Positions 1 through 64,000 of a stretch of 64,000 bases of DNA are shown one piece after another; the first letter of the stretch is position 1, and the number at the start of each line of letters is the position of its first letter. The stretch is taken from assembly GCF_021044565.1 (NCBI RefSeq), contig NZ_CP087997.1, positions 806,001-870,000 of the forward strand. Reading direction: 5' to 3'. A program made the position numbers and the translations under genes. The notes beneath the pieces were generated by a model. It did not search any database, was not told the origin of the DNA, and worked only from the letters and a program-made list of their open reading frames with translations. Origin of the DNA: Subtercola endophyticus (lineage in GTDB: Bacteria; Actinomycetota; Actinomycetes; Actinomycetales; Microbacteriaceae).

Positions 1-2513
1 AACTGACGCACCTCGACAAGGTGATCTACCCCGAGACGGGCACCACGAAGGCGGATGTTCTGCAGTACTACTCCGAGATCGCCGACGTGATGCTGCCGTA
101 CGTTCGCGACCGCGCCGCCACGCGCAAGCGCTGGGTGAACGGTGCGGGCACCGCCGAGCATCCGGGCGAGATGTTCTTTCAGAAGAACCTCGGCGACGGC
201 ACCCCCACCTGGGTCAAGCGGCGGGCGATCGAACACTCGACGCACGACAACGAATACCCGCTCGTCAACAATCGCGCCACGCTCACCTGGCTGGCCCAGA
301 TCGCCGCGCTCGAGATCCACGTGCCGCAGTGGCGGTTCGGGCGCAACGGGGCGCGCAAGAACCCGGATCGTCTGGTGCTCGACCTCGATCCCGGAGACGG
401 CGTCGGCCTGCCGGAATGCGCCGAGGTGGCCCGGCTGGCGCGCACGATTCTGCAGGGCATGGGGCTCGACCCGATGCCGGTCACGAGCGGAAGCAAGGGC
501 ATCCACCTCTATGCCGCGCTCGATGGCTCGCAGACGAGCGACCAGGTGTCGGCGGTCGCCCACGAACTGGCGCGCATTCTCGAGGCAGACCACCCCGATC
601 TCATCGTGAGCGACATGAAGAAGTCGCTGCGCGGCGGCAAAGTACTCGTCGACTGGAGCCAGAACAACGGCTCGAAGACCACGGTGGCGCCGTATTCGCT
701 ACGCGGGCGCGCCCACCCGATGGTGGCGGCTCCGCGCACCTGGCGCGAGCTGGCGTCGAAGTCGCTCGCCCAGCTCGACTACACAGAGGTACTTGCGCGG
801 GTGAAGCGGCGGGGTGATCCGCTCTCGGTGATTCTCGAGGCCGACGGCGGCGAGGTGTGGCTGCCGGACGAACCCGGGGGTGGCGTCGATGGCGGCGTCG
901 TCGATGGCGACGGCGCGACGGGCGCGGCTGGCGTGGCCGAGACGGATGCGCCCGACCGCCTGCACCGCTACCGCTCGAAACGCGACGGCCGTAAGACGCC
1001 CGAGCCGGTTCCGGATGCCCGGCCGGCGCCCGGCGAAGGAAACTCGTTCGTCATTCAGAAACACGACGCAACGCGCCTGCACTACGACTTTCGGCTCGAA
1101 CACAACGGGGTGCTCGTGTCGTGGGCGCTGCCGAAGGGTACGCCGACCGAAACCAAGGTCAATCATCTCGCCGTGCAGACCGAAGACCATCCGCTCGAGT
1201 ACGGCTCGTTCGCCGGCACTATTCCGAAGGGCGAGTACGGCGGCGGCACGGTCGAGATCTGGGACGAGGGTGTCTACGACCTCGAGAAATGGCGCGAGGG
1301 CAAAGAGATCATCGCCACCTTGCACGGCACGAAAAAGGGCGGCCTCGGCGGTGCACGTAAGTTCGCGCTCATCCACACCGGCTCCGGCGGCGGCTCGAAA
1401 GCCGACCAGAATTGGCTCATCCACCTGATGGAGCCGCACTACAGCGCCGCCAGCGAGAAGCGGCACGAGTCCCTGCCCCCGCAGCCCGACGACGAGGCGC
1501 CGGCGATCAACGCGGCGGTTTCTCGAACGACCCCGGCCGCCCCCAGCACACCGATCGCGCCGATGCTCGCCACCCTCGGCTCCGAACGTGACCTTCTGCG
1601 CGCCGACGAGTGGGCCTACGAGATGAAGTGGGACGGTATTCGTGCGGTGGCCTACATCGACGGGTCGGGCGTGCGCTTGCTCACGCGCAACGGAAACGAC
1701 GTGAGCGCCCAGTACCCCGACCTCGCCGAGCCGCTGACCCGGGCATCCGCTGGCCACGAACTCGTGCTCGACGGAGAGATTGTGGCGCTCGACTCGAAGG
1801 GCCGGCCGAGCTTCAGCCGGCTGCAGCAGCGTATGAACCTGCAGGGCGAAGCCGACGTCAAACGCGCGCTCGCGGCCGTGGGGGTGCACTACCTCGTCTT
1901 CGACGTGCTGAACCTCGACGGGCGCTCGCTGTTGCGGCAGACGTACGACGACCGCCGTATGGCGCTCGAAGAGACGGTCAAACCGGATGCCCGTTCCCTG
2001 GTTCAGGTGCCCGCCGCCTTCGCCGGCGACTTCGCGGCAGCCTTCGCCGCGAGCAAGAGTCTCGGCCTCGAGGGCGTCATGGCGAAGAAGCACGAGAGCA
2101 CCTACACGGCGGGGCGCCGCTCGAAGTCATGGATCAAGGTGAAGCACCACCTCACGCAGGAAGTGGTGATCGGCGGGTGGCGGCCGGGAAACGGCCGGCG
2201 CGCCGAGGGAGTCGGGTCGCTTCTACTGGGCATTCCCGACGATGGGGGCCTTCGTTACGTCGGTCGGGTCGGAACCGGCTTCAGTGATGCCGATCTCGAC
2301 CGCCTGAAGCAGCGCGTCGCGACGCTCGCACGCACGACTTCGCCGTTCAGCGACGTTCCGCGAGACGTCGCTGCAGACGCGAACTGGCTGAGCCCCGAAC
2401 TGGTGGGCGAGGTCGAATTCGCCGAGTGGACGGGCTCTGACCATCTGCGGCAACCGAGCTGGCGCGGCTGGCGAACTGACAAGTCCCCGAGCGATGTCAA
2501 GCGTGAGTCGTAG
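1..2513 (+). CDS. ligD: ATP-dependent DNA ligase LigD, 5' end cut by window edge
   Basis: Multifunctional DNA repair ligase of bacterial non-homologous end joining. The reading frame is already open at base 3 (LTHLDKVIYPETG), so the true start lies upstream. Three domains follow in the mycobacterial order. A primase/polymerase domain fills about residues 1-290 (counting from base 21). A 3'-phosphoesterase domain covers about 320-480 (FVIQKHDATRLHYDFRLEHNG). An ATP-dependent ligase domain runs from about 510, with the nucleotidyl lysine in EMKWDGIR near residue 536 and an OB-fold C-terminus. A low-complexity Gly/Val/Asp linker joins the first two domains. Its usual partner Ku is not in the window. 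Family assignment is firm; only the start is missing. Confidence 0.95.
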   Translation, partial: LTHLDKVIYPETGTTKADVLQYYSEIADVMLPYVRDRAATRKRWVNGAGTAEHPGEMFFQKNLGDGTPTWVKRRAIEHSTHDNEYPLVNNRATLTWLAQIAALEIHVPQWRFGRNGARKNPDRLVLDLDPGDGVGLPECAEVARLARTILQGMGLDPMPVTSGSKGIHLYAALDGSQTSDQVSAVAHELARILEADHPDLIVSDMKKSLRGGKVLVDWSQNNGSKTTVAPYSLRGRAHPMVAAPRTWRELASKSLAQLDYTEVLARVKRRGDPLSVILEADGGEVWLPDEPGGGVDGGVVDGDGATGAAGVAETDAPDRLHRYRSKRDGRKTPEPVPDARPAPGEGNSFVIQKHDATRLHYDFRLEHNGVLVSWALPKGTPTETKVNHLAVQTEDHPLEYGSFAGTIPKGEYGGGTVEIWDEGVYDLEKWREGKEIIATLHGTKKGGLGGARKFALIHTGSGGGSKADQNWLIHLMEPHYSAASEKRHESLPPQPDDEAPAINAAVSRTTPAAPSTPIAPMLATLGSERDLLRADEWAYEMKWDGIRAVAYIDGSGVRLLTRNGNDVSAQYPDLAEPLTRASAGHELVLDGEIVALDSKGRPSFSRLQQRMNLQGEADVKRALAAVGVHYLVFDVLNLDGRSLLRQTYDDRRMALEETVKPDARSLVQVPAAFAGDFAAAFAASKSLGLEGVMAKKHESTYTAGRRSKSWIKVKHHLTQEVVIGGWRPGNGRRAEGVGSLLLGIPDDGGLRYVGRVGTGFSDADLDRLKQRVATLARTTSPFSDVPRDVAADANWLSPELVGEVEFAEWTGSDHLRQPSWRGWRTDKSPSDVKRES

Positions 2514-2538
2514 GCGAGCGCGCGGGTGCGAGTGGCCC

Positions 2539-2544
2539 TAAGAT
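2539..2544 (+). promoter_or_regulatory. -10 element (TAAGAT), leaderless start
   Basis: TAAGAT ends 7 nt before the ATG at 2552, so transcription should begin at or next to the start codon. No Shine-Dalgarno sequence is present. Confidence 0.5.
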
Positions 2545-2551
2545 AGATGCC

Positions 2552-2782
2552 ATGACTCAGTTAGGTAAGGGCCCCGTCGAGACTCGGCAGTCGACCGGGG
2601 GAGTGGTGACCGTCGTCACACTCATCGTCTCGCTCGTGTTGTTCGTCGGCGGAATGTACCTGTTCGGTCTGGCGTTCCAGTTTCCCGACTTCGCCACGCT
2701 GATCTTCTCGTCTGGCCTGGTCGCTGTCGTGCTCGGTGTGTTCATTCCGCTGCAGTTGCTTCGGCACGTAGACGGTGCTTAA
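2552..2782 (+). CDS. Small two-helix membrane protein, unknown function
   Basis: A 76-residue protein of unknown function. A polar N-terminus of about 17 residues is followed by two hydrophobic segments, about residues 18-40 and 46-68, and a short basic/polar end (LLRHVDGA). The ATG is supported by a -10 element 7 nt upstream. A strong bidirectional terminator follows, so the gene looks monocistronic. Nothing in the sequence suggests an enzymatic motif; it resembles the short membrane proteins common in Microbacteriaceae, and I do not assign a role. Confidence 0.75.
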   Translation: MTQLGKGPVETRQSTGGVVTVVTLIVSLVLFVGGMYLFGLAFQFPDFATLIFSSGLVAVVLGVFIPLQLLRHVDGA

Positions 2783-2813
2783 CCGCACCGCATGACCGGC
2801 CGACGCCGGCAAC

Positions 2814-2845
2814 AAAAAAGCTCCCGATTGCTCGGGAGCTTTTTT
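2814..2845. terminator. Bidirectional intrinsic terminator
   Basis: A-tract, then GCTCCCGA-TTG-CTCGGGAGC, then T-tract: an 8-9 bp stem with a 3-nt loop and six A/T on each side. It serves both the membrane protein gene on the plus strand and trxA, which converges on it from the minus strand. Confidence 0.9.
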
Positions 2846-2872
2846 CATGCCCGTGAGGCGCGTGGCATCCGG

Positions 2873-3271
2873 TTACTCGGCTGCCACCGCCGCACCGGAT
2901 TCGGCCTGGCGCTTCGCCATGGCCTCGTCGTACTCCTTGCGTACCTCGGTCATGTCGAGCTCACGAACCTGTTCGATGAGGTTCTCGAGCGCGGGCTGGG
3001 GAAGGGCGCCGGGCTGGCCGAAGATGGGGATGCCGTCGCGGTAGACGACGAGCGTCGGAATCGACGTGATGCCGTAGCTGGCGGCCAGCGCCTGCTGGTC
3101 TTCTGTGTCGACCTTCGCGAAGGTGATGTCGGTGTTCTTCTCGCTGGTGGCTTCGAAGACGGGCCCGAACTGGCGGCACGGGCCGCACCAGGCAGCCCAG
3201 AAGTCGATCAGAACGATGCCGTCGGCCACGGTCTGGTCGTGGTTGTCCTGGGTCAAAGTTTGCGTGCTCAC
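2873..3271 (-). CDS. trxA: Thioredoxin
   Basis: Cytosolic dithiol-disulfide oxidoreductase of 132 residues. The thioredoxin fold carries the active site WCGPC with redox cysteines at residues 29 and 32, and a cis-proline in SIPT near residue 72. A C-terminal tail of about 25 residues (EYDEAMAKRQAESGAAVAAE) extends past the usual 105-110 residue domain; such tails occur in actinobacterial thioredoxins. The start is GTG. A SigH/SigR-type promoter immediately upstream suggests induction by thiol-oxidative stress, and sigH-rsrA lie at the right end of this window. No classical thioredoxin reductase sits beside it. Confidence 0.95.
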   Translation of the reverse strand: MSTQTLTQDNHDQTVADGIVLIDFWAAWCGPCRQFGPVFEATSEKNTDITFAKVDTEDQQALAASYGITSIPTLVVYRDGIPIFGQPGALPQPALENLIEQVRELDMTEVRKEYDEAMAKRQAESGAAVAAE

Positions 3272-3277
3272 ACTGAG

Positions 3278-3306
3278 TGAAACAGCTATTCGGTCAGGGT
3301 ATTCCC
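3278..3306 (-). promoter_or_regulatory. Candidate SigH/SigR-type promoter of trxA
   Basis: On the minus strand GGGAAT (3306-3301) is followed after 17 nt by GTTTCA (3283-3278), matching the GGGAA-N16-19-GTT pattern of SigH/SigR promoters. The trxA GTG lies 6 nt further on. The -35 box falls inside the 3' end of the upstream membrane protein gene. Confidence 0.55.
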
Positions 3307-3786
3307 GGTGCCGGCCGGCATCGGCTTCACGAACACGCGGCGCATGTGGTCAGACGAGAGATAGTCGGCGACCCCGATGAGCACCAGGCTGAAGAGAATC
3401 TGCTCGGTGATCATCCAGAGCGGGTACAGACCCGGAATGGCCGCGATGATGAGCGTCACGATCGGAAAGATCTTGCTGAACAGGCGCAGTCGCGAGTACG
3501 CCCAGTAGTACCCCTCGCGTGCCCGCCAGGCGAAATAGAACAGGGTCGTGGTGATGCCGAGAACAACGACTCCGCGAAACCAGACGGGCCAGGCGACGGG
3601 CTGGCCGTTCATGGTGAGAATCCACGCGATGAGAAGCGCTGCCAGGCCGAGAACGAACTCGACGGCGAGCAGCCAGGTGATCGCCGTGAAGGCCCGTCTC
3701 GTGCGCGGGTGGCCGAGCAGATCGTCGTCGACGCGGTAGCCCGCGTGGCGGCCTGCGGCCAGCCGGTCGACTCGCTCGAAAACCAT
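3286..3786 (-). CDS. Four-helix membrane protein, unknown function
   Basis: A 166-residue integral membrane protein with about four transmembrane segments (around residues 33-57, 66-83, 100-120, 122-140) after a polar N-terminus (MVFERVDRLAAGRHAGYRVDDD). The reading frame continues far upstream, but the ATG at 3786 is preferred because TACACT lies exactly 6 nt before it on the minus strand and the upstream part overlaps the divergent hydrolase gene. It ends 14 bp before trxA in the same direction. No recognised domain; function unknown. Confidence 0.75.
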   Translation of the reverse strand: MVFERVDRLAAGRHAGYRVDDDLLGHPRTRRAFTAITWLLAVEFVLGLAALLIAWILTMNGQPVAWPVWFRGVVVLGITTTLFYFAWRAREGYYWAYSRLRLFSKIFPIVTLIIAAIPGLYPLWMITEQILFSLVLIGVADYLSSDHMRRVFVKPMPAGTGNTLTE

Positions 3787-3843
3787 ACGTCGAGTGTACG
3801 CGCGCTGGCCCGCTCGGCCGGTGGATGGCCGGGGCCGAACGAA

Positions 3844-3849
3844 TAGGCT
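3844..3849 (+). promoter_or_regulatory. -10 element (TAGGCT), leaderless start
   Basis: TAGGCT ends 6 nt before the ATG at 3856. The facing TACACT at 3798-3793 serves the divergent membrane protein gene, so both genes appear leaderless. Confidence 0.5.
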
Positions 3850-3855
3850 AGGCAG

Positions 3856-4695
3856 ATGACCGACCAGGCCGCACCGGCATCCGCAACTCTCCCGGCACTC
3901 GGTGTAGCGGTCGCGCAGTTCGCCCCGACGGCCGACGTCGACGCGAACATCGCCGAAATACGGCGGCTCACCGAAGTCGCGGTCACGCGCGGTGCCGCAC
4001 TCGTGGTCTTTCCCGAGTACTCCTCGCACTTCGCGGCACCGCTCGGCCCGACAGCGCTCGCGGCGGCGCAACCCCTCGATGGCCCGTTCGCGGCCGCCCT
4101 TTCGGCGATCGCGCGTGACCACGGTGTGCACGTCGTCGCGGGAATGGTCGAAAGCGCCGATGGTGCGCACTACTTCAATACGCTGCTGGCGTTCGATCCT
4201 GCCGGCACTCTCGTCGCGACGTACCGAAAGCTGCACCTCTATGACGCGTTCGGTGGCCGTGAAAGCGAGTGGATGCGCGCGGGGGTCATCGAGCATCCGC
4301 AGACCTTCTCGGTCGGGCCCTTCACGGTGGGACTGCAGACCTGTTACGACGTGCGTTTTCCCGAAGTAACACGCTGGCTCGTCGACGCAGGGGTGGATCT
4401 GGTGCTGATTCCGTCGGAGTGGGTGCCCGGCCCCGCGAAAGAACGGCACTGGAACACGCTCGTCACCGCCCGGGCCATCGAGAACACCGTTTTCATCGCG
4501 GCGGCAGATCACACCGCGCCGGGAGGGGTGGGGCTCAGCATGGTCGTCGACCCGATGGGTGAGGTGATCGCGAGCATCGGCGCACAGGCCGACGTCGCGG
4601 TGGCCTTCATCGATGCCGAACGATTGGCGGCGGTGCGGCGCACCAACCCGGCGCTGGTCTTGCGCAGGTTTCGCGTCGTGCCGAAAGAAGACTAG
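3856..4695 (+). CDS. Carbon-nitrogen hydrolase (nitrilase superfamily)
   Basis: A 279-residue hydrolase of amide or nitrile C-N bonds. The catalytic triad of the superfamily is visible: Glu54 (VVFPEYSSH), Lys125 (YRKLHLYD) and Cys163 (LQTCYDVRFPE). The length matches Nit/omega-amidase-like members rather than long glutaminase fusions. The substrate cannot be read from the sequence; deaminated glutathione or omega-amidase activity and general amidase activity are all possible. It converges on an aminotransferase of the KAT/methionine aminotransferase type, which would fit an omega-amidase partnership, but that is inference. Confidence 0.9.
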   Translation: MTDQAAPASATLPALGVAVAQFAPTADVDANIAEIRRLTEVAVTRGAALVVFPEYSSHFAAPLGPTALAAAQPLDGPFAAALSAIARDHGVHVVAGMVESADGAHYFNTLLAFDPAGTLVATYRKLHLYDAFGGRESEWMRAGVIEHPQTFSVGPFTVGLQTCYDVRFPEVTRWLVDAGVDLVLIPSEWVPGPAKERHWNTLVTARAIENTVFIAAADHTAPGGVGLSMVVDPMGEVIASIGAQADVAVAFIDAERLAAVRRTNPALVLRRFRVVPKED

Positions 4696-4730
4696 CGGCC
4701 GAAAACTAGCGGCCGAAAGAAGACTAGCGG
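4681..4730. repeat. Tandem repeat holding both convergent stop codons
   Basis: An 18-bp unit, CCGAAAGAAGACTAGCGG, occurs at 4681-4698 and 4713-4730 with a shortened copy between (CCGAAAACTAGCGG). The CTAG in the first copy supplies the TAG of the hydrolase; the CTAG in the last copy supplies the TAG of the aminotransferase on the other strand. Confidence 0.85.
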
Positions 4731-5920
4731 CCGAGCCGAGCCAGCTGGGCTGCCGCGAGTTCGAGCACCTCGACACGCTTGCAGAACGCGAAGCGCACCA
4801 GCGAGGAGTATTCGCCGGCCAGCTCCTCGTGGCAGAACGCCGAGATGGGTACAGCTACGACGCCGGCCAGTTCGGGCAGCTCGCGACAGAGGGTGATGGC
4901 GTTGTCGTAGCCCAGCGGGGCGGCATCTGCGACGACGAAGTACCCGGCCTTCGAATCGAAGACCTCGAAGCCTGCCTTCTCGAGCCCGTGACTGAGCACG
5001 TCACGCTTGTTCTTGAGGGTCGCAGCGATCTCGGCGAAGAACTCGTCGGGCAGGGCGAGACCCGTTGCGATAGCAGGCTGGAACGGCGCGCCATTGACGT
5101 AGGTCAAAAACTGCTTGACCGTGAGAATGGCGGTGATCAGTTTGGCCGGGCCGGTGATCCAGCCGATCTTCCAGCCGGTGGTGCTGAACGTCTTGCCGCC
5201 CGACGAGATGGTGAGGGTTCGCTCCCACGCTCCTGGCAGACTGGCGATCGGCACGTGCGGCTCGTCGAAGGTGAGGTGCTCGTAGACCTCGTCGGTCACG
5301 ATGAGGGCATCGTGCTCGTGCGCGAGCTCGACGATGAGTTCGAGGATGTCGCGGCCGAGAATGGTGCCGGTGGGGTTGTGCGGCGAATTGATGAGAATCA
5401 ACCGGGTGCGGTCGGTGATGGCGGCACGCAGGTCGTCGGGGTCGGGCTGAAAGTCGGGCAGTCGCAACGGCACGGTGCGGTGCTCACCGCGGGCGAGCGA
5501 GATGAGTGCGCCGTAGGCGTCGTAGAACGGCTCGAGGGTCACGACCTCGTCACCCTCGTCGACGAGGCCCAAGATCGTCGCGGCGAGTGCCTCGGTTGCG
5601 CCGGCGGTGACCAGCACCTCGGTGTCGGGCTCGACATCGATGTCGTAGAACCTCTTCTGGTGGTCGGCGATAGCCGTTCGCAGCTCGATCGTGCCGCGGC
5701 CCGGCGGGTATTGGTTGACTCCGCGCTTGATGGCCCGGCGCGCGGCATCGATCACCTCATCGGGGCCGTCTTCGTCGGGAAAGCCCTGACCGAGATTGAT
5801 GGCGCCGGTCGCCTCGGCGAGGGCGCTCATCTCGGCGAAGATCGTCGCGCTGATCGTACCGTCGGGCGCTAAGAGGCCCGCTCCTTCTGCCGCGCGTTGC
5901 CACGGACCGCTGATTGACAT
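4724..5920 (-). CDS. PLP-dependent class I/II aminotransferase
   Basis: A 398-residue fold-type I aminotransferase of the group containing kynurenine/methionine aminotransferases and actinobacterial DapC-like enzymes. The PLP lysine is Lys243 in SSGGKTFSTTGWKIGW, with NSPHNPTG (residues about 175-182) and a C-terminal RFAFCK substrate-carboxylate arginine. Length is normal. The start ATG at 5920 has TAAGTT 6 nt upstream and an overlapping GAGGA, so it is probably leaderless. It converges on the nitrilase-family gene. Exact specificity (methionine, glutamine/kynurenine or succinyl-diaminopimelate) cannot be decided here. Confidence 0.9.
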   Translation of the reverse strand: MSISGPWQRAAEGAGLLAPDGTISATIFAEMSALAEATGAINLGQGFPDEDGPDEVIDAARRAIKRGVNQYPPGRGTIELRTAIADHQKRFYDIDVEPDTEVLVTAGATEALAATILGLVDEGDEVVTLEPFYDAYGALISLARGEHRTVPLRLPDFQPDPDDLRAAITDRTRLILINSPHNPTGTILGRDILELIVELAHEHDALIVTDEVYEHLTFDEPHVPIASLPGAWERTLTISSGGKTFSTTGWKIGWITGPAKLITAILTVKQFLTYVNGAPFQPAIATGLALPDEFFAEIAATLKNKRDVLSHGLEKAGFEVFDSKAGYFVVADAAPLGYDNAITLCRELPELAGVVAVPISAFCHEELAGEYSSLVRFAFCKRVEVLELAAAQLARLGR

Positions 5921-6037
5921 TCCTCAAACTTACCGGCACTCGGAACGGCCGACCGCCGGTGGCTGCACATGCGACCGCGTCATTCTCTTCAGCCGTGTTC
6001 AACCTGGCAGACCGCCTTCAGCCCTTACATATAGAAC

Positions 6038-6063
6038 GCTCAGCAAAGCCGGGAATGCTGAGC
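6038..6063 (+). promoter_or_regulatory. Hairpin in the 5' leader of the HtrA gene
   Basis: GCTCAGCA and TGCTGAGC form a perfect 8-bp inverted repeat with a 10-nt loop, ending 7 nt before the AAAGGAG ribosome binding site (6070-6076). A TATAGAAC sequence lies directly upstream (about 6030-6037). It could modulate translation or mRNA stability, or be a protein site. Confidence 0.4.
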
Positions 6064-6086
6064 ATGCTTGAAAGGAGCACCATCCC

Positions 6087-7871
6087 GTGTCAGACAGCAC
6101 TGAGAACGACAGCACCCCCGAGGCAGTGACGCCTCCCGAGCCAGAGCAGCAGCACGCCGCCGCTCAGCCCACCGAGGTTCAGCCGACCGCAGAGTATCCG
6201 ACCGAGGTTCAGCCCACCGAGGTTCAGCCGACCGCAGAGTATCCGACCGAGGTTCAGCCCACCGAGGTGCTGCCTCCAGCACCTCAGCAGCCCGAGGTTC
6301 AGCAGCAGAACGCGCAGCCCAGCCAGACGCAGCCGACTGTGCCGTACGTTGCTCCTGCGGCAGCTACACCGCGGGAGGTCGTTCCGCCGGCTCCCGTCGC
6401 GCCCACGGCTCCCGTTGCACCCACAGCGCCCGTCGCCGGCATTCCGCCGTACGGCCAGCAGACGCCCACCCCGCCTGTCGCAGGCCAGCCCGCTCAGCCG
6501 CAGTACGGCCAATACGCGCCGGCCCCGGGCATCGCTCCGGTCGCGCCCACCGCCAACTACGGCAATGGTTCGTTTGGTCAGCCCCCGGTGGGGCCCCCGC
6601 AGTACGGCCCCGACGGGCAGCCCCTCGCCGCAGCCCCCGCCCCGGCGAAACGACGCGGGGGAGCAGCCCTGGTCGCTGCACTCGTCATCGGCGCACTGAT
6701 CGGTGGAGCATCCGGTGCCGGCATCAGCGTGTGGGCGCTCTCGCAGAACGACAACGGTTCGACGCAGGCCTCGAGCCCGCAGACCATCACCGTGAACAAC
6801 CCGAACAGCGTCACCGACATCACCGCGGTCGCCGCCAAGGCTTCGCCGTCGGTCGTCACCCTCTCGGTGACCGACAACTCGACGACCTCGGGCACTGGTT
6901 CGGGCGTCATTCTCTCGGCTGACGGCTACGTTCTCACCAACACCCACGTGGTGACGCTCGACGGCGCCACGGCGAGTCCCACCATTTCGGTGACCGCCGC
7001 CGACGGCAAGATCTACGTCGGAAAGGTCGTCGGCACCGATCCTGTCGCCGACCTCGCCGTTGTGAAACTGCAAGACGCCAGCGGGCTCACTCCCATCGAA
7101 TGGGGTGACTCGTCCAAGCTCAACGTGGGTGACACCGCCATCGCTATCGGCGCACCGCTCGGTCTGTCGGGCACCGTCACGAACGGCATCGTCAGCTCGT
7201 TGAACCGCAGCATCACCGTCGCTTCGTCGGCCGCCCCCGACACCTCAGGTGAGCAGGCGACACCCGACCCCAACAGCACGGGCAGCCCCTACGACTTCTG
7301 GAATTTCGACATTCCGGGCCAGGGCACGCAGAGCCAGACGCCGTCGACCGCGAGCAGCACCATTTCGCTCGCCGTCATTCAGACCGATGCGGCCATCAAC
7401 CCGGGCAACTCGGGCGGGGCGCTGCTCAACTCCAACGGACAGCTGATCGGCATCAACGTGGCGATCGCCAGCGCAGACAGCTCGAGTTCGTCGTCGACGA
7501 GCCAGTCGGGCAGCATCGGAGTCGGCTTCTCGATTCCGGCGAACTTCGCCAAGCGCATCTCTGATGAGATCATCGCCAACGGCAAGGCCACGCACGGCCT
7601 GCTCGGCGCTTCGATCGCTGCCGCCGGCACTTCGTCGCAGACGGTCGTCGGTGCATCGGTCGCCGATGTCACCAGCGGGGGCGCTGCCGCCGCTGCGGGC
7701 ATTCAGAAGGGTGACGTGATCACCGCGTTCAACGGTATTGCGATCACCGACGCGACCGACCTCACCGCGCAGGTACGTGTGCTGCCGGCGGGCGCCACCG
7801 CCTCGGTCACGTACCTTCGTGACGGCAAGTCGAATACGGTGACGGTAACGCTCGGCGCACTCGCGAGCTGA
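6087..7871 (+). CDS. Membrane-anchored HtrA/DegP-type serine protease with PDZ domain
   Basis: A 594-residue S1C protease. Residues 1-185 are a cytosolic Pro/Gln/Glu-rich region built from repeats such as TEVQPTAEYP. A single transmembrane helix follows (about 190-215, ALVAALVIGALIGGASGAGISVWAL), placing the protease outside the membrane. The catalytic triad is His287 (TNTHVV), Asp322 (DPVADLAVV) and Ser442 (NPGNSGGAL). A PDZ domain ends the protein (about 500-590). An insertion of about 45 residues rich in Ser/Thr lies before the serine motif. The GTG start has a good AAAGGAG at 6070-6076. Likely role: surface protein quality control or regulated proteolysis. Confidence 0.92.
   Translation: MSDSTENDSTPEAVTPPEPEQQHAAAQPTEVQPTAEYPTEVQPTEVQPTAEYPTEVQPTEVLPPAPQQPEVQQQNAQPSQTQPTVPYVAPAAATPREVVPPAPVAPTAPVAPTAPVAGIPPYGQQTPTPPVAGQPAQPQYGQYAPAPGIAPVAPTANYGNGSFGQPPVGPPQYGPDGQPLAAAPAPAKRRGGAALVAALVIGALIGGASGAGISVWALSQNDNGSTQASSPQTITVNNPNSVTDITAVAAKASPSVVTLSVTDNSTTSGTGSGVILSADGYVLTNTHVVTLDGATASPTISVTAADGKIYVGKVVGTDPVADLAVVKLQDASGLTPIEWGDSSKLNVGDTAIAIGAPLGLSGTVTNGIVSSLNRSITVASSAAPDTSGEQATPDPNSTGSPYDFWNFDIPGQGTQSQTPSTASSTISLAVIQTDAAINPGNSGGALLNSNGQLIGINVAIASADSSSSSSTSQSGSIGVGFSIPANFAKRISDEIIANGKATHGLLGASIAAAGTSSQTVVGASVADVTSGGAAAAAGIQKGDVITAFNGIAITDATDLTAQVRVLPAGATASVTYLRDGKSNTVTVTLGALAS
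6168..6257 (+). repeat. Two perfect 45-bp tandem repeats in the HtrA N-terminus
   Basis: Two identical 45-bp units (6168-6212, 6213-6257), each encoding 15 residues of the PTEVQPTAEYPTEVQ type, followed by a partial third copy (CCCACCGAGGT). The repeat is in frame, so copy number could vary without breaking the gene. Confidence 0.9.
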
Positions 7872-8059
7872 TCGACCGTCGCGACCTTCGCGGTCGTCGC
7901 GGTGTTCGCCCTGAGGCCTGGCCCGCGCGAGCGTTGCGGGCTGCTGGTAGGCTCTTCGTTGCTTTGGCGCGAAGGGCCTACCGGTCTGTTTGCACCTCGT
8001 CGATACGGCGAAATCAACAAGGCGAAATCACCCAAGGCGACTAGTACCGAGCGGAACAG

Positions 8060-9136
8060 ATGACCGACCCCACGCCCACCACTCATGTCTTGCCGCCCAT
8101 CACCGCGATTCTCGTGGTGCGCGATGACGTGACGACCGTCGAGGCGGCTATCGCCTCGGTGCGCGCGCAAGACTATGCGCCCGGCGTCGACATCGTGGTC
8201 GCCATTGCGCCCAGCTCCGACGGCACCGCGGATGTCGTGCGCGCGCTCGCCGCGAGCGATGCGCGACTCACGATGCTCGAGTTCTCGTCGACGTCTCTCG
8301 TCGTGGGTCTGAACGAGGCCATCGCTGCCGCTCGTACCGCTGTGATCATTCGCGTCGACCCGCGGTCGGTGCTGGCCCCCGATTTCGCGGTCAACGCGGT
8401 GCGAGCCATGGAACGAACGGATGCCGCAGCCCTCGTCGCGCGCACGACGCCCGTCGGGCGCACTCCCTTCGTGCGCGCCGTCGCGACCGCACAGCAGCAT
8501 CGCCTCGGATTAGGCGGCGACCCACTCACGCCGCGCGGGCCGGAGGCGCAGACGCAGTCGGCCCAGGCTCACGTCATTCGCCGGCGCAGCTTCATCGACA
8601 TCGGACTGTACAACGAAGAGATCAGGCACGGTCAGGGCTGGGAGCTCAACGAACGTCTGCGCGAAGCCGGAAACACCGTCTGGTTCGCGCCCGATCTCAC
8701 GCTGGAGTACACGCCGCCCACCCGCGTCGTGCAACTCACCCGATCGCTTTTCGCCGAAGGATTGTGGCGAGGCGAGTTCGCCCGGGCCTTTCCTGAAGAG
8801 AAGGTCTTGCGCTTCGCCCTGCCTCCGGTCATCGTTCTGACGACGATCATCGGATTCATTCTGGGTGCGATCGGCTTTTTCGGCGGGGTAGCGGGTGCTC
8901 TCGGCCCCGCCGCTGTCGTCTCCCTCGTGCTGTTCGCTCTGCTGGTGGTGCCGCTTGCCTACGTGGTTGTCGTGCTCGTACTTGCGGTGTCGGTGATGGT
9001 GCGGTCGGGTTTTCGAACGGGGTTGTGGTTCGCGGCGGTGCTGCCGTTCATCCACTTCAGTTGGGGCTTCGGGTTCATCGCCGGATTCGTGAATCTCGAA
9101 GGTGCGGCCGACACGGTCATCGTCGATTTCGACTAG
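8060..9136 (+). CDS. Family 2 glycosyltransferase with C-terminal membrane helices
   Basis: A 358-residue GT-A glycosyltransferase resembling succinoglycan-type ExoA enzymes. The N-terminal nucleotide-sugar domain starts at ITAILVVRDDVTTVEAAIASV, with the metal-binding region at IIRVDPRSVLAPDF (about residues 94-107) and the acceptor region NERLREAG (about 197-204). Two to three hydrophobic helices follow (about 255-345). It should act at the inner face of the membrane in polysaccharide or glycolipid assembly. There is only a weak ribosome binding site (GAGCGGAA). The 188-bp region before it holds a TAGGCT at 7948-7953 and a repeated AAGGCGAAATCA-like motif, but no gene. No other glycan genes are adjacent. 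Confidence 0.85.
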   Translation: MTDPTPTTHVLPPITAILVVRDDVTTVEAAIASVRAQDYAPGVDIVVAIAPSSDGTADVVRALAASDARLTMLEFSSTSLVVGLNEAIAAARTAVIIRVDPRSVLAPDFAVNAVRAMERTDAAALVARTTPVGRTPFVRAVATAQQHRLGLGGDPLTPRGPEAQTQSAQAHVIRRRSFIDIGLYNEEIRHGQGWELNERLREAGNTVWFAPDLTLEYTPPTRVVQLTRSLFAEGLWRGEFARAFPEEKVLRFALPPVIVLTTIIGFILGAIGFFGGVAGALGPAAVVSLVLFALLVVPLAYVVVVLVLAVSVMVRSGFRTGLWFAAVLPFIHFSWGFGFIAGFVNLEGAADTVIVDFD

Positions 9137-9144
9137 GCAGCGGT

Positions 9145-9501
9145 TTATCGGTCGAACCGGTCGAACCGGTAAGTCTCGGTGAAACGGGCTCCGGCGCTGT
9201 CGACGACACCGACTCGAAGAAGGCAGGGGCCGTCGTGGCGGGTCACTCGCACTCGCGCCCGCCGATTCAGCGCCCGCACCGATGTCGCTCGAGCCGACGA
9301 CCACGCGGGTGTCTCGTCGTCGAGGCCGGCATCGGTCACGACGTGCCACGTGCGCACCGGCAAACCGCGCGGAGACAACTCGTCGAGCAGTTCGACGGTG
9401 GCCTCGATCGATTCTGCTTCGGGCAGGTGCCAACAAATGGCTACGGATAAAGCGGCTCCCGAACGAACGTGGCCGTCAGATGAAGATGGTTTCTTGTGCA
9501 T
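9145..9501 (-). CDS. Hypothetical protein, 118 residues
   Basis: Not recognised. A soluble-looking protein with a basic N-terminus (MHKKPSSSDGHVRSG), a mixed alpha/beta middle (ALSVAICWHLPEAESIEATVELLDEL) and an Arg-rich beta-like C-terminus ending TYRFDRFDR. TTTAAT lies 5 nt before the ATG at 9501, which fits the leaderless pattern of the window. It lies downstream of another orphan of similar size on the same strand, and the two may be related in function. It converges on the glycosyltransferase gene with an 8-bp gap. Confidence 0.55.
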   Translation of the reverse strand: MHKKPSSSDGHVRSGAALSVAICWHLPEAESIEATVELLDELSPRGLPVRTWHVVTDAGLDDETPAWSSARATSVRALNRRARVRVTRHDGPCLLRVGVVDSAGARFTETYRFDRFDR

Positions 9502-9554
9502 GAGGCATTAAAGCATCAGGCACAGACACTCCCCATCTGCGATGCTTCGCAGCC

Positions 9555-9881
9555 CTAGAAGCTGACCCGCCAGAGGTACTCGTCGCCCGAAGGGCGAAAC
9601 CATCGAACGACAAGCACGGTTCGGCGAGCGAGGTCGTCGCCCCGGATCACCACCTCGATGGCGGCGCCCACATCGAGGGCCCGGGGAGCAGCCGAGGGCA
9701 TGGCGCCCGAACCCAACAGCGACATGGTCACACCGACGAGAGGCTCGTGCCCGATATTGAACAGGCGATAACGCGGAGCTTCGCTTCGGTCGACGCGAAG
9801 CGGCACGGCGTACGCGGGCTCGGCGGGCGCGCTCGCATGGTCGTCGGGGTGAAACCACGGTGAGTGCAGCGCTTGTCGCAT
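9555..9881 (-). CDS. Hypothetical protein, 108 residues
   Basis: Not recognised. Residues from about 15 onward look beta-rich (RYRLFNIGHEPLVGVTMSLLGSG, AIEVVIRGDDLARRTVLVVRWF, YLWRVSF), suggesting a small beta-sandwich. The frame is open up to 9950, but the ATG at 9881 is chosen because TATCAT (9893-9888) sits exactly 6 nt upstream on the minus strand, the leaderless signature seen elsewhere here. The next small gene (9501) begins 53 nt downstream in the same direction. Confidence 0.6.
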   Translation of the reverse strand: MRQALHSPWFHPDDHASAPAEPAYAVPLRVDRSEAPRYRLFNIGHEPLVGVTMSLLGSGAMPSAAPRALDVGAAIEVVIRGDDLARRTVLVVRWFRPSGDEYLWRVSF

Positions 9882-9951
9882 GCCGAGATGATAAGTCGAC
9901 CCGGTGACGCGGTGTCTGCGCTGAGCCGGGGGCGACGCAGACCTGTGCAAT

Positions 9952-10896
9952 TCACATCGAAGTCGATGCCTGTGGAGGGTTGTCTGCCGGCAATCCGTAA
10001 TTCACCACGCGCTCAGAAGAAGGCTGCCGGGGCGGCTTCGGTGGTTTGCGCTGCTTCGGCGGCTTCGGCACCGTCGAAGGCTTCGGAACGGTCTTCTCCG
10101 CACGCAGTCTCGGCACTCTGCCGCGCTTGGGCTTGGCCTCGTCGGCCGAAGGCGACGCGGATGACGTCGATTCGGGCATCCGAATGGTCTGTTCGAGTCC
10201 GACGGGAAACACCACAGGAGCCGGGCCGAATGCCGTTCGGGCATTTTTCACCACGCGTCGGCCCAAAATGTTGTTGCCCGCGCCGCCGATGACGGCCCCG
10301 ATGCCGAACGGCATCAGCCGCCCCACAGCAGTGGATCCGGTCCACGCGATCAGATGCTTCAGAAAGGTCTTCTTCACCTGGTCTGCGACGGGCCCGACGG
10401 CTGCTGCGGGCAAGCTGCGGGCCACGATTGTTCCCCAGAATTCGGTACGGGCGACTCCGCCACCGCCGACCTGCTTGGCGAGCTGCTGCACGAGATCTAC
10501 CCCGCCGCTCCCCATCATCAGCGTCATCACCAGTGCGCGGGCGCGATCGGGGTTCTCGACCGCTATGCCGTGCACCTCGGTGATCGACTGCGCGAAGAGC
10601 GCGCTCGCTTCGAGAAATCCGAGGGTCTCAACGCCGGTCAAAGCCAGCGAGGTGCCCGTGCCCACGGCCGGGATGACCGAGGTCGCTCCCACTGCCGCAC
10701 CGCCCGATGTGACGGCCGTGAGGTAGTGCCGCTCGAGAATCGTAATGAGTTGTTGGGGGCTCGAACCGGGGTGACGCTTGCGCAGCCCGCGAATGTGAGC
10801 GAGCACGACCGGGCGGTGGATGCTCAGAACTCGGTCGATTCCACGTGTAACCCGTGGGCTCACCGGGGTGTCATCGATCGGCGACTGTGCGGTCAT
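9952..10896 (-). CDS. EcsC-like protein with Lys/Pro-rich tail
   Basis: A 314-residue protein. Its centre resembles EcsC-family proteins: an amphipathic N-terminus (LAHIRGLRKRHPGSSPQQL), a Gly/Ala-rich hydrophobic stretch (TAVTSGGAAVGATSVIPAVGTG) and the HGIAVENPDRARALVMTLMMGSGG segment. Residues from about 235 onward are disordered and rich in Lys, Arg and Pro (PKPPKQRKPPKPPRQP). The frame is open to 10995; the ATG at 10896 is preferred because GGAGG lies 9 nt upstream. The EcsC link is by appearance only. Function unknown, possibly membrane-associated. Confidence 0.7.
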   Translation of the reverse strand: MTAQSPIDDTPVSPRVTRGIDRVLSIHRPVVLAHIRGLRKRHPGSSPQQLITILERHYLTAVTSGGAAVGATSVIPAVGTGTSLALTGVETLGFLEASALFAQSITEVHGIAVENPDRARALVMTLMMGSGGVDLVQQLAKQVGGGGVARTEFWGTIVARSLPAAAVGPVADQVKKTFLKHLIAWTGSTAVGRLMPFGIGAVIGGAGNNILGRRVVKNARTAFGPAPVVFPVGLEQTIRMPESTSSASPSADEAKPKRGRVPRLRAEKTVPKPSTVPKPPKQRKPPKPPRQPSSERVVNYGLPADNPPQASTSM

Positions 10897-11051
10897 GGTC
10901 TGTGCCCTCCCGAACGCGGTATGAACGGCCAATTGTATGTCGATGAAGACGGATGATCGAGGCTCAGGTTGGTCGCCGGGCGCTGTGATATACATGCTGC
11001 AGTCGAAGGTTCTGCGAAAGACTTCTGACAGCGGGGTTGAACGGGGATTGA

Positions 11052-11057
11052 TAGGTT
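11052..11057 (+). promoter_or_regulatory. -10 element (TAGGTT), leaderless GTG
   Basis: TAGGTT ends 6 nt before the GTG at 11064. This is the best evidence that translation really begins far upstream of the ATPase domain. Confidence 0.5.
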
Positions 11058-11063
11058 GATGTA

Positions 11064-12815
11064 GTGAGTTCCGACACAGATCGCCAAGGCGAAGACAGCG
11101 AGCACTCCGACGTGAGCACGTCGGAACGCACCTCGCTGCCCGCCGGCGCGGCTACGGCGGCTCGCTCTACGACGGGCACCGTTCGTACCCCCGTGCGGCG
11201 TGCTCCGCACGCGCGCGCGGCGTCGACACGGGTGACGCCCGGCACGACACCGAAGAAGCCGACTGCCGCTGCTGCGAAAGCGACGAGCGTGTCGGCTACG
11301 GCGACGAGTGCGCCCGCGGATTCGTCTTCTGCCGTCGATCCGGCGCCCCAAACCCACTCTGGTTCTCCCTCAACTCCTGCGCCGAAGACTCCGGCACGCA
11401 AGCCGGCCGCCGCGAAGCGGCCAGCGGCAGCGGCAACGCCCCGCACGCCGACGGCCCGGGCCACCACCGCCCGAACACCGGCGGCACGCGTTACGCCCCC
11501 TCGAACATCCACGCCGCGCAGCGCCGCGGTCAAACCGACGACGGCACGCCCCGCAGCCAAGGCCCCCGCGTCGAAGTCGCCCGAACCCGCCGTGACCGAA
11601 GTTCTGCCTGTCGAAGCGGCACCTACCGAGGTGCTGCCCACGCGGGTGTCACCCGACACCGAGGTCACGCCCCTCGACCGCATCGAGCAGGCGTTCGACA
11701 CCGCAGTAGTCGAGACGGTCGATGTGAAGGTGCTCAGCGACGATGCGGTGCACGCCGTCTCTGTTGTTGCCGTGACTGTCGACTCCGCGGTCGTCGACGA
11801 ATCGGTCGTCTACGAGCCGGTCGTTGACGAGCCGGTTATTGATGAGCCCGTGATTGACGAGCCCTCTTTCGACGAGCCCGTTTTCGAGGCGACCGTCGTC
11901 GACGAGAGCGTGGTGCTCGACGACCTGTCGGTGGTGAACTTCGACGCCGTCGCCGACGAGCGGGTGGATGTTGTGGCGCTCGACGAGGGTGAAGCCCAGC
12001 ACGGTGACGCCGAGCAGGGTGACGCCGAGCAGGGCGTTGCCGGCAGAACAGCCTCCGAAGCGGTTCTCTCGCTCACGGGCCTGGTTAAACGCTTCGGCTC
12101 CACGATCGCGGTCGACGGCGTCGATCTCGAGGTGCAACGCGGCGGGTTCTACGGTATCGTCGGCCCGAATGGCGCCGGCAAGACCACGACCCTGTCGATG
12201 ATCACCGGGCTCGTTCGCCCCGATGAAGGCATCGTGCGCGTCAACGGCCACGACGTCTGGAAAGACCCGGCCGACGCCAAACGCATCATCGGAATCCTTC
12301 CCGATAAGTTGCGCCTGTTCGATCGACTCACCGGTCGTCAGCTGCTGCACTATTCCGGCTCGCTTCGTGGCCTCAACGGGCAGACCGTGCGCGAGCGCGC
12401 CGACGAACTGGCCGAGGCGTTCGGCATTCAGGATGCCCTCAACCGTCTCGTCTCCGACTACTCGGCAGGCATGACCAAGAAGGTCGCCCTCGCGGCCTCG
12501 ATGATCCACTCGCCCCGACTGCTGGTGCTCGACGAACCCTTCGAATCGGTCGACCCTGTCTCGGCCGATACCGTCACCGACATTCTGCAGAAGTATGTCG
12601 CCGCCGGGGGCACCGTCGTGCTCTCCAGCCACAGCATGGAGATGATCGAGCGGGTCTGCGACGGCGTCGCCATCATCGTGCACGGGCGGGTTCTCACCAG
12701 CGGCACCGTCGACCATGTCAGAAACGGCTCCACCCTCGAAGATCGGTTCATCGAACTCGCGGGCGGCCACAAAGCAGTTGAAGGCATGGAATGGTTGCTG
12801 AGCTCTTTAGACTGA
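11064..12815 (+). CDS. ABC transporter ATPase with 330-residue N-terminal extension
   Basis: A 583-residue ABC ATPase, about twice the usual size. Residues 1-200 are disordered, basic and rich in Ala/Pro/Thr (KKPTAAAAKATS, KTPARKPAAAKRP). Residues about 200-330 are acidic with short repeats (DEPVIDEPVIDEPSFDEPVF). The ATPase begins near residue 334 (VLSLTGLVKRFGS), with Walker A GPNGAGKTT, a diverged signature (YSAGMTKKV instead of LSGGQ) and Walker B LLVLDEPFESVDP. It overlaps the permease gene by 25 bp, so the two form an exporter pair. The substrate is unknown. The long start is supported by a leaderless promoter; a shorter product cannot be excluded. Confidence 0.85.
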   Translation: MSSDTDRQGEDSEHSDVSTSERTSLPAGAATAARSTTGTVRTPVRRAPHARAASTRVTPGTTPKKPTAAAAKATSVSATATSAPADSSSAVDPAPQTHSGSPSTPAPKTPARKPAAAKRPAAAATPRTPTARATTARTPAARVTPPRTSTPRSAAVKPTTARPAAKAPASKSPEPAVTEVLPVEAAPTEVLPTRVSPDTEVTPLDRIEQAFDTAVVETVDVKVLSDDAVHAVSVVAVTVDSAVVDESVVYEPVVDEPVIDEPVIDEPSFDEPVFEATVVDESVVLDDLSVVNFDAVADERVDVVALDEGEAQHGDAEQGDAEQGVAGRTASEAVLSLTGLVKRFGSTIAVDGVDLEVQRGGFYGIVGPNGAGKTTTLSMITGLVRPDEGIVRVNGHDVWKDPADAKRIIGILPDKLRLFDRLTGRQLLHYSGSLRGLNGQTVRERADELAEAFGIQDALNRLVSDYSAGMTKKVALAASMIHSPRLLVLDEPFESVDPVSADTVTDILQKYVAAGGTVVLSSHSMEMIERVCDGVAIIVHGRVLTSGTVDHVRNGSTLEDRFIELAGGHKAVEGMEWLLSSLD

Positions 12816-14362
12816 GGCTCGCGCTTCTCCGAAACATCTTCATCGGCACAAAGACCCGTGCGTTCGGGGTCGCCGTCGGGTTGCTCGTCGGGCTGATCGC
12901 GCTGATCGTGGTGAGTCTTCAGGTTGCCGGGTTGTCTGGTTCGAAGGCTTCGACCAGTGAGACCGAGCTGGTGATCGCGGGATCGGTCATCGTGCTGGCT
13001 TTTGCCGTCGCCCCGCTCATTCTGCAACGCGCCGACCCCGTCGATCCGCGTCGCTTTGCTTTGTTCGGCGTCGCTCCGCGCAGTCTTGCGGCTGGTCTCG
13101 CGATCAGCTCGATCGTGGCGCTTCCGGTCGTCGCTGTGACGATCTTCGGTATCGCAACCGTGGTGGCGTGGTCGCACGACCTGGGCCTGGCTCTGCTGGC
13201 TGTAGTGGGTGCCGCGCTCGCGGTGCTGACGTGCATCCTGCTCGGCAGGCTGTCATCGTCGCTCGCCGCCTTTCTGCTCTCGACACGTCGGGCCCGTGAG
13301 GTCGCCGGCGTTGTGGGCGTGCTGATACTCGTGCTGCTCGCCCCTGCCGTGGTGCTCGCGTTGAGCGTGAACTGGGGCGAATCCGGAGCCACCGTCGGGC
13401 AGAACATTGCTGCATTCTTGAGTTACACACCCCTGGGCGCAGGGTGGGCACTGCCCGCCGCAGCCGCCACAGGGCAGGGCGGGGCGGCGTTCCTCAGCTT
13501 CATCGTTGCCGCTGTCACGGTGATCGTGCTGTGGTTGGCCTGGCGGTCGCTCGTGACTGTGATGCTGCTCTCGAACCGTCGCGACGACGCTCGCGCCGAG
13601 CCCGTCGGCCTGGGATGGTTCGCGAGTCTGCCGTCGACACCGGCAGGTTCGATCGCGGCTCGCAGCCTGACGTACTGGTCTCGCGATCCCCGGTACTTCG
13701 TGCCGCTCGTGATCGTGCCGATCGTGCCGATCATCATGGCGATTCCGTTTGTGCTGGTGGCATTTCCGCTCACCATCTACGCTTTGATTCCGCTGCCGGT
13801 AATGTGCCTGTTCCTCGGTTTCATGATTCACAATGACATCGCGCTCGATAGTTCTGCGGTGTGGCTGCACATCGTTTCGGGTAAACGCGGTGTCGCCGAT
13901 CGGGTGGGGCGTATGGCACCTGTGCTGCTGATCGGCCTGCCGTTGATCGGCATCGGATCGGTCGTCACCGTGTTTCTCGCTGGCAACAGCGCCGCGCTGC
14001 CGTCGCTGCTCGGAGTGAGCACCTGCCTTCTGCTCTCAGGCATCGGCCTCGGAAGTGTCATTTCGGCGCGTTTTCCGTACGCGGCGACCCGGCCAGGTGA
14101 CAGCCCCTTCGTTCAGCCGCAGTCGACCGGCTCGACCTCGGTCTTCGTGCAGATCGGCACTGTCGCCGGAACGCTGCTGCTTTCGGCTCCGAGCATCTAT
14201 TTCGGCATCATCGCTGAGTTCGGCAACGCTGAGGCACACACGGCGGCGCTGTGGTGGGGCGTCGTCACCGGTCTCGTCGTGGTGGTTCTCGGGGCTGTGG
14301 CCGGGGGAGCGATCGTCAATCGTCGAGGGCCGGAAATTCTCGCCACCTCGCTGCGGGCCTAA
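12791..14362 (+). CDS. ABC transporter permease-like membrane protein
   Basis: A 523-residue membrane protein with about 12 hydrophobic segments spread over its length, beginning MVAELFRLRLALLRN. It starts 25 bp inside the 3' end of the ABC ATPase gene, so translation is probably coupled and it is the membrane half of that transporter. It resembles the large actinobacterial ABC-2-like exporter permeases in length and hydrophobic pattern, but no diagnostic motif identifies a substrate. It ends 22 bp before the independently promoted DUF3039 gene. Confidence 0.8.
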   Translation: MVAELFRLRLALLRNIFIGTKTRAFGVAVGLLVGLIALIVVSLQVAGLSGSKASTSETELVIAGSVIVLAFAVAPLILQRADPVDPRRFALFGVAPRSLAAGLAISSIVALPVVAVTIFGIATVVAWSHDLGLALLAVVGAALAVLTCILLGRLSSSLAAFLLSTRRAREVAGVVGVLILVLLAPAVVLALSVNWGESGATVGQNIAAFLSYTPLGAGWALPAAAATGQGGAAFLSFIVAAVTVIVLWLAWRSLVTVMLLSNRRDDARAEPVGLGWFASLPSTPAGSIAARSLTYWSRDPRYFVPLVIVPIVPIIMAIPFVLVAFPLTIYALIPLPVMCLFLGFMIHNDIALDSSAVWLHIVSGKRGVADRVGRMAPVLLIGLPLIGIGSVVTVFLAGNSAALPSLLGVSTCLLLSGIGLGSVISARFPYAATRPGDSPFVQPQSTGSTSVFVQIGTVAGTLLLSAPSIYFGIIAEFGNAEAHTAALWWGVVTGLVVVVLGAVAGGAIVNRRGPEILATSLRA

Positions 14363-14372
14363 AGCGCGGCGG

Positions 14373-14378
14373 TAGAAT
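14373..14378 (+). promoter_or_regulatory. -10 element (TAGAAT), leaderless start
   Basis: TAGAAT ends 6 nt before the ATG at 14385. It is one of the best matches to a -10 consensus in the window. Confidence 0.55.
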
Positions 14379-14384
14379 TTCGGC

Positions 14385-14687
14385 ATGACGATTTCGCCCC
14401 GATCATCCATCGCCGAGCCCGGAGGCCCGGGCGCCCTGCCCGAGGGCGGGGGCACCGCGACCCTCGAGCGCGAGCTCGAAGAACTTCTTGAGAACGAACA
14501 CTTCGAACCCGGCGACCACGAGCGGTTCTCGCACTATGTGCAGAAAGAGAAGATTCTCGAGTCGGCAATGACTGGAAAGCCGGTCAAAGCCCTCTGTGGC
14601 AAAAAGTGGATCCCAGGTCGCGACCCCGACAAGTTTCCGGTCTGCCCGACCTGCAAAGAGATCTACGAGAAGATGCAAGACGAGTAA
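14385..14687 (+). CDS. DUF3039 family protein
   Basis: A 100-residue protein with the conserved DUF3039 core: ERFSHYVQKEKILESAMTGKPVKALCGKKWIP, then PVCPTCKEIYEKM. Three cysteines (one in LCGKKW, two in CPTC) could bind a metal. The first 30 residues are a variable Gly/Pro-rich leader. The family is conserved in actinobacteria and has no established function. A leaderless promoter lies directly upstream. Confidence 0.9.
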   Translation: MTISPRSSIAEPGGPGALPEGGGTATLERELEELLENEHFEPGDHERFSHYVQKEKILESAMTGKPVKALCGKKWIPGRDPDKFPVCPTCKEIYEKMQDE

Positions 14688-15021
14688 CTACGAGCAGCGC
14701 GCCGGGTTTAACTTCACCGGTCGCTCGGCCTGTGCCGGGCCGGGCTGAGCTGGGTTTAATAAAGCCAGGATGAGGTTTGCCAAATAGTCGCTCTGTCGTT
14801 GGAGCGAACTTATTTTCGAGGTGACCATCTCGAAATGCGGGGTGACCCTCGGGTGTCGGTGGGTGGTGATATTTATGGTGGTGCGGTAGGTCGTTTGGTG
14901 GCAAGCCCGGTAGGGCGCGGCAGCCCGGGATGCCCGGGGTGGGTGTTTCGGGGTGCGAATTCCCGTGGTTCGGAGCCACTTTGTTAGTGAGAATACCTCG
15001 GGATTGTGGTATGATCGGTCT
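14688..15021. other. 334-bp gene-free region before the HNH gene
   Basis: No convincing gene. It has lower GC than its surroundings. It contains two direct copies of GGGTTTAA (about 14705 and 14753), an inverted repeat TCGCTC/GAGCGA near 14787-14806 and another, TTTCGAG/CTCGAAA, near 14814-14836. These may belong to the mobile or repeated context of the DUF222/HNH gene that follows. Confidence 0.5.
15010..15015 (+). promoter_or_regulatory. -10 element (TATGAT), leaderless start
   Basis: TATGAT ends 6 nt before the ATG at 15022. It decides the start of the HNH gene over the longer frame open from 14953. Confidence 0.55.
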
Positions 15022-16617
15022 ATGTCCGCAACACCCCCTCCGCCCACCGGCAGCCCCGCCGACGGCCCCAACGATCCCGACAATGCTCGGGTGTCGTTGG
15101 GTGTGCTGTTGGCGGAAGCGGTCGCGGCGTGCGGAGAATGTGGAGCGTTCCGGGCTGCCGCGCCCTGCGGGCTTGCCGACGAAGAATTATTGGCCGGCTT
15201 GGTTGCGGTGGAGCGGCTGGGCAGGTTGGTAGACGGGTTACGTACGCAGGTGGCTGGAGATGTCGCAGACCGCAGCAGACACGAGCTGGGGGAGGAGTCA
15301 CTCGCACGCAAACAGGGGTTCGCGAACGCTGTCGAACTGATCGTCGCCAGCACGTCGGTATCACGCTCGACAGCGCGAAGCCGGATCAAGCTGGGGGTGC
15401 AGGTATTGCCGTCGGTTGTGGTTGGGATGCCTGTCCCGTCGAGGTTCCCGGAGGTCGAAGACGCGTTACGGTCGGGCCTGATCGGTATCGACACCGCTGA
15501 AGCCATTACCCGCCCGCTGTCGGAGGCGGCCCCGAACTGCGGCACCGAGGAGATCCGTGCGGTCGAACGGCAACTCGTTGACTGGGCTATCGACGGTATC
15601 GGTGGGGTGCGGTTCGGTGCGGATGATATTCGCGGCCTCGCTGTCCGGGCGAGAGAGTCGCTCGACGCAGACGGTGCGGAACCCCGGTACAAAGACTTGG
15701 AAGCGAAACGCGGTCTGACATTCTCGAACACCCGCTCAGGGTGCGTTCGGGTGAACGGGATACTCACGCCGGAGCAGGGCGGGGTGTGGATGGCCGTTGA
15801 TCACGCGATCTCCAGCCCCAGAGTCGCCGGACACATCCCCTTCGACCCCGGCACACCCAACGCCGACGCCGACGCCGACGCTGGAGTCGGCGCCACCGCC
15901 ACCGCCACCGCCACCGCCATCGATGATGATGCGGAGGCGGTAGCGGTCGATACGCGCACGTTGCCGCAGCGTCGGGTGGACGTGTTCACCGAGGTCATCC
16001 GGGTCGCCGCAGGGTTGTCGGGGATGCCGCAGATCAACGGTGCACGGCCGGTGCTGAACATCCACGCCACCCTCGACGACGTCGTCAGTGGGCGTGGCGT
16101 GGGGTGGATCGACGGCATCGACGAACCCGTTCCCGCGTCGGTGGTCGCGCAGACTCTCTGCCACGCCGACATCGTCATGACCGTGTTCGGTGCGCACGGC
16201 GAGGTGCTGCACCTCGGGAAAACGAGGCGCCTGTTCAGCGCTGCCCAGAACCGGGCATTGGCGAATCGTGATGGCGGGTGTGTGTGGAAGGGCTGCAACC
16301 GGCCACCACAGTTCTGCGAGAGCCACCATGTCGTCGACTGGAAAGACGACACGTACGCACCGGGTGTGACGGATGTGTGCAACGGGGCATTGTTGTGCAA
16401 GTTCCACCACAACCATTTACATACCGCTGACTGGCGGCTGGTCATGGTTGACGGGGTGCCGCATCTGATTCCACCGAAATGGGTCGACCATCAGCAGCGA
16501 CCCCAACGGTGCCGACAAACCTCAGACCGACTCACGAAAACCGGGCCACCGAACATTTTCGAACGACGAAGACGCGACAACACACCCGCGCGGCCGAGAT
16601 TCACCGACACCGACTAG
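15022..16617 (+). CDS. DUF222 (13E12-type) HNH endonuclease
   Basis: A 531-residue protein of the 13E12/REP-like family often present in several copies in actinobacteria. The N-terminal two thirds is the DUF222 domain. The C-terminus carries the HNH nuclease motif: NRDGGCVWKGCNRPPQFCESHHVVDW, followed by NGALLCKFHHNHLH, with two CxxC-like zinc pairs and the catalytic His pair. A low-complexity insert near residues 280-305 is encoded by hexanucleotide runs (GCCGAC three times, GCCACC about five times). The biological role is not established; a homing or selfish nuclease is a common suggestion. Confidence 0.9.
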   Translation: MSATPPPPTGSPADGPNDPDNARVSLGVLLAEAVAACGECGAFRAAAPCGLADEELLAGLVAVERLGRLVDGLRTQVAGDVADRSRHELGEESLARKQGFANAVELIVASTSVSRSTARSRIKLGVQVLPSVVVGMPVPSRFPEVEDALRSGLIGIDTAEAITRPLSEAAPNCGTEEIRAVERQLVDWAIDGIGGVRFGADDIRGLAVRARESLDADGAEPRYKDLEAKRGLTFSNTRSGCVRVNGILTPEQGGVWMAVDHAISSPRVAGHIPFDPGTPNADADADAGVGATATATATAIDDDAEAVAVDTRTLPQRRVDVFTEVIRVAAGLSGMPQINGARPVLNIHATLDDVVSGRGVGWIDGIDEPVPASVVAQTLCHADIVMTVFGAHGEVLHLGKTRRLFSAAQNRALANRDGGCVWKGCNRPPQFCESHHVVDWKDDTYAPGVTDVCNGALLCKFHHNHLHTADWRLVMVDGVPHLIPPKWVDHQQRPQRCRQTSDRLTKTGPPNIFERRRRDNTPARPRFTDTD

Positions 16618-16660
16618 CGGCGATACCGATACCGCCACCGATACCGATACCGATGCATCG
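16615..16660. repeat. GATACC simple-sequence repeat
   Basis: Directly after the HNH stop codon, GATACC-type hexamers occur in two short runs (GATACCGATACCG, then CCGATACCGATACCGATG) separated by CCACC. It resembles the hexanucleotide runs inside the preceding gene. Confidence 0.8.
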
Positions 16661-16774
16661 ACGCGCTCGCTCTTTGGGAGACAGCGTCGGGAAGGCCGGC
16701 CAGGCGGACCCCAGCAGACCGAGCGGGGGCGAACCCTACGAAACAGGCGCGAACGGCGGTCGCGACAGTCCGCC

Positions 16775-18085
16775 CTACGGGTTCACGTACTCCGTGGGGA
16801 TGACCGGCTCGCCGCCGCGCGCCAGCCGCAGTCCCTGGTCGGGGAGTTCTTGCATGACCTCGGCGTGGTGCGCTCGGGCTTGTTCGACTCCAGCTGCACC
16901 CGTGAAGCGATCGTCGATCTCGCCGCTGCGAACGAGCTCGACCCCGAGCGTGCGCGAGCCGCCGGATTCCGCCACGGGAGTGTCGATGTAGAGCACCTCG
17001 GCGGTGGCCCGGCCGTCGGATCCGAGCCGGCGAACGGCCGTCTTGCGACCGCCGACCGAGGTCTTTTTCGCCGAGCGCTTGGCCACAGACACCCACTCGC
17101 CAGTGGAGTTCTGATGGGCGACGAGCTTGTACACCATACCTGCGGCGACGGATCCGCTGCCCGTCACCACCGACGTGCCGACACCGTAGGAGTCGACGGG
17201 GGTGGCGGCCAGTGCGGCGATCGTGTATTCGTCGAGGTCGCTCGTGACGGTGATCTTCGTGTCGGTGTTGCCCAGGGCATCCAGTCGGCGTCGCACCGAG
17301 GCCACAAGCGCTGGCAGGTCTCCGGAGTCGAGTCGCACGGCACCCAGTTCGCGACCGGCGACCTGCACGGCGAGGTCGGCGCCGGCGTCGACGTCGAAGG
17401 TGTCGATCAACAAGGTGGTACCGGGGCCCATCGCTTCGACCTGCGAGCGGAACGCGTCTTCTTCGGTGTCGTGCAGCAGCGTGAAGGCGTGGGCTGCGGT
17501 ACCCATCGTCGGTATGCCCCAGCTGCGCCCGGCTTCGAGGTTCGACGTGGCAGCGAAGCCGGCGATGTACGCGGCTCGGGCTGCGGCGACCGCCGAGTGT
17601 TCGCCCGTGCGGCGCGATCCCATCTCCGCGAGCGGGCGGCCGTTTGCCGCGGAGACCATGCGTGACGCGGCGCTGGCGACCGAGGAATCGTAGTTGAAGA
17701 CGCTCAAGATGAGTGTCTCGAGAATCACTCCTTCGGCGAACGACGACTCGACGGTGAGAAGGGGCGAACCCGGAAAGTACAGTTCGCCCTCGCGATACCC
17801 CCGAATGGTTCCGCTGAAGCGATAGTCGGCCAGCCAGTCGAGCGTGGCTGCGCTCACCACGCCGTTCGTGCGCAGCCAGTCGAGTTCTGGTTCGCCGAAC
17901 CGAAAGTCTCGGATGAGCTCGAGCACGCGCCCTGTTCCCGCGACGACGCCGTAACGCCGATCGTGGGGGAGCGACCGTGCGAACACCTCGAAAAGGCACT
18001 GGCGATTCGCGGTTGTGTCGCGCAGTGCGGCGTCGAGCATAGTGAGCTCGTAGCGGTCGGTGAGAAGTGCAGTTGAGGAGCCCAC
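16775..18085 (-). CDS. pncB: Nicotinate phosphoribosyltransferase
   Basis: NAD salvage enzyme converting nicotinate and PRPP to nicotinate mononucleotide. The 436-residue length is normal. Typical motifs are [13 protein letters not shown] at the N-terminus, the phosphorylatable histidine in [28 protein letters not shown], and VRLDSGDL in the phosphate-binding region. The GTG start at 18085 has TAGGCT exactly 6 nt upstream on the minus strand. It is transcribed away from murI. De novo NAD genes occur at 51-57 kb, so the organism has both routes. Confidence 0.95.
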
Positions 18086-18091
18086 GCACCG

Positions 18092-18097
18092 AGCCTA
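18092..18097 (-). promoter_or_regulatory. -10 element (TAGGCT) of pncB
   Basis: TAGGCT on the minus strand ends 6 nt before the pncB GTG. The murI -10, also TAGGCT, is only 27 bp away on the other strand. Confidence 0.5.
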
Positions 18098-18123
18098 CGG
18101 CACCCGCTCCCGGCCAACGCGTA

Positions 18124-18129
18124 TAGGCT
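18124..18129 (+). promoter_or_regulatory. -10 element (TAGGCT) of murI
   Basis: TAGGCT ends 8 nt before the GTG at 18138. The alternative GTG at 18132 would lie only 2 nt away and probably outside the transcript. Confidence 0.5.
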
Positions 18130-18137
18130 AGGTGCCC

Positions 18138-18962
18138 GTGAGCGACGCACCGATTGGCATTTTCGATTCCGGCGTCGGGGGTCTCACGGTCGCCCGTTCT
18201 GTGCGCGACCAGCTGCCGCGCGAATCCATTCTGTATGTGGGCGATACCGCGCACTCGCCCTACGGCCCGAAACCGCTCGCAGAAGTTCGCAGCTACGCCC
18301 TGGCCGTGCTCGACGACCTGGTGGCGCAGGGCGTGAAGATGCTCGTCATCGCGTGCAATACCGCGTCTGCCGCCATGCTGCGGGATGCCCGGGAGCGCTA
18401 TTCCGTACCCGTGATCGAAGTCATCCAGCCTGCGGTGCGTGCGGCCGTGCGCGCCACGCGCAACAACCGGGTCGGCGTCATCGGCACCCTCGGCACCATC
18501 AACTCGCGCGCGTACAACGACGCGTTCGCCGCCGCCCCGCACCTCGAGCTCTTCTCAGCGGCCTGCCCGCGTTTCGTGGATTTTGTCGAGTCGGGCGACA
18601 CCTCGAGCCCGGAGCTGCGATCCGTCGCTGCCGAATACCTCGCACCTCTCAAAGCGGCCGGGGTCGATACGGTGGTACTCGGCTGCACGCACTATCCCTT
18701 TCTCAAGGGTGCGATACGCGTCGTGATGGGCGAAGACGTTTCGCTGGTGTCGAGCGACACCGAGACCGCGAACGATGTGTACCGCGTGCTGGTGGAGCTG
18801 GGCATCCAGCGCACCAGCCTCAGCCAGCCGACGTATCGTTACGAAGCCACCGGCGAGAGCGCCGAGGAGTTCTTGCGGCTCGCCCACCAGTTTCTCGGCC
18901 CACAGGTGTCGAGTGTCGACCTGGTCGAGACCGGCGTCATCTCATTACCACCGCTCGTTTAG
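18138..18962 (+). CDS. murI: Glutamate racemase
   Basis: Cytosolic enzyme making D-glutamate for peptidoglycan. A 274-residue protein with the family hallmarks: [15 protein letters not shown], the first catalytic cysteine Cys73 (IACNTAS) and the second, Cys183 (LGCTHYPFL). The in-frame GTG at 18132 is rejected because it lies too close to the -10 box. The stop codon TAG is part of the TAGGAG ribosome binding site of rph, so murI, rph and rdgB form one operon. Confidence 0.96.
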
Positions 18963-18970
18963 GAGACCTC

Positions 18971-19777
18971 ATGACCGACCCCCAGACCGTTACCCCCGGC
19001 ACAGCAGGCGCAGCCGGCACAGCAGGCGCAGCAGACACCCCCGCGCTCGTTCGCAAAGACGGCCGCTCGGTGACCGACCTGCGCGAGGTCACCATCGAAC
19101 GCGGCTGGAGCAAGCAGGCCGAGGGGTCTGCACTCATCTCGTTCGGCAACACCCGCGTGCTGTGTACGGCCTCGTTCACGAACGGCGTGCCGCGCTGGAT
19201 GCAGGGCAAAGGCAAGGGCTGGGTCACCGCCGAGTACTCGATGCTGCCGCGCTCGACCAACAGCCGGATGGACCGCGAATCGGTGAAGGGCAAGATCGGT
19301 GGCCGCACGCACGAGATCTCACGCCTGATCGGCCGGTCGCTGCGCGCTGTCGTCGACATGAAGGCGCTCGGTGAGAACACCATCGTCATCGACTGCGACG
19401 TGCTGCAGGCCGACGGCGGCACCCGTACCGCAGCGATCACGGGCGCCTATGTGGCCATGGTCGACGCCATCGAGTGGGCTCGCGGCAGGAAGTTCATCGG
19501 CCAGAAGTCTCAGCCACTCATCGACAGTGTGTCGGCCGTCTCGGTCGGCATCATCGATGGCACGCCGATGCTCGACCTGGCCTACGTCGAAGACGTGCGC
19601 GCCGAGACCGACATGAACGTCGTGGTCACCGGCCGCGGACTCTTCGTCGAGGTGCAGGGCACCGCCGAGGGGGCACCCTTCGACCGCAGCGAACTGAACG
19701 CGCTGCTCGACCTCGCGCTGGCCGGAGCCGACGACCTCGCCGAGCTTCAGCGACAGTCGCTCGGCACCGAGAAATAG
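18971..19777 (+). CDS. rph: Ribonuclease PH
   Basis: Phosphorolytic 3'-5' exoribonuclease that trims tRNA 3' ends. A 268-residue protein with the RNase PH fold: [11 protein letters not shown], the basic patch [52 protein letters not shown] and [19 protein letters not shown]. It is slightly longer than usual because of an Ala/Gly/Thr-rich N-terminus (residues 1-22) made of GTAGAAGTAGAA repeats. AGGAG lies 5 nt before the ATG and overlaps the murI stop. Confidence 0.96.
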
Positions 19778-19789
19778 GGAAATACGACG

Positions 19790-20479
19790 GTGACCGTTCG
19801 CGTCGTTCTGGCGACTCACAACCAGCACAAGGTCGACGAGTTTCAGAAGATCTTGCAGGCGCGCCTTCCCGAGCTCGAGATTGTGAAGTACGACGGGCCG
19901 GAGCCCATCGAAGACGGCGTGACGTTCGCCGAGAACGCCCTCATCAAGGCGCGCGCTGCGGCAGAGTTCACCGGACTCCCGGCGATGGCCGACGACTCCG
20001 GCTTGTGCGTCGACGTGCTGAACGGCGCACCCGGCATGTTCTCGGCGCGCTGGGCGGGTCACGGTAAGGGTGACGTGGCGAACCGCGAGCTGCTGCTCGA
20101 CCAGCTCGCCGACATGCACGAGGAACACCGGGGGGCGGCATTCGCCTGCCACATCGCGCTGGTGGTTCCGGCTAGCACCGCTCTGGTGGTTCCGGCTAGC
20201 ACCACTCTGTCGGCAGAGGGCACGGCTCCGGATGCCCGTTCCGACCGCTCGACTCGAAGTGCCCCCTTCGAAGAGGTCGCCACGGGCCTCTGGCGCGGCA
20301 CGCTCGCCCGCGAATCGCGTGGTGCGTTCGGGTTCGGCTACGACCCCATCTTCGTACCCGACGGATTCAGCGTCACGGCCGCCGAACTGCTGCCCGATGA
20401 GAAGAACGCTGTCAGCCATCGGGCCCTCGCTTTCGAGGCCCTCATCCCCCTACTGAGAATGAGCGTCATTCCTATCTAA
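19790..20479 (+). CDS. rdgB: dITP/XTP pyrophosphatase (RdgB/HAM1)
   Basis: House-cleaning enzyme that hydrolyses non-canonical purine nucleoside triphosphates. A 229-residue protein with the substrate motif LATHNQHKVDEFQKIL, FAENALIKARAAAEFTGLPAMADDSGLCVD, and the late GAFGFGYDPIF and EKNAVSHRALA motifs. Between the ALVVP strand and GLWRGTLARE there is an extra stretch of roughly 25-30 residues (ASTALVVPASTTLSAEG..), partly made by a tandem duplication, which is absent from typical family members. Third gene of the murI operon, 12 bp after rph. Confidence 0.93.
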   Translation: MTVRVVLATHNQHKVDEFQKILQARLPELEIVKYDGPEPIEDGVTFAENALIKARAAAEFTGLPAMADDSGLCVDVLNGAPGMFSARWAGHGKGDVANRELLLDQLADMHEEHRGAAFACHIALVVPASTALVVPASTTLSAEGTAPDARSDRSTRSAPFEEVATGLWRGTLARESRGAFGFGYDPIFVPDGFSVTAAELLPDEKNAVSHRALAFEALIPLLRMSVIPI

Positions 20480-20533
20480 GGCCCGCGACCCGAAAAGCGG
20501 CCCGGTTCGCTGGTGAACGACCCCGGGCATCCC

Positions 20534-20539
20534 TAGTGT
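20534..20539 (+). promoter_or_regulatory. -10 element (TAGTGT), leaderless start
   Basis: TAGTGT ends 6 nt before the ATG at 20546. Confidence 0.45.
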
Positions 20540-20545
20540 TGAACC

Positions 20546-21469
20546 ATGGGCGCCCCAACCGAAGGTCATTCGCACGCGCACGGTTCGACGAACCGTACGC
20601 GGCTGGCGATCGCCATCGGTATTGTCAGCGTTGTTCTGCTGGTCGAGATCGGCGGTGCGCTGGTCAGCGGATCGCTCGCGCTGCTCGCCGATGCCGGCCA
20701 CATGTTCTCCGACCTCTTCGGGCTCATCATCGCTCTTGTCGCCTCGATCATCGCGCTGCGGCCCGCGTCAGACCGGCACACCTTCGGGTTTCAGCGCACC
20801 GAGGTGCTCGCCGCCCTGGTGAACGGGCTCATTCTGGTCGTGGTCGGGGTGTTCGTCTTCGTCGAGGGCATCTCGCGGCTGCTGTCGCCAGAGACCGATC
20901 ACGTGCAGGGCGGCATCATGCTGCTGATCGCGTCGATCGGGTTGGTGGCCAACATCGTCGCACTGCTCGTGCTGCGCGGCGGCGACACGAAGTCGTTCAA
21001 CATGCGCGGCGCCTATCTCGAGGTGCTCGGCGACACGATCGGATCGCTCGCGGTGATCGTCGCGGCCATCGTGATTCTGCTGACCGGGTTCGTGCAGGCC
21101 GACGCCATCGCATCGCTGGCGATCGCCGTGATGATCGTTCCGCGCGCGGTGATGCTGCTTCGTGACGTCGTGGCAGTGCTCATCCAGTCGACGCCGAAAG
21201 AGACGAACGTGCAGACGATTCGTGAGCACATTCTCGGCACCGACGGTGTGCTCGACGTGCACGACGTTCACGTGTGGGCGATCACCTCAGGCGAGGCGGT
21301 GTTCTCGGCGCACGTCGTGGTCGACGACGAGACGTTTGCAGAGCGCTCTACGGGCGCTCTTCTGGATCAGCTGTCGGAGTGTCTGTCGGAGCACTTCGAC
21401 GTGGGGCATTCGACGTTTCAGCTGGAGCCTGCTGAGCACGCGGGTCATGAGCACGAGCAGCATCGCTGA
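20546..21469 (+). CDS. Cation diffusion facilitator (CzcD-type metal exporter)
   Basis: A 307-residue CDF transporter exporting Zn2+ or a similar divalent ion. A His-rich N-terminus (HSHAHG) is followed by six transmembrane helices. The first metal site is in helix 2 (LADAGHMFSD). The second, in helix 5, reads YLEVLGDTIGS, with Glu where CzcD-like proteins often have His. A cytosolic domain from about residue 215 contains VHDVHVWAITSGE, and the protein ends His-rich (HAGHEHEQHR). Its last 122 bp overlap the 3' end of the antiporter gene on the other strand. Confidence 0.93.
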   Translation: MGAPTEGHSHAHGSTNRTRLAIAIGIVSVVLLVEIGGALVSGSLALLADAGHMFSDLFGLIIALVASIIALRPASDRHTFGFQRTEVLAALVNGLILVVVGVFVFVEGISRLLSPETDHVQGGIMLLIASIGLVANIVALLVLRGGDTKSFNMRGAYLEVLGDTIGSLAVIVAAIVILLTGFVQADAIASLAIAVMIVPRAVMLLRDVVAVLIQSTPKETNVQTIREHILGTDGVLDVHDVHVWAITSGEAVFSAHVVVDDETFAERSTGALLDQLSECLSEHFDVGHSTFQLEPAEHAGHEHEQHR

Positions 21470-22700
21470 AGCCGAGACCCAGATCGCGGCCGCGCTGTGA
21501 GAACGGGAGGGCGGTCGTCGATGACGGCACCAGAGCAGGCGCAGCAGCGCCATCGCCTCCCTTGCCCAGAATCGTGGCTGCGATCGGAAAGAGCAGTACC
21601 GAAAGCGCGCCCGCACCGACGATGCTCGCCTCTGCCGCCTCGGTCATGGCGCCGTTCTCGACCCCGAGCTCGGTGAGTGCGACCAGCAGTGGCAGGGCGG
21701 TGGCCGCGAAGAACATCAACTGCAGTCTCTCGCGCACCGCGAGATCGTTGCGGTACCAGAACAGCGCCGGCGCTCCGCGGATCAGCAGCATGGCGAAGAA
21801 GAAGATGAACAGGGGAACCGGATTCTGCATGATCGACACGACGTCGAGCGTCATGCCGGAGTAGATGAAGAACAGCGGAATGAAGAACCCGTATCCGACC
21901 GCGTCGAGCTTGGTCTCGAGGCTCTCGGATCCGCGGGGGGTCCAGTGCCGCAGAAGCATGCCCGCGGCGAACGCGCCGAGCACGCTGTCGAAGCCGAACG
22001 CATTCGAGACGAACAAGAGCACGAAGAGCAGCGCGATCACGAGGCGCAACACGAGCTGCGAGGTGGAGTGCCGGCGCTTCTCCACCATCTCGAGAAACCA
22101 TTTCGGCAGCAGGGCGAACCGAGCGAGAGACGCGAACGCGACGAGGACGAGAAAGATGACCAGAGCGATGAGCGCGGTGATCGTGCCGCGGGTACCGAGG
22201 AACAGCGCCATCGCGATGATCGGCGCCAACTCGCCGACCGCACCCGTGGCGATCACATACCGGCCGAACCGCGTGTCGAAGATGCCTTGTTCTTTCAAGA
22301 TCGGGATCAGCGTGCCGAGCGCCGTGGTGCTCAGGGCGATGGTCAGCACGATGGGCGAGTCCACGATGTGCACCGCGTAGAGCACGAACACGACGACCGC
22401 ACCGAGGGCGATCGTGACGAGCCACGCCCACAACGCCAGCTTTCCGGCCCGCTCGACGAAGATCTTCGGGTCGAGTTCGTAGCCGGCGAGCAGAAAGAGA
22501 AAACCCATGCCGATGGTCGAGAACAGCGAGATGTCGGTCGGGTCGGCGAGGTTGGCGACCTCGGGCCCGATGATGACACCGCCGACGAGCAACAGCGCGA
22601 CCTGAGGAATGCGAACCGGGCCGGGAATCAGGTCGACGATGAGCGGCGCCGCGGCCGCCAGCAGTACAACGACGACCAGCGACGAGAACGCCTGGTTCAC
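21348..22700 (-). CDS. Cation/proton antiporter (CPA2 family)
   Basis: A 450-residue monovalent cation:proton antiporter with about 12-13 transmembrane helices, starting MNQAFSSLVVVVLLAAAAPLIVDLIPGP. Family motifs include GGVIIGPEV and the unwound-helix region GFLFLLAGYELD. A polar tail of about 70 residues after TILGKGG is disordered and Pro/Ala/Arg-rich. This tail is encoded opposite the CDF gene. It starts 6 bp after the dedA-like gene and is probably co-transcribed with it. The transported ion (Na+ or K+) cannot be told from the sequence. Confidence 0.9.
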   Translation of the reverse strand: MNQAFSSLVVVVLLAAAAPLIVDLIPGPVRIPQVALLLVGGVIIGPEVANLADPTDISLFSTIGMGFLFLLAGYELDPKIFVERAGKLALWAWLVTIALGAVVVFVLYAVHIVDSPIVLTIALSTTALGTLIPILKEQGIFDTRFGRYVIATGAVGELAPIIAMALFLGTRGTITALIALVIFLVLVAFASLARFALLPKWFLEMVEKRRHSTSQLVLRLVIALLFVLLFVSNAFGFDSVLGAFAAGMLLRHWTPRGSESLETKLDAVGYGFFIPLFFIYSGMTLDVVSIMQNPVPLFIFFFAMLLIRGAPALFWYRNDLAVRERLQLMFFAATALPLLVALTELGVENGAMTEAAEASIVGAGALSVLLFPIAATILGKGGDGAAAPALVPSSTTALPFSQRGRDLGLGFSDAARAHDPRAQQAPAETSNAPRRSAPTDTPTADPEERP

Positions 22701-22706
22701 GACGAG

Positions 22707-23498
22707 TTACTCTGCGCTGTTCTGCTTGTCAGGGGTGTGAGCGCCGTGGTGACGGTCGAATACTCCGGGGTCGAGCAGCAGCTCTTCGGCGGCCCCAGTG
22801 GCCTCGACGGTTTCTTCGTCAGCGGCAGCGGCTAGCCTGCGCGACTTACGCGACGCGTTGATGGTGTGGATGATCGTGGGAACGAGTGTGACGACCACCA
22901 CAGCGATCAGCACCACGTCGAGGTACTTCTCGGTGAAGTCGCGCACGACGGGAATCTGGCCGAGAAAAAAGCCGAGCACCGTGAATCCGCCGGCCCAGAT
23001 CAGCGCACCGATGGCGTTGTACAGGCTGTATTTGCGGTAGTTCATCTTTCCGACGCCAGCTGCGACCGGGGCGAAGGTGCGCACGACCGGCACGAAGCGG
23101 GCGATGACGACCGCGAACCCTCCGAACCTCTCGAAGAAGGCGTTGGTGCGTTCGACGTTCTTGATGCTGAAGAAACCGGATTCTTTACGCTCGAAAATGC
23201 GCGGGCCTGCCTTGCGGCCGATGAGATACCCCACCTCACCGCCGATGAAGGCCGAGATGGCGACCGCCGGCGCAACCAGATAGATGGGAAACCCGATCAC
23301 GCCCGTGAAGGTGAGCAAACCGGTCACGAACAGCAGTGTGTCGCCAGGCAGCACAAATCCGACGAGCAAACCCGTCTCGGCGAAGATGATGAAGCAGACC
23401 ACCAGCAGGGCCCACGGGCCGAACGTCGTGATGATCTGCTGTGGGTCGAGACCCGGAATCAGGCCAGCGAAGACCGCCGAGTGGATGGCTGCGTGCAT
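22707..23498 (-). CDS. DedA family membrane protein
   Basis: A 263-residue DedA/SNARE-associated-fold membrane protein. Members are implicated in envelope homeostasis and undecaprenyl-phosphate or phospholipid translocation. Visible features are FAETGLLVGFVLPGDTLLFVTG, the GRKAGPRIF segment, FFERFGGFAVVIARFVPVVRTFAPVAAGVGKM with the conserved acidic/arginine positions, and a C-terminal helix. The last 50 residues are polar and acidic. GGAG lies 7 nt before the ATG at 23498. The antiporter gene follows 6 bp downstream. Confidence 0.93.
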   Translation of the reverse strand: MHAAIHSAVFAGLIPGLDPQQIITTFGPWALLVVCFIIFAETGLLVGFVLPGDTLLFVTGLLTFTGVIGFPIYLVAPAVAISAFIGGEVGYLIGRKAGPRIFERKESGFFSIKNVERTNAFFERFGGFAVVIARFVPVVRTFAPVAAGVGKMNYRKYSLYNAIGALIWAGGFTVLGFFLGQIPVVRDFTEKYLDVVLIAVVVVTLVPTIIHTINASRKSRRLAAAADEETVEATGAAEELLLDPGVFDRHHGAHTPDKQNSAE

Positions 23499-23592
23499 GG
23501 TGTGACTCCAGTCGTGAGGGGTCGGGGCGGCGGCTCTGAATAAAGTTGTGCTGCGTGAAATGGATGTGCGTGACGTGGCGATGAATCTGCCG

Positions 23593-23674
23593 TGCGGGAG
23601 AAGGGACTTGAACCCTCACGCTCGAAAGCACAGGTACCTAAAACCTGCGTGTATACCAATTTCACCACTCCCGC
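23593..23674 (-). tRNA. tRNA-Leu(UAG)
   Basis: An 82-nt class II tRNA on the minus strand. Acceptor stem GCGGGAG pairs with CTCCCGC, and the discriminator base is A. The anticodon stem CAGGT/ACCTG encloses the loop TTTAGGT, giving anticodon UAG. A long variable arm (TGCTCGAAAGCA) and the T-loop GGTTCAAGTCC are present. CCA is not encoded. Confidence 0.95.
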
Positions 23675-23715
23675 AGAGAAACACCCCTCAGTGTATTGGG
23701 TCACAGTGTAACCGG

Positions 23716-24945
23716 TCAGCGCGCGAGCTTTCGGGGAACATACCGGGGAACGTTGCGAAGCAGAATCGCCGCACCGGCGAAACCGACGACTCCCATGAGG
23801 CCCACCGCGAGGGGCAGCGAAGCGACCGCCACGATCAGGGCAACGGCGAGCGGGGCCGCCGCGGTACCGGCGTCACTCGTGAAACGGAACGCACCGAGGA
23901 ACGGTGCGGGGTTGCCCCTGGGGGCCAGATCGGCGCCGAGCGTCATCATGATGCCGCTGCCGATTCCGTTGAAAAAGCCGAGGCCGATGGCGATCACGAT
24001 GAACCACACGACCGCTCCCGGCAACGTGTGCGTGAAAGCGAGCACGATAAGACACAGGCCCATGCCGGTCATCGATGGAATGGCGCTCCAGAGCCGGCCG
24101 AAGCGATCCATGATCTGGCCGCTGGTGTAGAACAGGGCGAAGTCGATGGCTCCGCCGATGCCCACGATCAGGGCGGTGTTCGCCTCGCCGAGGCCGAGGC
24201 TGACCGCCCAGAGCGGCAGAATGACCATGCGGCTGGCCCGCAGAGCACCGACGACCGCGACACCGGATCCGACTCTCAGCAACAACCCCCGATAGTCGAA
24301 CAGGGTCTTGAAGAGACCCGCAGACTCCTCGGCCACGAACTTCTCGCCGGCATCCGGTTTCGACAGGCCTTCGGTGGGGTCGGGAATGACGAGCAGCAAC
24401 ACGATCACCGCCAGGGCGCAGATGGCCTGAATGTAGAACACGGCCTGCGAGGTTCCCGTCAGGGCGATGACAGCCGCGCCGAGAAACGGGCCGATGAACC
24501 AGCCCAGGCGAAACGTTCCGCCGAGCGTCGAGAGAGCGCGCGCCCGATATTCGATCGGCACGAAGCTTGTCATGAAGGCGTGCCGGGCGAGAGCGAAGGT
24601 CGCGGCGGCCAGGCCGATGAAGAAGATGCCGATGCCGAACACCAGAGGGGTGGTCGCGAGCATACACACCACGACGGCGAGGATCGCGAGCAGTGCCGCA
24701 TAGATCATCGCGCGGCGTTCGCCGATGCGGCTCACCACCCAGCCGCTCGGAATGTCACCGGCGAGCTGGCCGAGCATGGTCATTCCGGCGATGAAACCGG
24801 CCACGGCGAGAGTCGCGCCGAGATTCGAGGCGATAGCGGGGATGACCGGGATGACGGATCCCTCACCGATGGCGAACAACAACGACGGCACGAGGGCGGG
24901 TAAAGCTATCGAACGGAACGTGAAGGTCTGGTCGGTAGTACTCAT
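23716..24945 (-). CDS. Major facilitator superfamily transporter
   Basis: A 409-residue, 12-helix MFS permease. The loop 2-3 motif is [13 protein letters not shown], and the protein has a central cytosolic loop ([23 protein letters not shown]) dividing two six-helix halves. The pattern suggests a drug/metabolite efflux-type member, but the substrate is not deducible. TAAAGT lies 9 nt before the ATG. It diverges from prfB with a 57-bp gap. Confidence 0.9.
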
Positions 24946-24988
24946 TGGTTAACGACTTTACCCGGGCTGAGTACCCAGGCGGCGCCGG

Positions 24989-24994
24989 TAGGCT
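24989..24994 (+). promoter_or_regulatory. -10 element (TAGGCT) of prfB
   Basis: TAGGCT ends 8 nt before the GTG at 25003 but only 2 nt before the in-frame ATG at 24997, so it favours the GTG. The same arrangement is seen at murI. Confidence 0.45.
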
Positions 24995-25002
24995 GGATGA
25001 CC

Positions 25003-26109
25003 GTGCTAGAACTTGACTTATCAGAGCAGATCGCGGCCCTCCGCTCGACGTTCAGCGACATCCGATCGGTCGTCGATGTCGACGGCCTCACGGCTGAGAT
25101 CGCCGACCTCAGCGAACAGGCGGGCGTGCCAGACCTCTGGAACGACACCGAGAAGGCGCAGAAGGTCACCAGTGCGCTTTCGCACCGGCAGGCCGAGCTC
25201 GCCAAGATCAACAGCATCGACTCTCGCCTCGACGACCTCGAGATCATGGTCGAGCTGGCCAACGACGAATCCGATGAAGATGCTGTCGCCGAAGCCCAGG
25301 CCGAGCTGGTGAGCCTGACGAAGGTGCTGGGCGAGCTCGAGGTGCAGACGCTGCTGAACGGTGAGTACGACCCTCGGGCTGCTGTCGTGACGATTCGCGC
25401 CGGTGCCGGGGGAGTCGACGCGGCCGACTTCGCAGAGATGCTGATGCGCATGTACCTGCGCTGGGCAGAGCAGCACGGGCATCCGACAACCGTGCTCGAC
25501 ACCAGCTACGCCGAAGAGGCCGGCATCAAGAGTGCAACCATCGAGATCGACTCGCCGTACGCCTTCGGCACGCTCTCGGTCGAGGCGGGAACACATCGCC
25601 TCGTGCGCATGAGCCCGTTCAACTCGGCAGGCAAGCGGCAGACGAGCTTCGCGGCCGTCGAAGTCGTGCCGCTCATCGAGCAGACCGATGTGGTCGAGGT
25701 TCCTGAGAGCGACATTCGCGTCGACGTGTTCCGCTCCAGCGGTCCCGGCGGCCAGTCTGTGAACACCACCGACTCCGCCGTGCGCATCACACACCTGCCC
25801 ACCGGCATCGTGGTGAGCTGCCAGAACGAGAAGAGCCAGATTCAGAACCGCGCCGCAGCGCTGCGGGTGCTGCAGTCGCGACTGCTTCTCTTGCAGCGTG
25901 AGCAGGAGAACGCCACGAAGAAAGAACTGGCCGGAAACATCACGGCGAGCTGGGGCGACCAGATGCGCAGCTATGTGCTCGCGCCCTACCAGATGGTGAA
26001 AGATCTGCGCACGGACTACGAAGTGAACAACCCGTCGCACGTGTTCGACGGCGACCTCGACGGATTCATCTCGGCGGGTATCCGCTGGCGCAAGCGCAAG
26101 CAAGACTAA
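25003..26109 (+). CDS. prfB: Peptide chain release factor 2
   Basis: Class I release factor terminating at UGA and UAA. A 368-residue protein with the RF2 recognition tripeptide region ([14 protein letters not shown]) and the catalytic GGQ in [20 protein letters not shown]. The N-terminus ([24 protein letters not shown]) is typical. There is no in-frame UGA near codon 26, so the autoregulatory frameshift known from many RF2 genes is absent. First gene of the conserved prfB-ftsE-ftsX-smpB-ssrA neighbourhood. An ATG 6 nt upstream is the alternative start. Confidence 0.96.
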
Positions 26110-26204
26110 AGACTGCACACCCGTCGCTCAGGGTTCTCCAAGCCTTCGCATTGGGCGAGTCGCTGTGCCCCGATGGGGGAGTCGCTGCTTAGGCTCGTCA
26201 CGAA

Positions 26205-27443
26205 ATGATTCGATTCGACCAGGTTTCCAAGATGTACAAGGGCACGGCAAAGCCGGCGCTCAATACGATCGACCTCGAGATTCTGCGGGGTGAGTTCGTC
26301 TTTCTCGTCGGGGCCTCCGGCTCCGGCAAGTCGAGCTTTCTGCGGCTCGTGCTGAAAGAAGACCGGCCCACCAGCGGCAGCATCCACGTGCTCGGGCAAG
26401 ACCTCGGGTCGATCTCGTCGCGCAAGGTGCCGTACTTCCGCCGCAATCTCGGCGTCGTCTTTCAAGACTTTCGCCTGCTGCCGAACAAGAACGTGTTCGA
26501 CAACGTCGCCTTCACGCTTCAGGTCATCGGCAAGTCGCGCGGGTTCATTCAAGAGGCCGTTCCCGATGTTCTGGCCATGGTCGGGCTGGCCGAGAAAGCC
26601 AATCGGCTGCCCCATGAACTCTCGGGTGGTGAACAGCAGCGTGTGGCCATCGCCCGTGCGGTGGTGAACAAGCCCGCGATTCTGCTGGCCGACGAGCCGA
26701 CGGGTAACCTCGACCCGGTCACCAGCGCCGGCATCATGAACGTGCTCGACCGCATCAATGCCGGCGGCACGACCATCATCATGGCTACGCATGACAACGC
26801 CATCGTCGACCAGATGCAGCGCCGCGTGGTCGAGCTCGTCAGCGGTTCTGTCGTGCGCGACGACCGCGAGGGCGGCTACGGCGTCGTCACCGACGTCAGC
26901 CTGCAAGACAGCGGCATGACGGCCGAGATCACCCGGCCCGATCCGCTCTCGCTGCGATCCCAGGCCACGGGCGCGACTGGCTCCATCGAGCGGCCCACCG
27001 CGGCCGCGCTCGCGGCTGCTGCTGCCGCCCGCGCCCCTGGGGCGGTTGCGACCGCGGAACCGGCCGCGGCGACGGTCGCCCCTGGCGCAGAGTCGTCGGC
27101 TCCGGTTGTGCCACGCGTTCCGACGTCGTTTCCGGCGCCGGCCGCCATACCGGTTTCGACGTTGCCCACTGACGAACCGCTGTTCTTTCCGCCGGCGCAA
27201 GAGGAGGTTCTGCCTCCCGCCGACGCACCTGTCGGTGACCAGGCCGGGCCCGCCGAGGTCATCGATCCGGCCACCGGAACACTCGTGCCCGAGCATCCGG
27301 TGCCCGAGGCCCCTGCCGGCACCGGCGACCCCGTCGAAGACCTCACCACCGGGCAGATCAGCCTCGCCGAAAAGCTGGGCCTGCGTGCGCCCGGTGTGAG
27401 TCACGATCCCACCGCAGACCAGAATGTAGGCCCCACGTCGTGA
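26205..27443 (+). CDS. ftsE: Cell division ATP-binding protein FtsE, extended C-terminus
   Basis: ATPase of the FtsEX complex that controls peptidoglycan hydrolases at the divisome. Residues 1-225 are a complete FtsE domain: Walker [11 protein letters not shown]-loop VFQDFRLLP, signature [14 protein letters not shown], Walker [13 protein letters not shown] and the switch ATHD. A further 185 or so residues are disordered and rich in Ala, Pro and Val ([24 protein letters not shown]), nearly doubling the usual 229-residue length. TAGGCT lies 9 nt before the ATG. The TGA overlaps the ftsX start. Confidence 0.95.
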
Positions 27444-28357
27444 GATTCGCACTCATTCTCGGCGAAGTCGGCACCGGACTCCGCCGCAACATGGCCATGG
27501 TCATTTCGGTGGTTCTCGTCACGTTCATTTCGCTCACCTTTGTCGGTTCGGCCATTCTGCTGCAGATGCAGATCGGCCAGATGAAGGGCTATTGGTACGA
27601 CAAGGCCCAGGTCGCCGTCTACATGTGCACGGCCACCTCGTCGAGCGCCAACTGCGCGAACGGCGAAGCCACCGACGACCAGATCGCCGCCGTCGACACC
27701 ATGCTGAAGGGCTCGACCCTCGCGCCCTTCATCAAGACCTACGAGTTCGAGAACCACGAGCAGGCCTATGAGAAGTTCAAGGCGCAGTTCGCGGGCAACG
27801 ACGTGGCGCAGTACGTCACGCCCGACCTGCTCAACCAGACGTTCTGGATCAACATGGTCGACCCGCAGCAGAGCGACGTGCTCGTCGAGAGCCTGTCGAG
27901 TCAGCCCGGCGTCGACAGCGTGGTCGATCAGCGCAGTTATCTCGAGCAGATCTTCAACATTCTGAACGCAGCGAGCTACACCGCCATCGGAATCGCGCTG
28001 CTGATGCTGGTGGCGGCGGTGCTGCTGATCGCCACCACCATCAGGCTGTCGGCCTTCTCACGAAGACGGGAGATCGGCATCATGAGGCTGGTCGGGGCAT
28101 CCAACCGGTTCATCCAGACGCCGTTCATTCTCGAGGGCGTGATCGCCGCGCTCATCGGATCGATTCTGGCCGGCGCCACGGTGTGGGCGATCGTGCACTT
28201 CTTCGTGCAGGGCTACCTGCAGCAGTCGCTTCCGCTCACCGCCTTCGTGACGGTTCAGGATGCCCTGTGGATCGTTGCGCCGATACTCATCGTGCTCGGG
28301 GTGATCTTGGCCGCCATCTCGGCGAAGTTCGCCATCACGCGGTACCTGCGGGTCTAG
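27440..28357 (+). CDS. ftsX: Cell division protein FtsX
   Basis: Membrane partner of FtsE. A 305-residue protein with one N-terminal transmembrane helix (about residues 20-45), an extracellular domain of about 125 residues that should contact a peptidoglycan hydrolase or its regulator, and three C-terminal helices with the FtsX motif SRRREIGIMRLVGASNRFIQTPFILEG. Two cysteines (YMCTATSSSANCANGEA) in the extracellular domain could form a disulfide. The GTG start overlaps the ftsE stop as GTGA, so the two are translationally coupled. Confidence 0.96.
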   Translation: MRFALILGEVGTGLRRNMAMVISVVLVTFISLTFVGSAILLQMQIGQMKGYWYDKAQVAVYMCTATSSSANCANGEATDDQIAAVDTMLKGSTLAPFIKTYEFENHEQAYEKFKAQFAGNDVAQYVTPDLLNQTFWINMVDPQQSDVLVESLSSQPGVDSVVDQRSYLEQIFNILNAASYTAIGIALLMLVAAVLLIATTIRLSAFSRRREIGIMRLVGASNRFIQTPFILEGVIAALIGSILAGATVWAIVHFFVQGYLQQSLPLTAFVTVQDALWIVAPILIVLGVILAAISAKFAITRYLRV

Positions 28358-28366
28358 CCTCGGCGG

Positions 28367-28417
28367 CGGGTCTGGTTTGTCCGCGGGTCTGGCTTGTCCG
28401 CGGGGCTGGCTTGCCGG
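28367..28417. repeat. Three 17-bp tandem repeats after ftsX
   Basis: Three consecutive 17-bp units: CGGGTCTGGTTTGTCCG, CGGGTCTGGCTTGTCCG and CGGGGCTGGCTTGCCGG. They start 10 bp after the ftsX stop, between two converging genes. Confidence 0.8.
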
Positions 28418-28442
28418 CGGCCCGGGCCCGCTTGCGGCGTTG

Positions 28443-28598
28443 TCAGGCGCGCGAGCGGATGTACCGGATGAGTGCCGCGATCGCTCCGATCAGAATCACG
28501 GCGATGCCGATGTAGATCAAGATCTTGGCGGCCTCGATCGCGACGCCGAAGACAAGCAGAATGATGCCGAGAATGACGATGCCGATGAAAATACCCAT
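28443..28598 (-). CDS. Small membrane protein, 51 residues
   Basis: A short open frame encoding 51 residues, MGIFIGIVILGIILLVFGVA at the start and ALIRYIRSRA at the end. Two hydrophobic helices (about residues 3-20 and 26-44) are joined by a short polar turn (IEAAK), with a basic end: the layout of small actinobacterial membrane proteins. Codon third positions are strongly G/C, which supports coding. No clear ribosome binding site. Function unknown. It converges on ftsX. Confidence 0.6.
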   Translation of the reverse strand: MGIFIGIVILGIILLVFGVAIEAAKILIYIGIAVILIGAIAALIRYIRSRA

Positions 28599-28672
28599 GG
28601 CCCCATTGTCGAGCGTCGAGAAGATGCGCGGCAGTGCTTGTCGCGCGAGGCGCGCACCGATATGGTGGCCGG

Positions 28673-28726
28673 CTCACGAACGGTGATTTGCTCACGTACG
28701 GTGATTGGCTCGCGCATGGTGGTCGG
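28673..28726. repeat. Three 18-bp tandem repeats upstream of the DUF4190 gene
   Basis: Three adjacent units: CTCACGAACGGTGATTTG, CTCACGTACGGTGATTGG and CTCGCGCATGGTGGTCGG, with a decayed fourth. They lie in the 243-bp region between the divergent 51-residue protein gene and the DUF4190 gene, where a regulator could bind. Confidence 0.75.
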
Positions 28727-28841
28727 GTCACGCGGGTCGCTGGTGCGAGGCGCAGCATGGTGAAAGCGGGTGGCTGCGCGGCGCCGCGTAGAGTGAAACG
28801 ATCGCCACGGGGCGACCGGAAACCGCAGGGGGATTCAGAAG

Positions 28842-29333
28842 ATGACCGACACCACGCCCACGCCGCCCGAGGGAGACGTTCCGAACACGCCACCGGCGCC
28901 GCCTGCCGATGCGCCCTCGTATCAAGCGCCGATCGCCGAACCGCCTGCTGTTGCGCCCGTCTACCAGGCGCCGCCCGCGCCGCCCTCGTACCAGGCGCCG
29001 GGTGTCCCGCCCTCGTACCAGGCGCCCGGTGTCCCGCCGGCGTACCAGCCCGGCGCCTACCCACCCGCACCCGGCATGCCGCCGGGGTATGGCCAGCAGA
29101 CGCAACGACCGCCGTTCAGCAGGCTGGTGATCGCGGGGTTTGTGCTCTCGTGCGTGAGCATCTTCGTCTTCGGGTTTCTCGGCGTGCTCGGCGTTGTTCT
29201 CGCGTCGCAGGGTCTGCGCGCCGTGCGCCGCGGTCTGGCACGGGGCCGCGGTCTCGCGATCGCGGCGATGGTCATCGGCGTCGTCGGGTTCGTGTTCTAT
29301 GCGGTGGGGCTGATTCTGAACGCGACACGGTAG
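28842..29333 (+). CDS. DUF4190 domain membrane protein with Pro-rich N-terminus
   Basis: A 163-residue protein. Residues 1-88 are Pro-rich and disordered, with repeats of the type PSYQAPGVP. The remainder is a DUF4190-type membrane domain with two helices (VIAGFVLSCVSIFVFGFLGVLGVVLASQG and GLAIAAMVIGVVGFVFYAVGLIL) separated by a basic loop (RAVRRGLARGRG). AGGGGGA lies 8 nt before the ATG. The family is widespread in actinobacteria without an established function. Confidence 0.85.
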   Translation: MTDTTPTPPEGDVPNTPPAPPADAPSYQAPIAEPPAVAPVYQAPPAPPSYQAPGVPPSYQAPGVPPAYQPGAYPPAPGMPPGYGQQTQRPPFSRLVIAGFVLSCVSIFVFGFLGVLGVVLASQGLRAVRRGLARGRGLAIAAMVIGVVGFVFYAVGLILNATR

Positions 29334-29387
29334 CCGGGCATCCGCTGCCCGTGGCCGGCAGCCCGGAAGAGTGTCAGCGCGGCACTA

Positions 29388-30602
29388 TCAGCTCGGCGGA
29401 GTGCCGAGCGTGACTGTTGTGTCGGTCGAGGTTCCCCCGCGTACGTAGGTGACGGCGATCGTGTCGCCGATCGACTTGATCTGGGTGATGCGGGTGATGA
29501 CGTCGTTGCCCGTGGCGGGTGATCCGTCGATCTGGGTGACGATGTCGCCGGGGCGGATGCCCGCTGCCGCAACCGGCCCACCGCTGACGACCGATTCGAC
29601 GAAGAGACCGGGCGCGACGCCGAAGCGCTGGGCGGTGGCTGCCGGAATCGGCGTGACGTCGACTCCGAACCACGGATAGAGGGCGGCGCCCTTCGTCTTG
29701 AGCTGGTCGACGATGGTGTTCATGAGGTTGACGGGCACGGCGAAGCCGATACCCACGCTGCCGCCGCCCGCCTGCCCCGCCGAATTGGGCACGCTGGCAA
29801 TGGCGGTGTTCACTCCGATGAGTGCGCCCGAGCAGTCGACGAGTGCGCCGCCTGAGTTGCCCGGGTTGATCGCGGCGTCGGTCTGGATCGCCCCGACCAG
29901 CGTCGTGGTGGTGTTGTTATCGCTGGGGGCCTGAACGTTGCGGTCGAGTGCGCTCACGATTCCGGCGGTGACCGTGTTCGACAGACCGAGAGGTGCTCCG
30001 AGCGCGACGACGGGCTGCCCGACGTCGATCTTCGCCGAGTCGCCGACAGCGATGGTCGGCAGCGCCCGGTCGGGGGAGACCTTCAGCACGGCGAGGTCAG
30101 AGACGGGATCCCGCCCGACGAGCGTCGCAGGGGCCGACTCGCCGCTGCTGTAGAGCACGCTGATGGTTCCCGAAGTCGCGGCGCTCGAGATGACGTGGTT
30201 GTTGGTCACGATGTAGCCGTCGCTGGTGAGAATCTCGCCCGTTCCGACTCCGTTGCCGCTGGCTCCGGATGCCCCACCACCCTGCACCGAAACGGTGACC
30301 ACGGCCGGCAACACTCTGTCAGCAATCGACACCGCGTCGCAGCTGCTGCCGGTGTGGCCGGCGTTGGCCGCGAATGCGCCGACGACTCCGCCGCCGACGG
30401 CGATCACGAGGGCGGCGAGAATGGCGAGGCCGATGACCAGAGTGCGGCGGTGATCCGGCGTAGCGACCGGCACCGGTCGCTCCGACACAGGGGTCTCGGG
30501 CAGCGGGGTTTCCGGCACCGGGGTTTCCGGCACCGGCGTCGCCGAGGAATCTGTCACGGCTGGTCGCTCGGGGTCGGGCCCGGCGGAATCAGAAGTGCTC
30601 AT
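29388..30602 (-). CDS. Membrane-anchored S1C serine protease with PDZ domain
   Basis: A second HtrA-like protease, 404 residues. A short Pro-rich repeat region (PVPETPVPETPLPETP) is followed by a transmembrane helix (about residues 54-80), a trypsin-like domain with His (TNNHVI), Asp (DPVSDLAVLK) and Ser (NPGNSGGALV), and a PDZ domain from about residue 305. Two cysteines (GSSCDAV, LVDCSGA) may form an extracellular disulfide. TAATGT lies 7 nt before the ATG on the minus strand (leaderless). Likely an envelope quality-control protease. Confidence 0.92.
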   Translation of the reverse strand: MSTSDSAGPDPERPAVTDSSATPVPETPVPETPLPETPVSERPVPVATPDHRRTLVIGLAILAALVIAVGGGVVGAFAANAGHTGSSCDAVSIADRVLPAVVTVSVQGGGASGASGNGVGTGEILTSDGYIVTNNHVISSAATSGTISVLYSSGESAPATLVGRDPVSDLAVLKVSPDRALPTIAVGDSAKIDVGQPVVALGAPLGLSNTVTAGIVSALDRNVQAPSDNNTTTTLVGAIQTDAAINPGNSGGALVDCSGALIGVNTAIASVPNSAGQAGGGSVGIGFAVPVNLMNTIVDQLKTKGAALYPWFGVDVTPIPAATAQRFGVAPGLFVESVVSGGPVAAAGIRPGDIVTQIDGSPATGNDVITRITQIKSIGDTIAVTYVRGGTSTDTTVTLGTPPS

Positions 30603-30609
30603 GCGACGA

Positions 30610-30615
30610 ACATTA
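30610..30615 (-). promoter_or_regulatory. -10 element (TAATGT) of the second HtrA-like gene
   Basis: TAATGT on the minus strand ends 7 nt before the ATG at 30602. Confidence 0.45.
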
Positions 30616-30698
30616 CCGGTTCGGGCGCTCGCCGGTGAGATGCCGGAGTGTTGCTAGACTATTGGGCTGCCAACCCATCGATCTGTACAGGAGTAACC

Positions 30699-31175
30699 GT
30701 GCCACGCGAACGCGGAGAGAAGGTCGTCGCGACCAACCGCAAGGCGCGCCACGACTACACCATCGAAGACACCTATGAGGCGGGCCTGGTGCTCACCGGC
30801 ACCGAGGTCAAGTCGCTGCGGGCCGGGCGGGCATCCTTGGTCGACGGCTACGGCTACATCGACGGGGGAGAAGCGTGGCTCGACGCCGTGCACATCCCGG
30901 AGTTCAATCAGGGCTCGTGGAACAACCACACGCCCCGCCGCAAGCGCAAGATGCTGCTGCACAAGGCGCAGATTCTGAAGATCAACAACAAGGTGAAAGA
31001 GGGCGGTTACACGCTCGTTCCTCTGCGCCTGTACTTCAGCGACGGCCGCGCCAAGGTCGAGCTCGCGGTGGCCAAGGGCAAACGCGAGTACGACAAGCGC
31101 CAGACCCTGCGCGAGCGTCAAGACAAGCGCGAGGCCGACCGCGCCATGGGCACCCAGCGCCACTTGGGCGAATAG
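30699..31175 (+). CDS. smpB: SsrA-binding protein SmpB
   Basis: Partner of tmRNA in rescue of stalled ribosomes. A 158-residue protein with the SmpB beta-barrel ([35 protein letters not shown]), the [11 protein letters not shown] segment and a basic C-terminal tail ([24 protein letters not shown]) that enters the mRNA channel. The start is the GTG at 30699, set by AGGAG 5 nt upstream; the frame is open further upstream. TAGACT at 30653-30658 is a plausible -10 box. ssrA lies 1.2 kb downstream beyond an oppositely oriented dehydrogenase gene. Confidence 0.96.
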
Positions 31176-31205
31176 TCGCGCCGCGCTGCGGTTCGTCGAT
31201 CTCGC

Positions 31206-31271
31206 GAACGCGACAGTTTCGGACGAGATGAGCCGCCGGGGCGCTCGCTCTCGTCCGAAACTGTCGCTCTG
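31206..31271. repeat. 66-bp palindromic element, copy A
   Basis: Arms of 23 bp around a 20-bp centre; the inner 19 bp of each arm (31210-31228 and 31249-31267, core GTTTCGGACGAGA / TCTCGTCCGAAAC) are perfectly complementary. Centre TGAGCCGCCGGGGCGCTCGC. It lies between the converging smpB and dehydrogenase genes. Three further copies occur at 38102, 54555 and 60029. Confidence 0.9.
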
Positions 31272-31284
31272 GCGGCTGGGCCCG

Positions 31285-32214
31285 TCAGAAGCGCAGGGGC
31301 ACACCCGTCATGGTCTCGGCCATGTTCCAGAGTTCGGTGGCGGTGTGGATGTCGCGGGCGCGGTTGCGGGCGCGCACGATGGTGGGGCTGCCTTTCAGCT
31401 GCCGCCATCCGCTCGGACCCCAGTACTCTCCGCCGCGCGCTACGGGGTCGGCGGCCGCCCGCACGGTGGGCAGGGCGCCAGCGTCTTTGCCCTGAGCAAA
31501 AGCGCCGAGCGCAGTTCGCGTGAATGTGTTCGAGGGCCTGCCATTCGTGATGCCCGGCCGGGCGGCGCTGAGGCCGTCGAGTGAGAATCCGGGATGCGCG
31601 ACGAGACTCTCGGTCGATAGTTTGGCTGCGCGCAGGCGTCGATCGAGCTCGAACGCGATCAGCATGACACCGAGCTTTGAACGGCTATACGCGCGAAAAC
31701 TGTCGTAATTCTGATCTCCCATGACGTCAGTCAGATCCATCTCGTTGAACTGATGTGCGATGCTGCCAAGCGACACGATGCGTGACTTCTCGGTCGAGAG
31801 CAATGTCGGCATCAGTCGCGCTGTGAGCGCGAAGTGACCGAGCACGTTCGTGCCGAACATGAGCTCGAATCCGTCGGAAGTGAAGCCCCGATTCTTGGCT
31901 CCCAGAACACCCGCGTTATTGACGAGTACGTCGATGGGCTCGGCGGCGAGTTCGGCAGACGCCGTTTCAACGCACGCCAGGTCGGCCAGGTCGAGCTTGA
32001 CCCAGCTCACATCGGCCCGGGGCGCGCGAGAGAGTATCGATGCAATGGCCCTGGTGGCTTTCTCCTCACTGCGCGCGGCGACCACCACGGTTGCACCTCG
32101 ACGGGCAAGAAACTCCGCAGTCCAGTAGCCGAGCCCCGCGTTCGCACCTGTGATCACGACGCGCTTACCGGCGAGAGAGGGCAGACGGGCGGGAGTCCAT
32201 GCGGGAGTCGTCAT
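31285..32214 (-). CDS. Short-chain dehydrogenase/reductase
   Basis: A 309-residue NAD(P)-dependent oxidoreductase of the SDR superfamily, closest in layout to retinol dehydrogenase-like members. The Rossmann motif is VVITGANAGLGYWTA (glycine-rich loop TGxxxGxG), followed by NNAGVLGAK, the catalytic Ser in SLGSIAH and the YxxxK pair in AYSRSKLG. The substrate is unknown. TAATCT lies 6 nt before the ATG on the minus strand (leaderless). It interrupts the conserved smpB-ssrA pair. Confidence 0.9.
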   Translation of the reverse strand: MTTPAWTPARLPSLAGKRVVITGANAGLGYWTAEFLARRGATVVVAARSEEKATRAIASILSRAPRADVSWVKLDLADLACVETASAELAAEPIDVLVNNAGVLGAKNRGFTSDGFELMFGTNVLGHFALTARLMPTLLSTEKSRIVSLGSIAHQFNEMDLTDVMGDQNYDSFRAYSRSKLGVMLIAFELDRRLRAAKLSTESLVAHPGFSLDGLSAARPGITNGRPSNTFTRTALGAFAQGKDAGALPTVRAAADPVARGGEYWGPSGWRQLKGSPTIVRARNRARDIHTATELWNMAETMTGVPLRF

Positions 32215-32220
32215 GCAGCG

Positions 32221-32226
32221 AGATTA
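32221..32226 (-). promoter_or_regulatory. -10 element (TAATCT) of the dehydrogenase gene
   Basis: TAATCT on the minus strand ends 6 nt before the ATG at 32214. A plus-strand TATACT at 32232-32237 is a candidate -10 for ssrA about 95 nt further on. Confidence 0.45.
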
Positions 32227-32333
32227 GTGCATATACTGGAGGGCTGCCTGATAAGGCGGTTCGCATCTAGACAACTCAACAGCGCGTGACAGTGGCCCGC
32301 AGCCAGCCTCGATCAGGGGCGGTCGCATTGCAG

Positions 32334-32736
32334 GGGGATGATCGGTTTCGACATTGCCTGAGTGAGTGTGAGAAGCGGGCCGAGGACGCACGGTTATCTC
32401 GTAAACGATCCGTGCAAACAATAAGTGCCAATTCAAACAGCACTGTTCCGGCTCAGGCCAAGGCTTCTTTCGCTCTCGCAGCGTAAGACCCTTCTGACCT
32501 AGCCACAAGGAACCGTCAGTCCGGGAATGCCCTCTACCCGGTGCCTGGCGTTATCTAGAGGGATTGCTTGTGCGTTGAGCCTCAGGGCGCACAGGGACCC
32601 GCACTGAGACTGGGCTCGTCGATCTAGCTGCCAGTGGCAAAGATCGGAGCCGAGTAGAACGCTTGCACTGGCTACACCCGTAGAAGGCACACGACCACAG
32701 CAGTGGACGGGGGTTCAATTCCCCCCATCTCCACCA
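32334..32736 (+). ncRNA. ssrA: Transfer-messenger RNA (tmRNA)
   Basis: A 403-nt tmRNA. The ends form the tRNA-like acceptor stem, GGGGATG with CATCTCC, followed by encoded ACCA, and the T-arm GGTTCAATTCC is present. The 5' part carries the typical GATCGGTTTCGAC. The tag reading frame runs 32427-32486 from the resume codon GCC and encodes ANSNSTVPAQAKASFALAA followed by TAA; the ending ALAA is the conserved degron. A tag of 19 residues is longer than most. The gene works with smpB upstream. Confidence 0.95.
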
Positions 32737-32748
32737 CCAGAGGCCACG

Positions 32749-33132
32749 TCACGCGTTGTTGAGCTCGTTGTTTTCGGTGCCGTCACCCGGCTCGTCGCCT
32801 TCGCCCGGCTCGAGGTTAGTGGGCGCGGTGTGAGCCGGCGAGGGGTGAGCTGGCGCGGTGTGAGCCGGCGCGCGCCGCACACCAGCGGCTGCGGTTTTCG
32901 CGAACTTTCGGTGCGCAGCTTGCCGCGACGTGCCTAGTACCAGGCTGATGACCTGCCAGGAGTCTCCAGCGGCGTGGGCGGCCGAGACCGCGTCGTCGAG
33001 CGCCTGTTCAGCCGCTTCGAGTGCAGTGAGCGCCTCGCCGATTCGGCGGAGATTGGAGCCGTCGGTCATGCGCGAAGTGACGGGATCGAGCGAATCGAGC
33101 CAGTCCTCGGCTCCGGAGCTTGTTGCATTCAT
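32749..33132 (-). CDS. Small helical protein with HTH-like segment
   Basis: A 127-residue protein. Its centre is helical (LRRIGEALTALEAAEQALDDAVSAAHAAG) and is followed by a segment that looks like a helix-turn-helix (SWQVISLVLGTSRQAAHRKFAK). The C-terminus is Pro/Ala/His-rich with PAHTAPAHPSPAHTAP repeats. The start is the ATG at 33132, with AGGTG about 7 nt upstream; the longer frame is unlikely because it overlaps the preceding toxin-like gene. It begins 10 nt after that gene's stop codon, so the two were probably one operon, and it may be the antitoxin or regulator. Family not recognised. Confidence 0.65.
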   Translation of the reverse strand: MNATSSGAEDWLDSLDPVTSRMTDGSNLRRIGEALTALEAAEQALDDAVSAAHAAGDSWQVISLVLGTSRQAAHRKFAKTAAAGVRRAPAHTAPAHPSPAHTAPTNLEPGEGDEPGDGTENNELNNA

Positions 33133-33303
33133 AGTGGTCACCTCACAGGTAGTGGTAGAACTTCGGCCGAAGAATGTCGGCATGGATGATTCGGGCCGGG
33201 CGATTCGAGGGCACGGCCACTATTTCGAGAAAACGACCTTGCCGGTCGGTTCCGATGATGAAGACCCGTGGTTCGTTGTCATACTCCTGCTCTATGTATC
33301 GAA

Positions 33304-33311
33304 GGATGTTT
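33304..33311. repeat. Target site duplication, left copy
   Basis: GGATGTTT directly before the left end of the IS; the same 8 bp follow the right end at 34730-34737. Confidence 0.88.
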
Positions 33312-34729
33312 GGTCACGTCCCGCGTAGTGGTGGAGTTTCTTGACACCGTGCGGGGATCAATTCATTGATTATGCGGCAGCGAGTTCTGGGATAACAACC
33401 ACCTCCTCGACCTCGTTGAGTGTGGTGTCGAGTTCCTTCATTGAGGCTTCGGAAAAGTAGCGTCGCTCGCCGGCTTCCCATTCGTCGTGCTGCTCGACGA
33501 GGACAGATCCGGCGAGGCGGAGCATCGCGGCGGGGTTCGGGAACACGCCGACGACGTCGGTGCGGCGTTTGATTTCTTTGTTCACCCGTTCCAGCGGGTT
33601 CGTGGACCAGATCTGACGCCAATGCTTCGGCGGGAAGCTCGCGAACGCGAGCAGGTCCGGGCGGGCGTCGTTCAGCATCGTCGCGACTTTCGGGTGGGAG
33701 CGTTCCAGCATTTTCGTGACCTCGTCGAACTGGCCATTCACATGCTCTTTGTCGGGTTGGGCGAAGATCGTGCGAATGATCGAGCCAACCATCTCCTGCG
33801 ATCCTTTCGGGATCACCGCGAGCACGTTGCGCATGAAATGCACCCGGCACCGCTGCCACGACGCACCCTGCACCGTCACGGTGATCGCCTTGATCAGGCC
33901 GGCGTGCGCGTCGGAGATCACGAGCCTCACGCCGTTCAGGCCGCGGGCTTTCAGGCCGCGGAGGAACTCGGTCCAGAATGCCTCGTTTTCGCTGTCACCG
34001 ACGTCGAAACCGAGGACTTCACGGTGCCCGTCAGCGGCGACACCGACCGCGACAACGATCGCCTGTGACACGACCCGATGATTCACGCGTGCTTTGCAAT
34101 ACGTCGCGTCGAGGAACACGTACGGGTACGCCTGCCCGGTCAGGTCACGATCCCGGAACGCAGCAACCTCCTGGTCGAGGTCAGCGCAGATGCGTGACAC
34201 CTCCGACTTCGATATGCCCGTGTCAGCGCCGAGCGCTTTCACGAGGTCATCGACCTTTCGGGTCGAGACGCCGTGCAGGTACGCCTCCATCACGACCGCG
34301 AACAGTGCCTGATCAACTCGGCGGCGTCGTTCCAGCAGCGACGGGAAGAACGTGCCCGCCCGCAGTTTCGGGATCTTCAACTGCAGATCCCCAGCCGTCG
34401 TGGTCAGCAGGCGTTGCCGGACCCCGTTTCGTTGCGTGACCCGATCGGTACTGCGTTCGTAGGGTCCGGCGCCGATGAACGCGGCAGCTTCCGCGTCGAT
34501 CAGTTCCTGGTACAGCGTTTCGGTCGCGACCCTGACCCGGTCGCTGACATCAGTGAGTTTCAGTTGGCCAAGCAGCTCGAGCAAGGCAGAATTATCCAGA
34601 GCCATCGTGCGTGAGTCCATTCCATGAGTAGCTTTAGTCGGTGCTCATCGACCATCGCACGATGGCTCACCACGTCGACAACACGACGCTCAGGCGGTCC
34701 GAAATTCCACCACTCACGGGGACGCAACC
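33312..34729 (-). mobile_element. IS256-family insertion sequence, intact, 1418 bp
   Basis: Both ends begin GGT when read inward and form imperfect inverted repeats of about 30 bp sharing CGTCCC and AGTGGTGGA-TTTC (33312-33341 and 34700-34729). They are flanked by a perfect 8-bp duplication (GGATGTTT), as expected for IS256 elements. A single full-length transposase gene fills the interior, reading in the same direction as the interrupted gene. The perfect duplication and intact transposase point to a recent insertion. Confidence 0.92.
33370..34620 (-). CDS. IS256-family transposase
   Basis: A 416-residue DDE transposase of the IS256/MULE group. Catalytic residues are visible: first Asp in VFLDATYCKARVN (about residue 170), second Asp in RLVISDAHAGL (about 240), and Glu in NPLERVNKEIKRRTDVVG (about 345). 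The N-terminal DNA-binding part includes GPYERSTDRVTQRNGVRQR. Length is typical and no frameshift is seen, so it is probably functional. A later in-frame ATG (MALDNSALL, residue 6) is an alternative start. Confidence 0.95.
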   Translation of the reverse strand: MDSRTMALDNSALLELLGQLKLTDVSDRVRVATETLYQELIDAEAAAFIGAGPYERSTDRVTQRNGVRQRLLTTTAGDLQLKIPKLRAGTFFPSLLERRRRVDQALFAVVMEAYLHGVSTRKVDDLVKALGADTGISKSEVSRICADLDQEVAAFRDRDLTGQAYPYVFLDATYCKARVNHRVVSQAIVVAVGVAADGHREVLGFDVGDSENEAFWTEFLRGLKARGLNGVRLVISDAHAGLIKAITVTVQGASWQRCRVHFMRNVLAVIPKGSQEMVGSIIRTIFAQPDKEHVNGQFDEVTKMLERSHPKVATMLNDARPDLLAFASFPPKHWRQIWSTNPLERVNKEIKRRTDVVGVFPNPAAMLRLAGSVLVEQHDEWEAGERRYFSEASMKELDTTLNEVEEVVVIPELAAA

Positions 34730-34737
34730 GGATGTTT
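34730..34737. repeat. Target site duplication, right copy
   Basis: GGATGTTT directly after the right end of the IS, identical to 33304-33311. Confidence 0.88.
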
Positions 34738-34883
34738 CTCAGCGCGCACTCGATGTCTGCGGGCGCAATGCCGTGTTTTCGTGCACTTGTTGCGATCTCC
34801 ATTATGTCATCATCTTGTTGACACTAGTACATTTACGAGGATTAATCATTGAACTAGACCATTCGCATGAGCGGCACCGACTC

Positions 34884-36038
34884 TCAGCCCACGCGGCCCT
34901 CGCGCCCACGCTCGCGGGCGGTGCGGATGCCCGACCAGACGAGAGCGACGACCACCGCCACAAGGGTGCCGAGCACCGTCTCGAGGCCGCGATCGGTGAT
35001 GAGGGCGGTGGGGTCTGTCGGGTGGGCCATGCTGACCATCACGAGAGCGAGCGGCGTGATGAAGATGAGCGCAACGCCGTAATTGCGCAAGATCATGAGC
35101 TCGGCGGCGATCTGCAAGGCTACGACGAGCAGAATCGCCCAGAGTCCAGCCGGGTGCAACAGCAGCAGGCCCCAGGCGACTACGAGCCCGACGAGGGTGC
35201 CGAGTACACGATGGGCGCCGCGCACCATGGTCTGCGCGAGGTCGAACGCGACCAGCGGAACGACGGCGGCGACCATGGCCCAATACGGATGCCCGATCTG
35301 CAGCAGCGTCGAAAGCGATCCGGCGACGGCGAGCGCCACGCCGAACCGTGCCGCCGACAGCAGCGACTCGCGGGAGCCCAGTACGCTGCGCAGGCGCGTG
35401 ATAGCGGCGCTTCCGGTTGGGGAGGGCGTCGAAGGCGCGGCGATCGAGGCGGAGGGTGCGCGCAGCACAGCATGCGCCTGCCCTACAAGCAGCGCGAACG
35501 CGGCCGAGGCGCCGCTCACTACCACAGCGACGAGAACGTTGACGCCGGCAGGGGAATTCGCTCCCGTGACCGACGGCACCGGGATCGACGCGACGGCACA
35601 CAGGGCGAAGACCGCGAACAGCGGGCCTGGGGGAGTCCATCGCGCGGCCTGCGAGATGAGCGCCACGATCATGGCCCAGACGGCACCGAGCAGCACGGTC
35701 ATCCATTCGCTCGCCGGCGCCGGCGCCGGAGCTACGACCGAACCGAGAGCCACTGAGACGACCATGACCACGGCCGCGACGGTCTGCATGCGAAGCCGGG
35801 CGCCGCGCAGCACGGTGCGCCCGTAAACCGACGTGAACGCCCCGAAGGCGCCGAAGATCGACCACTCGGGGTGACCCAGGGCGTAGAGCACGACAAGGGG
35901 CACCAGTACAGACACTCCCACGCGCAGCGCCGCTCGAGGGGCCGAGGCGTCGCGCCCGATGGTCACCAGCGAACGGGAAAACGAGACGGGCGCGGGCGAG
36001 TGCGGCTGCGAGGTTACACGGGTGTGGATTGCTGACAT
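34884..36038 (-). CDS. FUSC family exporter-like membrane protein
   Basis: A 384-residue membrane protein of the fusaric acid resistance (FUSC/AaeB) type. Two repeats, each with several transmembrane helices, are joined by a cytosolic linker (about residues 195-240). The family signatures appear in the second half, IGHPYWAMVAAVVPL and HRVLGTLVGLVVAW. It probably exports aromatic acids or similar toxic compounds. The ATG at 36038 is favoured over the longer frame (to 36101) because TAAAAT lies 7 nt upstream within the operator shared with marR. Regulation by the divergent MarR protein is strongly suggested by this layout. Confidence 0.88.
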   Translation of the reverse strand: MSAIHTRVTSQPHSPAPVSFSRSLVTIGRDASAPRAALRVGVSVLVPLVVLYALGHPEWSIFGAFGAFTSVYGRTVLRGARLRMQTVAAVVMVVSVALGSVVAPAPAPASEWMTVLLGAVWAMIVALISQAARWTPPGPLFAVFALCAVASIPVPSVTGANSPAGVNVLVAVVVSGASAAFALLVGQAHAVLRAPSASIAAPSTPSPTGSAAITRLRSVLGSRESLLSAARFGVALAVAGSLSTLLQIGHPYWAMVAAVVPLVAFDLAQTMVRGAHRVLGTLVGLVVAWGLLLLHPAGLWAILLVVALQIAAELMILRNYGVALIFITPLALVMVSMAHPTDPTALITDRGLETVLGTLVAVVVALVWSGIRTARERGREGRVG

Positions 36039-36044
36039 CAGAAG

Positions 36045-36062
36045 TATTTTACCAGTAAAGTA
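36045..36062. promoter_or_regulatory. MarR operator overlapping two divergent -10 elements
   Basis: TATTTTAC-CA-GTAAAGTA is an 18-bp inverted repeat (7 of 8 positions symmetric), AT-rich in a GC-rich setting. It contains TAAAGT (36056-36061), 6 nt before the marR ATG, and on the other strand TAAAAT (36051-36046), 7 nt before the FUSC ATG. A regulator bound here would cover both promoters. Confidence 0.75.
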
Positions 36063-36067
36063 TCTGG

Positions 36068-36598
36068 ATGACCACCCGATCAGCTGACCTGAACAGTGCA
36101 TCGACTTCGCATCGAGACGCGATCGACCGATTGCGCGCCCAGTGGGCTGTGACCCGACCCGAACTCGATACCAGCCCCGCCGCCACCATCGGGCGGCTGC
36201 TGCGCGTGGCGAAACACGTCACGTCGCTGAGTGACGCCCGGCTGGCCGAGTTCGGCATCAGCCGCGGCGAGTTCGACGTACTCTCGGCGGTGCGCCGCGC
36301 GCCGGCACCGCCGACTCCGACGGAACTGGCGAAAGACCTGCTTGCCTCGAACGCGTCGATCACCAAGAGGCTGGTTCTGCTCGAGAAGTCGCAGCTCGCC
36401 GTGCGAATACGAAGCGCGTCCGACGGCCGCGTGGTGACGGTATCGCTCACCCCGGCGGGCGTCGCGCTCATCGATCGTGCCCTCCCGGCCCAACTCGGCG
36501 TAGAAGCCGCACTGATCGACGTGCTGGGCGAAAACGAGCGTGACCAGTTCGAGTCGACGCTGCGGCGGCTGTTACGAGAGTGCGAAAACCGCCCGTAA
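36068..36598 (+). CDS. MarR family transcriptional regulator
   Basis: A 176-residue winged-helix regulator. The N-terminal dimerisation helices precede the HTH (GISRGEFDVLSAVRRAPAPPTPTELAKDLLASNASITKRLVLLEKSQL), a wing with the conserved SDGRVVTVSLTPAG (about residues 118-131), and C-terminal helices. It most likely represses itself and the divergent FUSC exporter, released by a phenolic or aromatic ligand; the ligand is unknown. Start supported by a leaderless -10 at 36056. Confidence 0.92.
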   Translation: MTTRSADLNSASTSHRDAIDRLRAQWAVTRPELDTSPAATIGRLLRVAKHVTSLSDARLAEFGISRGEFDVLSAVRRAPAPPTPTELAKDLLASNASITKRLVLLEKSQLAVRIRSASDGRVVTVSLTPAGVALIDRALPAQLGVEAALIDVLGENERDQFESTLRRLLRECENRP

Positions 36599-36620
36599 CC
36601 TGATCGTCTTTTTGCTTCGG

Positions 36621-36626
36621 TACGGT
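36621..36626 (+). promoter_or_regulatory. -10 element (TACGGT), leaderless start
   Basis: TACGGT ends 7 nt before the ATG at 36634. Confidence 0.4.
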
Positions 36627-36633
36627 CGCAGCT

Positions 36634-38103
36634 ATGCCCCAGAACACCCCCGCGGACTCCCGCATGCTGACCATCGTGAACGCCATCATCATTCCGATGG
36701 CTGACGGTTCCGACTGGTTCAGGGGGTGGATGACCGTGGGGAACGATGGCTGCATCACCGGTCTGGGCGAGGGTGAACACCCCGATCATCCGGTCGCCCA
36801 CGCCCACGCCGACGCCGACAGCGGCACCGGCACAGACGCCGACGGTCCGGCCACCCGCATGCGCGCCCGCACCGTGATCGACGCGCACGGCGCCTTCGTC
36901 GCCCCCGGGTTCATCTCGGCGCACAGTCACATCTTCACCTCGGGCATGCGCGGTATGACCCCGGGTGACAACCTCTACGGCTGGGTGGGTACGCAGTCGG
37001 CGTTCATCTCGGGCGCGGGCGAAGACGACATCTACTGGTTCACTTTGCACGGCTGCCTCGACTTCATCGGCAACGGCATCACGAGCGCCTACAACTTCAC
37101 CGATTCGCGGGTCGTCGGCCGCTATGATCCGGTGACCGACCGGCGCGAGATCTACTCGATCCGCGATGAGCGGTACCTGCAACGGCAGGTGGATGCCGCC
37201 CGCGACTCCGGGCTGCGAGTGCTGAACTCGATCCGGCTCGACAGCGAGTTCCAGCCCGTGGAGCAGGCGTTCGAGGTGTTCGCCGATGCCGTGGCCTACG
37301 TCGAGAGCAGTGTGCCGGCCGAGCTCAACCTCGGCACGAGCGTGTTCGGCGCCGTGCAGTGGTCGGAGACAGAGCAGGCGGCGCGCGACGAAGTGCGCGC
37401 GATGGACGCCCACGGCATCGGCAACCAGGCCCACTTTCTCGAGACGAGCGAGGCGCTCGACCAGCAGCGCGAGAAGTTCCGCTGGTACGAAGACGCCGGT
37501 GCCCTGCGTGAGGGCTTCTTGTTCGGCCACTTCGTGCACCCCGACACCGACATGGCCGAGACGGCCGCGCGCTCGGGAAGCGGCATGGTGTGGCAGCCCA
37601 CCTCGAACGGGCGGCTCGGCTCGGGCGTCGCCGACATTCCGCGCTACCGCGACCTCGGAATGCCCATCGGCGTCGGCCTCGACGACCAGTCGTGCACCGA
37701 CATCAGCGACCCGTTCCAGAACATGCGCATCGGTATGTACACCCAGCGCGCGGTGCACCAGGATGCCTCGATTCTGCTGCCGCGCGACATGATCCGCCTG
37801 CACACGCTCGGCTCGGCCGAGGCGCTGGGTGTGGCCGATCGGGTGGGCAGCCTCGAGATGGGCAAGTTCGCGGATTTCGTGGTGGTGAATCCGTCGTCGC
37901 CCGACACCGGCCCCGTGTGGGACGTCTACGCCAGCTACGCGTTCGCTTGCGGGCTGCGAAACCTCGAGCAAGTGTACATCGGGGGAGTACTCGCGGCCGA
38001 GAACGGCCGCCCCGTGCATCCGGCGGCCGCCGAGGCCTCGTCGCAGCTGCACGAACGCGTGCGTTCTGCCGCCGGCCGCACCGGCCTCACCCTCGCCTGG
38101 TGA
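36634..38103 (+). CDS. Amidohydrolase superfamily deaminase/hydrolase
   Basis: A 489-residue metal-dependent hydrolase of the chlorohydrolase/deaminase (TrzN/SsnA-like) branch. Metal and catalytic residues: HxH in GFISAHSHIF, His in NQAHFLETSE, His in FLFGHFVHP and Asp in VGLDDQSCTD. A C-terminal composite domain follows (GSLEMGKFADFVVV). An unusual His/Ala/Asp stretch (HPVAHAHADADSGTGTDADG, about residues 50-69) interrupts the N-terminal sandwich. The substrate, perhaps an amine-bearing ring or guanidine compound, is unknown. Its stop codon overlaps palindromic element copy B. Confidence 0.9.
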   Translation: MPQNTPADSRMLTIVNAIIIPMADGSDWFRGWMTVGNDGCITGLGEGEHPDHPVAHAHADADSGTGTDADGPATRMRARTVIDAHGAFVAPGFISAHSHIFTSGMRGMTPGDNLYGWVGTQSAFISGAGEDDIYWFTLHGCLDFIGNGITSAYNFTDSRVVGRYDPVTDRREIYSIRDERYLQRQVDAARDSGLRVLNSIRLDSEFQPVEQAFEVFADAVAYVESSVPAELNLGTSVFGAVQWSETEQAARDEVRAMDAHGIGNQAHFLETSEALDQQREKFRWYEDAGALREGFLFGHFVHPDTDMAETAARSGSGMVWQPTSNGRLGSGVADIPRYRDLGMPIGVGLDDQSCTDISDPFQNMRIGMYTQRAVHQDASILLPRDMIRLHTLGSAEALGVADRVGSLEMGKFADFVVVNPSSPDTGPVWDVYASYAFACGLRNLEQVYIGGVLAAENGRPVHPAAAEASSQLHERVRSAAGRTGLTLAW

Positions 38104-38167
38104 GAGCGACAGATGCGGACGAGACGAGCCGCCCCGGCCGTCGCTTTCGTCCGCAACACTCGCTCTC
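38102..38167. repeat. 66-bp palindromic element, copy B
   Basis: Arms 38102-38124 and 38145-38167 (outer GAGAGCGA / TCGCTCTC, inner GCGGACGA / TCGTCCGC), centre CGAGCCGCCCCGGCCGTCGC. It begins within the amidohydrolase stop codon and lies between two converging genes. Same length and layout as copies A, C and D. Confidence 0.9.
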
Positions 38168-38177
38168 GCGGGCGTGA

Positions 38178-38855
38178 TCAGCCGAGGTAGCGGATGATCT
38201 CGGCGGCCGAGTCGATGATGGCGAGGTGCGGATGCTCGGCGAGCGCCTCCCGGGTGAGCCCTCCGGTGAGCACCCCGACACCCGCGACGCCCGCGTTGTG
38301 CGCCGCCTGCAGATCGACCACCGTGTCTCCGACGGCGAGTACTGTCGCGACATCGGTGGCCCCGGTCAGCTCCATGGCGTGCTGGATCAGGTACGGCGCC
38401 GGCCGCCCCGCCCGCACGTCTGAGGTCGTCACCACGGCGTCGAGCAGGTCGTCGGGCCCGGCACCCGTGCTCCAGCCGAGCGACGCGAGCAGCGGGCCGG
38501 CCACGTCGTCCGAGAAGCCGGTGGTCAAGGCGACCTTCACGCCCCGCCGGCGGAGCTCGCGCAGGGTCTCTTCGACCCCGGGCAGTGCGACCGGTGGATG
38601 CCCGCGGTACGCCTCACCGAGCAGAACCTTGAAGCGCACAAAGGCCTTCGCGACCCCGTCGGCTGTTGGCTCGACGCCGCCCAGGTTCATCAGTGCGCCG
38701 ATGGCCGTCACCTTGTCGGTGCCCATCCAGCGCTGCAGATCGGCGTCGGCCACGCTCGCTCCGGTTTCGACGACCGCCCCGGCCAGCGCGTCGTAGACCA
38801 GTCCGTGGTCGTCGATAGTGGTGCCGGCCATATCGAAAGCGACGAGTTCGATCAC
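38178..38855 (-). CDS. Phosphonatase-like HAD hydrolase
   Basis: A 225-residue HAD-superfamily hydrolase of the phosphonatase-like subgroup related to phosphonoacetaldehyde hydrolase. Motif I is VAFDMAGTTIDD, with a helical cap (about residues 15-90), motif II ALTTGFSDD, and the late motif AVGDTVVDLQAA. The imine-forming lysine of true phosphonatases is not evident, so the substrate may differ. GTG start. It diverges from the FAD oxidoreductase/ABC transporter operon, an association that points to organophosphonate use. Confidence 0.88.
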   Translation of the reverse strand: MIELVAFDMAGTTIDDHGLVYDALAGAVVETGASVADADLQRWMGTDKVTAIGALMNLGGVEPTADGVAKAFVRFKVLLGEAYRGHPPVALPGVEETLRELRRRGVKVALTTGFSDDVAGPLLASLGWSTGAGPDDLLDAVVTTSDVRAGRPAPYLIQHAMELTGATDVATVLAVGDTVVDLQAAHNAGVAGVGVLTGGLTREALAEHPHLAIIDSAAEIIRYLG

Positions 38856-38931
38856 GGAGTCATTCGATCAGTGCAGCGTGAACTCGAGATGAATGCAGAG
38901 CGGCCACTCGTCGCATTCACCGTGGCGTGCC

Positions 38932-38960
38932 TTGACAGCCGTTTCGGCTGCCCGCAGGGT
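38932..38960 (+). promoter_or_regulatory. Promoter of the phosphonate-type operon
   Basis: TTGACA (38932-38937), 17-nt spacer, CAGGGT (38955-38960), then 7 nt to the GTG at 38968. A perfect -35 box with a weak -10 box, in position for a leaderless transcript. Confidence 0.45.
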
Positions 38961-38967
38961 CAAGATC

Positions 38968-40113
38968 GTGAATTCAGCAAACCTTCTCGCAGAGTGCGAT
39001 GTCGTGATCGTCGGCGCCGGCATCGTGGGGCTCGCCCACGCCACCGAGGCGCTCAGGCGAGGGCTCTCGGTCGTCGTGATCGACAGAGACTCCCGCGCCG
39101 TCGGCGCCTCGGTGCGCAACTTCGGGCACTGCTGTGTCACCGCCCAGTCGGGCGACCTGCTCGAGCTGGCGCAGTCGGCCCGCGAGCGATGGCTGCACTA
39201 CGGTGCGCTCGCCGGCTTCTTTCACGTGCAGTCGGGCGGACTGGCCGTGGCCCGCAGCGCCGAGGAGCTCGCCGTGCTCGACGAACTCAGCGCGTCGCGA
39301 GAGCGTGGGCAGGTGCGCCTGATCTCAGCACCCGAAGTGCTCGACCAGCTCGGCCGCAGCGACGACGACCACGCGCATCCTGCGGTGCTCGGCGGCGCGG
39401 TGCTACGAGACGACCTGCGCGTCGACCCGCGACAGGCGGCTCGCTCGCTGGCTGGCTGGCTCGACGAACAGCCGGGCGCGCGCGTGCACTGGCGAACATC
39501 CTTTCTCGGATTCGACGGCACGCTCGCCCACACGTCGCGCGGCAGCATTCGGGCGCAGAAGGTCATCGTGTGCGTCGGCCACGATCTCGACTACCTGCTG
39601 CCCGACGTGGCCGATCGGTTCAACGTGCGCCGGTGCTCTCTGCAGATGGCGTTGATCGAGGCTCCGGATGCTCGGCGCATCACTCCGGCCGTGCTCACCG
39701 GCACATCGATGCTGCGGTACCCCGCTTTTTCCGAGACGCAGGCGGCGACCGCATTGCGCGCGACGCTGACGGCCGAGGCTCCCGAGCTGATCGACATCGA
39801 CGCGAACGTGATATTCACCCAGCGGCCCGACGGCAGCATCATCGCCGGCGACAGCCACGACTACGGCGAGTCGGTCGACCCGTTTCTCATCGAGGCGACC
39901 AGCGACCTGCTGTTGGCGAATGTCCGCCGAGTTCTCGGCGCGCCGACGGCGCGAGTCCTGCAGCGCTGGCAGGGAATCTATGCGTCGAGCCCCACCCAGA
40001 GTTATCTCATCGAACACGTCGACTCGCGGCTGACCGCGGTCTCGATCACGTCGGGGGTCGGTATGACCATCGGTTTCGGTGTGGCCAAGCGCACGCTCGA
40101 CTCGTTCGGCTGA
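38968..40113 (+). CDS. FAD-dependent amine oxidase (DadA/glycine oxidase-like)
   Basis: A 381-residue FAD-dependent oxidoreductase. The N-terminal dinucleotide fold is CDVVIVGAGIVGLAHATEALRRGLSVVVIDRD, with the substrate domain in the middle and a C-terminal FAD-closing segment (VSITSGVGMTIGFGVAKRTLD). It resembles the TIGR03364 group found beside phosphonatase-like hydrolases, for which oxidation of aminoalkylphosphonates to phosphonoacetaldehyde-like products is plausible. The frame is open to 38893; the GTG at 38968 is chosen because of the TTGACA-N17 promoter 7 nt away and because the protein then begins just before the FAD motif. Confidence 0.88.
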   Translation: MNSANLLAECDVVIVGAGIVGLAHATEALRRGLSVVVIDRDSRAVGASVRNFGHCCVTAQSGDLLELAQSARERWLHYGALAGFFHVQSGGLAVARSAEELAVLDELSASRERGQVRLISAPEVLDQLGRSDDDHAHPAVLGGAVLRDDLRVDPRQAARSLAGWLDEQPGARVHWRTSFLGFDGTLAHTSRGSIRAQKVIVCVGHDLDYLLPDVADRFNVRRCSLQMALIEAPDARRITPAVLTGTSMLRYPAFSETQAATALRATLTAEAPELIDIDANVIFTQRPDGSIIAGDSHDYGESVDPFLIEATSDLLLANVRRVLGAPTARVLQRWQGIYASSPTQSYLIEHVDSRLTAVSITSGVGMTIGFGVAKRTLDSFG

Positions 40114-40247
40114 GCGTCGCCGGGTGTTCACACGGTGAGTGCCTCCCCTTCACCGGCGCGGGTGAGCATCAGGTGATCGGTTCGGTGTCACCACGTCGCC
40201 TGCCCTAGAGCGCACGGCCGGGCGATCATCCAGGAGGACACAGTTCA

Positions 40248-41390
40248 GTGAACAGTAAACGTCTCATGATCGGCGCCGCTTTCGCGGCAGCCGTGGCGAT
40301 CTCGCTCACCGCCTGCGCGGGCGGGTCGAGCACGCCCTCGAGCACCGCAGAAACCAGCGCGAAGACCGCGACCAGCGCGGCAGACCTCGGCGGCATGGAT
40401 GCGCTCGTGTCGGCAGCCAACGCCGAGGGCCAGCTCAACGTCATCACCCTTCCGCCGTCGTGGGCCAACTACGGCGCCATCATCGACGGCTTCGAGAAGA
40501 AGTACCCGAGCATCAAGATCAACTCGGCCAACCCCGACGGTTCGAGTGCCGACGAGGTTTCGGCCGCAAAGGCGCAGAAGGGGCAGTCGACCGCACCCGA
40601 CGTCTTCGACATCGGAACGGCCGTCTTGCAGCAGAACCTCGACCTGGTCGCGCCGTACAAGGTGGCCAACTGGGCCGACCTGCCGGCGGACTACAAAGAC
40701 GCTTCGGGCAAGTGGTACTACGACTACACCGGTCTCATGTCGATCGGCTACGACTCGAAGGTCATCACCAACCCGCCCACCTCCATGAAAGATCTGCTCG
40801 GCTCGGCCTACAACGGAAAGGTCGCCATCAAGGGCGACCCGACGCAGGCCAACGAGGCCGCCAGCGCCGTGTACCTCGCCGCGCTGCAGAGCGGCGGCAG
40901 CGCCGACAACATCCAGCCGGGAATCGACTTCTTTCACTCGCTGAAGCAGGCGGGCAACTTTCTCGCGGTGACTCCCACGCAGGCGACCGTCGCTTCGGGT
41001 GAGACTCCCGTGGTCATCCAGTGGAGCTACAACAACCTCGCTTGGGGTGCGGCGGGCGGAACCAGCGGCAACCCCGACTACAAGACGGTTGTTCTGCCCG
41101 GCACCGCGCTCGGCAGCTACTACAACCAGGCCATCAACGTCGACGCTCCCCACCCCGCGGCGGCTCGGCTCTGGGAAGAGTACATCTACAGCCCCGAGGT
41201 GCAGAACCTCTACCTCGCGTCTGGTGCTTACCCGGCGACGCTGGCGGCCATGCAGTCCGCCGGTACCGTCGACAAGACCGTTCTCGCCACCGTGGGCGAG
41301 CCGCCGGCGAGCTTCGTGCAGCTGACCGCAGACCAGGCGACCGCGGCCGCCGCTCTGCTCAAGTCGGGCTGGGCTACGGCGATCGGCTGA
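40248..41390 (+). CDS. ABC transporter substrate-binding lipoprotein (phosphonate-type)
   Basis: A 380-residue extracellular solute-binding protein. A signal peptide ends in a lipobox (ISLTACAGG), with Cys near residue 24 as the lipidation site. The mature protein has the family 1-like two-lobe pattern of iron/2-aminoethylphosphonate binding proteins (LNVITLPPSWANYGAIIDGFEKKYP, YDYTGLMSIGYDS). GTG start with GGAGGA 10 nt upstream. Permease genes follow directly. The 134-bp region before it carries no gene. Confidence 0.9.
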   Translation: MNSKRLMIGAAFAAAVAISLTACAGGSSTPSSTAETSAKTATSAADLGGMDALVSAANAEGQLNVITLPPSWANYGAIIDGFEKKYPSIKINSANPDGSSADEVSAAKAQKGQSTAPDVFDIGTAVLQQNLDLVAPYKVANWADLPADYKDASGKWYYDYTGLMSIGYDSKVITNPPTSMKDLLGSAYNGKVAIKGDPTQANEAASAVYLAALQSGGSADNIQPGIDFFHSLKQAGNFLAVTPTQATVASGETPVVIQWSYNNLAWGAAGGTSGNPDYKTVVLPGTALGSYYNQAINVDAPHPAAARLWEEYIYSPEVQNLYLASGAYPATLAAMQSAGTVDKTVLATVGEPPASFVQLTADQATAAAALLKSGWATAIG

Positions 41391-41392
41391 TT

Positions 41393-42322
41393 GTGACATC
41401 GACTGTCGTCGCACCCGTGACGCCGGCCGACCAGACGCGCGGTGCCGAGGTCTCGACCCCTCGGCGCCGCGCCGTCACGTGGCTGGGTCTTGTTCCCTTC
41501 GGGGTGTACGTCGTTCTTTTTCTCGCGGTTCCGGCGGTGCTGGCCATCGCCAGCGGGTTCTTCGACGGCTCGGGTGCCTTCACCCTGGCCAACTTCGCCG
41601 CCTACACCAACCCGACCATTCTGCAGAACTTCTTCGCCTCGATCTGGATCTCGGCACTCACTGCCGCACTCGGAGCGGTGTTCGGCGCGATCATCTGCTT
41701 CGCCCTGCTCGGCACTCGGCCCGACCGGATGCTGCGCTCCGCCGTCGATTCGGCCAGCAGCGTGCTGGCGCAGTTCGGCGGCGTGATGCTCGCCTTCGCG
41801 TTCATCGCCACGATCGGCGCACAAGGCGTGCTGACCAAGTGGCTCGTCTCGATCGGATTCACGGCGAATGTCTTCAACAACTTCAACGGCAGTGGGCCTC
41901 TGCTCTACCAGATTCCCGGTTTGGTGATTCCGTATCTCTACTTTCAGATTCCCCTCATGGTGCTGACCTTCATGCCGGCCATGGAGGGGCTCAAGAGCAC
42001 CTGGGCCGAGGCGAACGCCACCCTGGGCGGAACACGCTTCACCTACTGGACGCGCATCGGCATGCCGATTCTGGCTCCGGCCTTCTTCGGAAGCCTCATT
42101 CTGCTGTTCGCCAATGCGTTCTCGTCGTATGCCACGGCGGCGGCGCTCATCTCGCAGGGCGGCATCGTTCCGCTGGCCATCCGTCAGCAGCTGACCAGCG
42201 AGACCATCGTCGGCGTCGCCAACGTCGCGGGCGTGCTCGCGCTCGGGATGGTCGTGGTGATGATCGTGCTCATGACGGCCTATTCGGCGCTGCAGCGGCG
42301 CGCGTCGCGGTGGCGCCGATGA
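41393..42322 (+). CDS. ABC transporter permease 1 (phosphonate-type)
   Basis: A 309-residue inner membrane permease with six transmembrane helices and the EAA motif (ANATLGGTRFTYWTRIGMPILAPAF, about residues 207-231) that contacts the ATPase. The start is the GTG 2 nt after the binding-protein stop; the frame extends upstream over that gene and is not used. It overlaps the next permease by ATGA. Part of the aminoalkylphosphonate-type importer. Confidence 0.9.
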   Translation: MTSTVVAPVTPADQTRGAEVSTPRRRAVTWLGLVPFGVYVVLFLAVPAVLAIASGFFDGSGAFTLANFAAYTNPTILQNFFASIWISALTAALGAVFGAIICFALLGTRPDRMLRSAVDSASSVLAQFGGVMLAFAFIATIGAQGVLTKWLVSIGFTANVFNNFNGSGPLLYQIPGLVIPYLYFQIPLMVLTFMPAMEGLKSTWAEANATLGGTRFTYWTRIGMPILAPAFFGSLILLFANAFSSYATAAALISQGGIVPLAIRQQLTSETIVGVANVAGVLALGMVVVMIVLMTAYSALQRRASRWRR

Positions 42323-43188
42323 GCGCCACACGGGCGACGCCACGGCTGGCAGCGACGCGGCCAACGCCGCCGAAGCAGCGCGCGCCGCGTTATGCCGCGG
42401 CGCCCTCGAGAACGACACGCTCGATCATCCTCGTCATCACCGGGGTCGTCTTTCTGATCCCGATTCTGTCGATGCTCGAGTTCTCGCTTCGCCAGGGTCA
42501 GACCGGCGCGCACGGCTTCGACCACTACGCGGCGATCTTCACCGCCGGCAGTGCCGGAACGTACGATGTGCTGTTCCAGGGCATCGCCAACTCCATCGCG
42601 ATCTGTCTGGTGACGGTGCTGATCGTGCTGGTGCTGTTGTTGCCGACCATGATTCTGGTCGAGGTGAAGTACCCGAAGCTGCGCGGAATTCTCGAGTTCG
42701 TCTGCATCATTCCCATCACCATCCCGTCGATCGTGCTCGTCGTGGGCTTCATTCCGGTGTACTCGGTGGTCGCCGGCATCTTCGGCAGCCAGCCGTGGAC
42801 GCTCGGCTTCGCGGTAGGAATCATCGTGCTGCCGTACGCGTACCGTCCGATCGCGTCGAACCTGGCGGCGGTCGAGGTGGTGACGCTGAGCGAGGCGGCC
42901 CGGGCACTCGGTGCGGGCTGGCTGCAGGTGCTGTGGCGGGTCATTCTGCCGAACCTGCGGCCGGGCATCCTGTCGGCCTGCTTCATCACGATCGCCGTTG
43001 TGCTCGGCGAGTATACGATCGCGTCGTTTCTCAGCCAGAACACCTTTCAGACGGCACTGGTGCTCGTGCAGCACACCGACCCCTACGTCGCGGTGATCTT
43101 CGCGGTCTTCGCGCTGATCTTCGCGTTCATTCTGCTGCTGGTGATCGGGCGGCTGGGCGCGCTCGGCCGCAGCCGCTCGCGCGCATGA
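42319..43188 (+). CDS. ABC transporter permease 2 (phosphonate-type)
   Basis: A 289-residue permease, partner of the preceding one. A basic, Pro/Arg-rich N-terminus of about 35 residues is followed by six helices and the EAA motif (EAARALGAGWLQVLWRVILPNLRPGI). The ATG at 42319 overlaps the upstream stop (ATGA), indicating translational coupling. Confidence 0.9.
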   Translation: MSATRATPRLAATRPTPPKQRAPRYAAAPSRTTRSIILVITGVVFLIPILSMLEFSLRQGQTGAHGFDHYAAIFTAGSAGTYDVLFQGIANSIAICLVTVLIVLVLLLPTMILVEVKYPKLRGILEFVCIIPITIPSIVLVVGFIPVYSVVAGIFGSQPWTLGFAVGIIVLPYAYRPIASNLAAVEVVTLSEAARALGAGWLQVLWRVILPNLRPGILSACFITIAVVLGEYTIASFLSQNTFQTALVLVQHTDPYVAVIFAVFALIFAFILLLVIGRLGALGRSRSRA

Positions 43189-43202
43189 AGAGAGAAACCG
43201 TT

Positions 43203-44312
43203 ATGACCTCAGAATCGAAGACCCGAATGAACTCCACCGACTCGCTGTCGACCGGTACCACCTTTGCTGCTCGCGAAGGCGCTCGGGTCGACCTGTCGAA
43301 TGTTGTGAAGTACTACGCGAGTCAGCGAGCGCTGAACGGCGTGAACCTGTCGATGGCGCCGGGGGAGTTCGTCGCTCTGCTGGGGCCGTCGGGCTGCGGT
43401 AAGACGACGGTGCTGCGCGCTCTCTCAGGGCTCGAGAGCATCACCGAGGGCCGCATCGTGATCGACGGCGTCGACGTGGCGAACACCCCGGTGAACAAGC
43501 GCGATATCGGCATGGTCTTTCAGGCGTACTCCCTGTTTCCGCACCTCACGGTGACGCAGAACGTCGAGTTCGGGCTGCGGATGCGCAAAGTGGATGCCGC
43601 GGCCAGGCGCCGCCGGGCATCCGAAGCTCTCGACATGGTGGGCCTCGGCGACTTCGGGGGGCGTTATGCCCACCAGCTCTCGGGCGGCCAGCAGCAGCGT
43701 GTGGCGCTGGCTCGCGCGCTCGTCACCCGGCCGCGGGTGCTGCTGCTCGACGAACCCCTGTCGGCACTCGACGCGAAGGTGCGGGTTCAGCTGCGCGATG
43801 AGATTCGCCGCATTCAGACCGAACTCGGCATCACGACGCTCTTCGTCACGCACGATCAAGAAGAGGCGCTCGCTGTGGCCGACCGGGTCGCGGTGATGCG
43901 CGCGGGCAACATCGAGCAGATCGGCACGCCCGAAGACCTCTACACGCGGCCCGCTACCTCGTTCGTCGCCACCTTCATCGGGCTGAGCAACGCACTGGAT
44001 GCCCGGCTCGCCGGCAGCACCGTCACCGTGCTGGGTACCGACCTGCCGCTGCTCGGCACGGGGCCCGCCGACGGGATGGTCACCGCCTACATCCGCCCCG
44101 AAGATGTGTCGTTCGTTCCCGACGGCTCAACCGGCGCGATCGCGGCGACGGTCGTCGCGTCGAGCTTTCTCGGCTCGTTGCGGCGCACCCAGGTTCGGCT
44201 CGACACCGGCGACCTGCTCTTCGTGCAGCACGACGTGCAGCTGCACCCCCTCTCCGGCGAGCGCGTCGCGGTCGCCCTCCGCGGCGGCCCGGTGGCGGTC
44301 GACGCCGCCTGA
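43203..44312 (+). CDS. ABC transporter ATP-binding protein (phosphonate/iron-type)
   Basis: A 369-residue importer ATPase. Walker A GPSGCGKTT, Q-loop VFQAYSLFPHLTV, signature LSGGQQQRVALARA, Walker B VLLLDEPLSALD and the switch FVTHDQEEA. A C-terminal TOBE-like regulatory domain follows (about residues 270-365, YIRPEDVSF). An upstream in-frame ATG at 43185 overlaps the permease stop as ATGA and would add six residues (MKRETV); either start is possible. Last gene of the uptake operon. Confidence 0.92.
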   Translation: MTSESKTRMNSTDSLSTGTTFAAREGARVDLSNVVKYYASQRALNGVNLSMAPGEFVALLGPSGCGKTTVLRALSGLESITEGRIVIDGVDVANTPVNKRDIGMVFQAYSLFPHLTVTQNVEFGLRMRKVDAAARRRRASEALDMVGLGDFGGRYAHQLSGGQQQRVALARALVTRPRVLLLDEPLSALDAKVRVQLRDEIRRIQTELGITTLFVTHDQEEALAVADRVAVMRAGNIEQIGTPEDLYTRPATSFVATFIGLSNALDARLAGSTVTVLGTDLPLLGTGPADGMVTAYIRPEDVSFVPDGSTGAIAATVVASSFLGSLRRTQVRLDTGDLLFVQHDVQLHPLSGERVAVALRGGPVAVDAA

Positions 44313-44317
44313 CGCCG

Positions 44318-45514
44318 TTATTCGCTCTGGCAGGCGCCGGAGGAGACGGGGGTTGAGGCACCTGCCTCGTCGATGACCGGCTGCGCCTCGCTCAGCGTGA
44401 GGGCGTAGCCCGTCTGATCGTCGGTGGTGGAGCGGGCGAACACCACGCCGACCACCTTGCCCGAGGTGTCGAACAGCGGGCCGCCGGAGTTGCCGGGCAA
44501 CACGGTGGTGCGCAACGAGTAGATCTCACGCGTGACCGTTGCCGAGCCGTAGATGTCGAGTCCGACCGCCTCGACCACCTGGCGAACCCGGGCGGTGGCG
44601 CTGGTGAACGGGCCGTTCTCGGGGTAGCCGGCCACCACTGCCGAGTCGGAGGGGCCGAGGTTCGAGCCGAGGGTCAGGGGCGAGATGCCGAGGCCTGCGA
44701 CGTCGAGCACGGCGAGGTCGCGCTGCGGGTCGTAGACGACGAGTGTCGCGGGCAGTAGTGAGCCCGAACCGCCCGCTTGCACGAAGATTTCGGTGCCGCC
44801 GGCTACGACGTGGGCATTCGTGACGATGCGGTCGTCGGCGACCACCCACCCGCTTCCTTCGGAGTCGTTGCCGCAGTTCGGCGCGGAGGTGAGCACTTTC
44901 ACCACACCGTCTGACGAGGCCGTGACGGCACTCGGAACGGTGGAATCCGGCGCCTGCGCACCGGCGATGAACTCGGCTCCGTCGGCGAATACCGTGGGAA
45001 ACCCCGCGTTGCCGAGCGCGGTGTCGAGCGTGCCGAGGGCAGCCGTCGCGGGAATCGGCGCCATCGAGTTGAGCGTGCGCACGACCTGCGACGAGTTGAC
45101 CAGCTGCGTCGCCTGCAACTGCCCCGTCGACAGCAGAAAGCCGCCGGCCAGCCACACCACGACGGCCCAGGCCAGAATTCCCAGCACCGCGCCGCCCGCC
45201 GAGTCGAGCTTGCGCACGACCCGAACGCGCCCGACAGCGCGACGCATGAGCGTGGCCGCCGCCCCGAGCACCGAAGACCCGATGACGATCGAGAGCACAA
45301 ACACGGCGCCCGCGGCGATCGACCGCTGCAGCGTGCTGGTCCAGCCGTATTGCACCAGCCAGTCGACCACGATCGGTGCGACGAGGGTGGCCACCCAGGC
45401 CCCGACGGCGATGCCCGCGAGCGATGCCGCCGTCACCAAAGCCCCGCGCGCCCACCCGCCGGCGACCGCGAGCACGGCGGCGACGATCAAGACGATGTCG
45501 ACGGCCAATTGCAT
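44318..45514 (-). CDS. MarP-like membrane serine protease (CvpA domain plus trypsin-like domain)
   Basis: A 398-residue protein. An N-terminal CvpA-type domain with four transmembrane helices (about residues 1-120) is fused to an extracellular trypsin-like protease with His (TNAHVVAG), Asp (QRDLAVLD) and Ser (LPGNSGGPL). Cysteines in SAPNCGND and SSGACQSE could form the regulatory disulfide described for mycobacterial MarP. Inferred role: acid or envelope-stress survival. The ATG at 45514 is taken; a TTG three codons upstream is closer to the AGAGAG and also possible. Divergent from ppc. Confidence 0.9.
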   Translation of the reverse strand: MQLAVDIVLIVAAVLAVAGGWARGALVTAASLAGIAVGAWVATLVAPIVVDWLVQYGWTSTLQRSIAAGAVFVLSIVIGSSVLGAAATLMRRAVGRVRVVRKLDSAGGAVLGILAWAVVVWLAGGFLLSTGQLQATQLVNSSQVVRTLNSMAPIPATAALGTLDTALGNAGFPTVFADGAEFIAGAQAPDSTVPSAVTASSDGVVKVLTSAPNCGNDSEGSGWVVADDRIVTNAHVVAGGTEIFVQAGGSGSLLPATLVVYDPQRDLAVLDVAGLGISPLTLGSNLGPSDSAVVAGYPENGPFTSATARVRQVVEAVGLDIYGSATVTREIYSLRTTVLPGNSGGPLFDTSGKVVGVVFARSTTDDQTGYALTLSEAQPVIDEAGASTPVSSGACQSE

Positions 45515-45606
45515 AGCCTTCAATCTCTCTTGTCAAGCTGGGTGAAGGCTGTTGGCGTCTGGCATTTCTCGGGCGGCGCCGAAACATGCCGTCAATGTTG
45601 AACCGC

Positions 45607-45612
45607 TACCGT
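45607..45612 (+). promoter_or_regulatory. -10 element (TACCGT) of ppc
   Basis: TACCGT ends 7 nt before the GTG at 45620 and only 1 nt before the in-frame TTG at 45614, so the GTG is favoured. Confidence 0.45.
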
Positions 45613-45619
45613 ATTGCTT

Positions 45620-48316
45620 GTGACTATCGACGACCAGCCCCCAACCGCAACAACCACGGCGGGTTTAGACCTCAGCCGCAGCGCCATCAGCGACGAGGTC
45701 GACGAAGACCTGCGGTCTGATGTGCGGCTGCTCGGCAGCCTGCTCGGCCGGGTACTCAGTGAATCCGGCGGCCCCGAGTTGCTCGCAGACGTCGAGAAAC
45801 TGCGCGCCCTGACCATCGACGCCTACGAGCACGAGCACAGCGCGCACGAGAACGACGCTTCGATCGAAGATGCCGAGCAGCTCGTCGAGTCTTTCACGCC
45901 CGAACGCGCCGAGCAGGTGGCGCGGGCGTTCACCTGCTACTTCCACCTCAGCAACCTCGCCGAAGAGCACCACCGCGTGCGGGTGCTGCTGGCTCGGGAT
46001 GCCCGGGGTGACGCCCAGGCCTCTGACTCGCTCGCGGCGGCGATCACTCAGTTGCAGGCCGAGGTCGGCGCCGACGAAACAGCCTCACGGCTCGCGAACC
46101 TGCGTTTTCACCCCGTACTCACCGCTCACCCCACCGAGGCGCGCCGGCGCGCGGTCGCCTCGGGCATCCGGCGCATCAGCGAGCTGCTCGCCGAGCGCGA
46201 CGTGACACAGCCCGGCACTCTGAACGCCGCCGAGAACGACCGCCGTCTGCTCGAAGAGATCGACGTGCTCTGGCGCACGTCGCCGCTGCGCACCACGCGG
46301 CCCACCCCGCTCGACGAGGTGCGCACGGCGATGAACATCTTCGACCAGACGCTCTTTCAGATCGTGCCGCGGGTCTACCGGCTGCTCGACGACTGGCTGC
46401 TGGCCGCCGATGCCGGCGCGAAGCCCGTCACGGCCCCTGCGTTCATGCGCCTCGGAAGCTGGATCGGCGCCGACCGCGACGGAAACCCCTACGTGACCGC
46501 CGCCGTCACGAAGTCGGCTGCAGCGATCGCCTCCGAGCACATTCTGCTCGGTCTCGAGCACGCCGCGACCCGCATCGGCCGCACGCTCACGCTCGACTCC
46601 GCCGACACCCCGCCCGACGCCGCGCTCAAGGCGCTCTGGGAGCGCCAGCGCAGCTTCGCCGGTGACGTCACGGCCCAGATCGGAACGCGCGCGCCGAACG
46701 AACCGCACCGCCGGGTGCTGCTGGTGATCGCCGAGCGAATCGCGGCGACGCGCACGCGAGACGCCGACCTCGCGTACGCCCGGCCCGATGAACTGCTCAG
46801 TGATCTGCGCACCATTCAGGCCTCGCTGCGCTCTGCGGGAGCCGAACGCAGCGCGAACGGCGAACTGCAGAACCTCATCTGGCAGGTCGAGACCTTCGGC
46901 TTCCATCTCGCCGAGCTCGAGGTGCGCCAGCACTCGAAGGTGCACCGGCAGGCGCTCGAAGAGATCCGCGCGGGCGGCCCGCTCAGCGACATGACGAACG
47001 AGGTACTCGACGTCTATCGCACCATCTCGTATCTGCAGGGCCGCTACGGAGTGAAGGCCGCGCATCGGTACATCGTGTCGTTCACGCAGTCGTCAGAAGA
47101 CCTGGCGAACGTCTACGCCCTCGCGGAGGCGGCGCTGGGTTCGGCCGAGGCTGCGCCGACGCTCGACGCGATTCCGTTGTTCGAAACCTTCGACGATCTG
47201 CGCGCCAGCACCGAGATCCTCGCCGAATACATCGAGTTCGAGCCGGTCAAGGCACGATTGGCAGCTACGGGCCGCAAGCTCGAGGTCATGCTGGGCTACT
47301 CCGACTCGTCGAAAGACGTCGGCCCGGTATCCGCGACGCTCGCGCTGTACTCGGCGCAGGCGAAGATCGCGCAGTGGGCGAAAGACAACGACATCGAGCT
47401 GACGCTCTTCCACGGCCGCGGCGGTGCCCTCGGCCGCGGCGGCGGCCCCGCGAACGAGGCCGTGATGGCCCAGCCGCCCGGATCGGTCGAGGGCCGGTTC
47501 AAGCTCACCGAGCAGGGTGAGGTGATCTTCGCGCAGTACGGCGACAAGACCATCGCTGCCCGGCACATCGAGCAGATGGCGGCGGCCACCCTGCTCGCCT
47601 CGAGCCCGTCGAACGAAGAAGAGAATCGCGCCGCGACAGAGGCCTTTGCGGAGGTCGCGGCGACGATGGATGTTCGCTCACGCGAGCGCTTCTACGAACT
47701 CATCAAGGCCGACGGTTTCGCGCCCTGGTTCGCGCAGGTCACGCCGCTCGAAGAGGTCGGTCTGCTCGCGCTGGGTTCTCGCCCCGCGCGCCGCGGGCTC
47801 TCGATCGAGTCGCTCGAAGATCTGCGCGCGATTCCGTGGGTTTTCGCCTGGACCCAGGCCCGTATCAACCTCACCGGCTGGTTCGGCCTGGGCAGCGCAC
47901 TGGCAGCCGTGGGCGATGTGGATGTTCTGCGTGACGCCTACGCACGCTGGCCGCTCTTCACGGCGATGATCAACAACGTCGAGATGTCGCTGGCCAAGAC
48001 CGACGACCGGCTGGCCGAGCGCTACCTCGCCCTGGGCGACCGCGACGATCTCGCCGGGCTGGTGCTCGAAGAGATGGCGCTGACGCGTGAGTGGGTGCAG
48101 CGCACGACCGGGCATTCCGAGTCGCTCGAGGCCCGCCCCGTGCTGCGCCGGGCGGTTCGCCTGCGCAGCCCGTATGTCGACGCCCTGTCGCTGCTGCAGC
48201 TTCGTGCGCTCAAGTCGATCCGGGCATCCGGCAGCGCAGACCCGCTCGACGAGCCGCATCAGCTGTTGCTGCTGGCGGTCAACGGCGTCGCCGCCGGCCT
48301 GCAGAACACCGGCTAG
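45620..48316 (+). CDS. ppc: Phosphoenolpyruvate carboxylase
   Basis: Anaplerotic enzyme forming oxaloacetate from PEP and bicarbonate. An 898-residue protein of normal size with the catalytic histidine in VLTAHPTEARRRAV (about residue 175), the active-site loop FHGRGGALGRGGGPANEAVMAQPPGS (about 600-625) and the invariant C-terminal QNTG. The GTG start is decided by the leaderless -10 box. It stands alone between a divergent protease gene and a converging zinc-finger gene. Confidence 0.96.
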   Translation: MTIDDQPPTATTTAGLDLSRSAISDEVDEDLRSDVRLLGSLLGRVLSESGGPELLADVEKLRALTIDAYEHEHSAHENDASIEDAEQLVESFTPERAEQVARAFTCYFHLSNLAEEHHRVRVLLARDARGDAQASDSLAAAITQLQAEVGADETASRLANLRFHPVLTAHPTEARRRAVASGIRRISELLAERDVTQPGTLNAAENDRRLLEEIDVLWRTSPLRTTRPTPLDEVRTAMNIFDQTLFQIVPRVYRLLDDWLLAADAGAKPVTAPAFMRLGSWIGADRDGNPYVTAAVTKSAAAIASEHILLGLEHAATRIGRTLTLDSADTPPDAALKALWERQRSFAGDVTAQIGTRAPNEPHRRVLLVIAERIAATRTRDADLAYARPDELLSDLRTIQASLRSAGAERSANGELQNLIWQVETFGFHLAELEVRQHSKVHRQALEEIRAGGPLSDMTNEVLDVYRTISYLQGRYGVKAAHRYIVSFTQSSEDLANVYALAEAALGSAEAAPTLDAIPLFETFDDLRASTEILAEYIEFEPVKARLAATGRKLEVMLGYSDSSKDVGPVSATLALYSAQAKIAQWAKDNDIELTLFHGRGGALGRGGGPANEAVMAQPPGSVEGRFKLTEQGEVIFAQYGDKTIAARHIEQMAAATLLASSPSNEEENRAATEAFAEVAATMDVRSRERFYELIKADGFAPWFAQVTPLEEVGLLALGSRPARRGLSIESLEDLRAIPWVFAWTQARINLTGWFGLGSALAAVGDVDVLRDAYARWPLFTAMINNVEMSLAKTDDRLAERYLALGDRDDLAGLVLEEMALTREWVQRTTGHSESLEARPVLRRAVRLRSPYVDALSLLQLRALKSIRASGSADPLDEPHQLLLLAVNGVAAGLQNTG

Positions 48317-48378
48317 CGGGTGCCGGCGGGCCCCGTTCCGGGCCGGGTGCTGCGCATCTTCCGTTTGGTGCCGAGCGG

Positions 48379-48726
48379 TTAGTTGAGCAGCTGTTCCCAG
48401 TTCGGCGGCACGTGACCCTCGGGCCCCGGCGTCGGCTGGTCGAGCGGGTGGTGCACGGGGGGAGCTAGGGCGGGGCCGTCGGCGAAGGCGTTGGTGCGGT
48501 AGTTCCACATCCACGATTCGCCGGGCTCGAAGCTCTGCATGATCGGGTGCCCCACCGCGTGAAAGTGCTTCGTGGCGTGCTGGTTCGGCGAGTCGTCGCA
48601 GCAGCCCACGTGCCCGCACTCGGCGCAGCGGCGCAGGTGCAGCCACCAGCCGGTGTTGGGGTCACAATCGGCACACCCTGGCCCGCTCGGGGTCACTTCG
48701 ACATCGATTCCGTTGACTGCGCTCAC
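48379..48726 (-). CDS. UBP-type zinc finger protein
   Basis: A 115-residue protein consisting of one UBP-type zinc finger: GCADCDPNTGWWLHLRRCAECGHVGCCDDSPNQHATKHFHAVGHPIMQSFEPGESWMWNY, with the Cys/His ligands intact, and a Pro-rich tail. In eukaryotes this fold binds ubiquitin C-termini; the bacterial role is unknown. The frame is open upstream into the divergent gene; the GTG at 48726 is chosen because TACGAT lies 6 nt before it and it places the finger at a normal distance from the N-terminus. Divergent from the reductase fusion gene. Confidence 0.9.
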   Translation of the reverse strand: MSAVNGIDVEVTPSGPGCADCDPNTGWWLHLRRCAECGHVGCCDDSPNQHATKHFHAVGHPIMQSFEPGESWMWNYRTNAFADGPALAPPVHHPLDQPTPGPEGHVPPNWEQLLN

Positions 48727-48728
48727 AG

Positions 48729-48738
48729 TAGGATCGTA
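48729..48738. promoter_or_regulatory. Overlapping divergent -10 elements
   Basis: Plus-strand TAGGAT (48729-48734) lies 8 nt before the ATG at 48743. Minus-strand TACGAT (48738-48733) lies 6 nt before the GTG at 48726. The two boxes share two base pairs, so the two genes compete for, or share, one RNA polymerase site. Confidence 0.55.
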
Positions 48739-48742
48739 ATCC

Positions 48743-50518
48743 ATGACCGACATTTCGGACGTCTCGCAGGTACCCGAAGATTCGCGCAGGGCGCTGGCCG
48801 CCGGTTCCGCCGCGGCAGGCCTGATAACCCCCCTCTCGATGCCCGATGCGGCTTCGGCGCCGCTGTACGCGCCGTTTCTGAAGGCCGAGGCGTATCCGAC
48901 GCTGACGGATGACCAGCTGAGCCGACTGCGCGCGTACGGCGAATCGCATTCCACCGCCGTCGACGACATCATCTTTCGGGCCGGCGACACCGAACTCGAC
49001 CTGATTGTGGTCGAAGCAGGCGCCGTAGAGATCAGCCAGGTCGCCACCCTCGACGCAGGCGAAGAACTCGTCAACCGGTTCGAGGCTGGCCACTTCATCG
49101 GCGAACTGAACCTGCTCACCGGTCAGACCCTCTACCTCACCGCGCGAGTGGTCGCGGCGGGCAGCGTCACCCACATCTCTCCGCTGCGCTTTCGTGCGCT
49201 GATGGCCGAAGAGCCCGACCTCTCCGACCTGCTGCTGCGCGCGTTCATCGCCCGGCGCAAGAAGCTGCAGCACGGCGCGGGGGCCCGCAGCATCGAGATC
49301 GTGGGCTCCGCGCTGTCGGCGGCGTCGCTCGCCCTCCGCACGTACGCCGCCAGGCAGCAGCTCGCGCACCTCTGGTTCGACTCCGACAGCGTGGCCGGCC
49401 AGTCGCTGCTCACCGTGGCAGAACTCAGTGCGGCAGACCTTCCCGCGGTCATCCTGCCCGACACGGTGCTGCGTAACGCAACTCCGGGCGAGCTCGCCGA
49501 GCACGTGGGGCTCTCGTACCGCAGAACGGGCGACGAGGTCGTCGACCTCACCGTCATCGGGGCGGGCCCGGCGGGATTGGCGGCGGCGATGTACGGCGCA
49601 TCCGAAGGCCTGTCGACCGTCTTGCTCGACGAGATCGGCACCGGCGGCCAGGCGGCGGCGAGTTCACGTATCGAAAACTACCTCGGTTTTCCCTCGGGGC
49701 TGAGCGGCGCCGAACTGACGTCGAGGGCCGCCGTGCAATCCGAGAAGTTCGGTGCCCGGTTGTTCACGCCGTGCAAAGTGGTCGACCTGGATGATCGGGT
49801 CGGCTTCTTGCGGGTGTATCTCGATGACGGCACGACCATCTCGACGCGCTCGATCATCATCGCGACCGGGGCGCACTACCGCTCGCTCGAGTTGCCGAAC
49901 TGGAGCCAGTTCGAGGGTGCCGGCATCTACTACGCCGCCACCGAGATCGAGGCGCGCGCCTGCGGCAAACGCGCTGTCACCGTGATCGGCGGCGCGAACT
50001 CGTCGGGTCAGGCGGCCCTGTTTCTCGCCGGGCACGGCAGCGCCGTGACGATCGCTGTGCGGCACCACGACATCGGGCGCGGAATGTCGTCGTATCTCGT
50101 CGATCGGCTGCAGGCGCATCCGAACGTCACCATCAAGGTGTCGACCGAGGTGACCGAGCTGACCGGTGATACATCGCTGACCGGCGTCGTGCTCACCCGG
50201 GCGACGGGCGAGACCGAACAGACGGAGTGCACCGGGCTGTTCTGCTTCATCGGCGCCACTCCCGAAACGTCGTGGCTGTCGGGGGTGGTGACCGACGACA
50301 ACGGATTCGTGCTCACCGACGTCAGTCTCGAGCCGAGCGACCTGCCGGAGTGCTGGGCGAGCCTCGGGCGTTCTCCGCTGCCGTTCGAGACGAGCATCCC
50401 CGCGGTGTTCGCGGCCGGAGACGTGCGGCTCGGGTCGATGAAGCGGGTCGCTGCAGCGGTGGGCGAGGGTGCCAGCGCGGTGCGATCGGTGCACCAAGCT
50501 ATCGGCGCTCGAGTCTGA
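48743..50518 (+). CDS. Cyclic-nucleotide-binding domain fused to thioredoxin reductase-like FAD oxidoreductase
   Basis: A 591-residue fusion. Residues about 45-160 are a cNMP-binding domain (GAVEISQVATL, GHFIGELNLLTG). A linker domain of about 100 residues follows. A pyridine nucleotide-disulfide reductase module starts near 268 (DLTVIGAGPAGLAAAMYGASEGLSTVLLDE), with the NADPH fold AVTVIGGANSSGQAALFLAGHG. The redox CxxC expected of thioredoxin reductases is absent (AATEIEARACGKRA at that place), so a classical thioredoxin reductase activity is unlikely. Divergent from a UBP zinc-finger gene over a shared promoter, which hints at joint function. Confidence 0.9.
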   Translation: MTDISDVSQVPEDSRRALAAGSAAAGLITPLSMPDAASAPLYAPFLKAEAYPTLTDDQLSRLRAYGESHSTAVDDIIFRAGDTELDLIVVEAGAVEISQVATLDAGEELVNRFEAGHFIGELNLLTGQTLYLTARVVAAGSVTHISPLRFRALMAEEPDLSDLLLRAFIARRKKLQHGAGARSIEIVGSALSAASLALRTYAARQQLAHLWFDSDSVAGQSLLTVAELSAADLPAVILPDTVLRNATPGELAEHVGLSYRRTGDEVVDLTVIGAGPAGLAAAMYGASEGLSTVLLDEIGTGGQAAASSRIENYLGFPSGLSGAELTSRAAVQSEKFGARLFTPCKVVDLDDRVGFLRVYLDDGTTISTRSIIIATGAHYRSLELPNWSQFEGAGIYYAATEIEARACGKRAVTVIGGANSSGQAALFLAGHGSAVTIAVRHHDIGRGMSSYLVDRLQAHPNVTIKVSTEVTELTGDTSLTGVVLTRATGETEQTECTGLFCFIGATPETSWLSGVVTDDNGFVLTDVSLEPSDLPECWASLGRSPLPFETSIPAVFAAGDVRLGSMKRVAAAVGEGASAVRSVHQAIGARV

Positions 50519-50851
50519 TCAGGCAGACGATTTCGGCAGGGGAGTTGTTCGGTCGCCGGGCTCTTCGATGAACGTCAGGCCGGCCCCGCTATTGGCTGAG
50601 GCGGTCATTACGGTGATCCAGTCGCGGTTGATCGACGGCACCTTGGTGGCGCTGTAGCGAAAATACAGGGGAACCGAGGAGTCGAGCCAGATGCTGCTGC
50701 GGCCATCGCCGATAGCCGGATCGTCTTTCCACGAGAAGAAAAAACTCTCGCGCCGCCGCAACTTCGCGCCGATGACGATCTGCAGGTGCGTCAACACCCG
50801 GTCGTCGAATTCGATCTCGGTACCCGAATCACCGTAGACAAGCTTTCCCAT
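50519..50851 (-). CDS. DUF7882 family protein
   Basis: A 110-residue protein of the type MGKLVYGDSGTEIEFDDRVLTHLQIVIGAKLRRRESFFFSW, widespread in Microbacteriaceae and relatives and often mislabelled as a DNA ligase fragment; here it is a complete small protein. The beta-rich fold and conserved SFFFSWKDD are visible; the function is unknown. AAGGAG lies 5 nt before the ATG. Its stop codon abuts the stop of the reductase fusion (TGATCA). Confidence 0.9.
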   Translation of the reverse strand: MGKLVYGDSGTEIEFDDRVLTHLQIVIGAKLRRRESFFFSWKDDPAIGDGRSSIWLDSSVPLYFRYSATKVPSINRDWITVMTASANSGAGLTFIEEPGDRTTPLPKSSA

Positions 50852-51111
50852 GACACTCCTTGCGGCTAAGAATACTGTGCCGATCGCGCATCTGGTGAGA
50901 AGAGGTGTGGTCTGGCTTCGGACTACCCGATTGTCGGAAGCCAGACCACGGGAATTCGAGAAACCAAAGGCGTCAGAACTCGCACAATGATTATTCGGGA
51001 ACTCCGATCGCGGTGTCTTCGTGGGGGAGAGACAACCGCGTCATGACAAAACTATGGCCGCATTCGACGGCGATTTCAAACTTGGCTCTTGCCCTTGACG
51101 AAGGCAGATGT

Positions 51112-51137
51112 GACCCCTATTCTGGGGGGTCTTTTTT
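51112..51137 (+). terminator. Intrinsic terminator upstream of the NAD operon
   Basis: GACCCC, an 8-nt loop, GGGGTC, then six T. It would stop plus-strand transcripts before the nrtR promoter; no annotated plus-strand gene ends nearby (the nearest stops at 50518). Confidence 0.65.
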
Positions 51138-51175
51138 GCGTTCCGGAGTTTCGCTCGTGCGAAGACAGTCGTCGA

Positions 51176-51205
51176 TTGCCGTTAAAGCAAAAAGAGTTGT
51201 ATTAT
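51176..51205 (+). promoter_or_regulatory. Promoter of the nrtR-nad operon
   Basis: TTGCCG (51176-51181), 18-nt spacer, TATTAT (51200-51205). It predicts a transcript starting near 51212 and a leader of about 37 nt before the nrtR GTG. An NrtR operator is expected around here, but I cannot identify one by sight. Confidence 0.55.
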
Positions 51206-51248
51206 CAGTTCAAGTCAATTGCACCTTTACTCGAATCCGGTATCCACT

Positions 51249-51938
51249 GTGAACAGTCAAGCACCAACGCTCGCCGTCTCCACGGTGATTTTCGCGTTGC
51301 GTGCGACGGATTCAGACGAGGGCACCCCCGCCACTCTCTGGCTGCCGCTTGTGCGGCGCATCCGTGAGCCGTTCGAGGGCCGCTGGGCGCTGCCGGGTGG
51401 CCCCATCGGCGGCGACGAGAGCCTGGCCGACGCTGCCGCCCGAAACCTGCTCGAGACCACGAGCCTCACCTCGCGGTACCTCGAGCAGCTCTACGCCTTC
51501 GGCACCGTCGACCGGTCGCCGAGCCAGCGCGTGGTCTCCATCGTGTACTGGGCGCTGGTGCGACCCGATGAGGCCGAACGGGCGGCTGAGAGCGAGAATG
51601 TGCGCTGGTTCGCCGCCGACGACCTCCCTTCGCTGGCGTTCGACCACAACACCATCGTGGAATACGCGCTCTGGCGGCTGCGCAACAAAATGGAGTACAG
51701 CCGCATCGCCCACGCGTTTCTGGGCGAGCGGTTCACCCTCACCCAATTGCGCGAGGTGTACGAAGCGGTTCTTCGAAAACCGCTCGACCCCGCGAACTTC
51801 CGCCGCCAGATCGAGTCCACGAAGTCGGTGGTCGCAACGGATGAACGGCTCGCCGGCGGGCGTCACCGCCCTCCACGGCTCTACCGCTACAACGAGTCGT
51901 TCGATCTGGCCGATAACGGCCCCCTCCCTGTTCTGTAA
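51249..51938 (+). CDS. nrtR: NrtR-type Nudix transcriptional regulator of NAD synthesis
   Basis: A 229-residue protein with an N-terminal Nudix-like domain (STVIFALRATDSDEG, LPLVRRIREPFEGRWALPGGPIGGDESLADAAARNLLETTSL) and a C-terminal winged-helix domain (about residues 140-225, FTLTQLREVYEAVLRKPLDPANFRRQIESTKSV). The Nudix box is degenerate at the catalytic glutamates, as usual for NrtR, which senses NAD metabolites rather than hydrolysing them. GTG at 51249; the frame opens 10 codons earlier at a TTG. Directly upstream of nadA, so it probably autoregulates the operon. Confidence 0.88.
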   Translation: MNSQAPTLAVSTVIFALRATDSDEGTPATLWLPLVRRIREPFEGRWALPGGPIGGDESLADAAARNLLETTSLTSRYLEQLYAFGTVDRSPSQRVVSIVYWALVRPDEAERAAESENVRWFAADDLPSLAFDHNTIVEYALWRLRNKMEYSRIAHAFLGERFTLTQLREVYEAVLRKPLDPANFRRQIESTKSVVATDERLAGGRHRPPRLYRYNESFDLADNGPLPVL

Positions 51939-51993
51939 GACCACCCGTTTGTATTACCACCCGAGCAACACCCCTGTGCAAGAGGAGCACGAC

Positions 51994-53265
51994 ATGCCAT
52001 CTGTCGATACCACCATTCAGCTGATCCGCCCCGGCGGAAAAGTCACCAGCTGCAGCCCCGCGCTGAAAGATGCGCCGTGGAACTTCGACAAAACCCCGGC
52101 TCCCGAGTACGGACCCGGGTCGTCGATGTACGACGTCGCTCCCGCAGACACGCCGCGACAGGGTGAGATTCCGCTGGAATACCGCCTCGCCAGTAACGAA
52201 GAACTCGACGCCCGCATCATGGCAGCGAAGGCCACCCTCGGCGACCGGCTGGTCATACTCGGCCACTTCTACCAGCGCGACGAGGTCGTGAAGTACGCGG
52301 ACTTCGTGGGCGACTCGTTCCAGCTGGCCAACGCGGCCAAGGCGAAGCCCGAAGCCGAAGCGATCGTGTTCTGCGGCGTGCACTTCATGGCAGAGACCGC
52401 CGACATTCTCGCCGGCCCGCAGCAATCGGTCATTCTGCCGAACCTGGCTGCCGGATGCTCGATGGCCGACATGGCCGACATCGACTCGGTGACGCTCGCC
52501 TGGGAGCAGCTCGAAGAGATCTACGGCACCGAGCCCGATGCCAGTGGTCGAGTGCCGATCATCCCCGTCACGTACATGAACTCCTCGGCTGCGCTGAAGG
52601 GTTTCTGCGGCGAGCACGGCGGCATCGTCTGCACCTCGTCGAACGCGGCCACGGTGCTGAAGTGGGCGTTCGAACGCGGGCAGCGGGTGCTGTTCTTTCC
52701 CGACCAGCACCTCGGCCGCAACACGGCGAAGGCCATGGGCGTGCCGCTCGAGCGCATGCCCATGTGGAACCCGCGCAAGCCGCTCGGCGGAAACGACGTC
52801 GACGGGCTGGTAGATGCCCAAGTGATTCTCTGGCACGGTTTCTGCTCGGTGCACAAGCGCTTCAACGTCGCTCAGATCGAGAAGGCTCGCGCCGAATTTC
52901 CCGGCGTGCGTGTCATCGTGCACCCGGAATGCCCGATGCCCGTCGTCGACGCCGCAGACGAGGCGGGCTCGACCGATTACATCAAGAAGGCCATCGAGGC
53001 GGCGCCGGCCGGATCGACCTTCGCGATCGGCACCGAGATCAACATGGTGCAGCGGCTGCAGGCCGAGCACCCCGAGCACACCATCTTCTGCCTCGACCCG
53101 GTGGTCTGCCCGTGCTCCACGATGTACCGCATTCACCCCGGCTACCTGGCCTGGGTGCTCGAGGCATTCGTGAACGGCGAGGTGCTGAACCAGATCACGG
53201 TGCCTGACGATGTAGCGGTACCGGCCCGTGTGGCCCTGGAGCGGATGCTGGCGGCTCGGCCATGA
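51994..53265 (+). CDS. nadA: Quinolinate synthase
   Basis: Iron-sulfur enzyme condensing iminoaspartate and dihydroxyacetone phosphate to quinolinate. A 423-residue protein of the long actinobacterial type. Motifs include ILGHFYQRDEVVKYADFVGDS, VFCGVHFMAETADIL, HPECP and the cluster cysteines in VFCGVHF, FCGEHGG and VVCPCSTMYRIHP. AGAGGAG lies 6 nt before the ATG, which fixes the start within a longer frame. It overlaps nadB by four bases. Confidence 0.96.
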   Translation: MPSVDTTIQLIRPGGKVTSCSPALKDAPWNFDKTPAPEYGPGSSMYDVAPADTPRQGEIPLEYRLASNEELDARIMAAKATLGDRLVILGHFYQRDEVVKYADFVGDSFQLANAAKAKPEAEAIVFCGVHFMAETADILAGPQQSVILPNLAAGCSMADMADIDSVTLAWEQLEEIYGTEPDASGRVPIIPVTYMNSSAALKGFCGEHGGIVCTSSNAATVLKWAFERGQRVLFFPDQHLGRNTAKAMGVPLERMPMWNPRKPLGGNDVDGLVDAQVILWHGFCSVHKRFNVAQIEKARAEFPGVRVIVHPECPMPVVDAADEAGSTDYIKKAIEAAPAGSTFAIGTEINMVQRLQAEHPEHTIFCLDPVVCPCSTMYRIHPGYLAWVLEAFVNGEVLNQITVPDDVAVPARVALERMLAARP

Positions 53266-54998
53266 CCACGACACCGTTCGCCCGGCCTACGGCAATCGTC
53301 GTGGGCAGCGGAATCGCCGGGCTCGTCGTAGCCCTTCGCGCGACCCGCACGCACGAGGTCACGCTCATCACCAAGGCCGAACTCGGCGAGAGCAACACGC
53401 GCTACGCGCAAGGCGGCATTGCGGCGGCGCTGTTCCCCGATGACAGCGTCGAGTCGCATGTCGCCGACACTCTCGTTGCGGGCGCTGGACTGAACCGGCT
53501 TTCGGCCGTAGAAGTACTGTGTGCCGAGGGTCCGCAGCGCATCCGCGACCTCATCAGCTGGGGCGTCGAGTTCGACCGCGCGGTCGATGCCGCTTCGGGC
53601 GACGACGTCATTGCGGGGCTCGCGCGCGGCCTAGAAGCGGCTCACTCGCACCCGCGCATCATGCACGCCGGCGGTGACGCCACCGGTGCGGCCATCGAGT
53701 CGGCGCTCGTGCGCGCCGTGCGTGCCACCACCTCGACGCTGCTCGAATACACCTTCGTGGCCGATCTGCTGGTCGATAAAAGTGACGAGTCGAGCGCTGA
53801 TGAAGCTAGCGCTGATGAAGCTGGCGCTGCAGGCGCCGCGCGCCGCGTGGTCGGCGTCTCCGTGATCGGCCCCGACGGCGTCGCGCGCGAGCTGCACGCA
53901 GACGCGGTGATCCTCGCCAGCGGGGGAGCCGGCCAGCTCTTCGCGCACACGACCAACCCCGAGGTGACCACCGGCGACGGTGTGGCGGCGGCGTACCGCG
54001 CGGGTGCTCAGCTCGCTGATGTCGAGTTCTACCAGTTCCACCCGACGTCGCTCGCGGTTCCGGGCAACTTCTTGATCTCCGAGGCCGTGCGCGGGGAGGG
54101 CGCTGTGCTGCGCGGCAGCGACGGTCGCCGATTCATGCCGGCCGTGCATCCGGATGCCGAGCTCGCGCCGCGCGACGTCGTCGCCCGCGCGATCGCCGAG
54201 CAGATGCACCGCCAGGGCGGAGCGCCCGTGCTGCTCGACGCCACCGCGCTCGGCGGGGAGTTTCTCGCCCGCCGGTTCCCGAGCATCACCGAGGCGTGCC
54301 GTCGCAACGGGCTCGACTGGGCCGCGGCGCCCATCCCCGTGACGCCCGCAGCGCACTACTGGATGGGCGGGGTCTTGACCGACGACTGGGGCCGCACCTC
54401 GCTGCCGGGCCTGTACGCGGTCGGCGAGGTCGCCTGCACCGGAGTGCACGGCGCCAACCGTCTCGCCTCGAACTCCCTGCTCGAGTCGGTCGTGTTCGCC
54501 TGGCGCTGCGTCGAGGCCCTGCAGCTCGTGCCCGCCGGCGCCCCCTTCGCTGGCGAGGGCGACTTTTCCGGACGAGATGAGCTGTTGCGCGGGTCGCTCT
54601 CGTCCGAAACTCTCGCTCTCGACGCGGAAGCGCAAGCGGGCGCGGGCGCGGGCACGGGGTTCAGCCGGCTCGAGTTGCAGCAGTTGATGTGGGACAACGT
54701 GGGGGTGTACCGCGACGCCGAGACCCTCGAACATGCGCTTTCGACGCTCGAGAGCTGGGCATCGAACGGGGCACAGAGCACTTCGGCCGAGACTGCGCGG
54801 GGCGGCGCTACGCTGCACGACCGCGAGAACGCGAACCTGCTGCTGCTCGGTACGCTCATCACCCGCTCGGCGCTCGCTCGCGAGGAGTCTCGTGGGGCCC
54901 ACTTCCGCTCCGACTTTCCCGAACCGCGCGAAGAGCTCCGGCACCACATCGTCTCGGCTCTCGAGACCTCCGAACGAAAGGTTACGGTCAGCCTGTGA
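53262..54998 (+). CDS. nadB: L-aspartate oxidase
   Basis: FAD enzyme oxidising L-aspartate to iminoaspartate, first step of de novo NAD synthesis. A 578-residue protein with AIVVGSGIAGLVVALRA at the N-terminus, SNTRYAQGGIAAAL, HPTSLAVPGNF, and GLYAVGEVACTGVHGANRLASNSLLES. Two unusual inserts are seen: a Glu/Asp/Ala repeat (SADEASADEAGAAG, about residues 184-197), and 22 residues (432-453, DFSGRDELLRGSLSSETL) encoded by palindromic element copy C in the linker before the C-terminal helical domain. Catalytic regions are unaffected. Overlaps nadA and nadC by four bases each. Confidence 0.95.
   Translation: MTTTPFARPTAIVVGSGIAGLVVALRATRTHEVTLITKAELGESNTRYAQGGIAAALFPDDSVESHVADTLVAGAGLNRLSAVEVLCAEGPQRIRDLISWGVEFDRAVDAASGDDVIAGLARGLEAAHSHPRIMHAGGDATGAAIESALVRAVRATTSTLLEYTFVADLLVDKSDESSADEASADEAGAAGAARRVVGVSVIGPDGVARELHADAVILASGGAGQLFAHTTNPEVTTGDGVAAAYRAGAQLADVEFYQFHPTSLAVPGNFLISEAVRGEGAVLRGSDGRRFMPAVHPDAELAPRDVVARAIAEQMHRQGGAPVLLDATALGGEFLARRFPSITEACRRNGLDWAAAPIPVTPAAHYWMGGVLTDDWGRTSLPGLYAVGEVACTGVHGANRLASNSLLESVVFAWRCVEALQLVPAGAPFAGEGDFSGRDELLRGSLSSETLALDAEAQAGAGAGTGFSRLELQQLMWDNVGVYRDAETLEHALSTLESWASNGAQSTSAETARGGATLHDRENANLLLLGTLITRSALAREESRGAHFRSDFPEPREELRHHIVSALETSERKVTVSL
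54555..54620. repeat. 66-bp palindromic element, copy C, inside nadB
   Basis: Arms 54555-54577 and 54598-54620 (core CCGGACGAGA / TCTCGTCCG, outer GAGGGCGA / TCGCTCTC), centre TGAGCTGTTGCGCGGGTCGC. It starts exactly on a nadB codon boundary and adds 22 codons without a stop. Confidence 0.88.
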
Positions 54999-56038
54999 CC
55001 AGCACCACTCCCGCGCCGGCCGTCTCGGCGCCCGCCACTCCCGCGCCGCCTGCCACTCCCGCGCCGGCCGCCGCGCCACTCGTGAACTCGCGCCCGACCG
55101 TCGACCCGGGCATCCTGACCCCCCTGCAGATCACGCCGATCGTCACGATGGCGCTCAACGAAGACGCACCGTGGGGCGACCTCACGTCGCAGACGCTGAT
55201 TCCGCTCGACGCGACGGCGGATGCCCGGCTGGTCGCCCGCGAACCCGGTGTGTTCAGCGGCGGCGCCGTGTTCGCGGCGGCCTTCGCGCTGCTCGACCCC
55301 ACTGTCGACGTGCGGCTGTTGCTCGCCGACGGATCCCGTTTCGACGCCGGCGCCACCCTGGCCACCGTTTCGGGACCGGCGCGCTCGGTGCTGCAGTCCG
55401 AACGTGTCGCGCTCAACTTCGTGCAGCGGCTCTCGGGCATCGCCACCCTCACCGCCGCCTACGTCGCCGAGACCGAGGGCACCCAGGCGCGCATCGTCGA
55501 CACCCGAAAGACCACCCCCGGCCTGCGTGTTCTCGAGCGCCACGCCGTGCGCTGCGGCGGCGGACACAACCACCGGTTCTCGCTCTCAGACGCCGTGATG
55601 GCCAAAGACAACCACCTCGCGGTTCTGACTCGCGACGGCCGTCGCTCGCTGACGGATGCCCTGCTCGAGGTTCGCGCGAAGCTCTCTCACACGACCCATC
55701 TCGAGGCCGAGGTCGATCGTCTCGACCAGGTCGAACCGGTGCTCGCTGCGGGCGTCGACACCATCATGCTCGACAACTTCAGCCTGCCCGACATGCGCGT
55801 CGGCGTGGCCCAGGTCGCCGGCCGCGCCATCGTCGAGGCCAGTGGATCGGTGAATCTCGGCACCGTGCGATCCATCGCCGAGACCGGGGTCGACGTCATC
55901 TCGGTGGGCGCGCTCACCCACAGCGTGCGGTCGCTCGACCTCGGTCTCGACGTGACGCTCACCGCGGAGGGTGCGGCGCCGGCCGGCAACGCGGACGACG
56001 CCACCTACGGCACCACGGCCGGCCCCGGCACCCCGTGA
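54995..56038 (+). CDS. nadC: Nicotinate-nucleotide pyrophosphorylase (carboxylating)
   Basis: Quinolinate phosphoribosyltransferase giving nicotinate mononucleotide. A 347-residue protein, about 50 longer than usual because of an Ala/Pro/Thr-rich N-terminus (TPAPPATPAPAAAP) and a Gly/Ala-rich end. Core motifs are EDAPWGDLTSQ, NFVQRLSGIATLTAAYV, DTRKTTPGLRVLERHAVRCGGGHNHRFSLSDAVMAKDNH and EASGSVNLGTVRSIAETGVDVISVG. The GTG overlaps the nadB stop as GTGA. Confidence 0.96.
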   Translation: MTSTTPAPAVSAPATPAPPATPAPAAAPLVNSRPTVDPGILTPLQITPIVTMALNEDAPWGDLTSQTLIPLDATADARLVAREPGVFSGGAVFAAAFALLDPTVDVRLLLADGSRFDAGATLATVSGPARSVLQSERVALNFVQRLSGIATLTAAYVAETEGTQARIVDTRKTTPGLRVLERHAVRCGGGHNHRFSLSDAVMAKDNHLAVLTRDGRRSLTDALLEVRAKLSHTTHLEAEVDRLDQVEPVLAAGVDTIMLDNFSLPDMRVGVAQVAGRAIVEASGSVNLGTVRSIAETGVDVISVGALTHSVRSLDLGLDVTLTAEGAAPAGNADDATYGTTAGPGTP

Positions 56039-57177
56039 TCTACCTCGACAGCGCCGCCACCACGGCGGTGCGTCGCGAAGTGCTCGAGGCGATGTGGCCC
56101 TACCTCACCGGCGACTTCGGTAACCCGTCGAGCACACATTCGCTGGGGGAACGGGCCGCTGACGCGTTGGCGGAGGCCCGGGCATCCGTCGCCCGCTCGA
56201 TCGGCGCACGGGCCAGCGAGGTCATCTTCACCTCGGGCGGCACCGAGGCCGACAACCTGGCCATCAAGGGCATCGCGCTGGCGACCCCGCGCGGCCGGCA
56301 CATCGTCACCAGCCCCATCGAGCACGAGGCCGTGCTGGAATCGTGCGACTACCTGCGGCGTCATCACGGGTTCACCGTGTCGTTGGTGGGCGTCGGCTCT
56401 GACGGGCTCGTCGACCCCGACGAATTCGCCGCGCTGCTCACACCCGACACGACGCTCGCCACGATCATGTACGCGAACAACGAGATCGGCACGGTGCAGC
56501 CCATCGCCGAACTCGCCGAGCGGGCTCGGGCGGCGGGCGTGCCGCTGCACTCCGACGCCGTGCAGGCGGCCGGCTGGCTCACCCTGAACGTGGCGGAGCT
56601 CGGCGTGGACGCGCTCACCCTCTCGGGCCACAAACTCGGCGCACCGAAGGGCATCGGAGCCCTCTACGTGCGTGGCCGCGTCGCCCTCGAACCTGTGCTG
56701 CACGGCGGCGGACAAGAACGCGGCGCCCGCTCGGGCACCGAGAACGTCGCCGGCGCCGTGGGCCTGGCGGTGGCGCTGCAGCTGGCCGAGACGACCCGAG
56801 AGGCAGACGCTGCTCGGGTCAGCACCCTGCGCGACGAGTTCATTGCCGGGGTGCTGCAGGGGGTTCCGGATGCCCTGCTCACCGGCCACGCCACCCACCG
56901 CCTGCCGGGGCTGGCCTCGTTCTGTTTCGTCGGCACCAGTGGTGAGGCGGTACTGCTCGAGCTCGAACGTCAGGGCATCGTCTCGTCGAGTGGATCGGCC
57001 TGCGCCGCCGGCAGTGACGAACCCTCGCACGTGCTCGTGGCGGTCGGTTACGAACCCGAAGTGGCTCAGACGGCCGTGCGGTTCACCATGGGCCCGGGTA
57101 TCACCGACGATGAGGTGCGCGAGGCCGCGGGGGCGGTTGTTTCGGCCGTTCGGGCCGTCCAGGGCATCGCGCGCTGA
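56035..57177 (+). CDS. Cysteine desulfurase (NifS/IscS-like)
   Basis: PLP enzyme releasing sulfur from cysteine. A 380-residue protein starting VIYLDSAATTAVRREVLEAM, with TSGGTEADNLAIKG, the PLP lysine in LTLSGHKLGAPKGIGALYV, GGGQERGARSGTENV and the catalytic cysteine in SSSGSACAAGSDEPSHVL. The GTG overlaps nadC (GTGA). Position at the end of the nad operon suggests a dedicated role in building or repairing the NadA iron-sulfur cluster, as for nifS-like genes next to nad genes elsewhere. Confidence 0.93.
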   Translation: MIYLDSAATTAVRREVLEAMWPYLTGDFGNPSSTHSLGERAADALAEARASVARSIGARASEVIFTSGGTEADNLAIKGIALATPRGRHIVTSPIEHEAVLESCDYLRRHHGFTVSLVGVGSDGLVDPDEFAALLTPDTTLATIMYANNEIGTVQPIAELAERARAAGVPLHSDAVQAAGWLTLNVAELGVDALTLSGHKLGAPKGIGALYVRGRVALEPVLHGGGQERGARSGTENVAGAVGLAVALQLAETTREADAARVSTLRDEFIAGVLQGVPDALLTGHATHRLPGLASFCFVGTSGEAVLLELERQGIVSSSGSACAAGSDEPSHVLVAVGYEPEVAQTAVRFTMGPGITDDEVREAAGAVVSAVRAVQGIAR

Positions 57178-57335
57178 CCGGCCACCGGCGGCCCAGGCCG
57201 CAGGTGAGAAAGCGCGCTCAGGTCTCAATACCCCCTTCGACCGCCTGGGCGCAAGGCCCCCCTCATTCTGGTGCCAGCTACTAACGTGGGGGTCGCGGTT
57301 ACCGCCGCACTACATCTCGGGAGGGATACAACACC

Positions 57336-57497
57336 ATGAATATTCTCGTAGCGATCATCGCGATCATCGCGATCGTTCTGCTCATCACAGGCGGGATATC
57401 TTCGTCACTCAGCTTCTTGATCTGGGTCGGAGTTGTGCTGCTTGTCATCGCCCTCATCGTTTTCTTGCTGCGCTTCATCACGGGTCGCCGCGTCTAG
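57336..57497 (+). CDS. Small hydrophobic membrane protein, 53 residues
   Basis: A 53-residue protein, MNILVAIIAIIAIVLLITGG then a turn (ISSSLS) and a second helix (WVGVVLLVIALIVFLLRF), ending TGRRV. The ATG has GGGAGGGA about 9 nt upstream, and a strong terminator lies 21 bp after the stop, so this is very probably a real gene. No family recognised with certainty; hydrophobic miniproteins of this form are common in Microbacteriaceae and some are stress-induced. Confidence 0.7.
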   Translation: MNILVAIIAIIAIVLLITGGISSSLSFLIWVGVVLLVIALIVFLLRFITGRRV

Positions 57498-57517
57498 CGC
57501 TGCACCCCGCGAGCACA

Positions 57518-57558
57518 GGGCCTCACCGACGAACGGATCGTCGGCGAGGCCCTTTTTT
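57518..57558 (+). terminator. Intrinsic terminator
   Basis: GGGCCTC-A-CCGACG, a 7-nt loop, CGTCGG-C-GAGGCCC, then six T: a 13-pair stem with one mismatch and a clear T-tract after the small hydrophobic protein gene. Confidence 0.9.
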
Positions 57559-57612
57559 CTGCTTCTCGGGAAAAGGGGCGCGGCGAACGGGGGCGCAGGG
57601 CGGCGCCGGGCG

Positions 57613-58155
57613 TCAGCGGGGGCGGAAGGTCGCCGGCACCCCGATGGCGAGGGAGTTCGGCGGAACATCCACGAGCACCACGGCATTCGCGCCGACAGCG
57701 CAGCCGTCGCCGATGTGGATGGGCCCGAGCAGCTTCGCCCCCGCCCCGAGCAGCACGTTGTTGCCGACGTGCGGGTGACGCTGGCCACCCTTCGGAGCAG
57801 TGCCGCCGAGGGTGACACCGTGGTAGATGAGCACGTCGTCGCCGACCGTCGCCGTCTCGCCGATGACCACACCCATTCCGTGGTCGATGAAGACCCGCCG
57901 GCCGAGTACCGCGCCGGGGTGGATCTCGACGCCGGTCAGAAAGCGGGCGAACTGCGACACGAGGCGCGCCGGCAGCCGAAGCCCGTCGCGCTGCCACAGG
58001 GCGTGCGTCAGGCGGTGCAGCCAGATGGCGTGCAGGCCGGAATACCCGAAGAGAATCTCGACCTTCGACCGCGCCGCGGGGTCGCGACGTTGGGCAGTGG
58101 CCAGGTCTTCACGCAGGCGTGCGAAAAAGCCCGTGTTCCCACGTGCGCTGGGCAC
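57613..58155 (-). CDS. cysE: Serine O-acetyltransferase
   Basis: First step of cysteine synthesis, making O-acetylserine. A 180-residue hexapeptide-repeat protein of the short CysE type: [36 protein letters not shown], then the left-handed beta-helix with [30 protein letters not shown] and [17 protein letters not shown]. The GTG at 58155 lies 14 nt after the cysK stop; the much longer open frame upstream is a shadow of cysK and is not used. It forms an operon with cysK. Confidence 0.93.
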
Positions 58156-58169
58156 GGCGGCGGGGCCGC

Positions 58170-59105
58170 TCAGCCGCGGATGTCGTCGTACAGCACCGAC
58201 GAGACATACCGCTCGCCGAAGTCGCAGACGATGGCGACGATGGTCTTGCCGGCGTTTTCGGGGCGCTTTGCCAACTCGAGGGCCGCCCAGAAGATGGCTC
58301 CGGTGGAGATGCCCGCCAGAATGCCCTCTTTCGCTGCGAGCTCTCGCGAGACGCGAATGGAGTCGGCGAGGCTCACATCGATGATCTCGTCGTACACCTC
58401 GCGGTCGAGAATCTCGGGCACGAAGTTGGCGCCGATTCCCGCGATCTTGTGCGGCCCGGGGGCTCCGCCGTTCAGAATCGGCGAGTCGATGGGCTCGACG
58501 CCCACGATCTGGATGCCCGGCTTCTGCTCGCGCAGGTAGTGCCCGGTACCGGTGATCGTTCCGCCCGTGCCGATGCCCGCCACGAAGATGTCGACGGCGC
58601 CGTCGGTGTCGCCCCAGATCTCGGGGCCGGTGGTGGCGTAGTGGATGGCCGGGTTCGCCTCGTTCTCGAACTGGTGCGCCAGAATCGCGCCCTCGGTCTC
58701 GGCCGCAATGCGGTTCGCGGTCTCGACCGCGCCCTTCATGCCGTCGGCTCCCGGCGTCAGAACCAGTTCGGCTCCGTAGGCGCGCAGCACGACGCGGCGT
58801 TCCATGCTCATGGTCTCGGGCATGGTGAGAATCACTTTGTAGCCGCGGGCCGCGCCCACCATGGCGAGGGCGATGCCGGTGTTCCCGCTTGTGCCCTCGA
58901 CGATGGTGCCGCCGGGCTTCAGCGCACCCGATTTCTCGGCTGCGTCGATGATCGCGACGCCGATGCGGTCTTTCACGCTGTTGGCGGGGTTGTAGAACTC
59001 GAGCTTCGCGAGAAGAGTGGTGTCGATTCCCTCGGCGAGCCGGTTGATACGAACGAGCGGGGTGTGGCCGACGAGATCGGTGATGTTGTCGTGAATCTGT
59101 GACAT
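58170..59105 (-). CDS. cysK: Cysteine synthase A
   Basis: PLP-dependent O-acetylserine sulfhydrylase, 311 residues. PLP lysine in [12 protein letters not shown] (about residue 45), phosphate loop [28 protein letters not shown], and the C-terminal DFGERYVSS. The ATG at 59105 has GGAG 10 nt upstream; an in-frame ATG three codons earlier is a weaker candidate. A TAGGCT -10 box about 50 nt upstream overlaps the hisN stop codon. Confidence 0.96.
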
Positions 59106-59155
59106 GGGTTGCATGCTCCATCTGTGAACGTGTGGCCGCCATCGGCCCACGCATA

Positions 59156-59161
59156 AGCCTA
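59156..59161 (-). promoter_or_regulatory. -10 element (TAGGCT) of cysK
   Basis: TAGGCT on the minus strand, its TAG being the stop codon of hisN. It predicts a leader of about 40-45 nt for cysK-cysE. Confidence 0.4.
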
Positions 59162-59992
59162 GCTTTCGAGTAACTCCACAAACGCCTCTTGCAAAAGCCC
59201 GTTCGTCGCCAGCGCGTCGCCGGCCCAGAGCGGATCGCCGCCGCCGAGGCTCGTGAAGGCGCCTCCGGCCTCTCTCACGATAGGAATGAGAGCCGCCACG
59301 TCGTACGCCTTCAGGTCGAATTCGCCCACCGCGTCGACGAGGCCCTCGGCGAGCAGCATGTACGCCCACATCTCTCCGTACGCCCGCGTGCGCCACGTCG
59401 CGCGGTTGAGCCGGGTGAGGGCGTCGAGGTGGCCGGCTTCGTCCCAGCCCTGAAAGGAGTTGTAGCTGAACGAGGCACCCGCCACGTCGGCGACCTTCGA
59501 GACGGCCAGGCGCTGCGGCTGCGGGCCGGCGTACGCGGTGGCGTGCACGGGGTCGGCGTGCGAGCCGGTGCGGTCGATCATCCACGCCCCGTCACCCGTG
59601 GATGCCCACCAGCGCTTTTTCAGCGCCGGAGAGCTGGCGACGCCCACCACCGGCACCCCGTCGACCACGAGGGCGATCAGAGTTCCCCAGATGGGTACAC
59701 CGCGTAAGAAGTTCTCGGTGCCGTCGATGGGGTCGATGATCCACTGACGGTGCGCGTGCGCGTCTTCGCCTTCGCCGCCGTACTCTTCGCCGAGAATGGA
59801 GTCGCCCGGGCATGCGGCCTCGAGCCTCGCGCGGATGGCGCGCTCGACGGCCTTGTCGGCGTCGGTCACGGGAGTTCGGTCGGGCTTCGTCTCGATCACG
59901 AGATCGAGGGCCTGAAACCGCCCCAGCGACACCTCATCGGCCGCGTCGGCCAGGTCGAGGGCGAGCTGTAAATCGTCAGCGTATTCGGTCAC
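59159..59992 (-). CDS. hisN: Inositol monophosphatase family protein, probable histidinol-phosphatase HisN
   Basis: A 277-residue Mg2+-dependent phosphatase. Family motifs: [47 protein letters not shown] (metal-binding Asp pair) and [17 protein letters not shown]. The layout aroA-rsgA-hisN is typical of actinobacteria, where this member is the histidinol-phosphatase; inositol-1-phosphatase activity is the alternative. GTG start at 59992 with TACGCT 6 nt upstream (leaderless), so it has its own promoter although rsgA precedes it. Confidence 0.88.
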
Positions 59993-59998
59993 GCCTCC

Positions 59999-60004
59999 AG
60001 CGTA
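59999..60004 (-). promoter_or_regulatory. -10 element (TACGCT) of hisN
   Basis: TACGCT on the minus strand ends 6 nt before the GTG at 59992. Confidence 0.45.
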
Positions 60005-60028
60005 CCGAGCCGAGCGGCCACCTCCGGC

Positions 60029-60094
60029 GAGAGCGACACCTGCGGACGAGAGCGACCGCCCCGGCGGCTCATCTCGACCGGAAACATCGCTCTC
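60029..60094. repeat. 66-bp palindromic element, copy D
   Basis: Arms 60029-60051 and 60072-60094 (outer GAGAGCGA / TCGCTCTC, inner GGACGAGA / TCTCGACC), centre GCGACCGCCCCGGCGGCTCA, which is the reverse complement of the centre of copies A-C. It lies between rsgA and hisN, upstream of the hisN promoter. Confidence 0.88.
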
Positions 60095-60111
60095 GCCCGG
60101 GAGGGCCGCGA

Positions 60112-61164
60112 CTACTTGGCGAGGGTGGTGATGATCTTCTGCAGGGACTCGAGGCGGGCTTTGCCGCTCTCGCCGAGCTCGCCGGCTTCGATGCGGTCGA
60201 CGATCTCCCAGTCGTGGGCCTCCGTCAGCGGGATTCCGTCGGCCTCGGGCGGCAGTGTCGCCGCGGGAATGGCGTAGTTGGCGAACGAGCGCAGGATGTT
60301 CTCGGGGTTGACGTGCCCGAGCCCGAAGGAGCGCACCCCAGGGGTATCGATGATCCAGCCCGGGTCTCCGTTCGCGTCGCGCACGCGCAGGCACACCGTC
60401 GAGGAGGAGGTGTGCCGGCCCCGCCCGGTGACGTCGTTCACTCGGCCGACGGCGCGGTCGGTGCCGGGCACGAGGGCGTTGACCAGGGTGGACTTGCCCA
60501 CACCGGAGTGCCCCACGGTGACGGTGGTGCGGCCGACGAGCAGGCTCTTCAGGGCATCCAGTGGGAAGTCGTCTTTGGCGCCGGAGATGATCTCGAGGTC
60601 GAAACAGTCGAACTGCTCGAGAAAGTCGCTCGGGTCGGCGACGTCGGTCTTGGTGATGCACAAAATCGGCGCGAGTCCGGCGTCGAAGGCGGCCACGAGA
60701 TACCGGTCGATGAGGTTCGCACGCGGCTCGGGATTCGCCGCGGCCACCACGATGAGCATCTGATCGGCGTTGGCCACGATCACCCGCTCGACGGCATCGG
60801 AGTCGTCGGCGCTTCTCCGCAGCAGAGTCGTGCGCTCGTCGACCCGCACGACGCGGGCGAGGCTGCCGTCGGCGCCGCTGGTGTCGCCCACCAGCTCGAC
60901 GAGGTCGCCGGTCACGATGCCGAGACGGCCGAGCTCCCGAGCCCGCGACGCTGTGATGATGGCTTCGTCGGGCTCGTTCTCGCGCACCAGCACACCGAAC
61001 CGGCCGCGGTCGACCGAGAGCACCCGGCCGCGCACGGCGTCGTTGTGCTCCGGGCGAATCTTGGTGCGCGCCCGGTTGCCCTTCGGGTTCGGCCTGATGC
61101 GGATGCTCGACTCGTCGAATTCGTCGTACTCGTCGGGCTCGTCGTCATCGGAAAGCCAGCTCAT
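60112..61164 (-). CDS. rsgA: Ribosome small subunit-dependent GTPase RsgA
   Basis: Circularly permuted GTPase assisting 30S subunit maturation. A 350-residue protein with an N-terminal OB domain, then G4 (ILCITKTDVAD), G1 (GHSGVGKSTLVNAL) and G3 (IIDTPGVRSFGL), the order that defines the family. The C-terminal region (FANYAIPAATLPPEADGIPLTEAHDWEIVDRIEAG) lacks the cysteines and histidine of the usual zinc-binding element. The ATG at 61164 has GGAG 6 nt upstream. It follows aroA by 28 bp, probably as one operon. Confidence 0.95.
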   Translation of the reverse strand: MSWLSDDDEPDEYDEFDESSIRIRPNPKGNRARTKIRPEHNDAVRGRVLSVDRGRFGVLVRENEPDEAIITASRARELGRLGIVTGDLVELVGDTSGADGSLARVVRVDERTTLLRRSADDSDAVERVIVANADQMLIVVAAANPEPRANLIDRYLVAAFDAGLAPILCITKTDVADPSDFLEQFDCFDLEIISGAKDDFPLDALKSLLVGRTTVTVGHSGVGKSTLVNALVPGTDRAVGRVNDVTGRGRHTSSSTVCLRVRDANGDPGWIIDTPGVRSFGLGHVNPENILRSFANYAIPAATLPPEADGIPLTEAHDWEIVDRIEAGELGESGKARLESLQKIITTLAK

Positions 61165-61192
61165 GCAGCGCTCCGAACCACGAGGTACCGGC

Positions 61193-62590
61193 TCACGCGG
61201 GCAACCCCAGCGACGAGATCGACGCCGTGCTGGCAGAGTCGCCCGCAACCATGCGGCTCCACAACTCGGCGAACTCCGGCAGCGTCTTGGCCGTGGTCGC
61301 GATGTTCTCGACGATCACGTCATCGACCGCGAGCCCGATGATCGCGCCCGCGTGCGCCATGCGGTGGTCGTCATAGGTCTGCCACACTCCGCCGTGCAGC
61401 GGTCGCGGCTCGATGTGCAGACCGTCGTCGAGCTCGGTCACATCGCCCCCGAGCCGGTTGATCTCTGCGAAGAGGGCCGCGAGTCGGTCGGTCTCGTGGT
61501 GCCGGATGTGCCCGATGCCGGTGAGGGTGCTGGGGGAGTCGGCCAGGGCCGCGATGGCGACCAACGCGGGTGCGAGCTCGCCGCCCGTGCTCAGGTCGAG
61601 GTCGGCACCGTGGATGCCCGCTCCTGCGCTCACCGTCACCCGGTCACCCTCGCGGCTCACTGCGGCGCCGAACCGCGGCAGCAGCTCGAGCAGGTCGTTG
61701 CCCACCTGAGTGGTCGACCCCGGCCATCCGCTGATCGAAACGGACCCGCCGGTGACGAGCCCGGCCGCGAGAAACGGTGCGGCATTCGACAGATCGGGCT
61801 CGATGCTCACGTCGGCACCGGCGATCGCCCCGGGTTCGACGACCCAGGTGCCGGGCTCGGGCGAGGTCACCGTCACACCGCGATTCGCCAGGGCTGCGAT
61901 CGTCATCTCGATGTGCGGCATGCTCGGCAGGCGCTCGCCCTCGTGCCGCAACGTGAGGCCGTTCTCGAAGCGGGCCGCAGCGAGAAGCAGCCCCGAGACG
62001 AACTGCGACGAGCTCGATGCATCGATGACGATCTCGCCGCCCTCGACCCGGCCCGAGCCGTAGACGGTGAACGGCAGGTTCGAGCGCCCGTCGGCGTTGA
62101 TGTCGACGCCGAGCGCCCGCAGCGAGGAGATGGTGGTGGCCATCGGCCGCCGCCGAGCGCCCTCGTCGCCGTCGAACACGATCGGGCCCAGGGCGAGAGC
62201 TGCGACCGGAGGCAGGAAGCGCATGACGGTTCCGGCGAGGCCGCAGTCGATGGTGGTGCTGCCGAGCAGCTCGTCGGCGGGGGTGATGAGCCAATCCGGC
62301 CCGAACCGGCCGGCTCCCGCGATCTCGGTGATCGACACTCCGAGCGAGCGCAGTGCCTCGACCATGAGCGTGGTGTCGCGGCTGTGCAGCGGCGCTCGAA
62401 GGCGGGAGGGGGCATCCGCCAGCGCAGCCAGCACCAGCTCACGATTCGTGAGACTCTTCGAACCCGGTAGCGACACCGTTGCGGCCAGCGGCCCGTGCGC
62501 GCGGGGAGCAGCCCAGTCGGGATTCGGCTCGCCGGGGGCGGAGTCGCCGTACGGGTTGAAGTCGGGTGTGGAATATCTCGAGATCAGCAT
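61193..62590 (-). CDS. aroA: 3-phosphoshikimate 1-carboxyvinyltransferase (EPSP synthase)
   Basis: Sixth step of the shikimate pathway. A 465-residue protein with [48 protein letters not shown], the catalytic region [13 protein letters not shown] and [10 protein letters not shown]. The N-terminus has about 30 extra residues ([19 protein letters not shown]). The ATG at 62590 is chosen; the open frame continues 40 codons upstream into the region before sigH, which is unlikely to be coding. TACCCT lies 9 nt before the ATG on the minus strand. Confidence 0.95.
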
Positions 62591-62712
62591 CAGTTGTCTA
62601 GGGTATCGGCCCATGCAGAGAAACGAGAAGGAGTTGACTGTGCCACCGCTCACCAGCGTCATGGAACGCCCCGCCCGGCATTCTCCTATCATCGGCCTTT
62701 CTCCCATCATCG

Positions 62713-62718
62713 TAGACT
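62713..62718 (+). promoter_or_regulatory. -10 element (TAGACT) of sigH
   Basis: TAGACT ends 8 nt before the ATG at 62727 (5 nt before an in-frame GTG at 62724). No SigH-type GGAAT-N-GTT pair was seen here. Confidence 0.4.
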
Positions 62719-62726
62719 TAGCGGTG

Positions 62727-63512
62727 ATGACAACCGTGAAATCCGACCCCCGCGCGCTCTTCGAGGAGCAGGCGATTCCTTTTCTCGATCAGCTCTACGG
62801 TGCTGCCCTGCGCATGACGCGCAACCCCGCCGACGCGCAAGATCTCGTTCAAGAGACGTTCGTGAAGGCCTATGCCGCATTCGCTCAGTTCGAACAGGGC
62901 ACCAACCTCAAAGCGTGGCTGTACCGCATTCTGACGAACACGTTCATCAACGTGTACCGCAAGAAGCAGCGCGACCCGTACCAGGGCACCACCAGCGACC
63001 TCGAAGACTGGCAGCTCGGCAATGCCGAATCCGCCACGGCCACCGGCACGTCGTCGCGCTCGGCCGAGGCCGAGGCCATCGACCACCTGCCCGACAGCGC
63101 GGTCAAGGATGCCCTGCAGTCGATTCCCGAAGACTTTCGTCTGGCCGTGTACCTGGCCGACGTCGAAGGCTTCTCGTACCAAGAGATAGCCGACATCATG
63201 AAGACCCCCGTCGGCACCGTGATGAGCCGCTTGCACCGCGGCCGTCGCCTGCTGCGAGGGTTGCTCTCTGAATATGCCGAGGGCAGGGGTGTGCCGGTCA
63301 AGGCCGCAGCGTCGTCTGCCGTTGGCACCGACGCCGCTGCCAGTGCCGACGCCGCTGGCGCGGGTGCGGACTCTACCGCCGCCTCGGCGGCCGAGGCCAC
63401 GGCGGCTGCTGTCGCCGCCGACTCGGCGAGAGCCAAATCAGCCAAGAAGGCACCCTCGCGCTCGAAGTCCGTTGCCGCGAAGACCGTGCCCGTGACAAGG
63501 AGCAAGAAATGA
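62727..63512 (+). CDS. sigH: ECF sigma factor SigH/SigR type
   Basis: Alternative sigma factor of the thiol-oxidative stress response. A 261-residue protein with region 2 ([58 protein letters not shown]) and region 4 ([48 protein letters not shown]). After about residue 186 there is an extra 75-residue tail rich in Ala and ending Lys/Ser-rich ([16 protein letters not shown]), beyond the usual length of about 215. It overlaps the anti-sigma gene by ATGA. The trxA promoter at 3278-3306 is a likely target. Confidence 0.93.
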
Positions 63513-63751
63513 CCGACTGCGGCTGCTCGAAAGCCAAAGCTGAACTCGAAGAGTATCTGCACAACGAACTCGCCAGCACCGACGCTGCCGACATTCGTGA
63601 GCACATGCAAGGCTGCACCGACTGCTCCTCTGAGCTGCACGTCGGTGTCGTTCTCACCGAGGCCGTACAGCGCGCCTGCAAAGAGGTCGCCCCCGAGCAG
63701 CTTCGCGACCAGGTCTTGCTCAGCATCCGCCAGATCCAGGCCACGCACTAG
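63509..63751 (+). CDS. rsrA: Mycothiol-system anti-sigma factor RsrA/RshA
   Basis: An 80-residue zinc-binding anti-sigma factor. The ZAS motif is HMQGCTDC (His-x3-Cys-x2-Cys, about residues 32-39), with additional cysteines near the N-terminus (DCGCSKAK). Oxidation of these thiols to a disulfide releases the sigma factor in the characterised homologues. The ATG overlaps the sigH stop (ATGA), giving coupled expression. Confidence 0.93.
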
Positions 63752-63817
63752 CTGCTCCTACTAGCGCGCCACCACCTCTGGCTGACGGATCCCCGGCCTC
63801 ATCCCGGTCGGCGTGAA

Positions 63818-63875
63818 TCGAGTTTGCGAAAAAGCACCTAACCGGGCCGGTTTAGGTGCTTTTTCGCAAACTCGA
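63818..63875. repeat. 23-bp perfect inverted repeat
   Basis: Left arm 63818-63840 (TCGAGTTTGCG..AGCACCTA) and right arm 63853-63875 are perfectly complementary over 23 bp around a 12-nt centre (ACCGGGCCGGTT). It lies 66 bp after rsrA. Arm length equals that of the 66-bp elements, but the sequence is different. It may act as a strong hairpin after the sigH-rsrA transcript. Confidence 0.9.
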
Positions 63876-63879
63876 ACCG

Positions 63880-63914
63880 AAAAGGGCCCCTTCCGTGATG
63901 GAGAGGGCCCTTTT
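63880..63914. terminator. Bidirectional intrinsic terminator
   Basis: AAAAGGGCCC and GGGCCCTTTT form a 10-bp stem with A- and T-tracts on either side. It lies between rsrA and the converging gene at the right edge. Confidence 0.75.
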
Positions 63915-63935
63915 CGCGCAACCTTCGGCAGGGGG

Positions 63936-64000
63936 CTAGTTGTACTGCTCAGGGAGGTTGGTTGATTCGGTGTGACGACTCGCTGTAGTTGTTGGAATGG
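63936..64000 (-). CDS. C-terminal end of an unidentified protein, cut by window edge
   Basis: On the minus strand an open frame enters from the right edge and ends with NLPEQYN and TAG at 63938-63936. Only about 20 residues are visible. The frame is directly followed by the terminator at 63880-63914, which supports it being a real gene end. Identity cannot be determined. Confidence 0.45.
   Translation of the reverse strand, partial: IPTTTASRHTESTNLPEQYN

Follow-up and report, generated by a model that had tools for sequence, protein, structure and literature searches.

Four copies of a palindromic element in the 64,000-nucleotide stretch of Subtercola endophyticus DNA analysed here (the window) belong to a family dispersed through the whole genome, and we consider it probable, at roughly three chances in four, that these are scattered mobile palindromes of the REP kind, served by an AbiEi-Vsr nuclease and not, as in classical REPs, by a tyrosine transposase. 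A gap-free alignment places all four at the positions given in the preliminary description, with copy D, as had been claimed, in the opposite orientation:

Copy A, 31204..31273 (core 31206-31271, 66 bp), plus strand: between smpB (plus) and an SDR gene (minus), which are convergent.
Copy B, 38100..38169 (core 38102-38167), plus strand: between an amidohydrolase gene (plus) and a HAD hydrolase gene (minus), which are convergent.
Copy C, 54553..54622 (core 54555-54620), plus strand: within the reading frame of an L-aspartate-oxidase-like gene (53262-54998), between the FAD-binding and C-terminal domains.
Copy D, 60027..60096 (core 60029-60094), minus strand: between an inositol-phosphatase gene and an RsgA-like GTPase gene, both on the minus strand.

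Neighbouring genes were named by Pfam. The start of copy B is contained in a TGA stop codon. When the 70-nt majority sequence was compared with the window, copies A to D were the sole matches at 55% identity or more. The inner arms of copy A are complementary at 19 of 19 positions, as first noted; the asymmetric conserved centre described at the same time holds for the commonest subfamily (TGAGC...GTCGC) and fails for others, in which the centre is symmetrical (GCGAC..GTCGC, GATGC..GCATC).

Across the genome, a covariance model gave 145 matches, all at model positions 1-70, representing at least 73 distinct gap-free 70-bp sites, four of them in the window; this is a lower bound because scoring covered 150 of the 9,109 candidates from the first look. 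BLAST returned at least 72 matches (40 of 81 candidates scored), and a pattern search returned 46, with 0 for the reversed pattern. The elements are 66-70 bp long. Each arm consists of two copies of a motif of about 9 bp (GAGAGCGAC) placed 19 bp apart, and the two arms mirror each other across a 10-bp centre, so that the motif occurs four times in the whole element. Matches of this type (R1, family 1) occur in 18 of 299 Microbacteriaceae genomes under strict filters, a narrow spread.

Placement relative to genes, judged with our own gene caller, is far from uniform: among 74 copies, 35 lie between convergent and 32 between co-directional genes, 6 lie inside genes, 1 is unassigned and 0 lie between divergent genes, against 11 divergent among 47 gene pairs in the window. 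Other palindrome families behave similarly (13 convergent and 4 co-directional of 17 loci examined). This preference for 3' ends, together with strong self-complementarity, would fit elements that the host maintains at the ends of genes as bidirectional terminators or RNA hairpins and that ordinary duplication has multiplied, and pairing between the arms is indeed slightly above that of shuffled sequences (85.5% of cells against 84.3%, with 6 of 500 shuffles reaching 85.5%). However, no T-rich column adjoins the element within 15 bp on either side of the 74 copies, where an intrinsic terminator would show its U-run, and covariation is small, with the sequence of each arm tightly conserved; a hairpin RNA, judged by covariation, was accordingly set aside. 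In an Rfam scan of the window the gathering score was reached by the tmRNA and one tRNA alone, and by nothing at the elements. Terminators would also leave the gene brackets and the 19-bp period described here unexplained, and we regard this explanation as very unlikely, while a host function such as termination may also underlie conservation of the palindromes.

Certain copies occupy a site that is empty in a relative. At the site of copy A, G543 has 23 bp between the anchors that are 103 bp apart here, and at that of copy D it has 11 bp as opposed to 103 bp, with G545 keeping the right half alone. The cleanest case is copy B, where G545 has 4 bp in place of 73 bp. At the position of copy C, G545 carries an element of a different type (GAGAACC four times). 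Orthologous loci that lack the element were therefore found for A, B and D, and together with the abundance of further genomic copies they support the proposal of the preliminary description that these are REP/MITE-like mobile palindromes or structural elements. In a check for an unpaired GTAG or CGTC end tag of the REP kind, no base outside the arms reaches 60% within 15 bp on each side of the 74 copies, and no convincing target-site duplication was found (the best of 630 settings reached z 3.5). Plasmid or phage carriage was limited to 4 distant plasmid records and 0 phage records, and therefore yielded no empty-site pair.

Inverted-repeat form and dispersal would fit MITEs of a conventional transposon, of DDE or Y1 type, since lost. 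Nevertheless, of 100 places listed for the arms, 98 belong to known 70-bp units, which also gives no support to a longer transposon in this genome with the arms as its terminal repeats, and the Y1 transposase (PF01797), and with it a RAYT partner, is absent from 15 of 15 genomes, whereas 5 of 14 control genomes are positive. We give such an origin hardly any credence.

A candidate partner for the palindromes lies about 56 kb beyond the window end, where a gene for a 315-aa protein (G000:C1:926255-927199) lies between two inverted copies of the palindrome, the whole forming a unit of 1.17 kb. Comparison of its predicted structure with known structures suggests a fusion of an AbiEi antitoxin fold with a Vsr / I-Bth0305I-like nuclease domain; for the AbiEi match the rmsd is high, at 6.3 over 171 residues, and I-Bth0305I is the closest to the nuclease domain among the matches listed. 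When solved structures were searched by sequence with alignment A3, there were two matches in all (E 0.23 and 0.26), ten members of the protein family had no match above cut-off in Pfam/NCBIfam, and relatives are annotated as hypothetical, AbiEi-family or DUF559 proteins. Four AbiEi-Vsr units, measured between their outer edges, span 1.17-1.34 kb and contain a gene of about 0.9 kb, so that a separate AbiEii toxin gene would find little space.

At a score of at least 18, palindromes stand on both sides of the gene at 15 of 58 homologue loci, on one side at 17 and on neither at 26, and their sequences differ from locus to locus. The plan is nonetheless shared within the Microbacteriaceae, where a short motif occurs twice per arm with starts 19 bp apart at 15 of 17 loci (0.27 expected). 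Across the sample of the phylum the 19-bp period is weak, with 3 of 21 loci. The prediction that a bracket palindrome recurs as solo copies in the gene's own genome held in three of three cases, and solo copies of these three types are absent or rare in other genomes, bar one sister species with the same gene. Two observations fall outside this pairing: the third homologue of this genome (95,971) has no palindrome at a score of at least 18 and no similarity between its upstream and downstream sequences, and G153 has R1 matches, yet its draft assembly yields no homologue at E <= 1e-6. A palindrome pair around 738 bp in G089 was considered as a cargo unit and rejected, as the enclosed ORF, tentatively OsmC-like, looks like an ordinary host gene.

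The brackets could be operators through which an AbiEi-like regulator controls its own gene, the scattered copies being a regulon or decoys. The promoters of AbiEi antitoxins contain 23-bp inverted repeats to which the antitoxin itself binds, and in many homologue loci the upstream palindrome lies near the gene start. Against this, the scattered copies avoid promoters, as the lack of divergent placements indicates, palindromes stand on both sides of the gene at 15 of 58 loci, and the nuclease domain is left unexplained; this role seems distinctly unlikely. It is somewhat less improbable, although still unlikely, that the palindromes are homing targets and that the gene alone moves, invading and duplicating solo palindromes, a process compatible with our preferred reading. 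Besides the affinity to I-Bth0305I, this would suit the direct-orientation, near-identical brackets in G140 (98.5% over 68 bp) and the gene locus of G545, where a diverged protein and a different bracket type lie amid flanking DNA much of which is 88-95% identical. Homing of the gene alone does not account for solo copy B at a site where G545 shows no palindrome, nor for scattered copies that match the bracket type of their own genome.

Returning to nuclease-driven mobile palindromes, we infer that the AbiEi-Vsr protein binds, cuts and copies the palindromes and so mobilises them. In this model the palindrome would be a compound binding site in which a motif of about 9 bp is read four times, two (or four) protomers would grip its arms through their AbiEi parts, and the nuclease domain would cut the palindrome or a target. 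Through such cutting, new copies of the palindrome may arise elsewhere, for the most part downstream of genes. Copies A to D would then be solo representatives of a miniature mobile palindrome, the whole working like a REP-RAYT 'REPtron' with another class of enzyme.

On balance we lean towards a new class of mobile DNA in the Actinomycetota, in which each AbiEi-Vsr fusion nuclease spreads its own 66-70-bp, four-motif palindrome family through the host chromosome and swaps palindrome specificity on divergence; CGTC-type REPs might have analogous partners. Titles and opening lines of abstracts among the literature matches listed contain no description of the palindrome or of an AbiEi-Vsr system. 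Beyond the reach of the preliminary description were the gene that partners the palindromes, the 19-bp period of the motif, and similar pairs of palindrome and gene, unrelated in sequence, in other genomes. The case gives actinobacteria a palindrome family with a specific candidate partner from an enzyme class other than RAYT. Many sequence-unrelated palindrome-nuclease pairs on one 19-bp plan offer a ready set for studying how a DNA-binding fold changes specificity, and if the nuclease copies palindromes, this would be a mobile element for which neither a transposase nor a recombinase is known.

A paper on REPs (PMC3733652) links those whose partner is known to RAYT tyrosine transposases and leaves the CGTC group without a known enzyme; the string 'actinobacter' does not occur in it. 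REPtrons of the GTAG family, as described there, resemble the Subtercola system in that their palindromes are short and extragenic, are dispersed among convergent or co-directional genes, and also bracket a gene. They differ in length (20-40 bp against 66-70 bp), in lacking the fourfold motif with its 19-bp period, and in partner, an IS200/IS605-type tyrosine transposase (PF01797) as opposed to a presumed AbiEi-Vsr protein in genomes where no Y1 transposase was found. CGTC-tagged REPs share the condition of palindromic repeats without a known RAYT partner and apparently have no dedicated transposase; they are reported in five phyla, Actinobacteria not among them (PMC3733652). Free-standing EDxHD / Vsr homing endonucleases such as I-Bth0305I would share the Vsr-like catalytic fold predicted for the 315-aa protein, whose DNA-binding part is instead modelled as an AbiEi fold and whose gene is bracketed by whole palindromes that also occur as dozens of solo copies. 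The AbiE type IV toxin-antitoxin system has, in its AbiEi antitoxin, the fold predicted for this part of the 315-aa protein, which appears to add a nuclease domain to it.

The four palindromes lie where the preliminary description placed them and align without gaps over a 66-bp core and the two bases flanking it at either end, with the following surroundings as judged from Pfam domains:

31204-31273, + strand: copy A, between smpB and an SDR gene
38100-38169, + strand: copy B, between amidohydrolase and HAD hydrolase genes
54553-54622, + strand: copy C, translated inside a FAD-binding protein gene (53262-54998), between its FAD-binding and C-terminal domains
60027-60096, - strand: copy D, between inositol-phosphatase and RsgA-like genes

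From its domains and its position before the QRPTase gene we infer that the host gene of copy C is L-aspartate-oxidase-like. At a threshold of 55% identity, the 70-nt majority sequence has no fifth match in the window, and neither the tmRNA gene (32334-32736) nor the tRNA-Leu gene (23592-23674) overlaps any element.

The element had been described as a dispersed palindrome, and further copies were indeed recovered from the remainder of the genome, searched as one contig (C1) of 4,318,731 bases in which the window spans 806001-870000. A covariance model made from 43 copies gave at least 145 matches (150 of 9,109 candidates scored), all at model positions 1-70 and representing at least 73 distinct sites. 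BLAST returned at least 72 matches (40 of 81 candidates scored), and a 38-nt pattern with up to three mismatches matched 46 times, versus 0 with the pattern reversed. Searching with a single arm yielded 78 matches on one strand and 80 on the other (control, 2 on each); since 98 of the 100 arm places listed sit inside known 70-bp units, the exceptions being 808706 and 3154526, arms are hardly found outside the unit. At one locus (L116), three palindromes (G000:C1:3394006, 3394330 and 3394557) are crowded into 0.7 kb of a GC-rich array made up of longer repeats.

Copies of this family, termed family 1, follow the plan SCGAGA-GCGAC-nnTTn-CGGNCGAGA-5mer-n10-5mer'-TCTCGNCCG-nAAnn-GTCGC-TCTCGS, in which a GAGAGCGAC unit occupies columns 3-11 and 22-30 and recurs inverted at 41-49 and 60-68, giving two units per arm, 19 bp apart. 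In the commonest subfamily TGAGC replaces the inner left GCGAC, so the asymmetric center noted earlier holds for this subfamily; other copies are symmetrical. The 74 copies diverge from the consensus at a mean of 12.8 of 70 positions, with the columns CGG.CGAG and TCTCG.CCG 89-100% conserved and columns 12-16 drifting except for the T at 15. No indels were seen among these copies, in searches that favor full-length copies, although deletions do occur, as a remnant of copy D in the relative G545 demonstrates. Pair covariation is small (85.5% of cells paired versus 84.3% when shuffled, a value reached by 6 of 500 shuffles). Judged from sequence, what is conserved seems to be four binding motifs and the fixed distances between them more than the hairpin itself.

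Under strict filters, the family-1 model matches 18 of 299 Microbacteriaceae genomes, in 10 of 85 genera; a scan of named genomes with the exact pattern found a single stretch, in Subtercola lobariae. According to a home-made gene caller, the 74 sites have convergent neighbors in 35 cases, co-directional ones in 32 and divergent ones in none (a further 6 sit within a predicted ORF and 1 is unassigned), compared with 11 divergent among the 47 neighboring gene pairs of the window.

Comparison of orthologous loci with and without the element, as the preliminary description had advised, was possible in the relatives G543 and G545. Between shared anchors, the copy A interval is 103 bp long, against 23 bp in G543; that of copy B is 73 bp, against 4 bp in G545, which reads TGGTGAG-GGG in the element's place; and that of copy D is 103 bp, against 11 bp in G543, with only the right half retained in G545. 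A further copy at 879112 (132 bp versus 53 in G543) is also present in G545. The copy C spot in G545 carries an element of another type (GAGAACC x4), as if elements were exchangeable in place or the site were a hotspot. Such presence, absence and substitution at orthologous sites indicate that elements are gained, lost and perhaps replaced. The best signal for a target duplication (z 3.5 in 630 settings) was not counted as evidence. Where copy A sits here, the smpB-SDR interval of G545 has roughly 850 bp of different DNA (G545:C36:14511-15361).

Outside the window, two inverted palindromes enclose a 315-aa gene (G000:C1:926255-927199) for a predicted AbiEi-Vsr nuclease. Among 15 chosen Microbacteriaceae genomes, 12 have a homologue, as do 79 of 246 genomes sampled from the phylum; bracketing by palindromes is common among the homologues, with many exceptions. 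When the two flanks of each gene were compared, matches of at least 40 bits occurred at 36 of 58 loci, versus 31 of 3,306 mismatched pairs; a few of the same-locus matches (e.g. L167, L168 and L191) are or contain low-complexity sequence. Of 116 flank windows, 47 contained a palindrome scoring at least 18, as did one of 58 distant windows but none of 58 gene interiors. Such palindromes lay on both sides of 15 loci, one side of 17 and neither side of 26; control flanks of smpB and its neighbor in related genomes had none in 38. Palindrome sequences differ wholly between genes (TGTTGCC, GCGGGG, GTTGAGCC, GGCGCACC, GCGCGCC and others). With the best palindrome taken per locus (score at least 16) and 6 or more of 7 letters required to match in a direct repeat within its halves, a lag of 19 recurs at 15 of 17 Microbacteriaceae loci versus 0.27 expected from shuffles, with letter identity 0.57 at lag 19 versus 0.20-0.35 at other lags from 8 to 28. 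The phylum sample gave 3 of 21 loci (0.33 expected), and deeper relatives therefore mostly lack the lag-19 repeat. A third homologue in the Subtercola genome (L151, G000:C1:95971-96852) has no bracket palindrome recognized by our scans, and genome G153 has family-1 matches with no homologue detected; these cases, with the 26 loci that have a clear palindrome on neither side, count against a gene-palindrome system. In genus g45 (L090, L136 and L138; G263 and G221), elements have an extra short palindrome around GAAATGTC / GACATTTC on one side.

If gene and palindrome form one system, each bracket palindrome should also occur solo in the same genome. Counted by hand among the matches listed, with at most 40 candidates scored per genome and brackets included, the G140 palindrome has at least 15 sites in G140 (two of them brackets), 2 weak sites in G239, whose own gene carries a TGTTGCC palindrome, and 0 in 10 other genomes searched. 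The G089 palindrome has at least 13 sites of at least 49 bp plus 4 partial ones in G089, and 0 in 13 other genomes. The palindrome of a second Subtercola gene (4282820-4283716) has at least 17 sites in its own genome, at least 19 in G545, where two bracket an 82% identical homologue, 1-2 in G203, G007 and G541, and 0 in the other 7. This second family, unrelated in sequence to the first, consists of a unit (G000:C1:4282719-4283896) in which two palindromes bracket a nuclease gene, plus at least 15 solo sites elsewhere in the genome. Across 17 loci of these three families, including two that form one neighboring pair and one bracket, the context is convergent at 13, co-directional at 4 and divergent at 0. 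The 738 bp between two inverted solo palindromes in G089 (G089:C1:1056127-1056994) contain what seems to be an ordinary host gene.

At a locus common to the Subtercola genome, G543 and G545, bracket type goes with the protein. G543 has a 72% identical protein and brackets of the GCGAC/TGAGC type found here; in G545 the protein is 59% identical and the brackets are of another type, though G545 is closer by DNA. Its flanks there are 88-95% identical over three stretches of 328-975 bp and 75-76% in others, which suggests, on sequence grounds, that gene and brackets were replaced together.

AbiEi proteins bind 23-bp inverted repeats, as outlined in PMC7319586, and I-Bth0305I dimerizes on nearly 60 bp, as described in PMC3943268; a 66-bp element carrying two 23-bp arms accords with a dimer, or with a tetramer if all four motifs are read. 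We propose that the AbiEi part of the predicted fusion protein would recognize the motif, that the predicted nuclease domain would cut the palindrome or a target on one or two strands, and that the palindrome would be copied during repair, with or without the gene. Survival chiefly at gene ends would reflect the loss of promoter insertions, possibly with a terminator-like benefit.

Membership of REP/RAYT was rejected: a Y1 transposase occurs in 0 of 15 genomes and element length is different. A literature search, judged by titles or the beginnings of abstracts, found no palindromes tied to an AbiEi-Vsr gene. The system resembles REPtrons, as sketched in PMC3733652, in its dispersed palindromes, the gene between them and the placement at gene ends. 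We rate it as a categorically new class of element, since the presumed enzyme does not belong to the known transposases or recombinases; its lifestyle, a REP with a partner gene, is already known.
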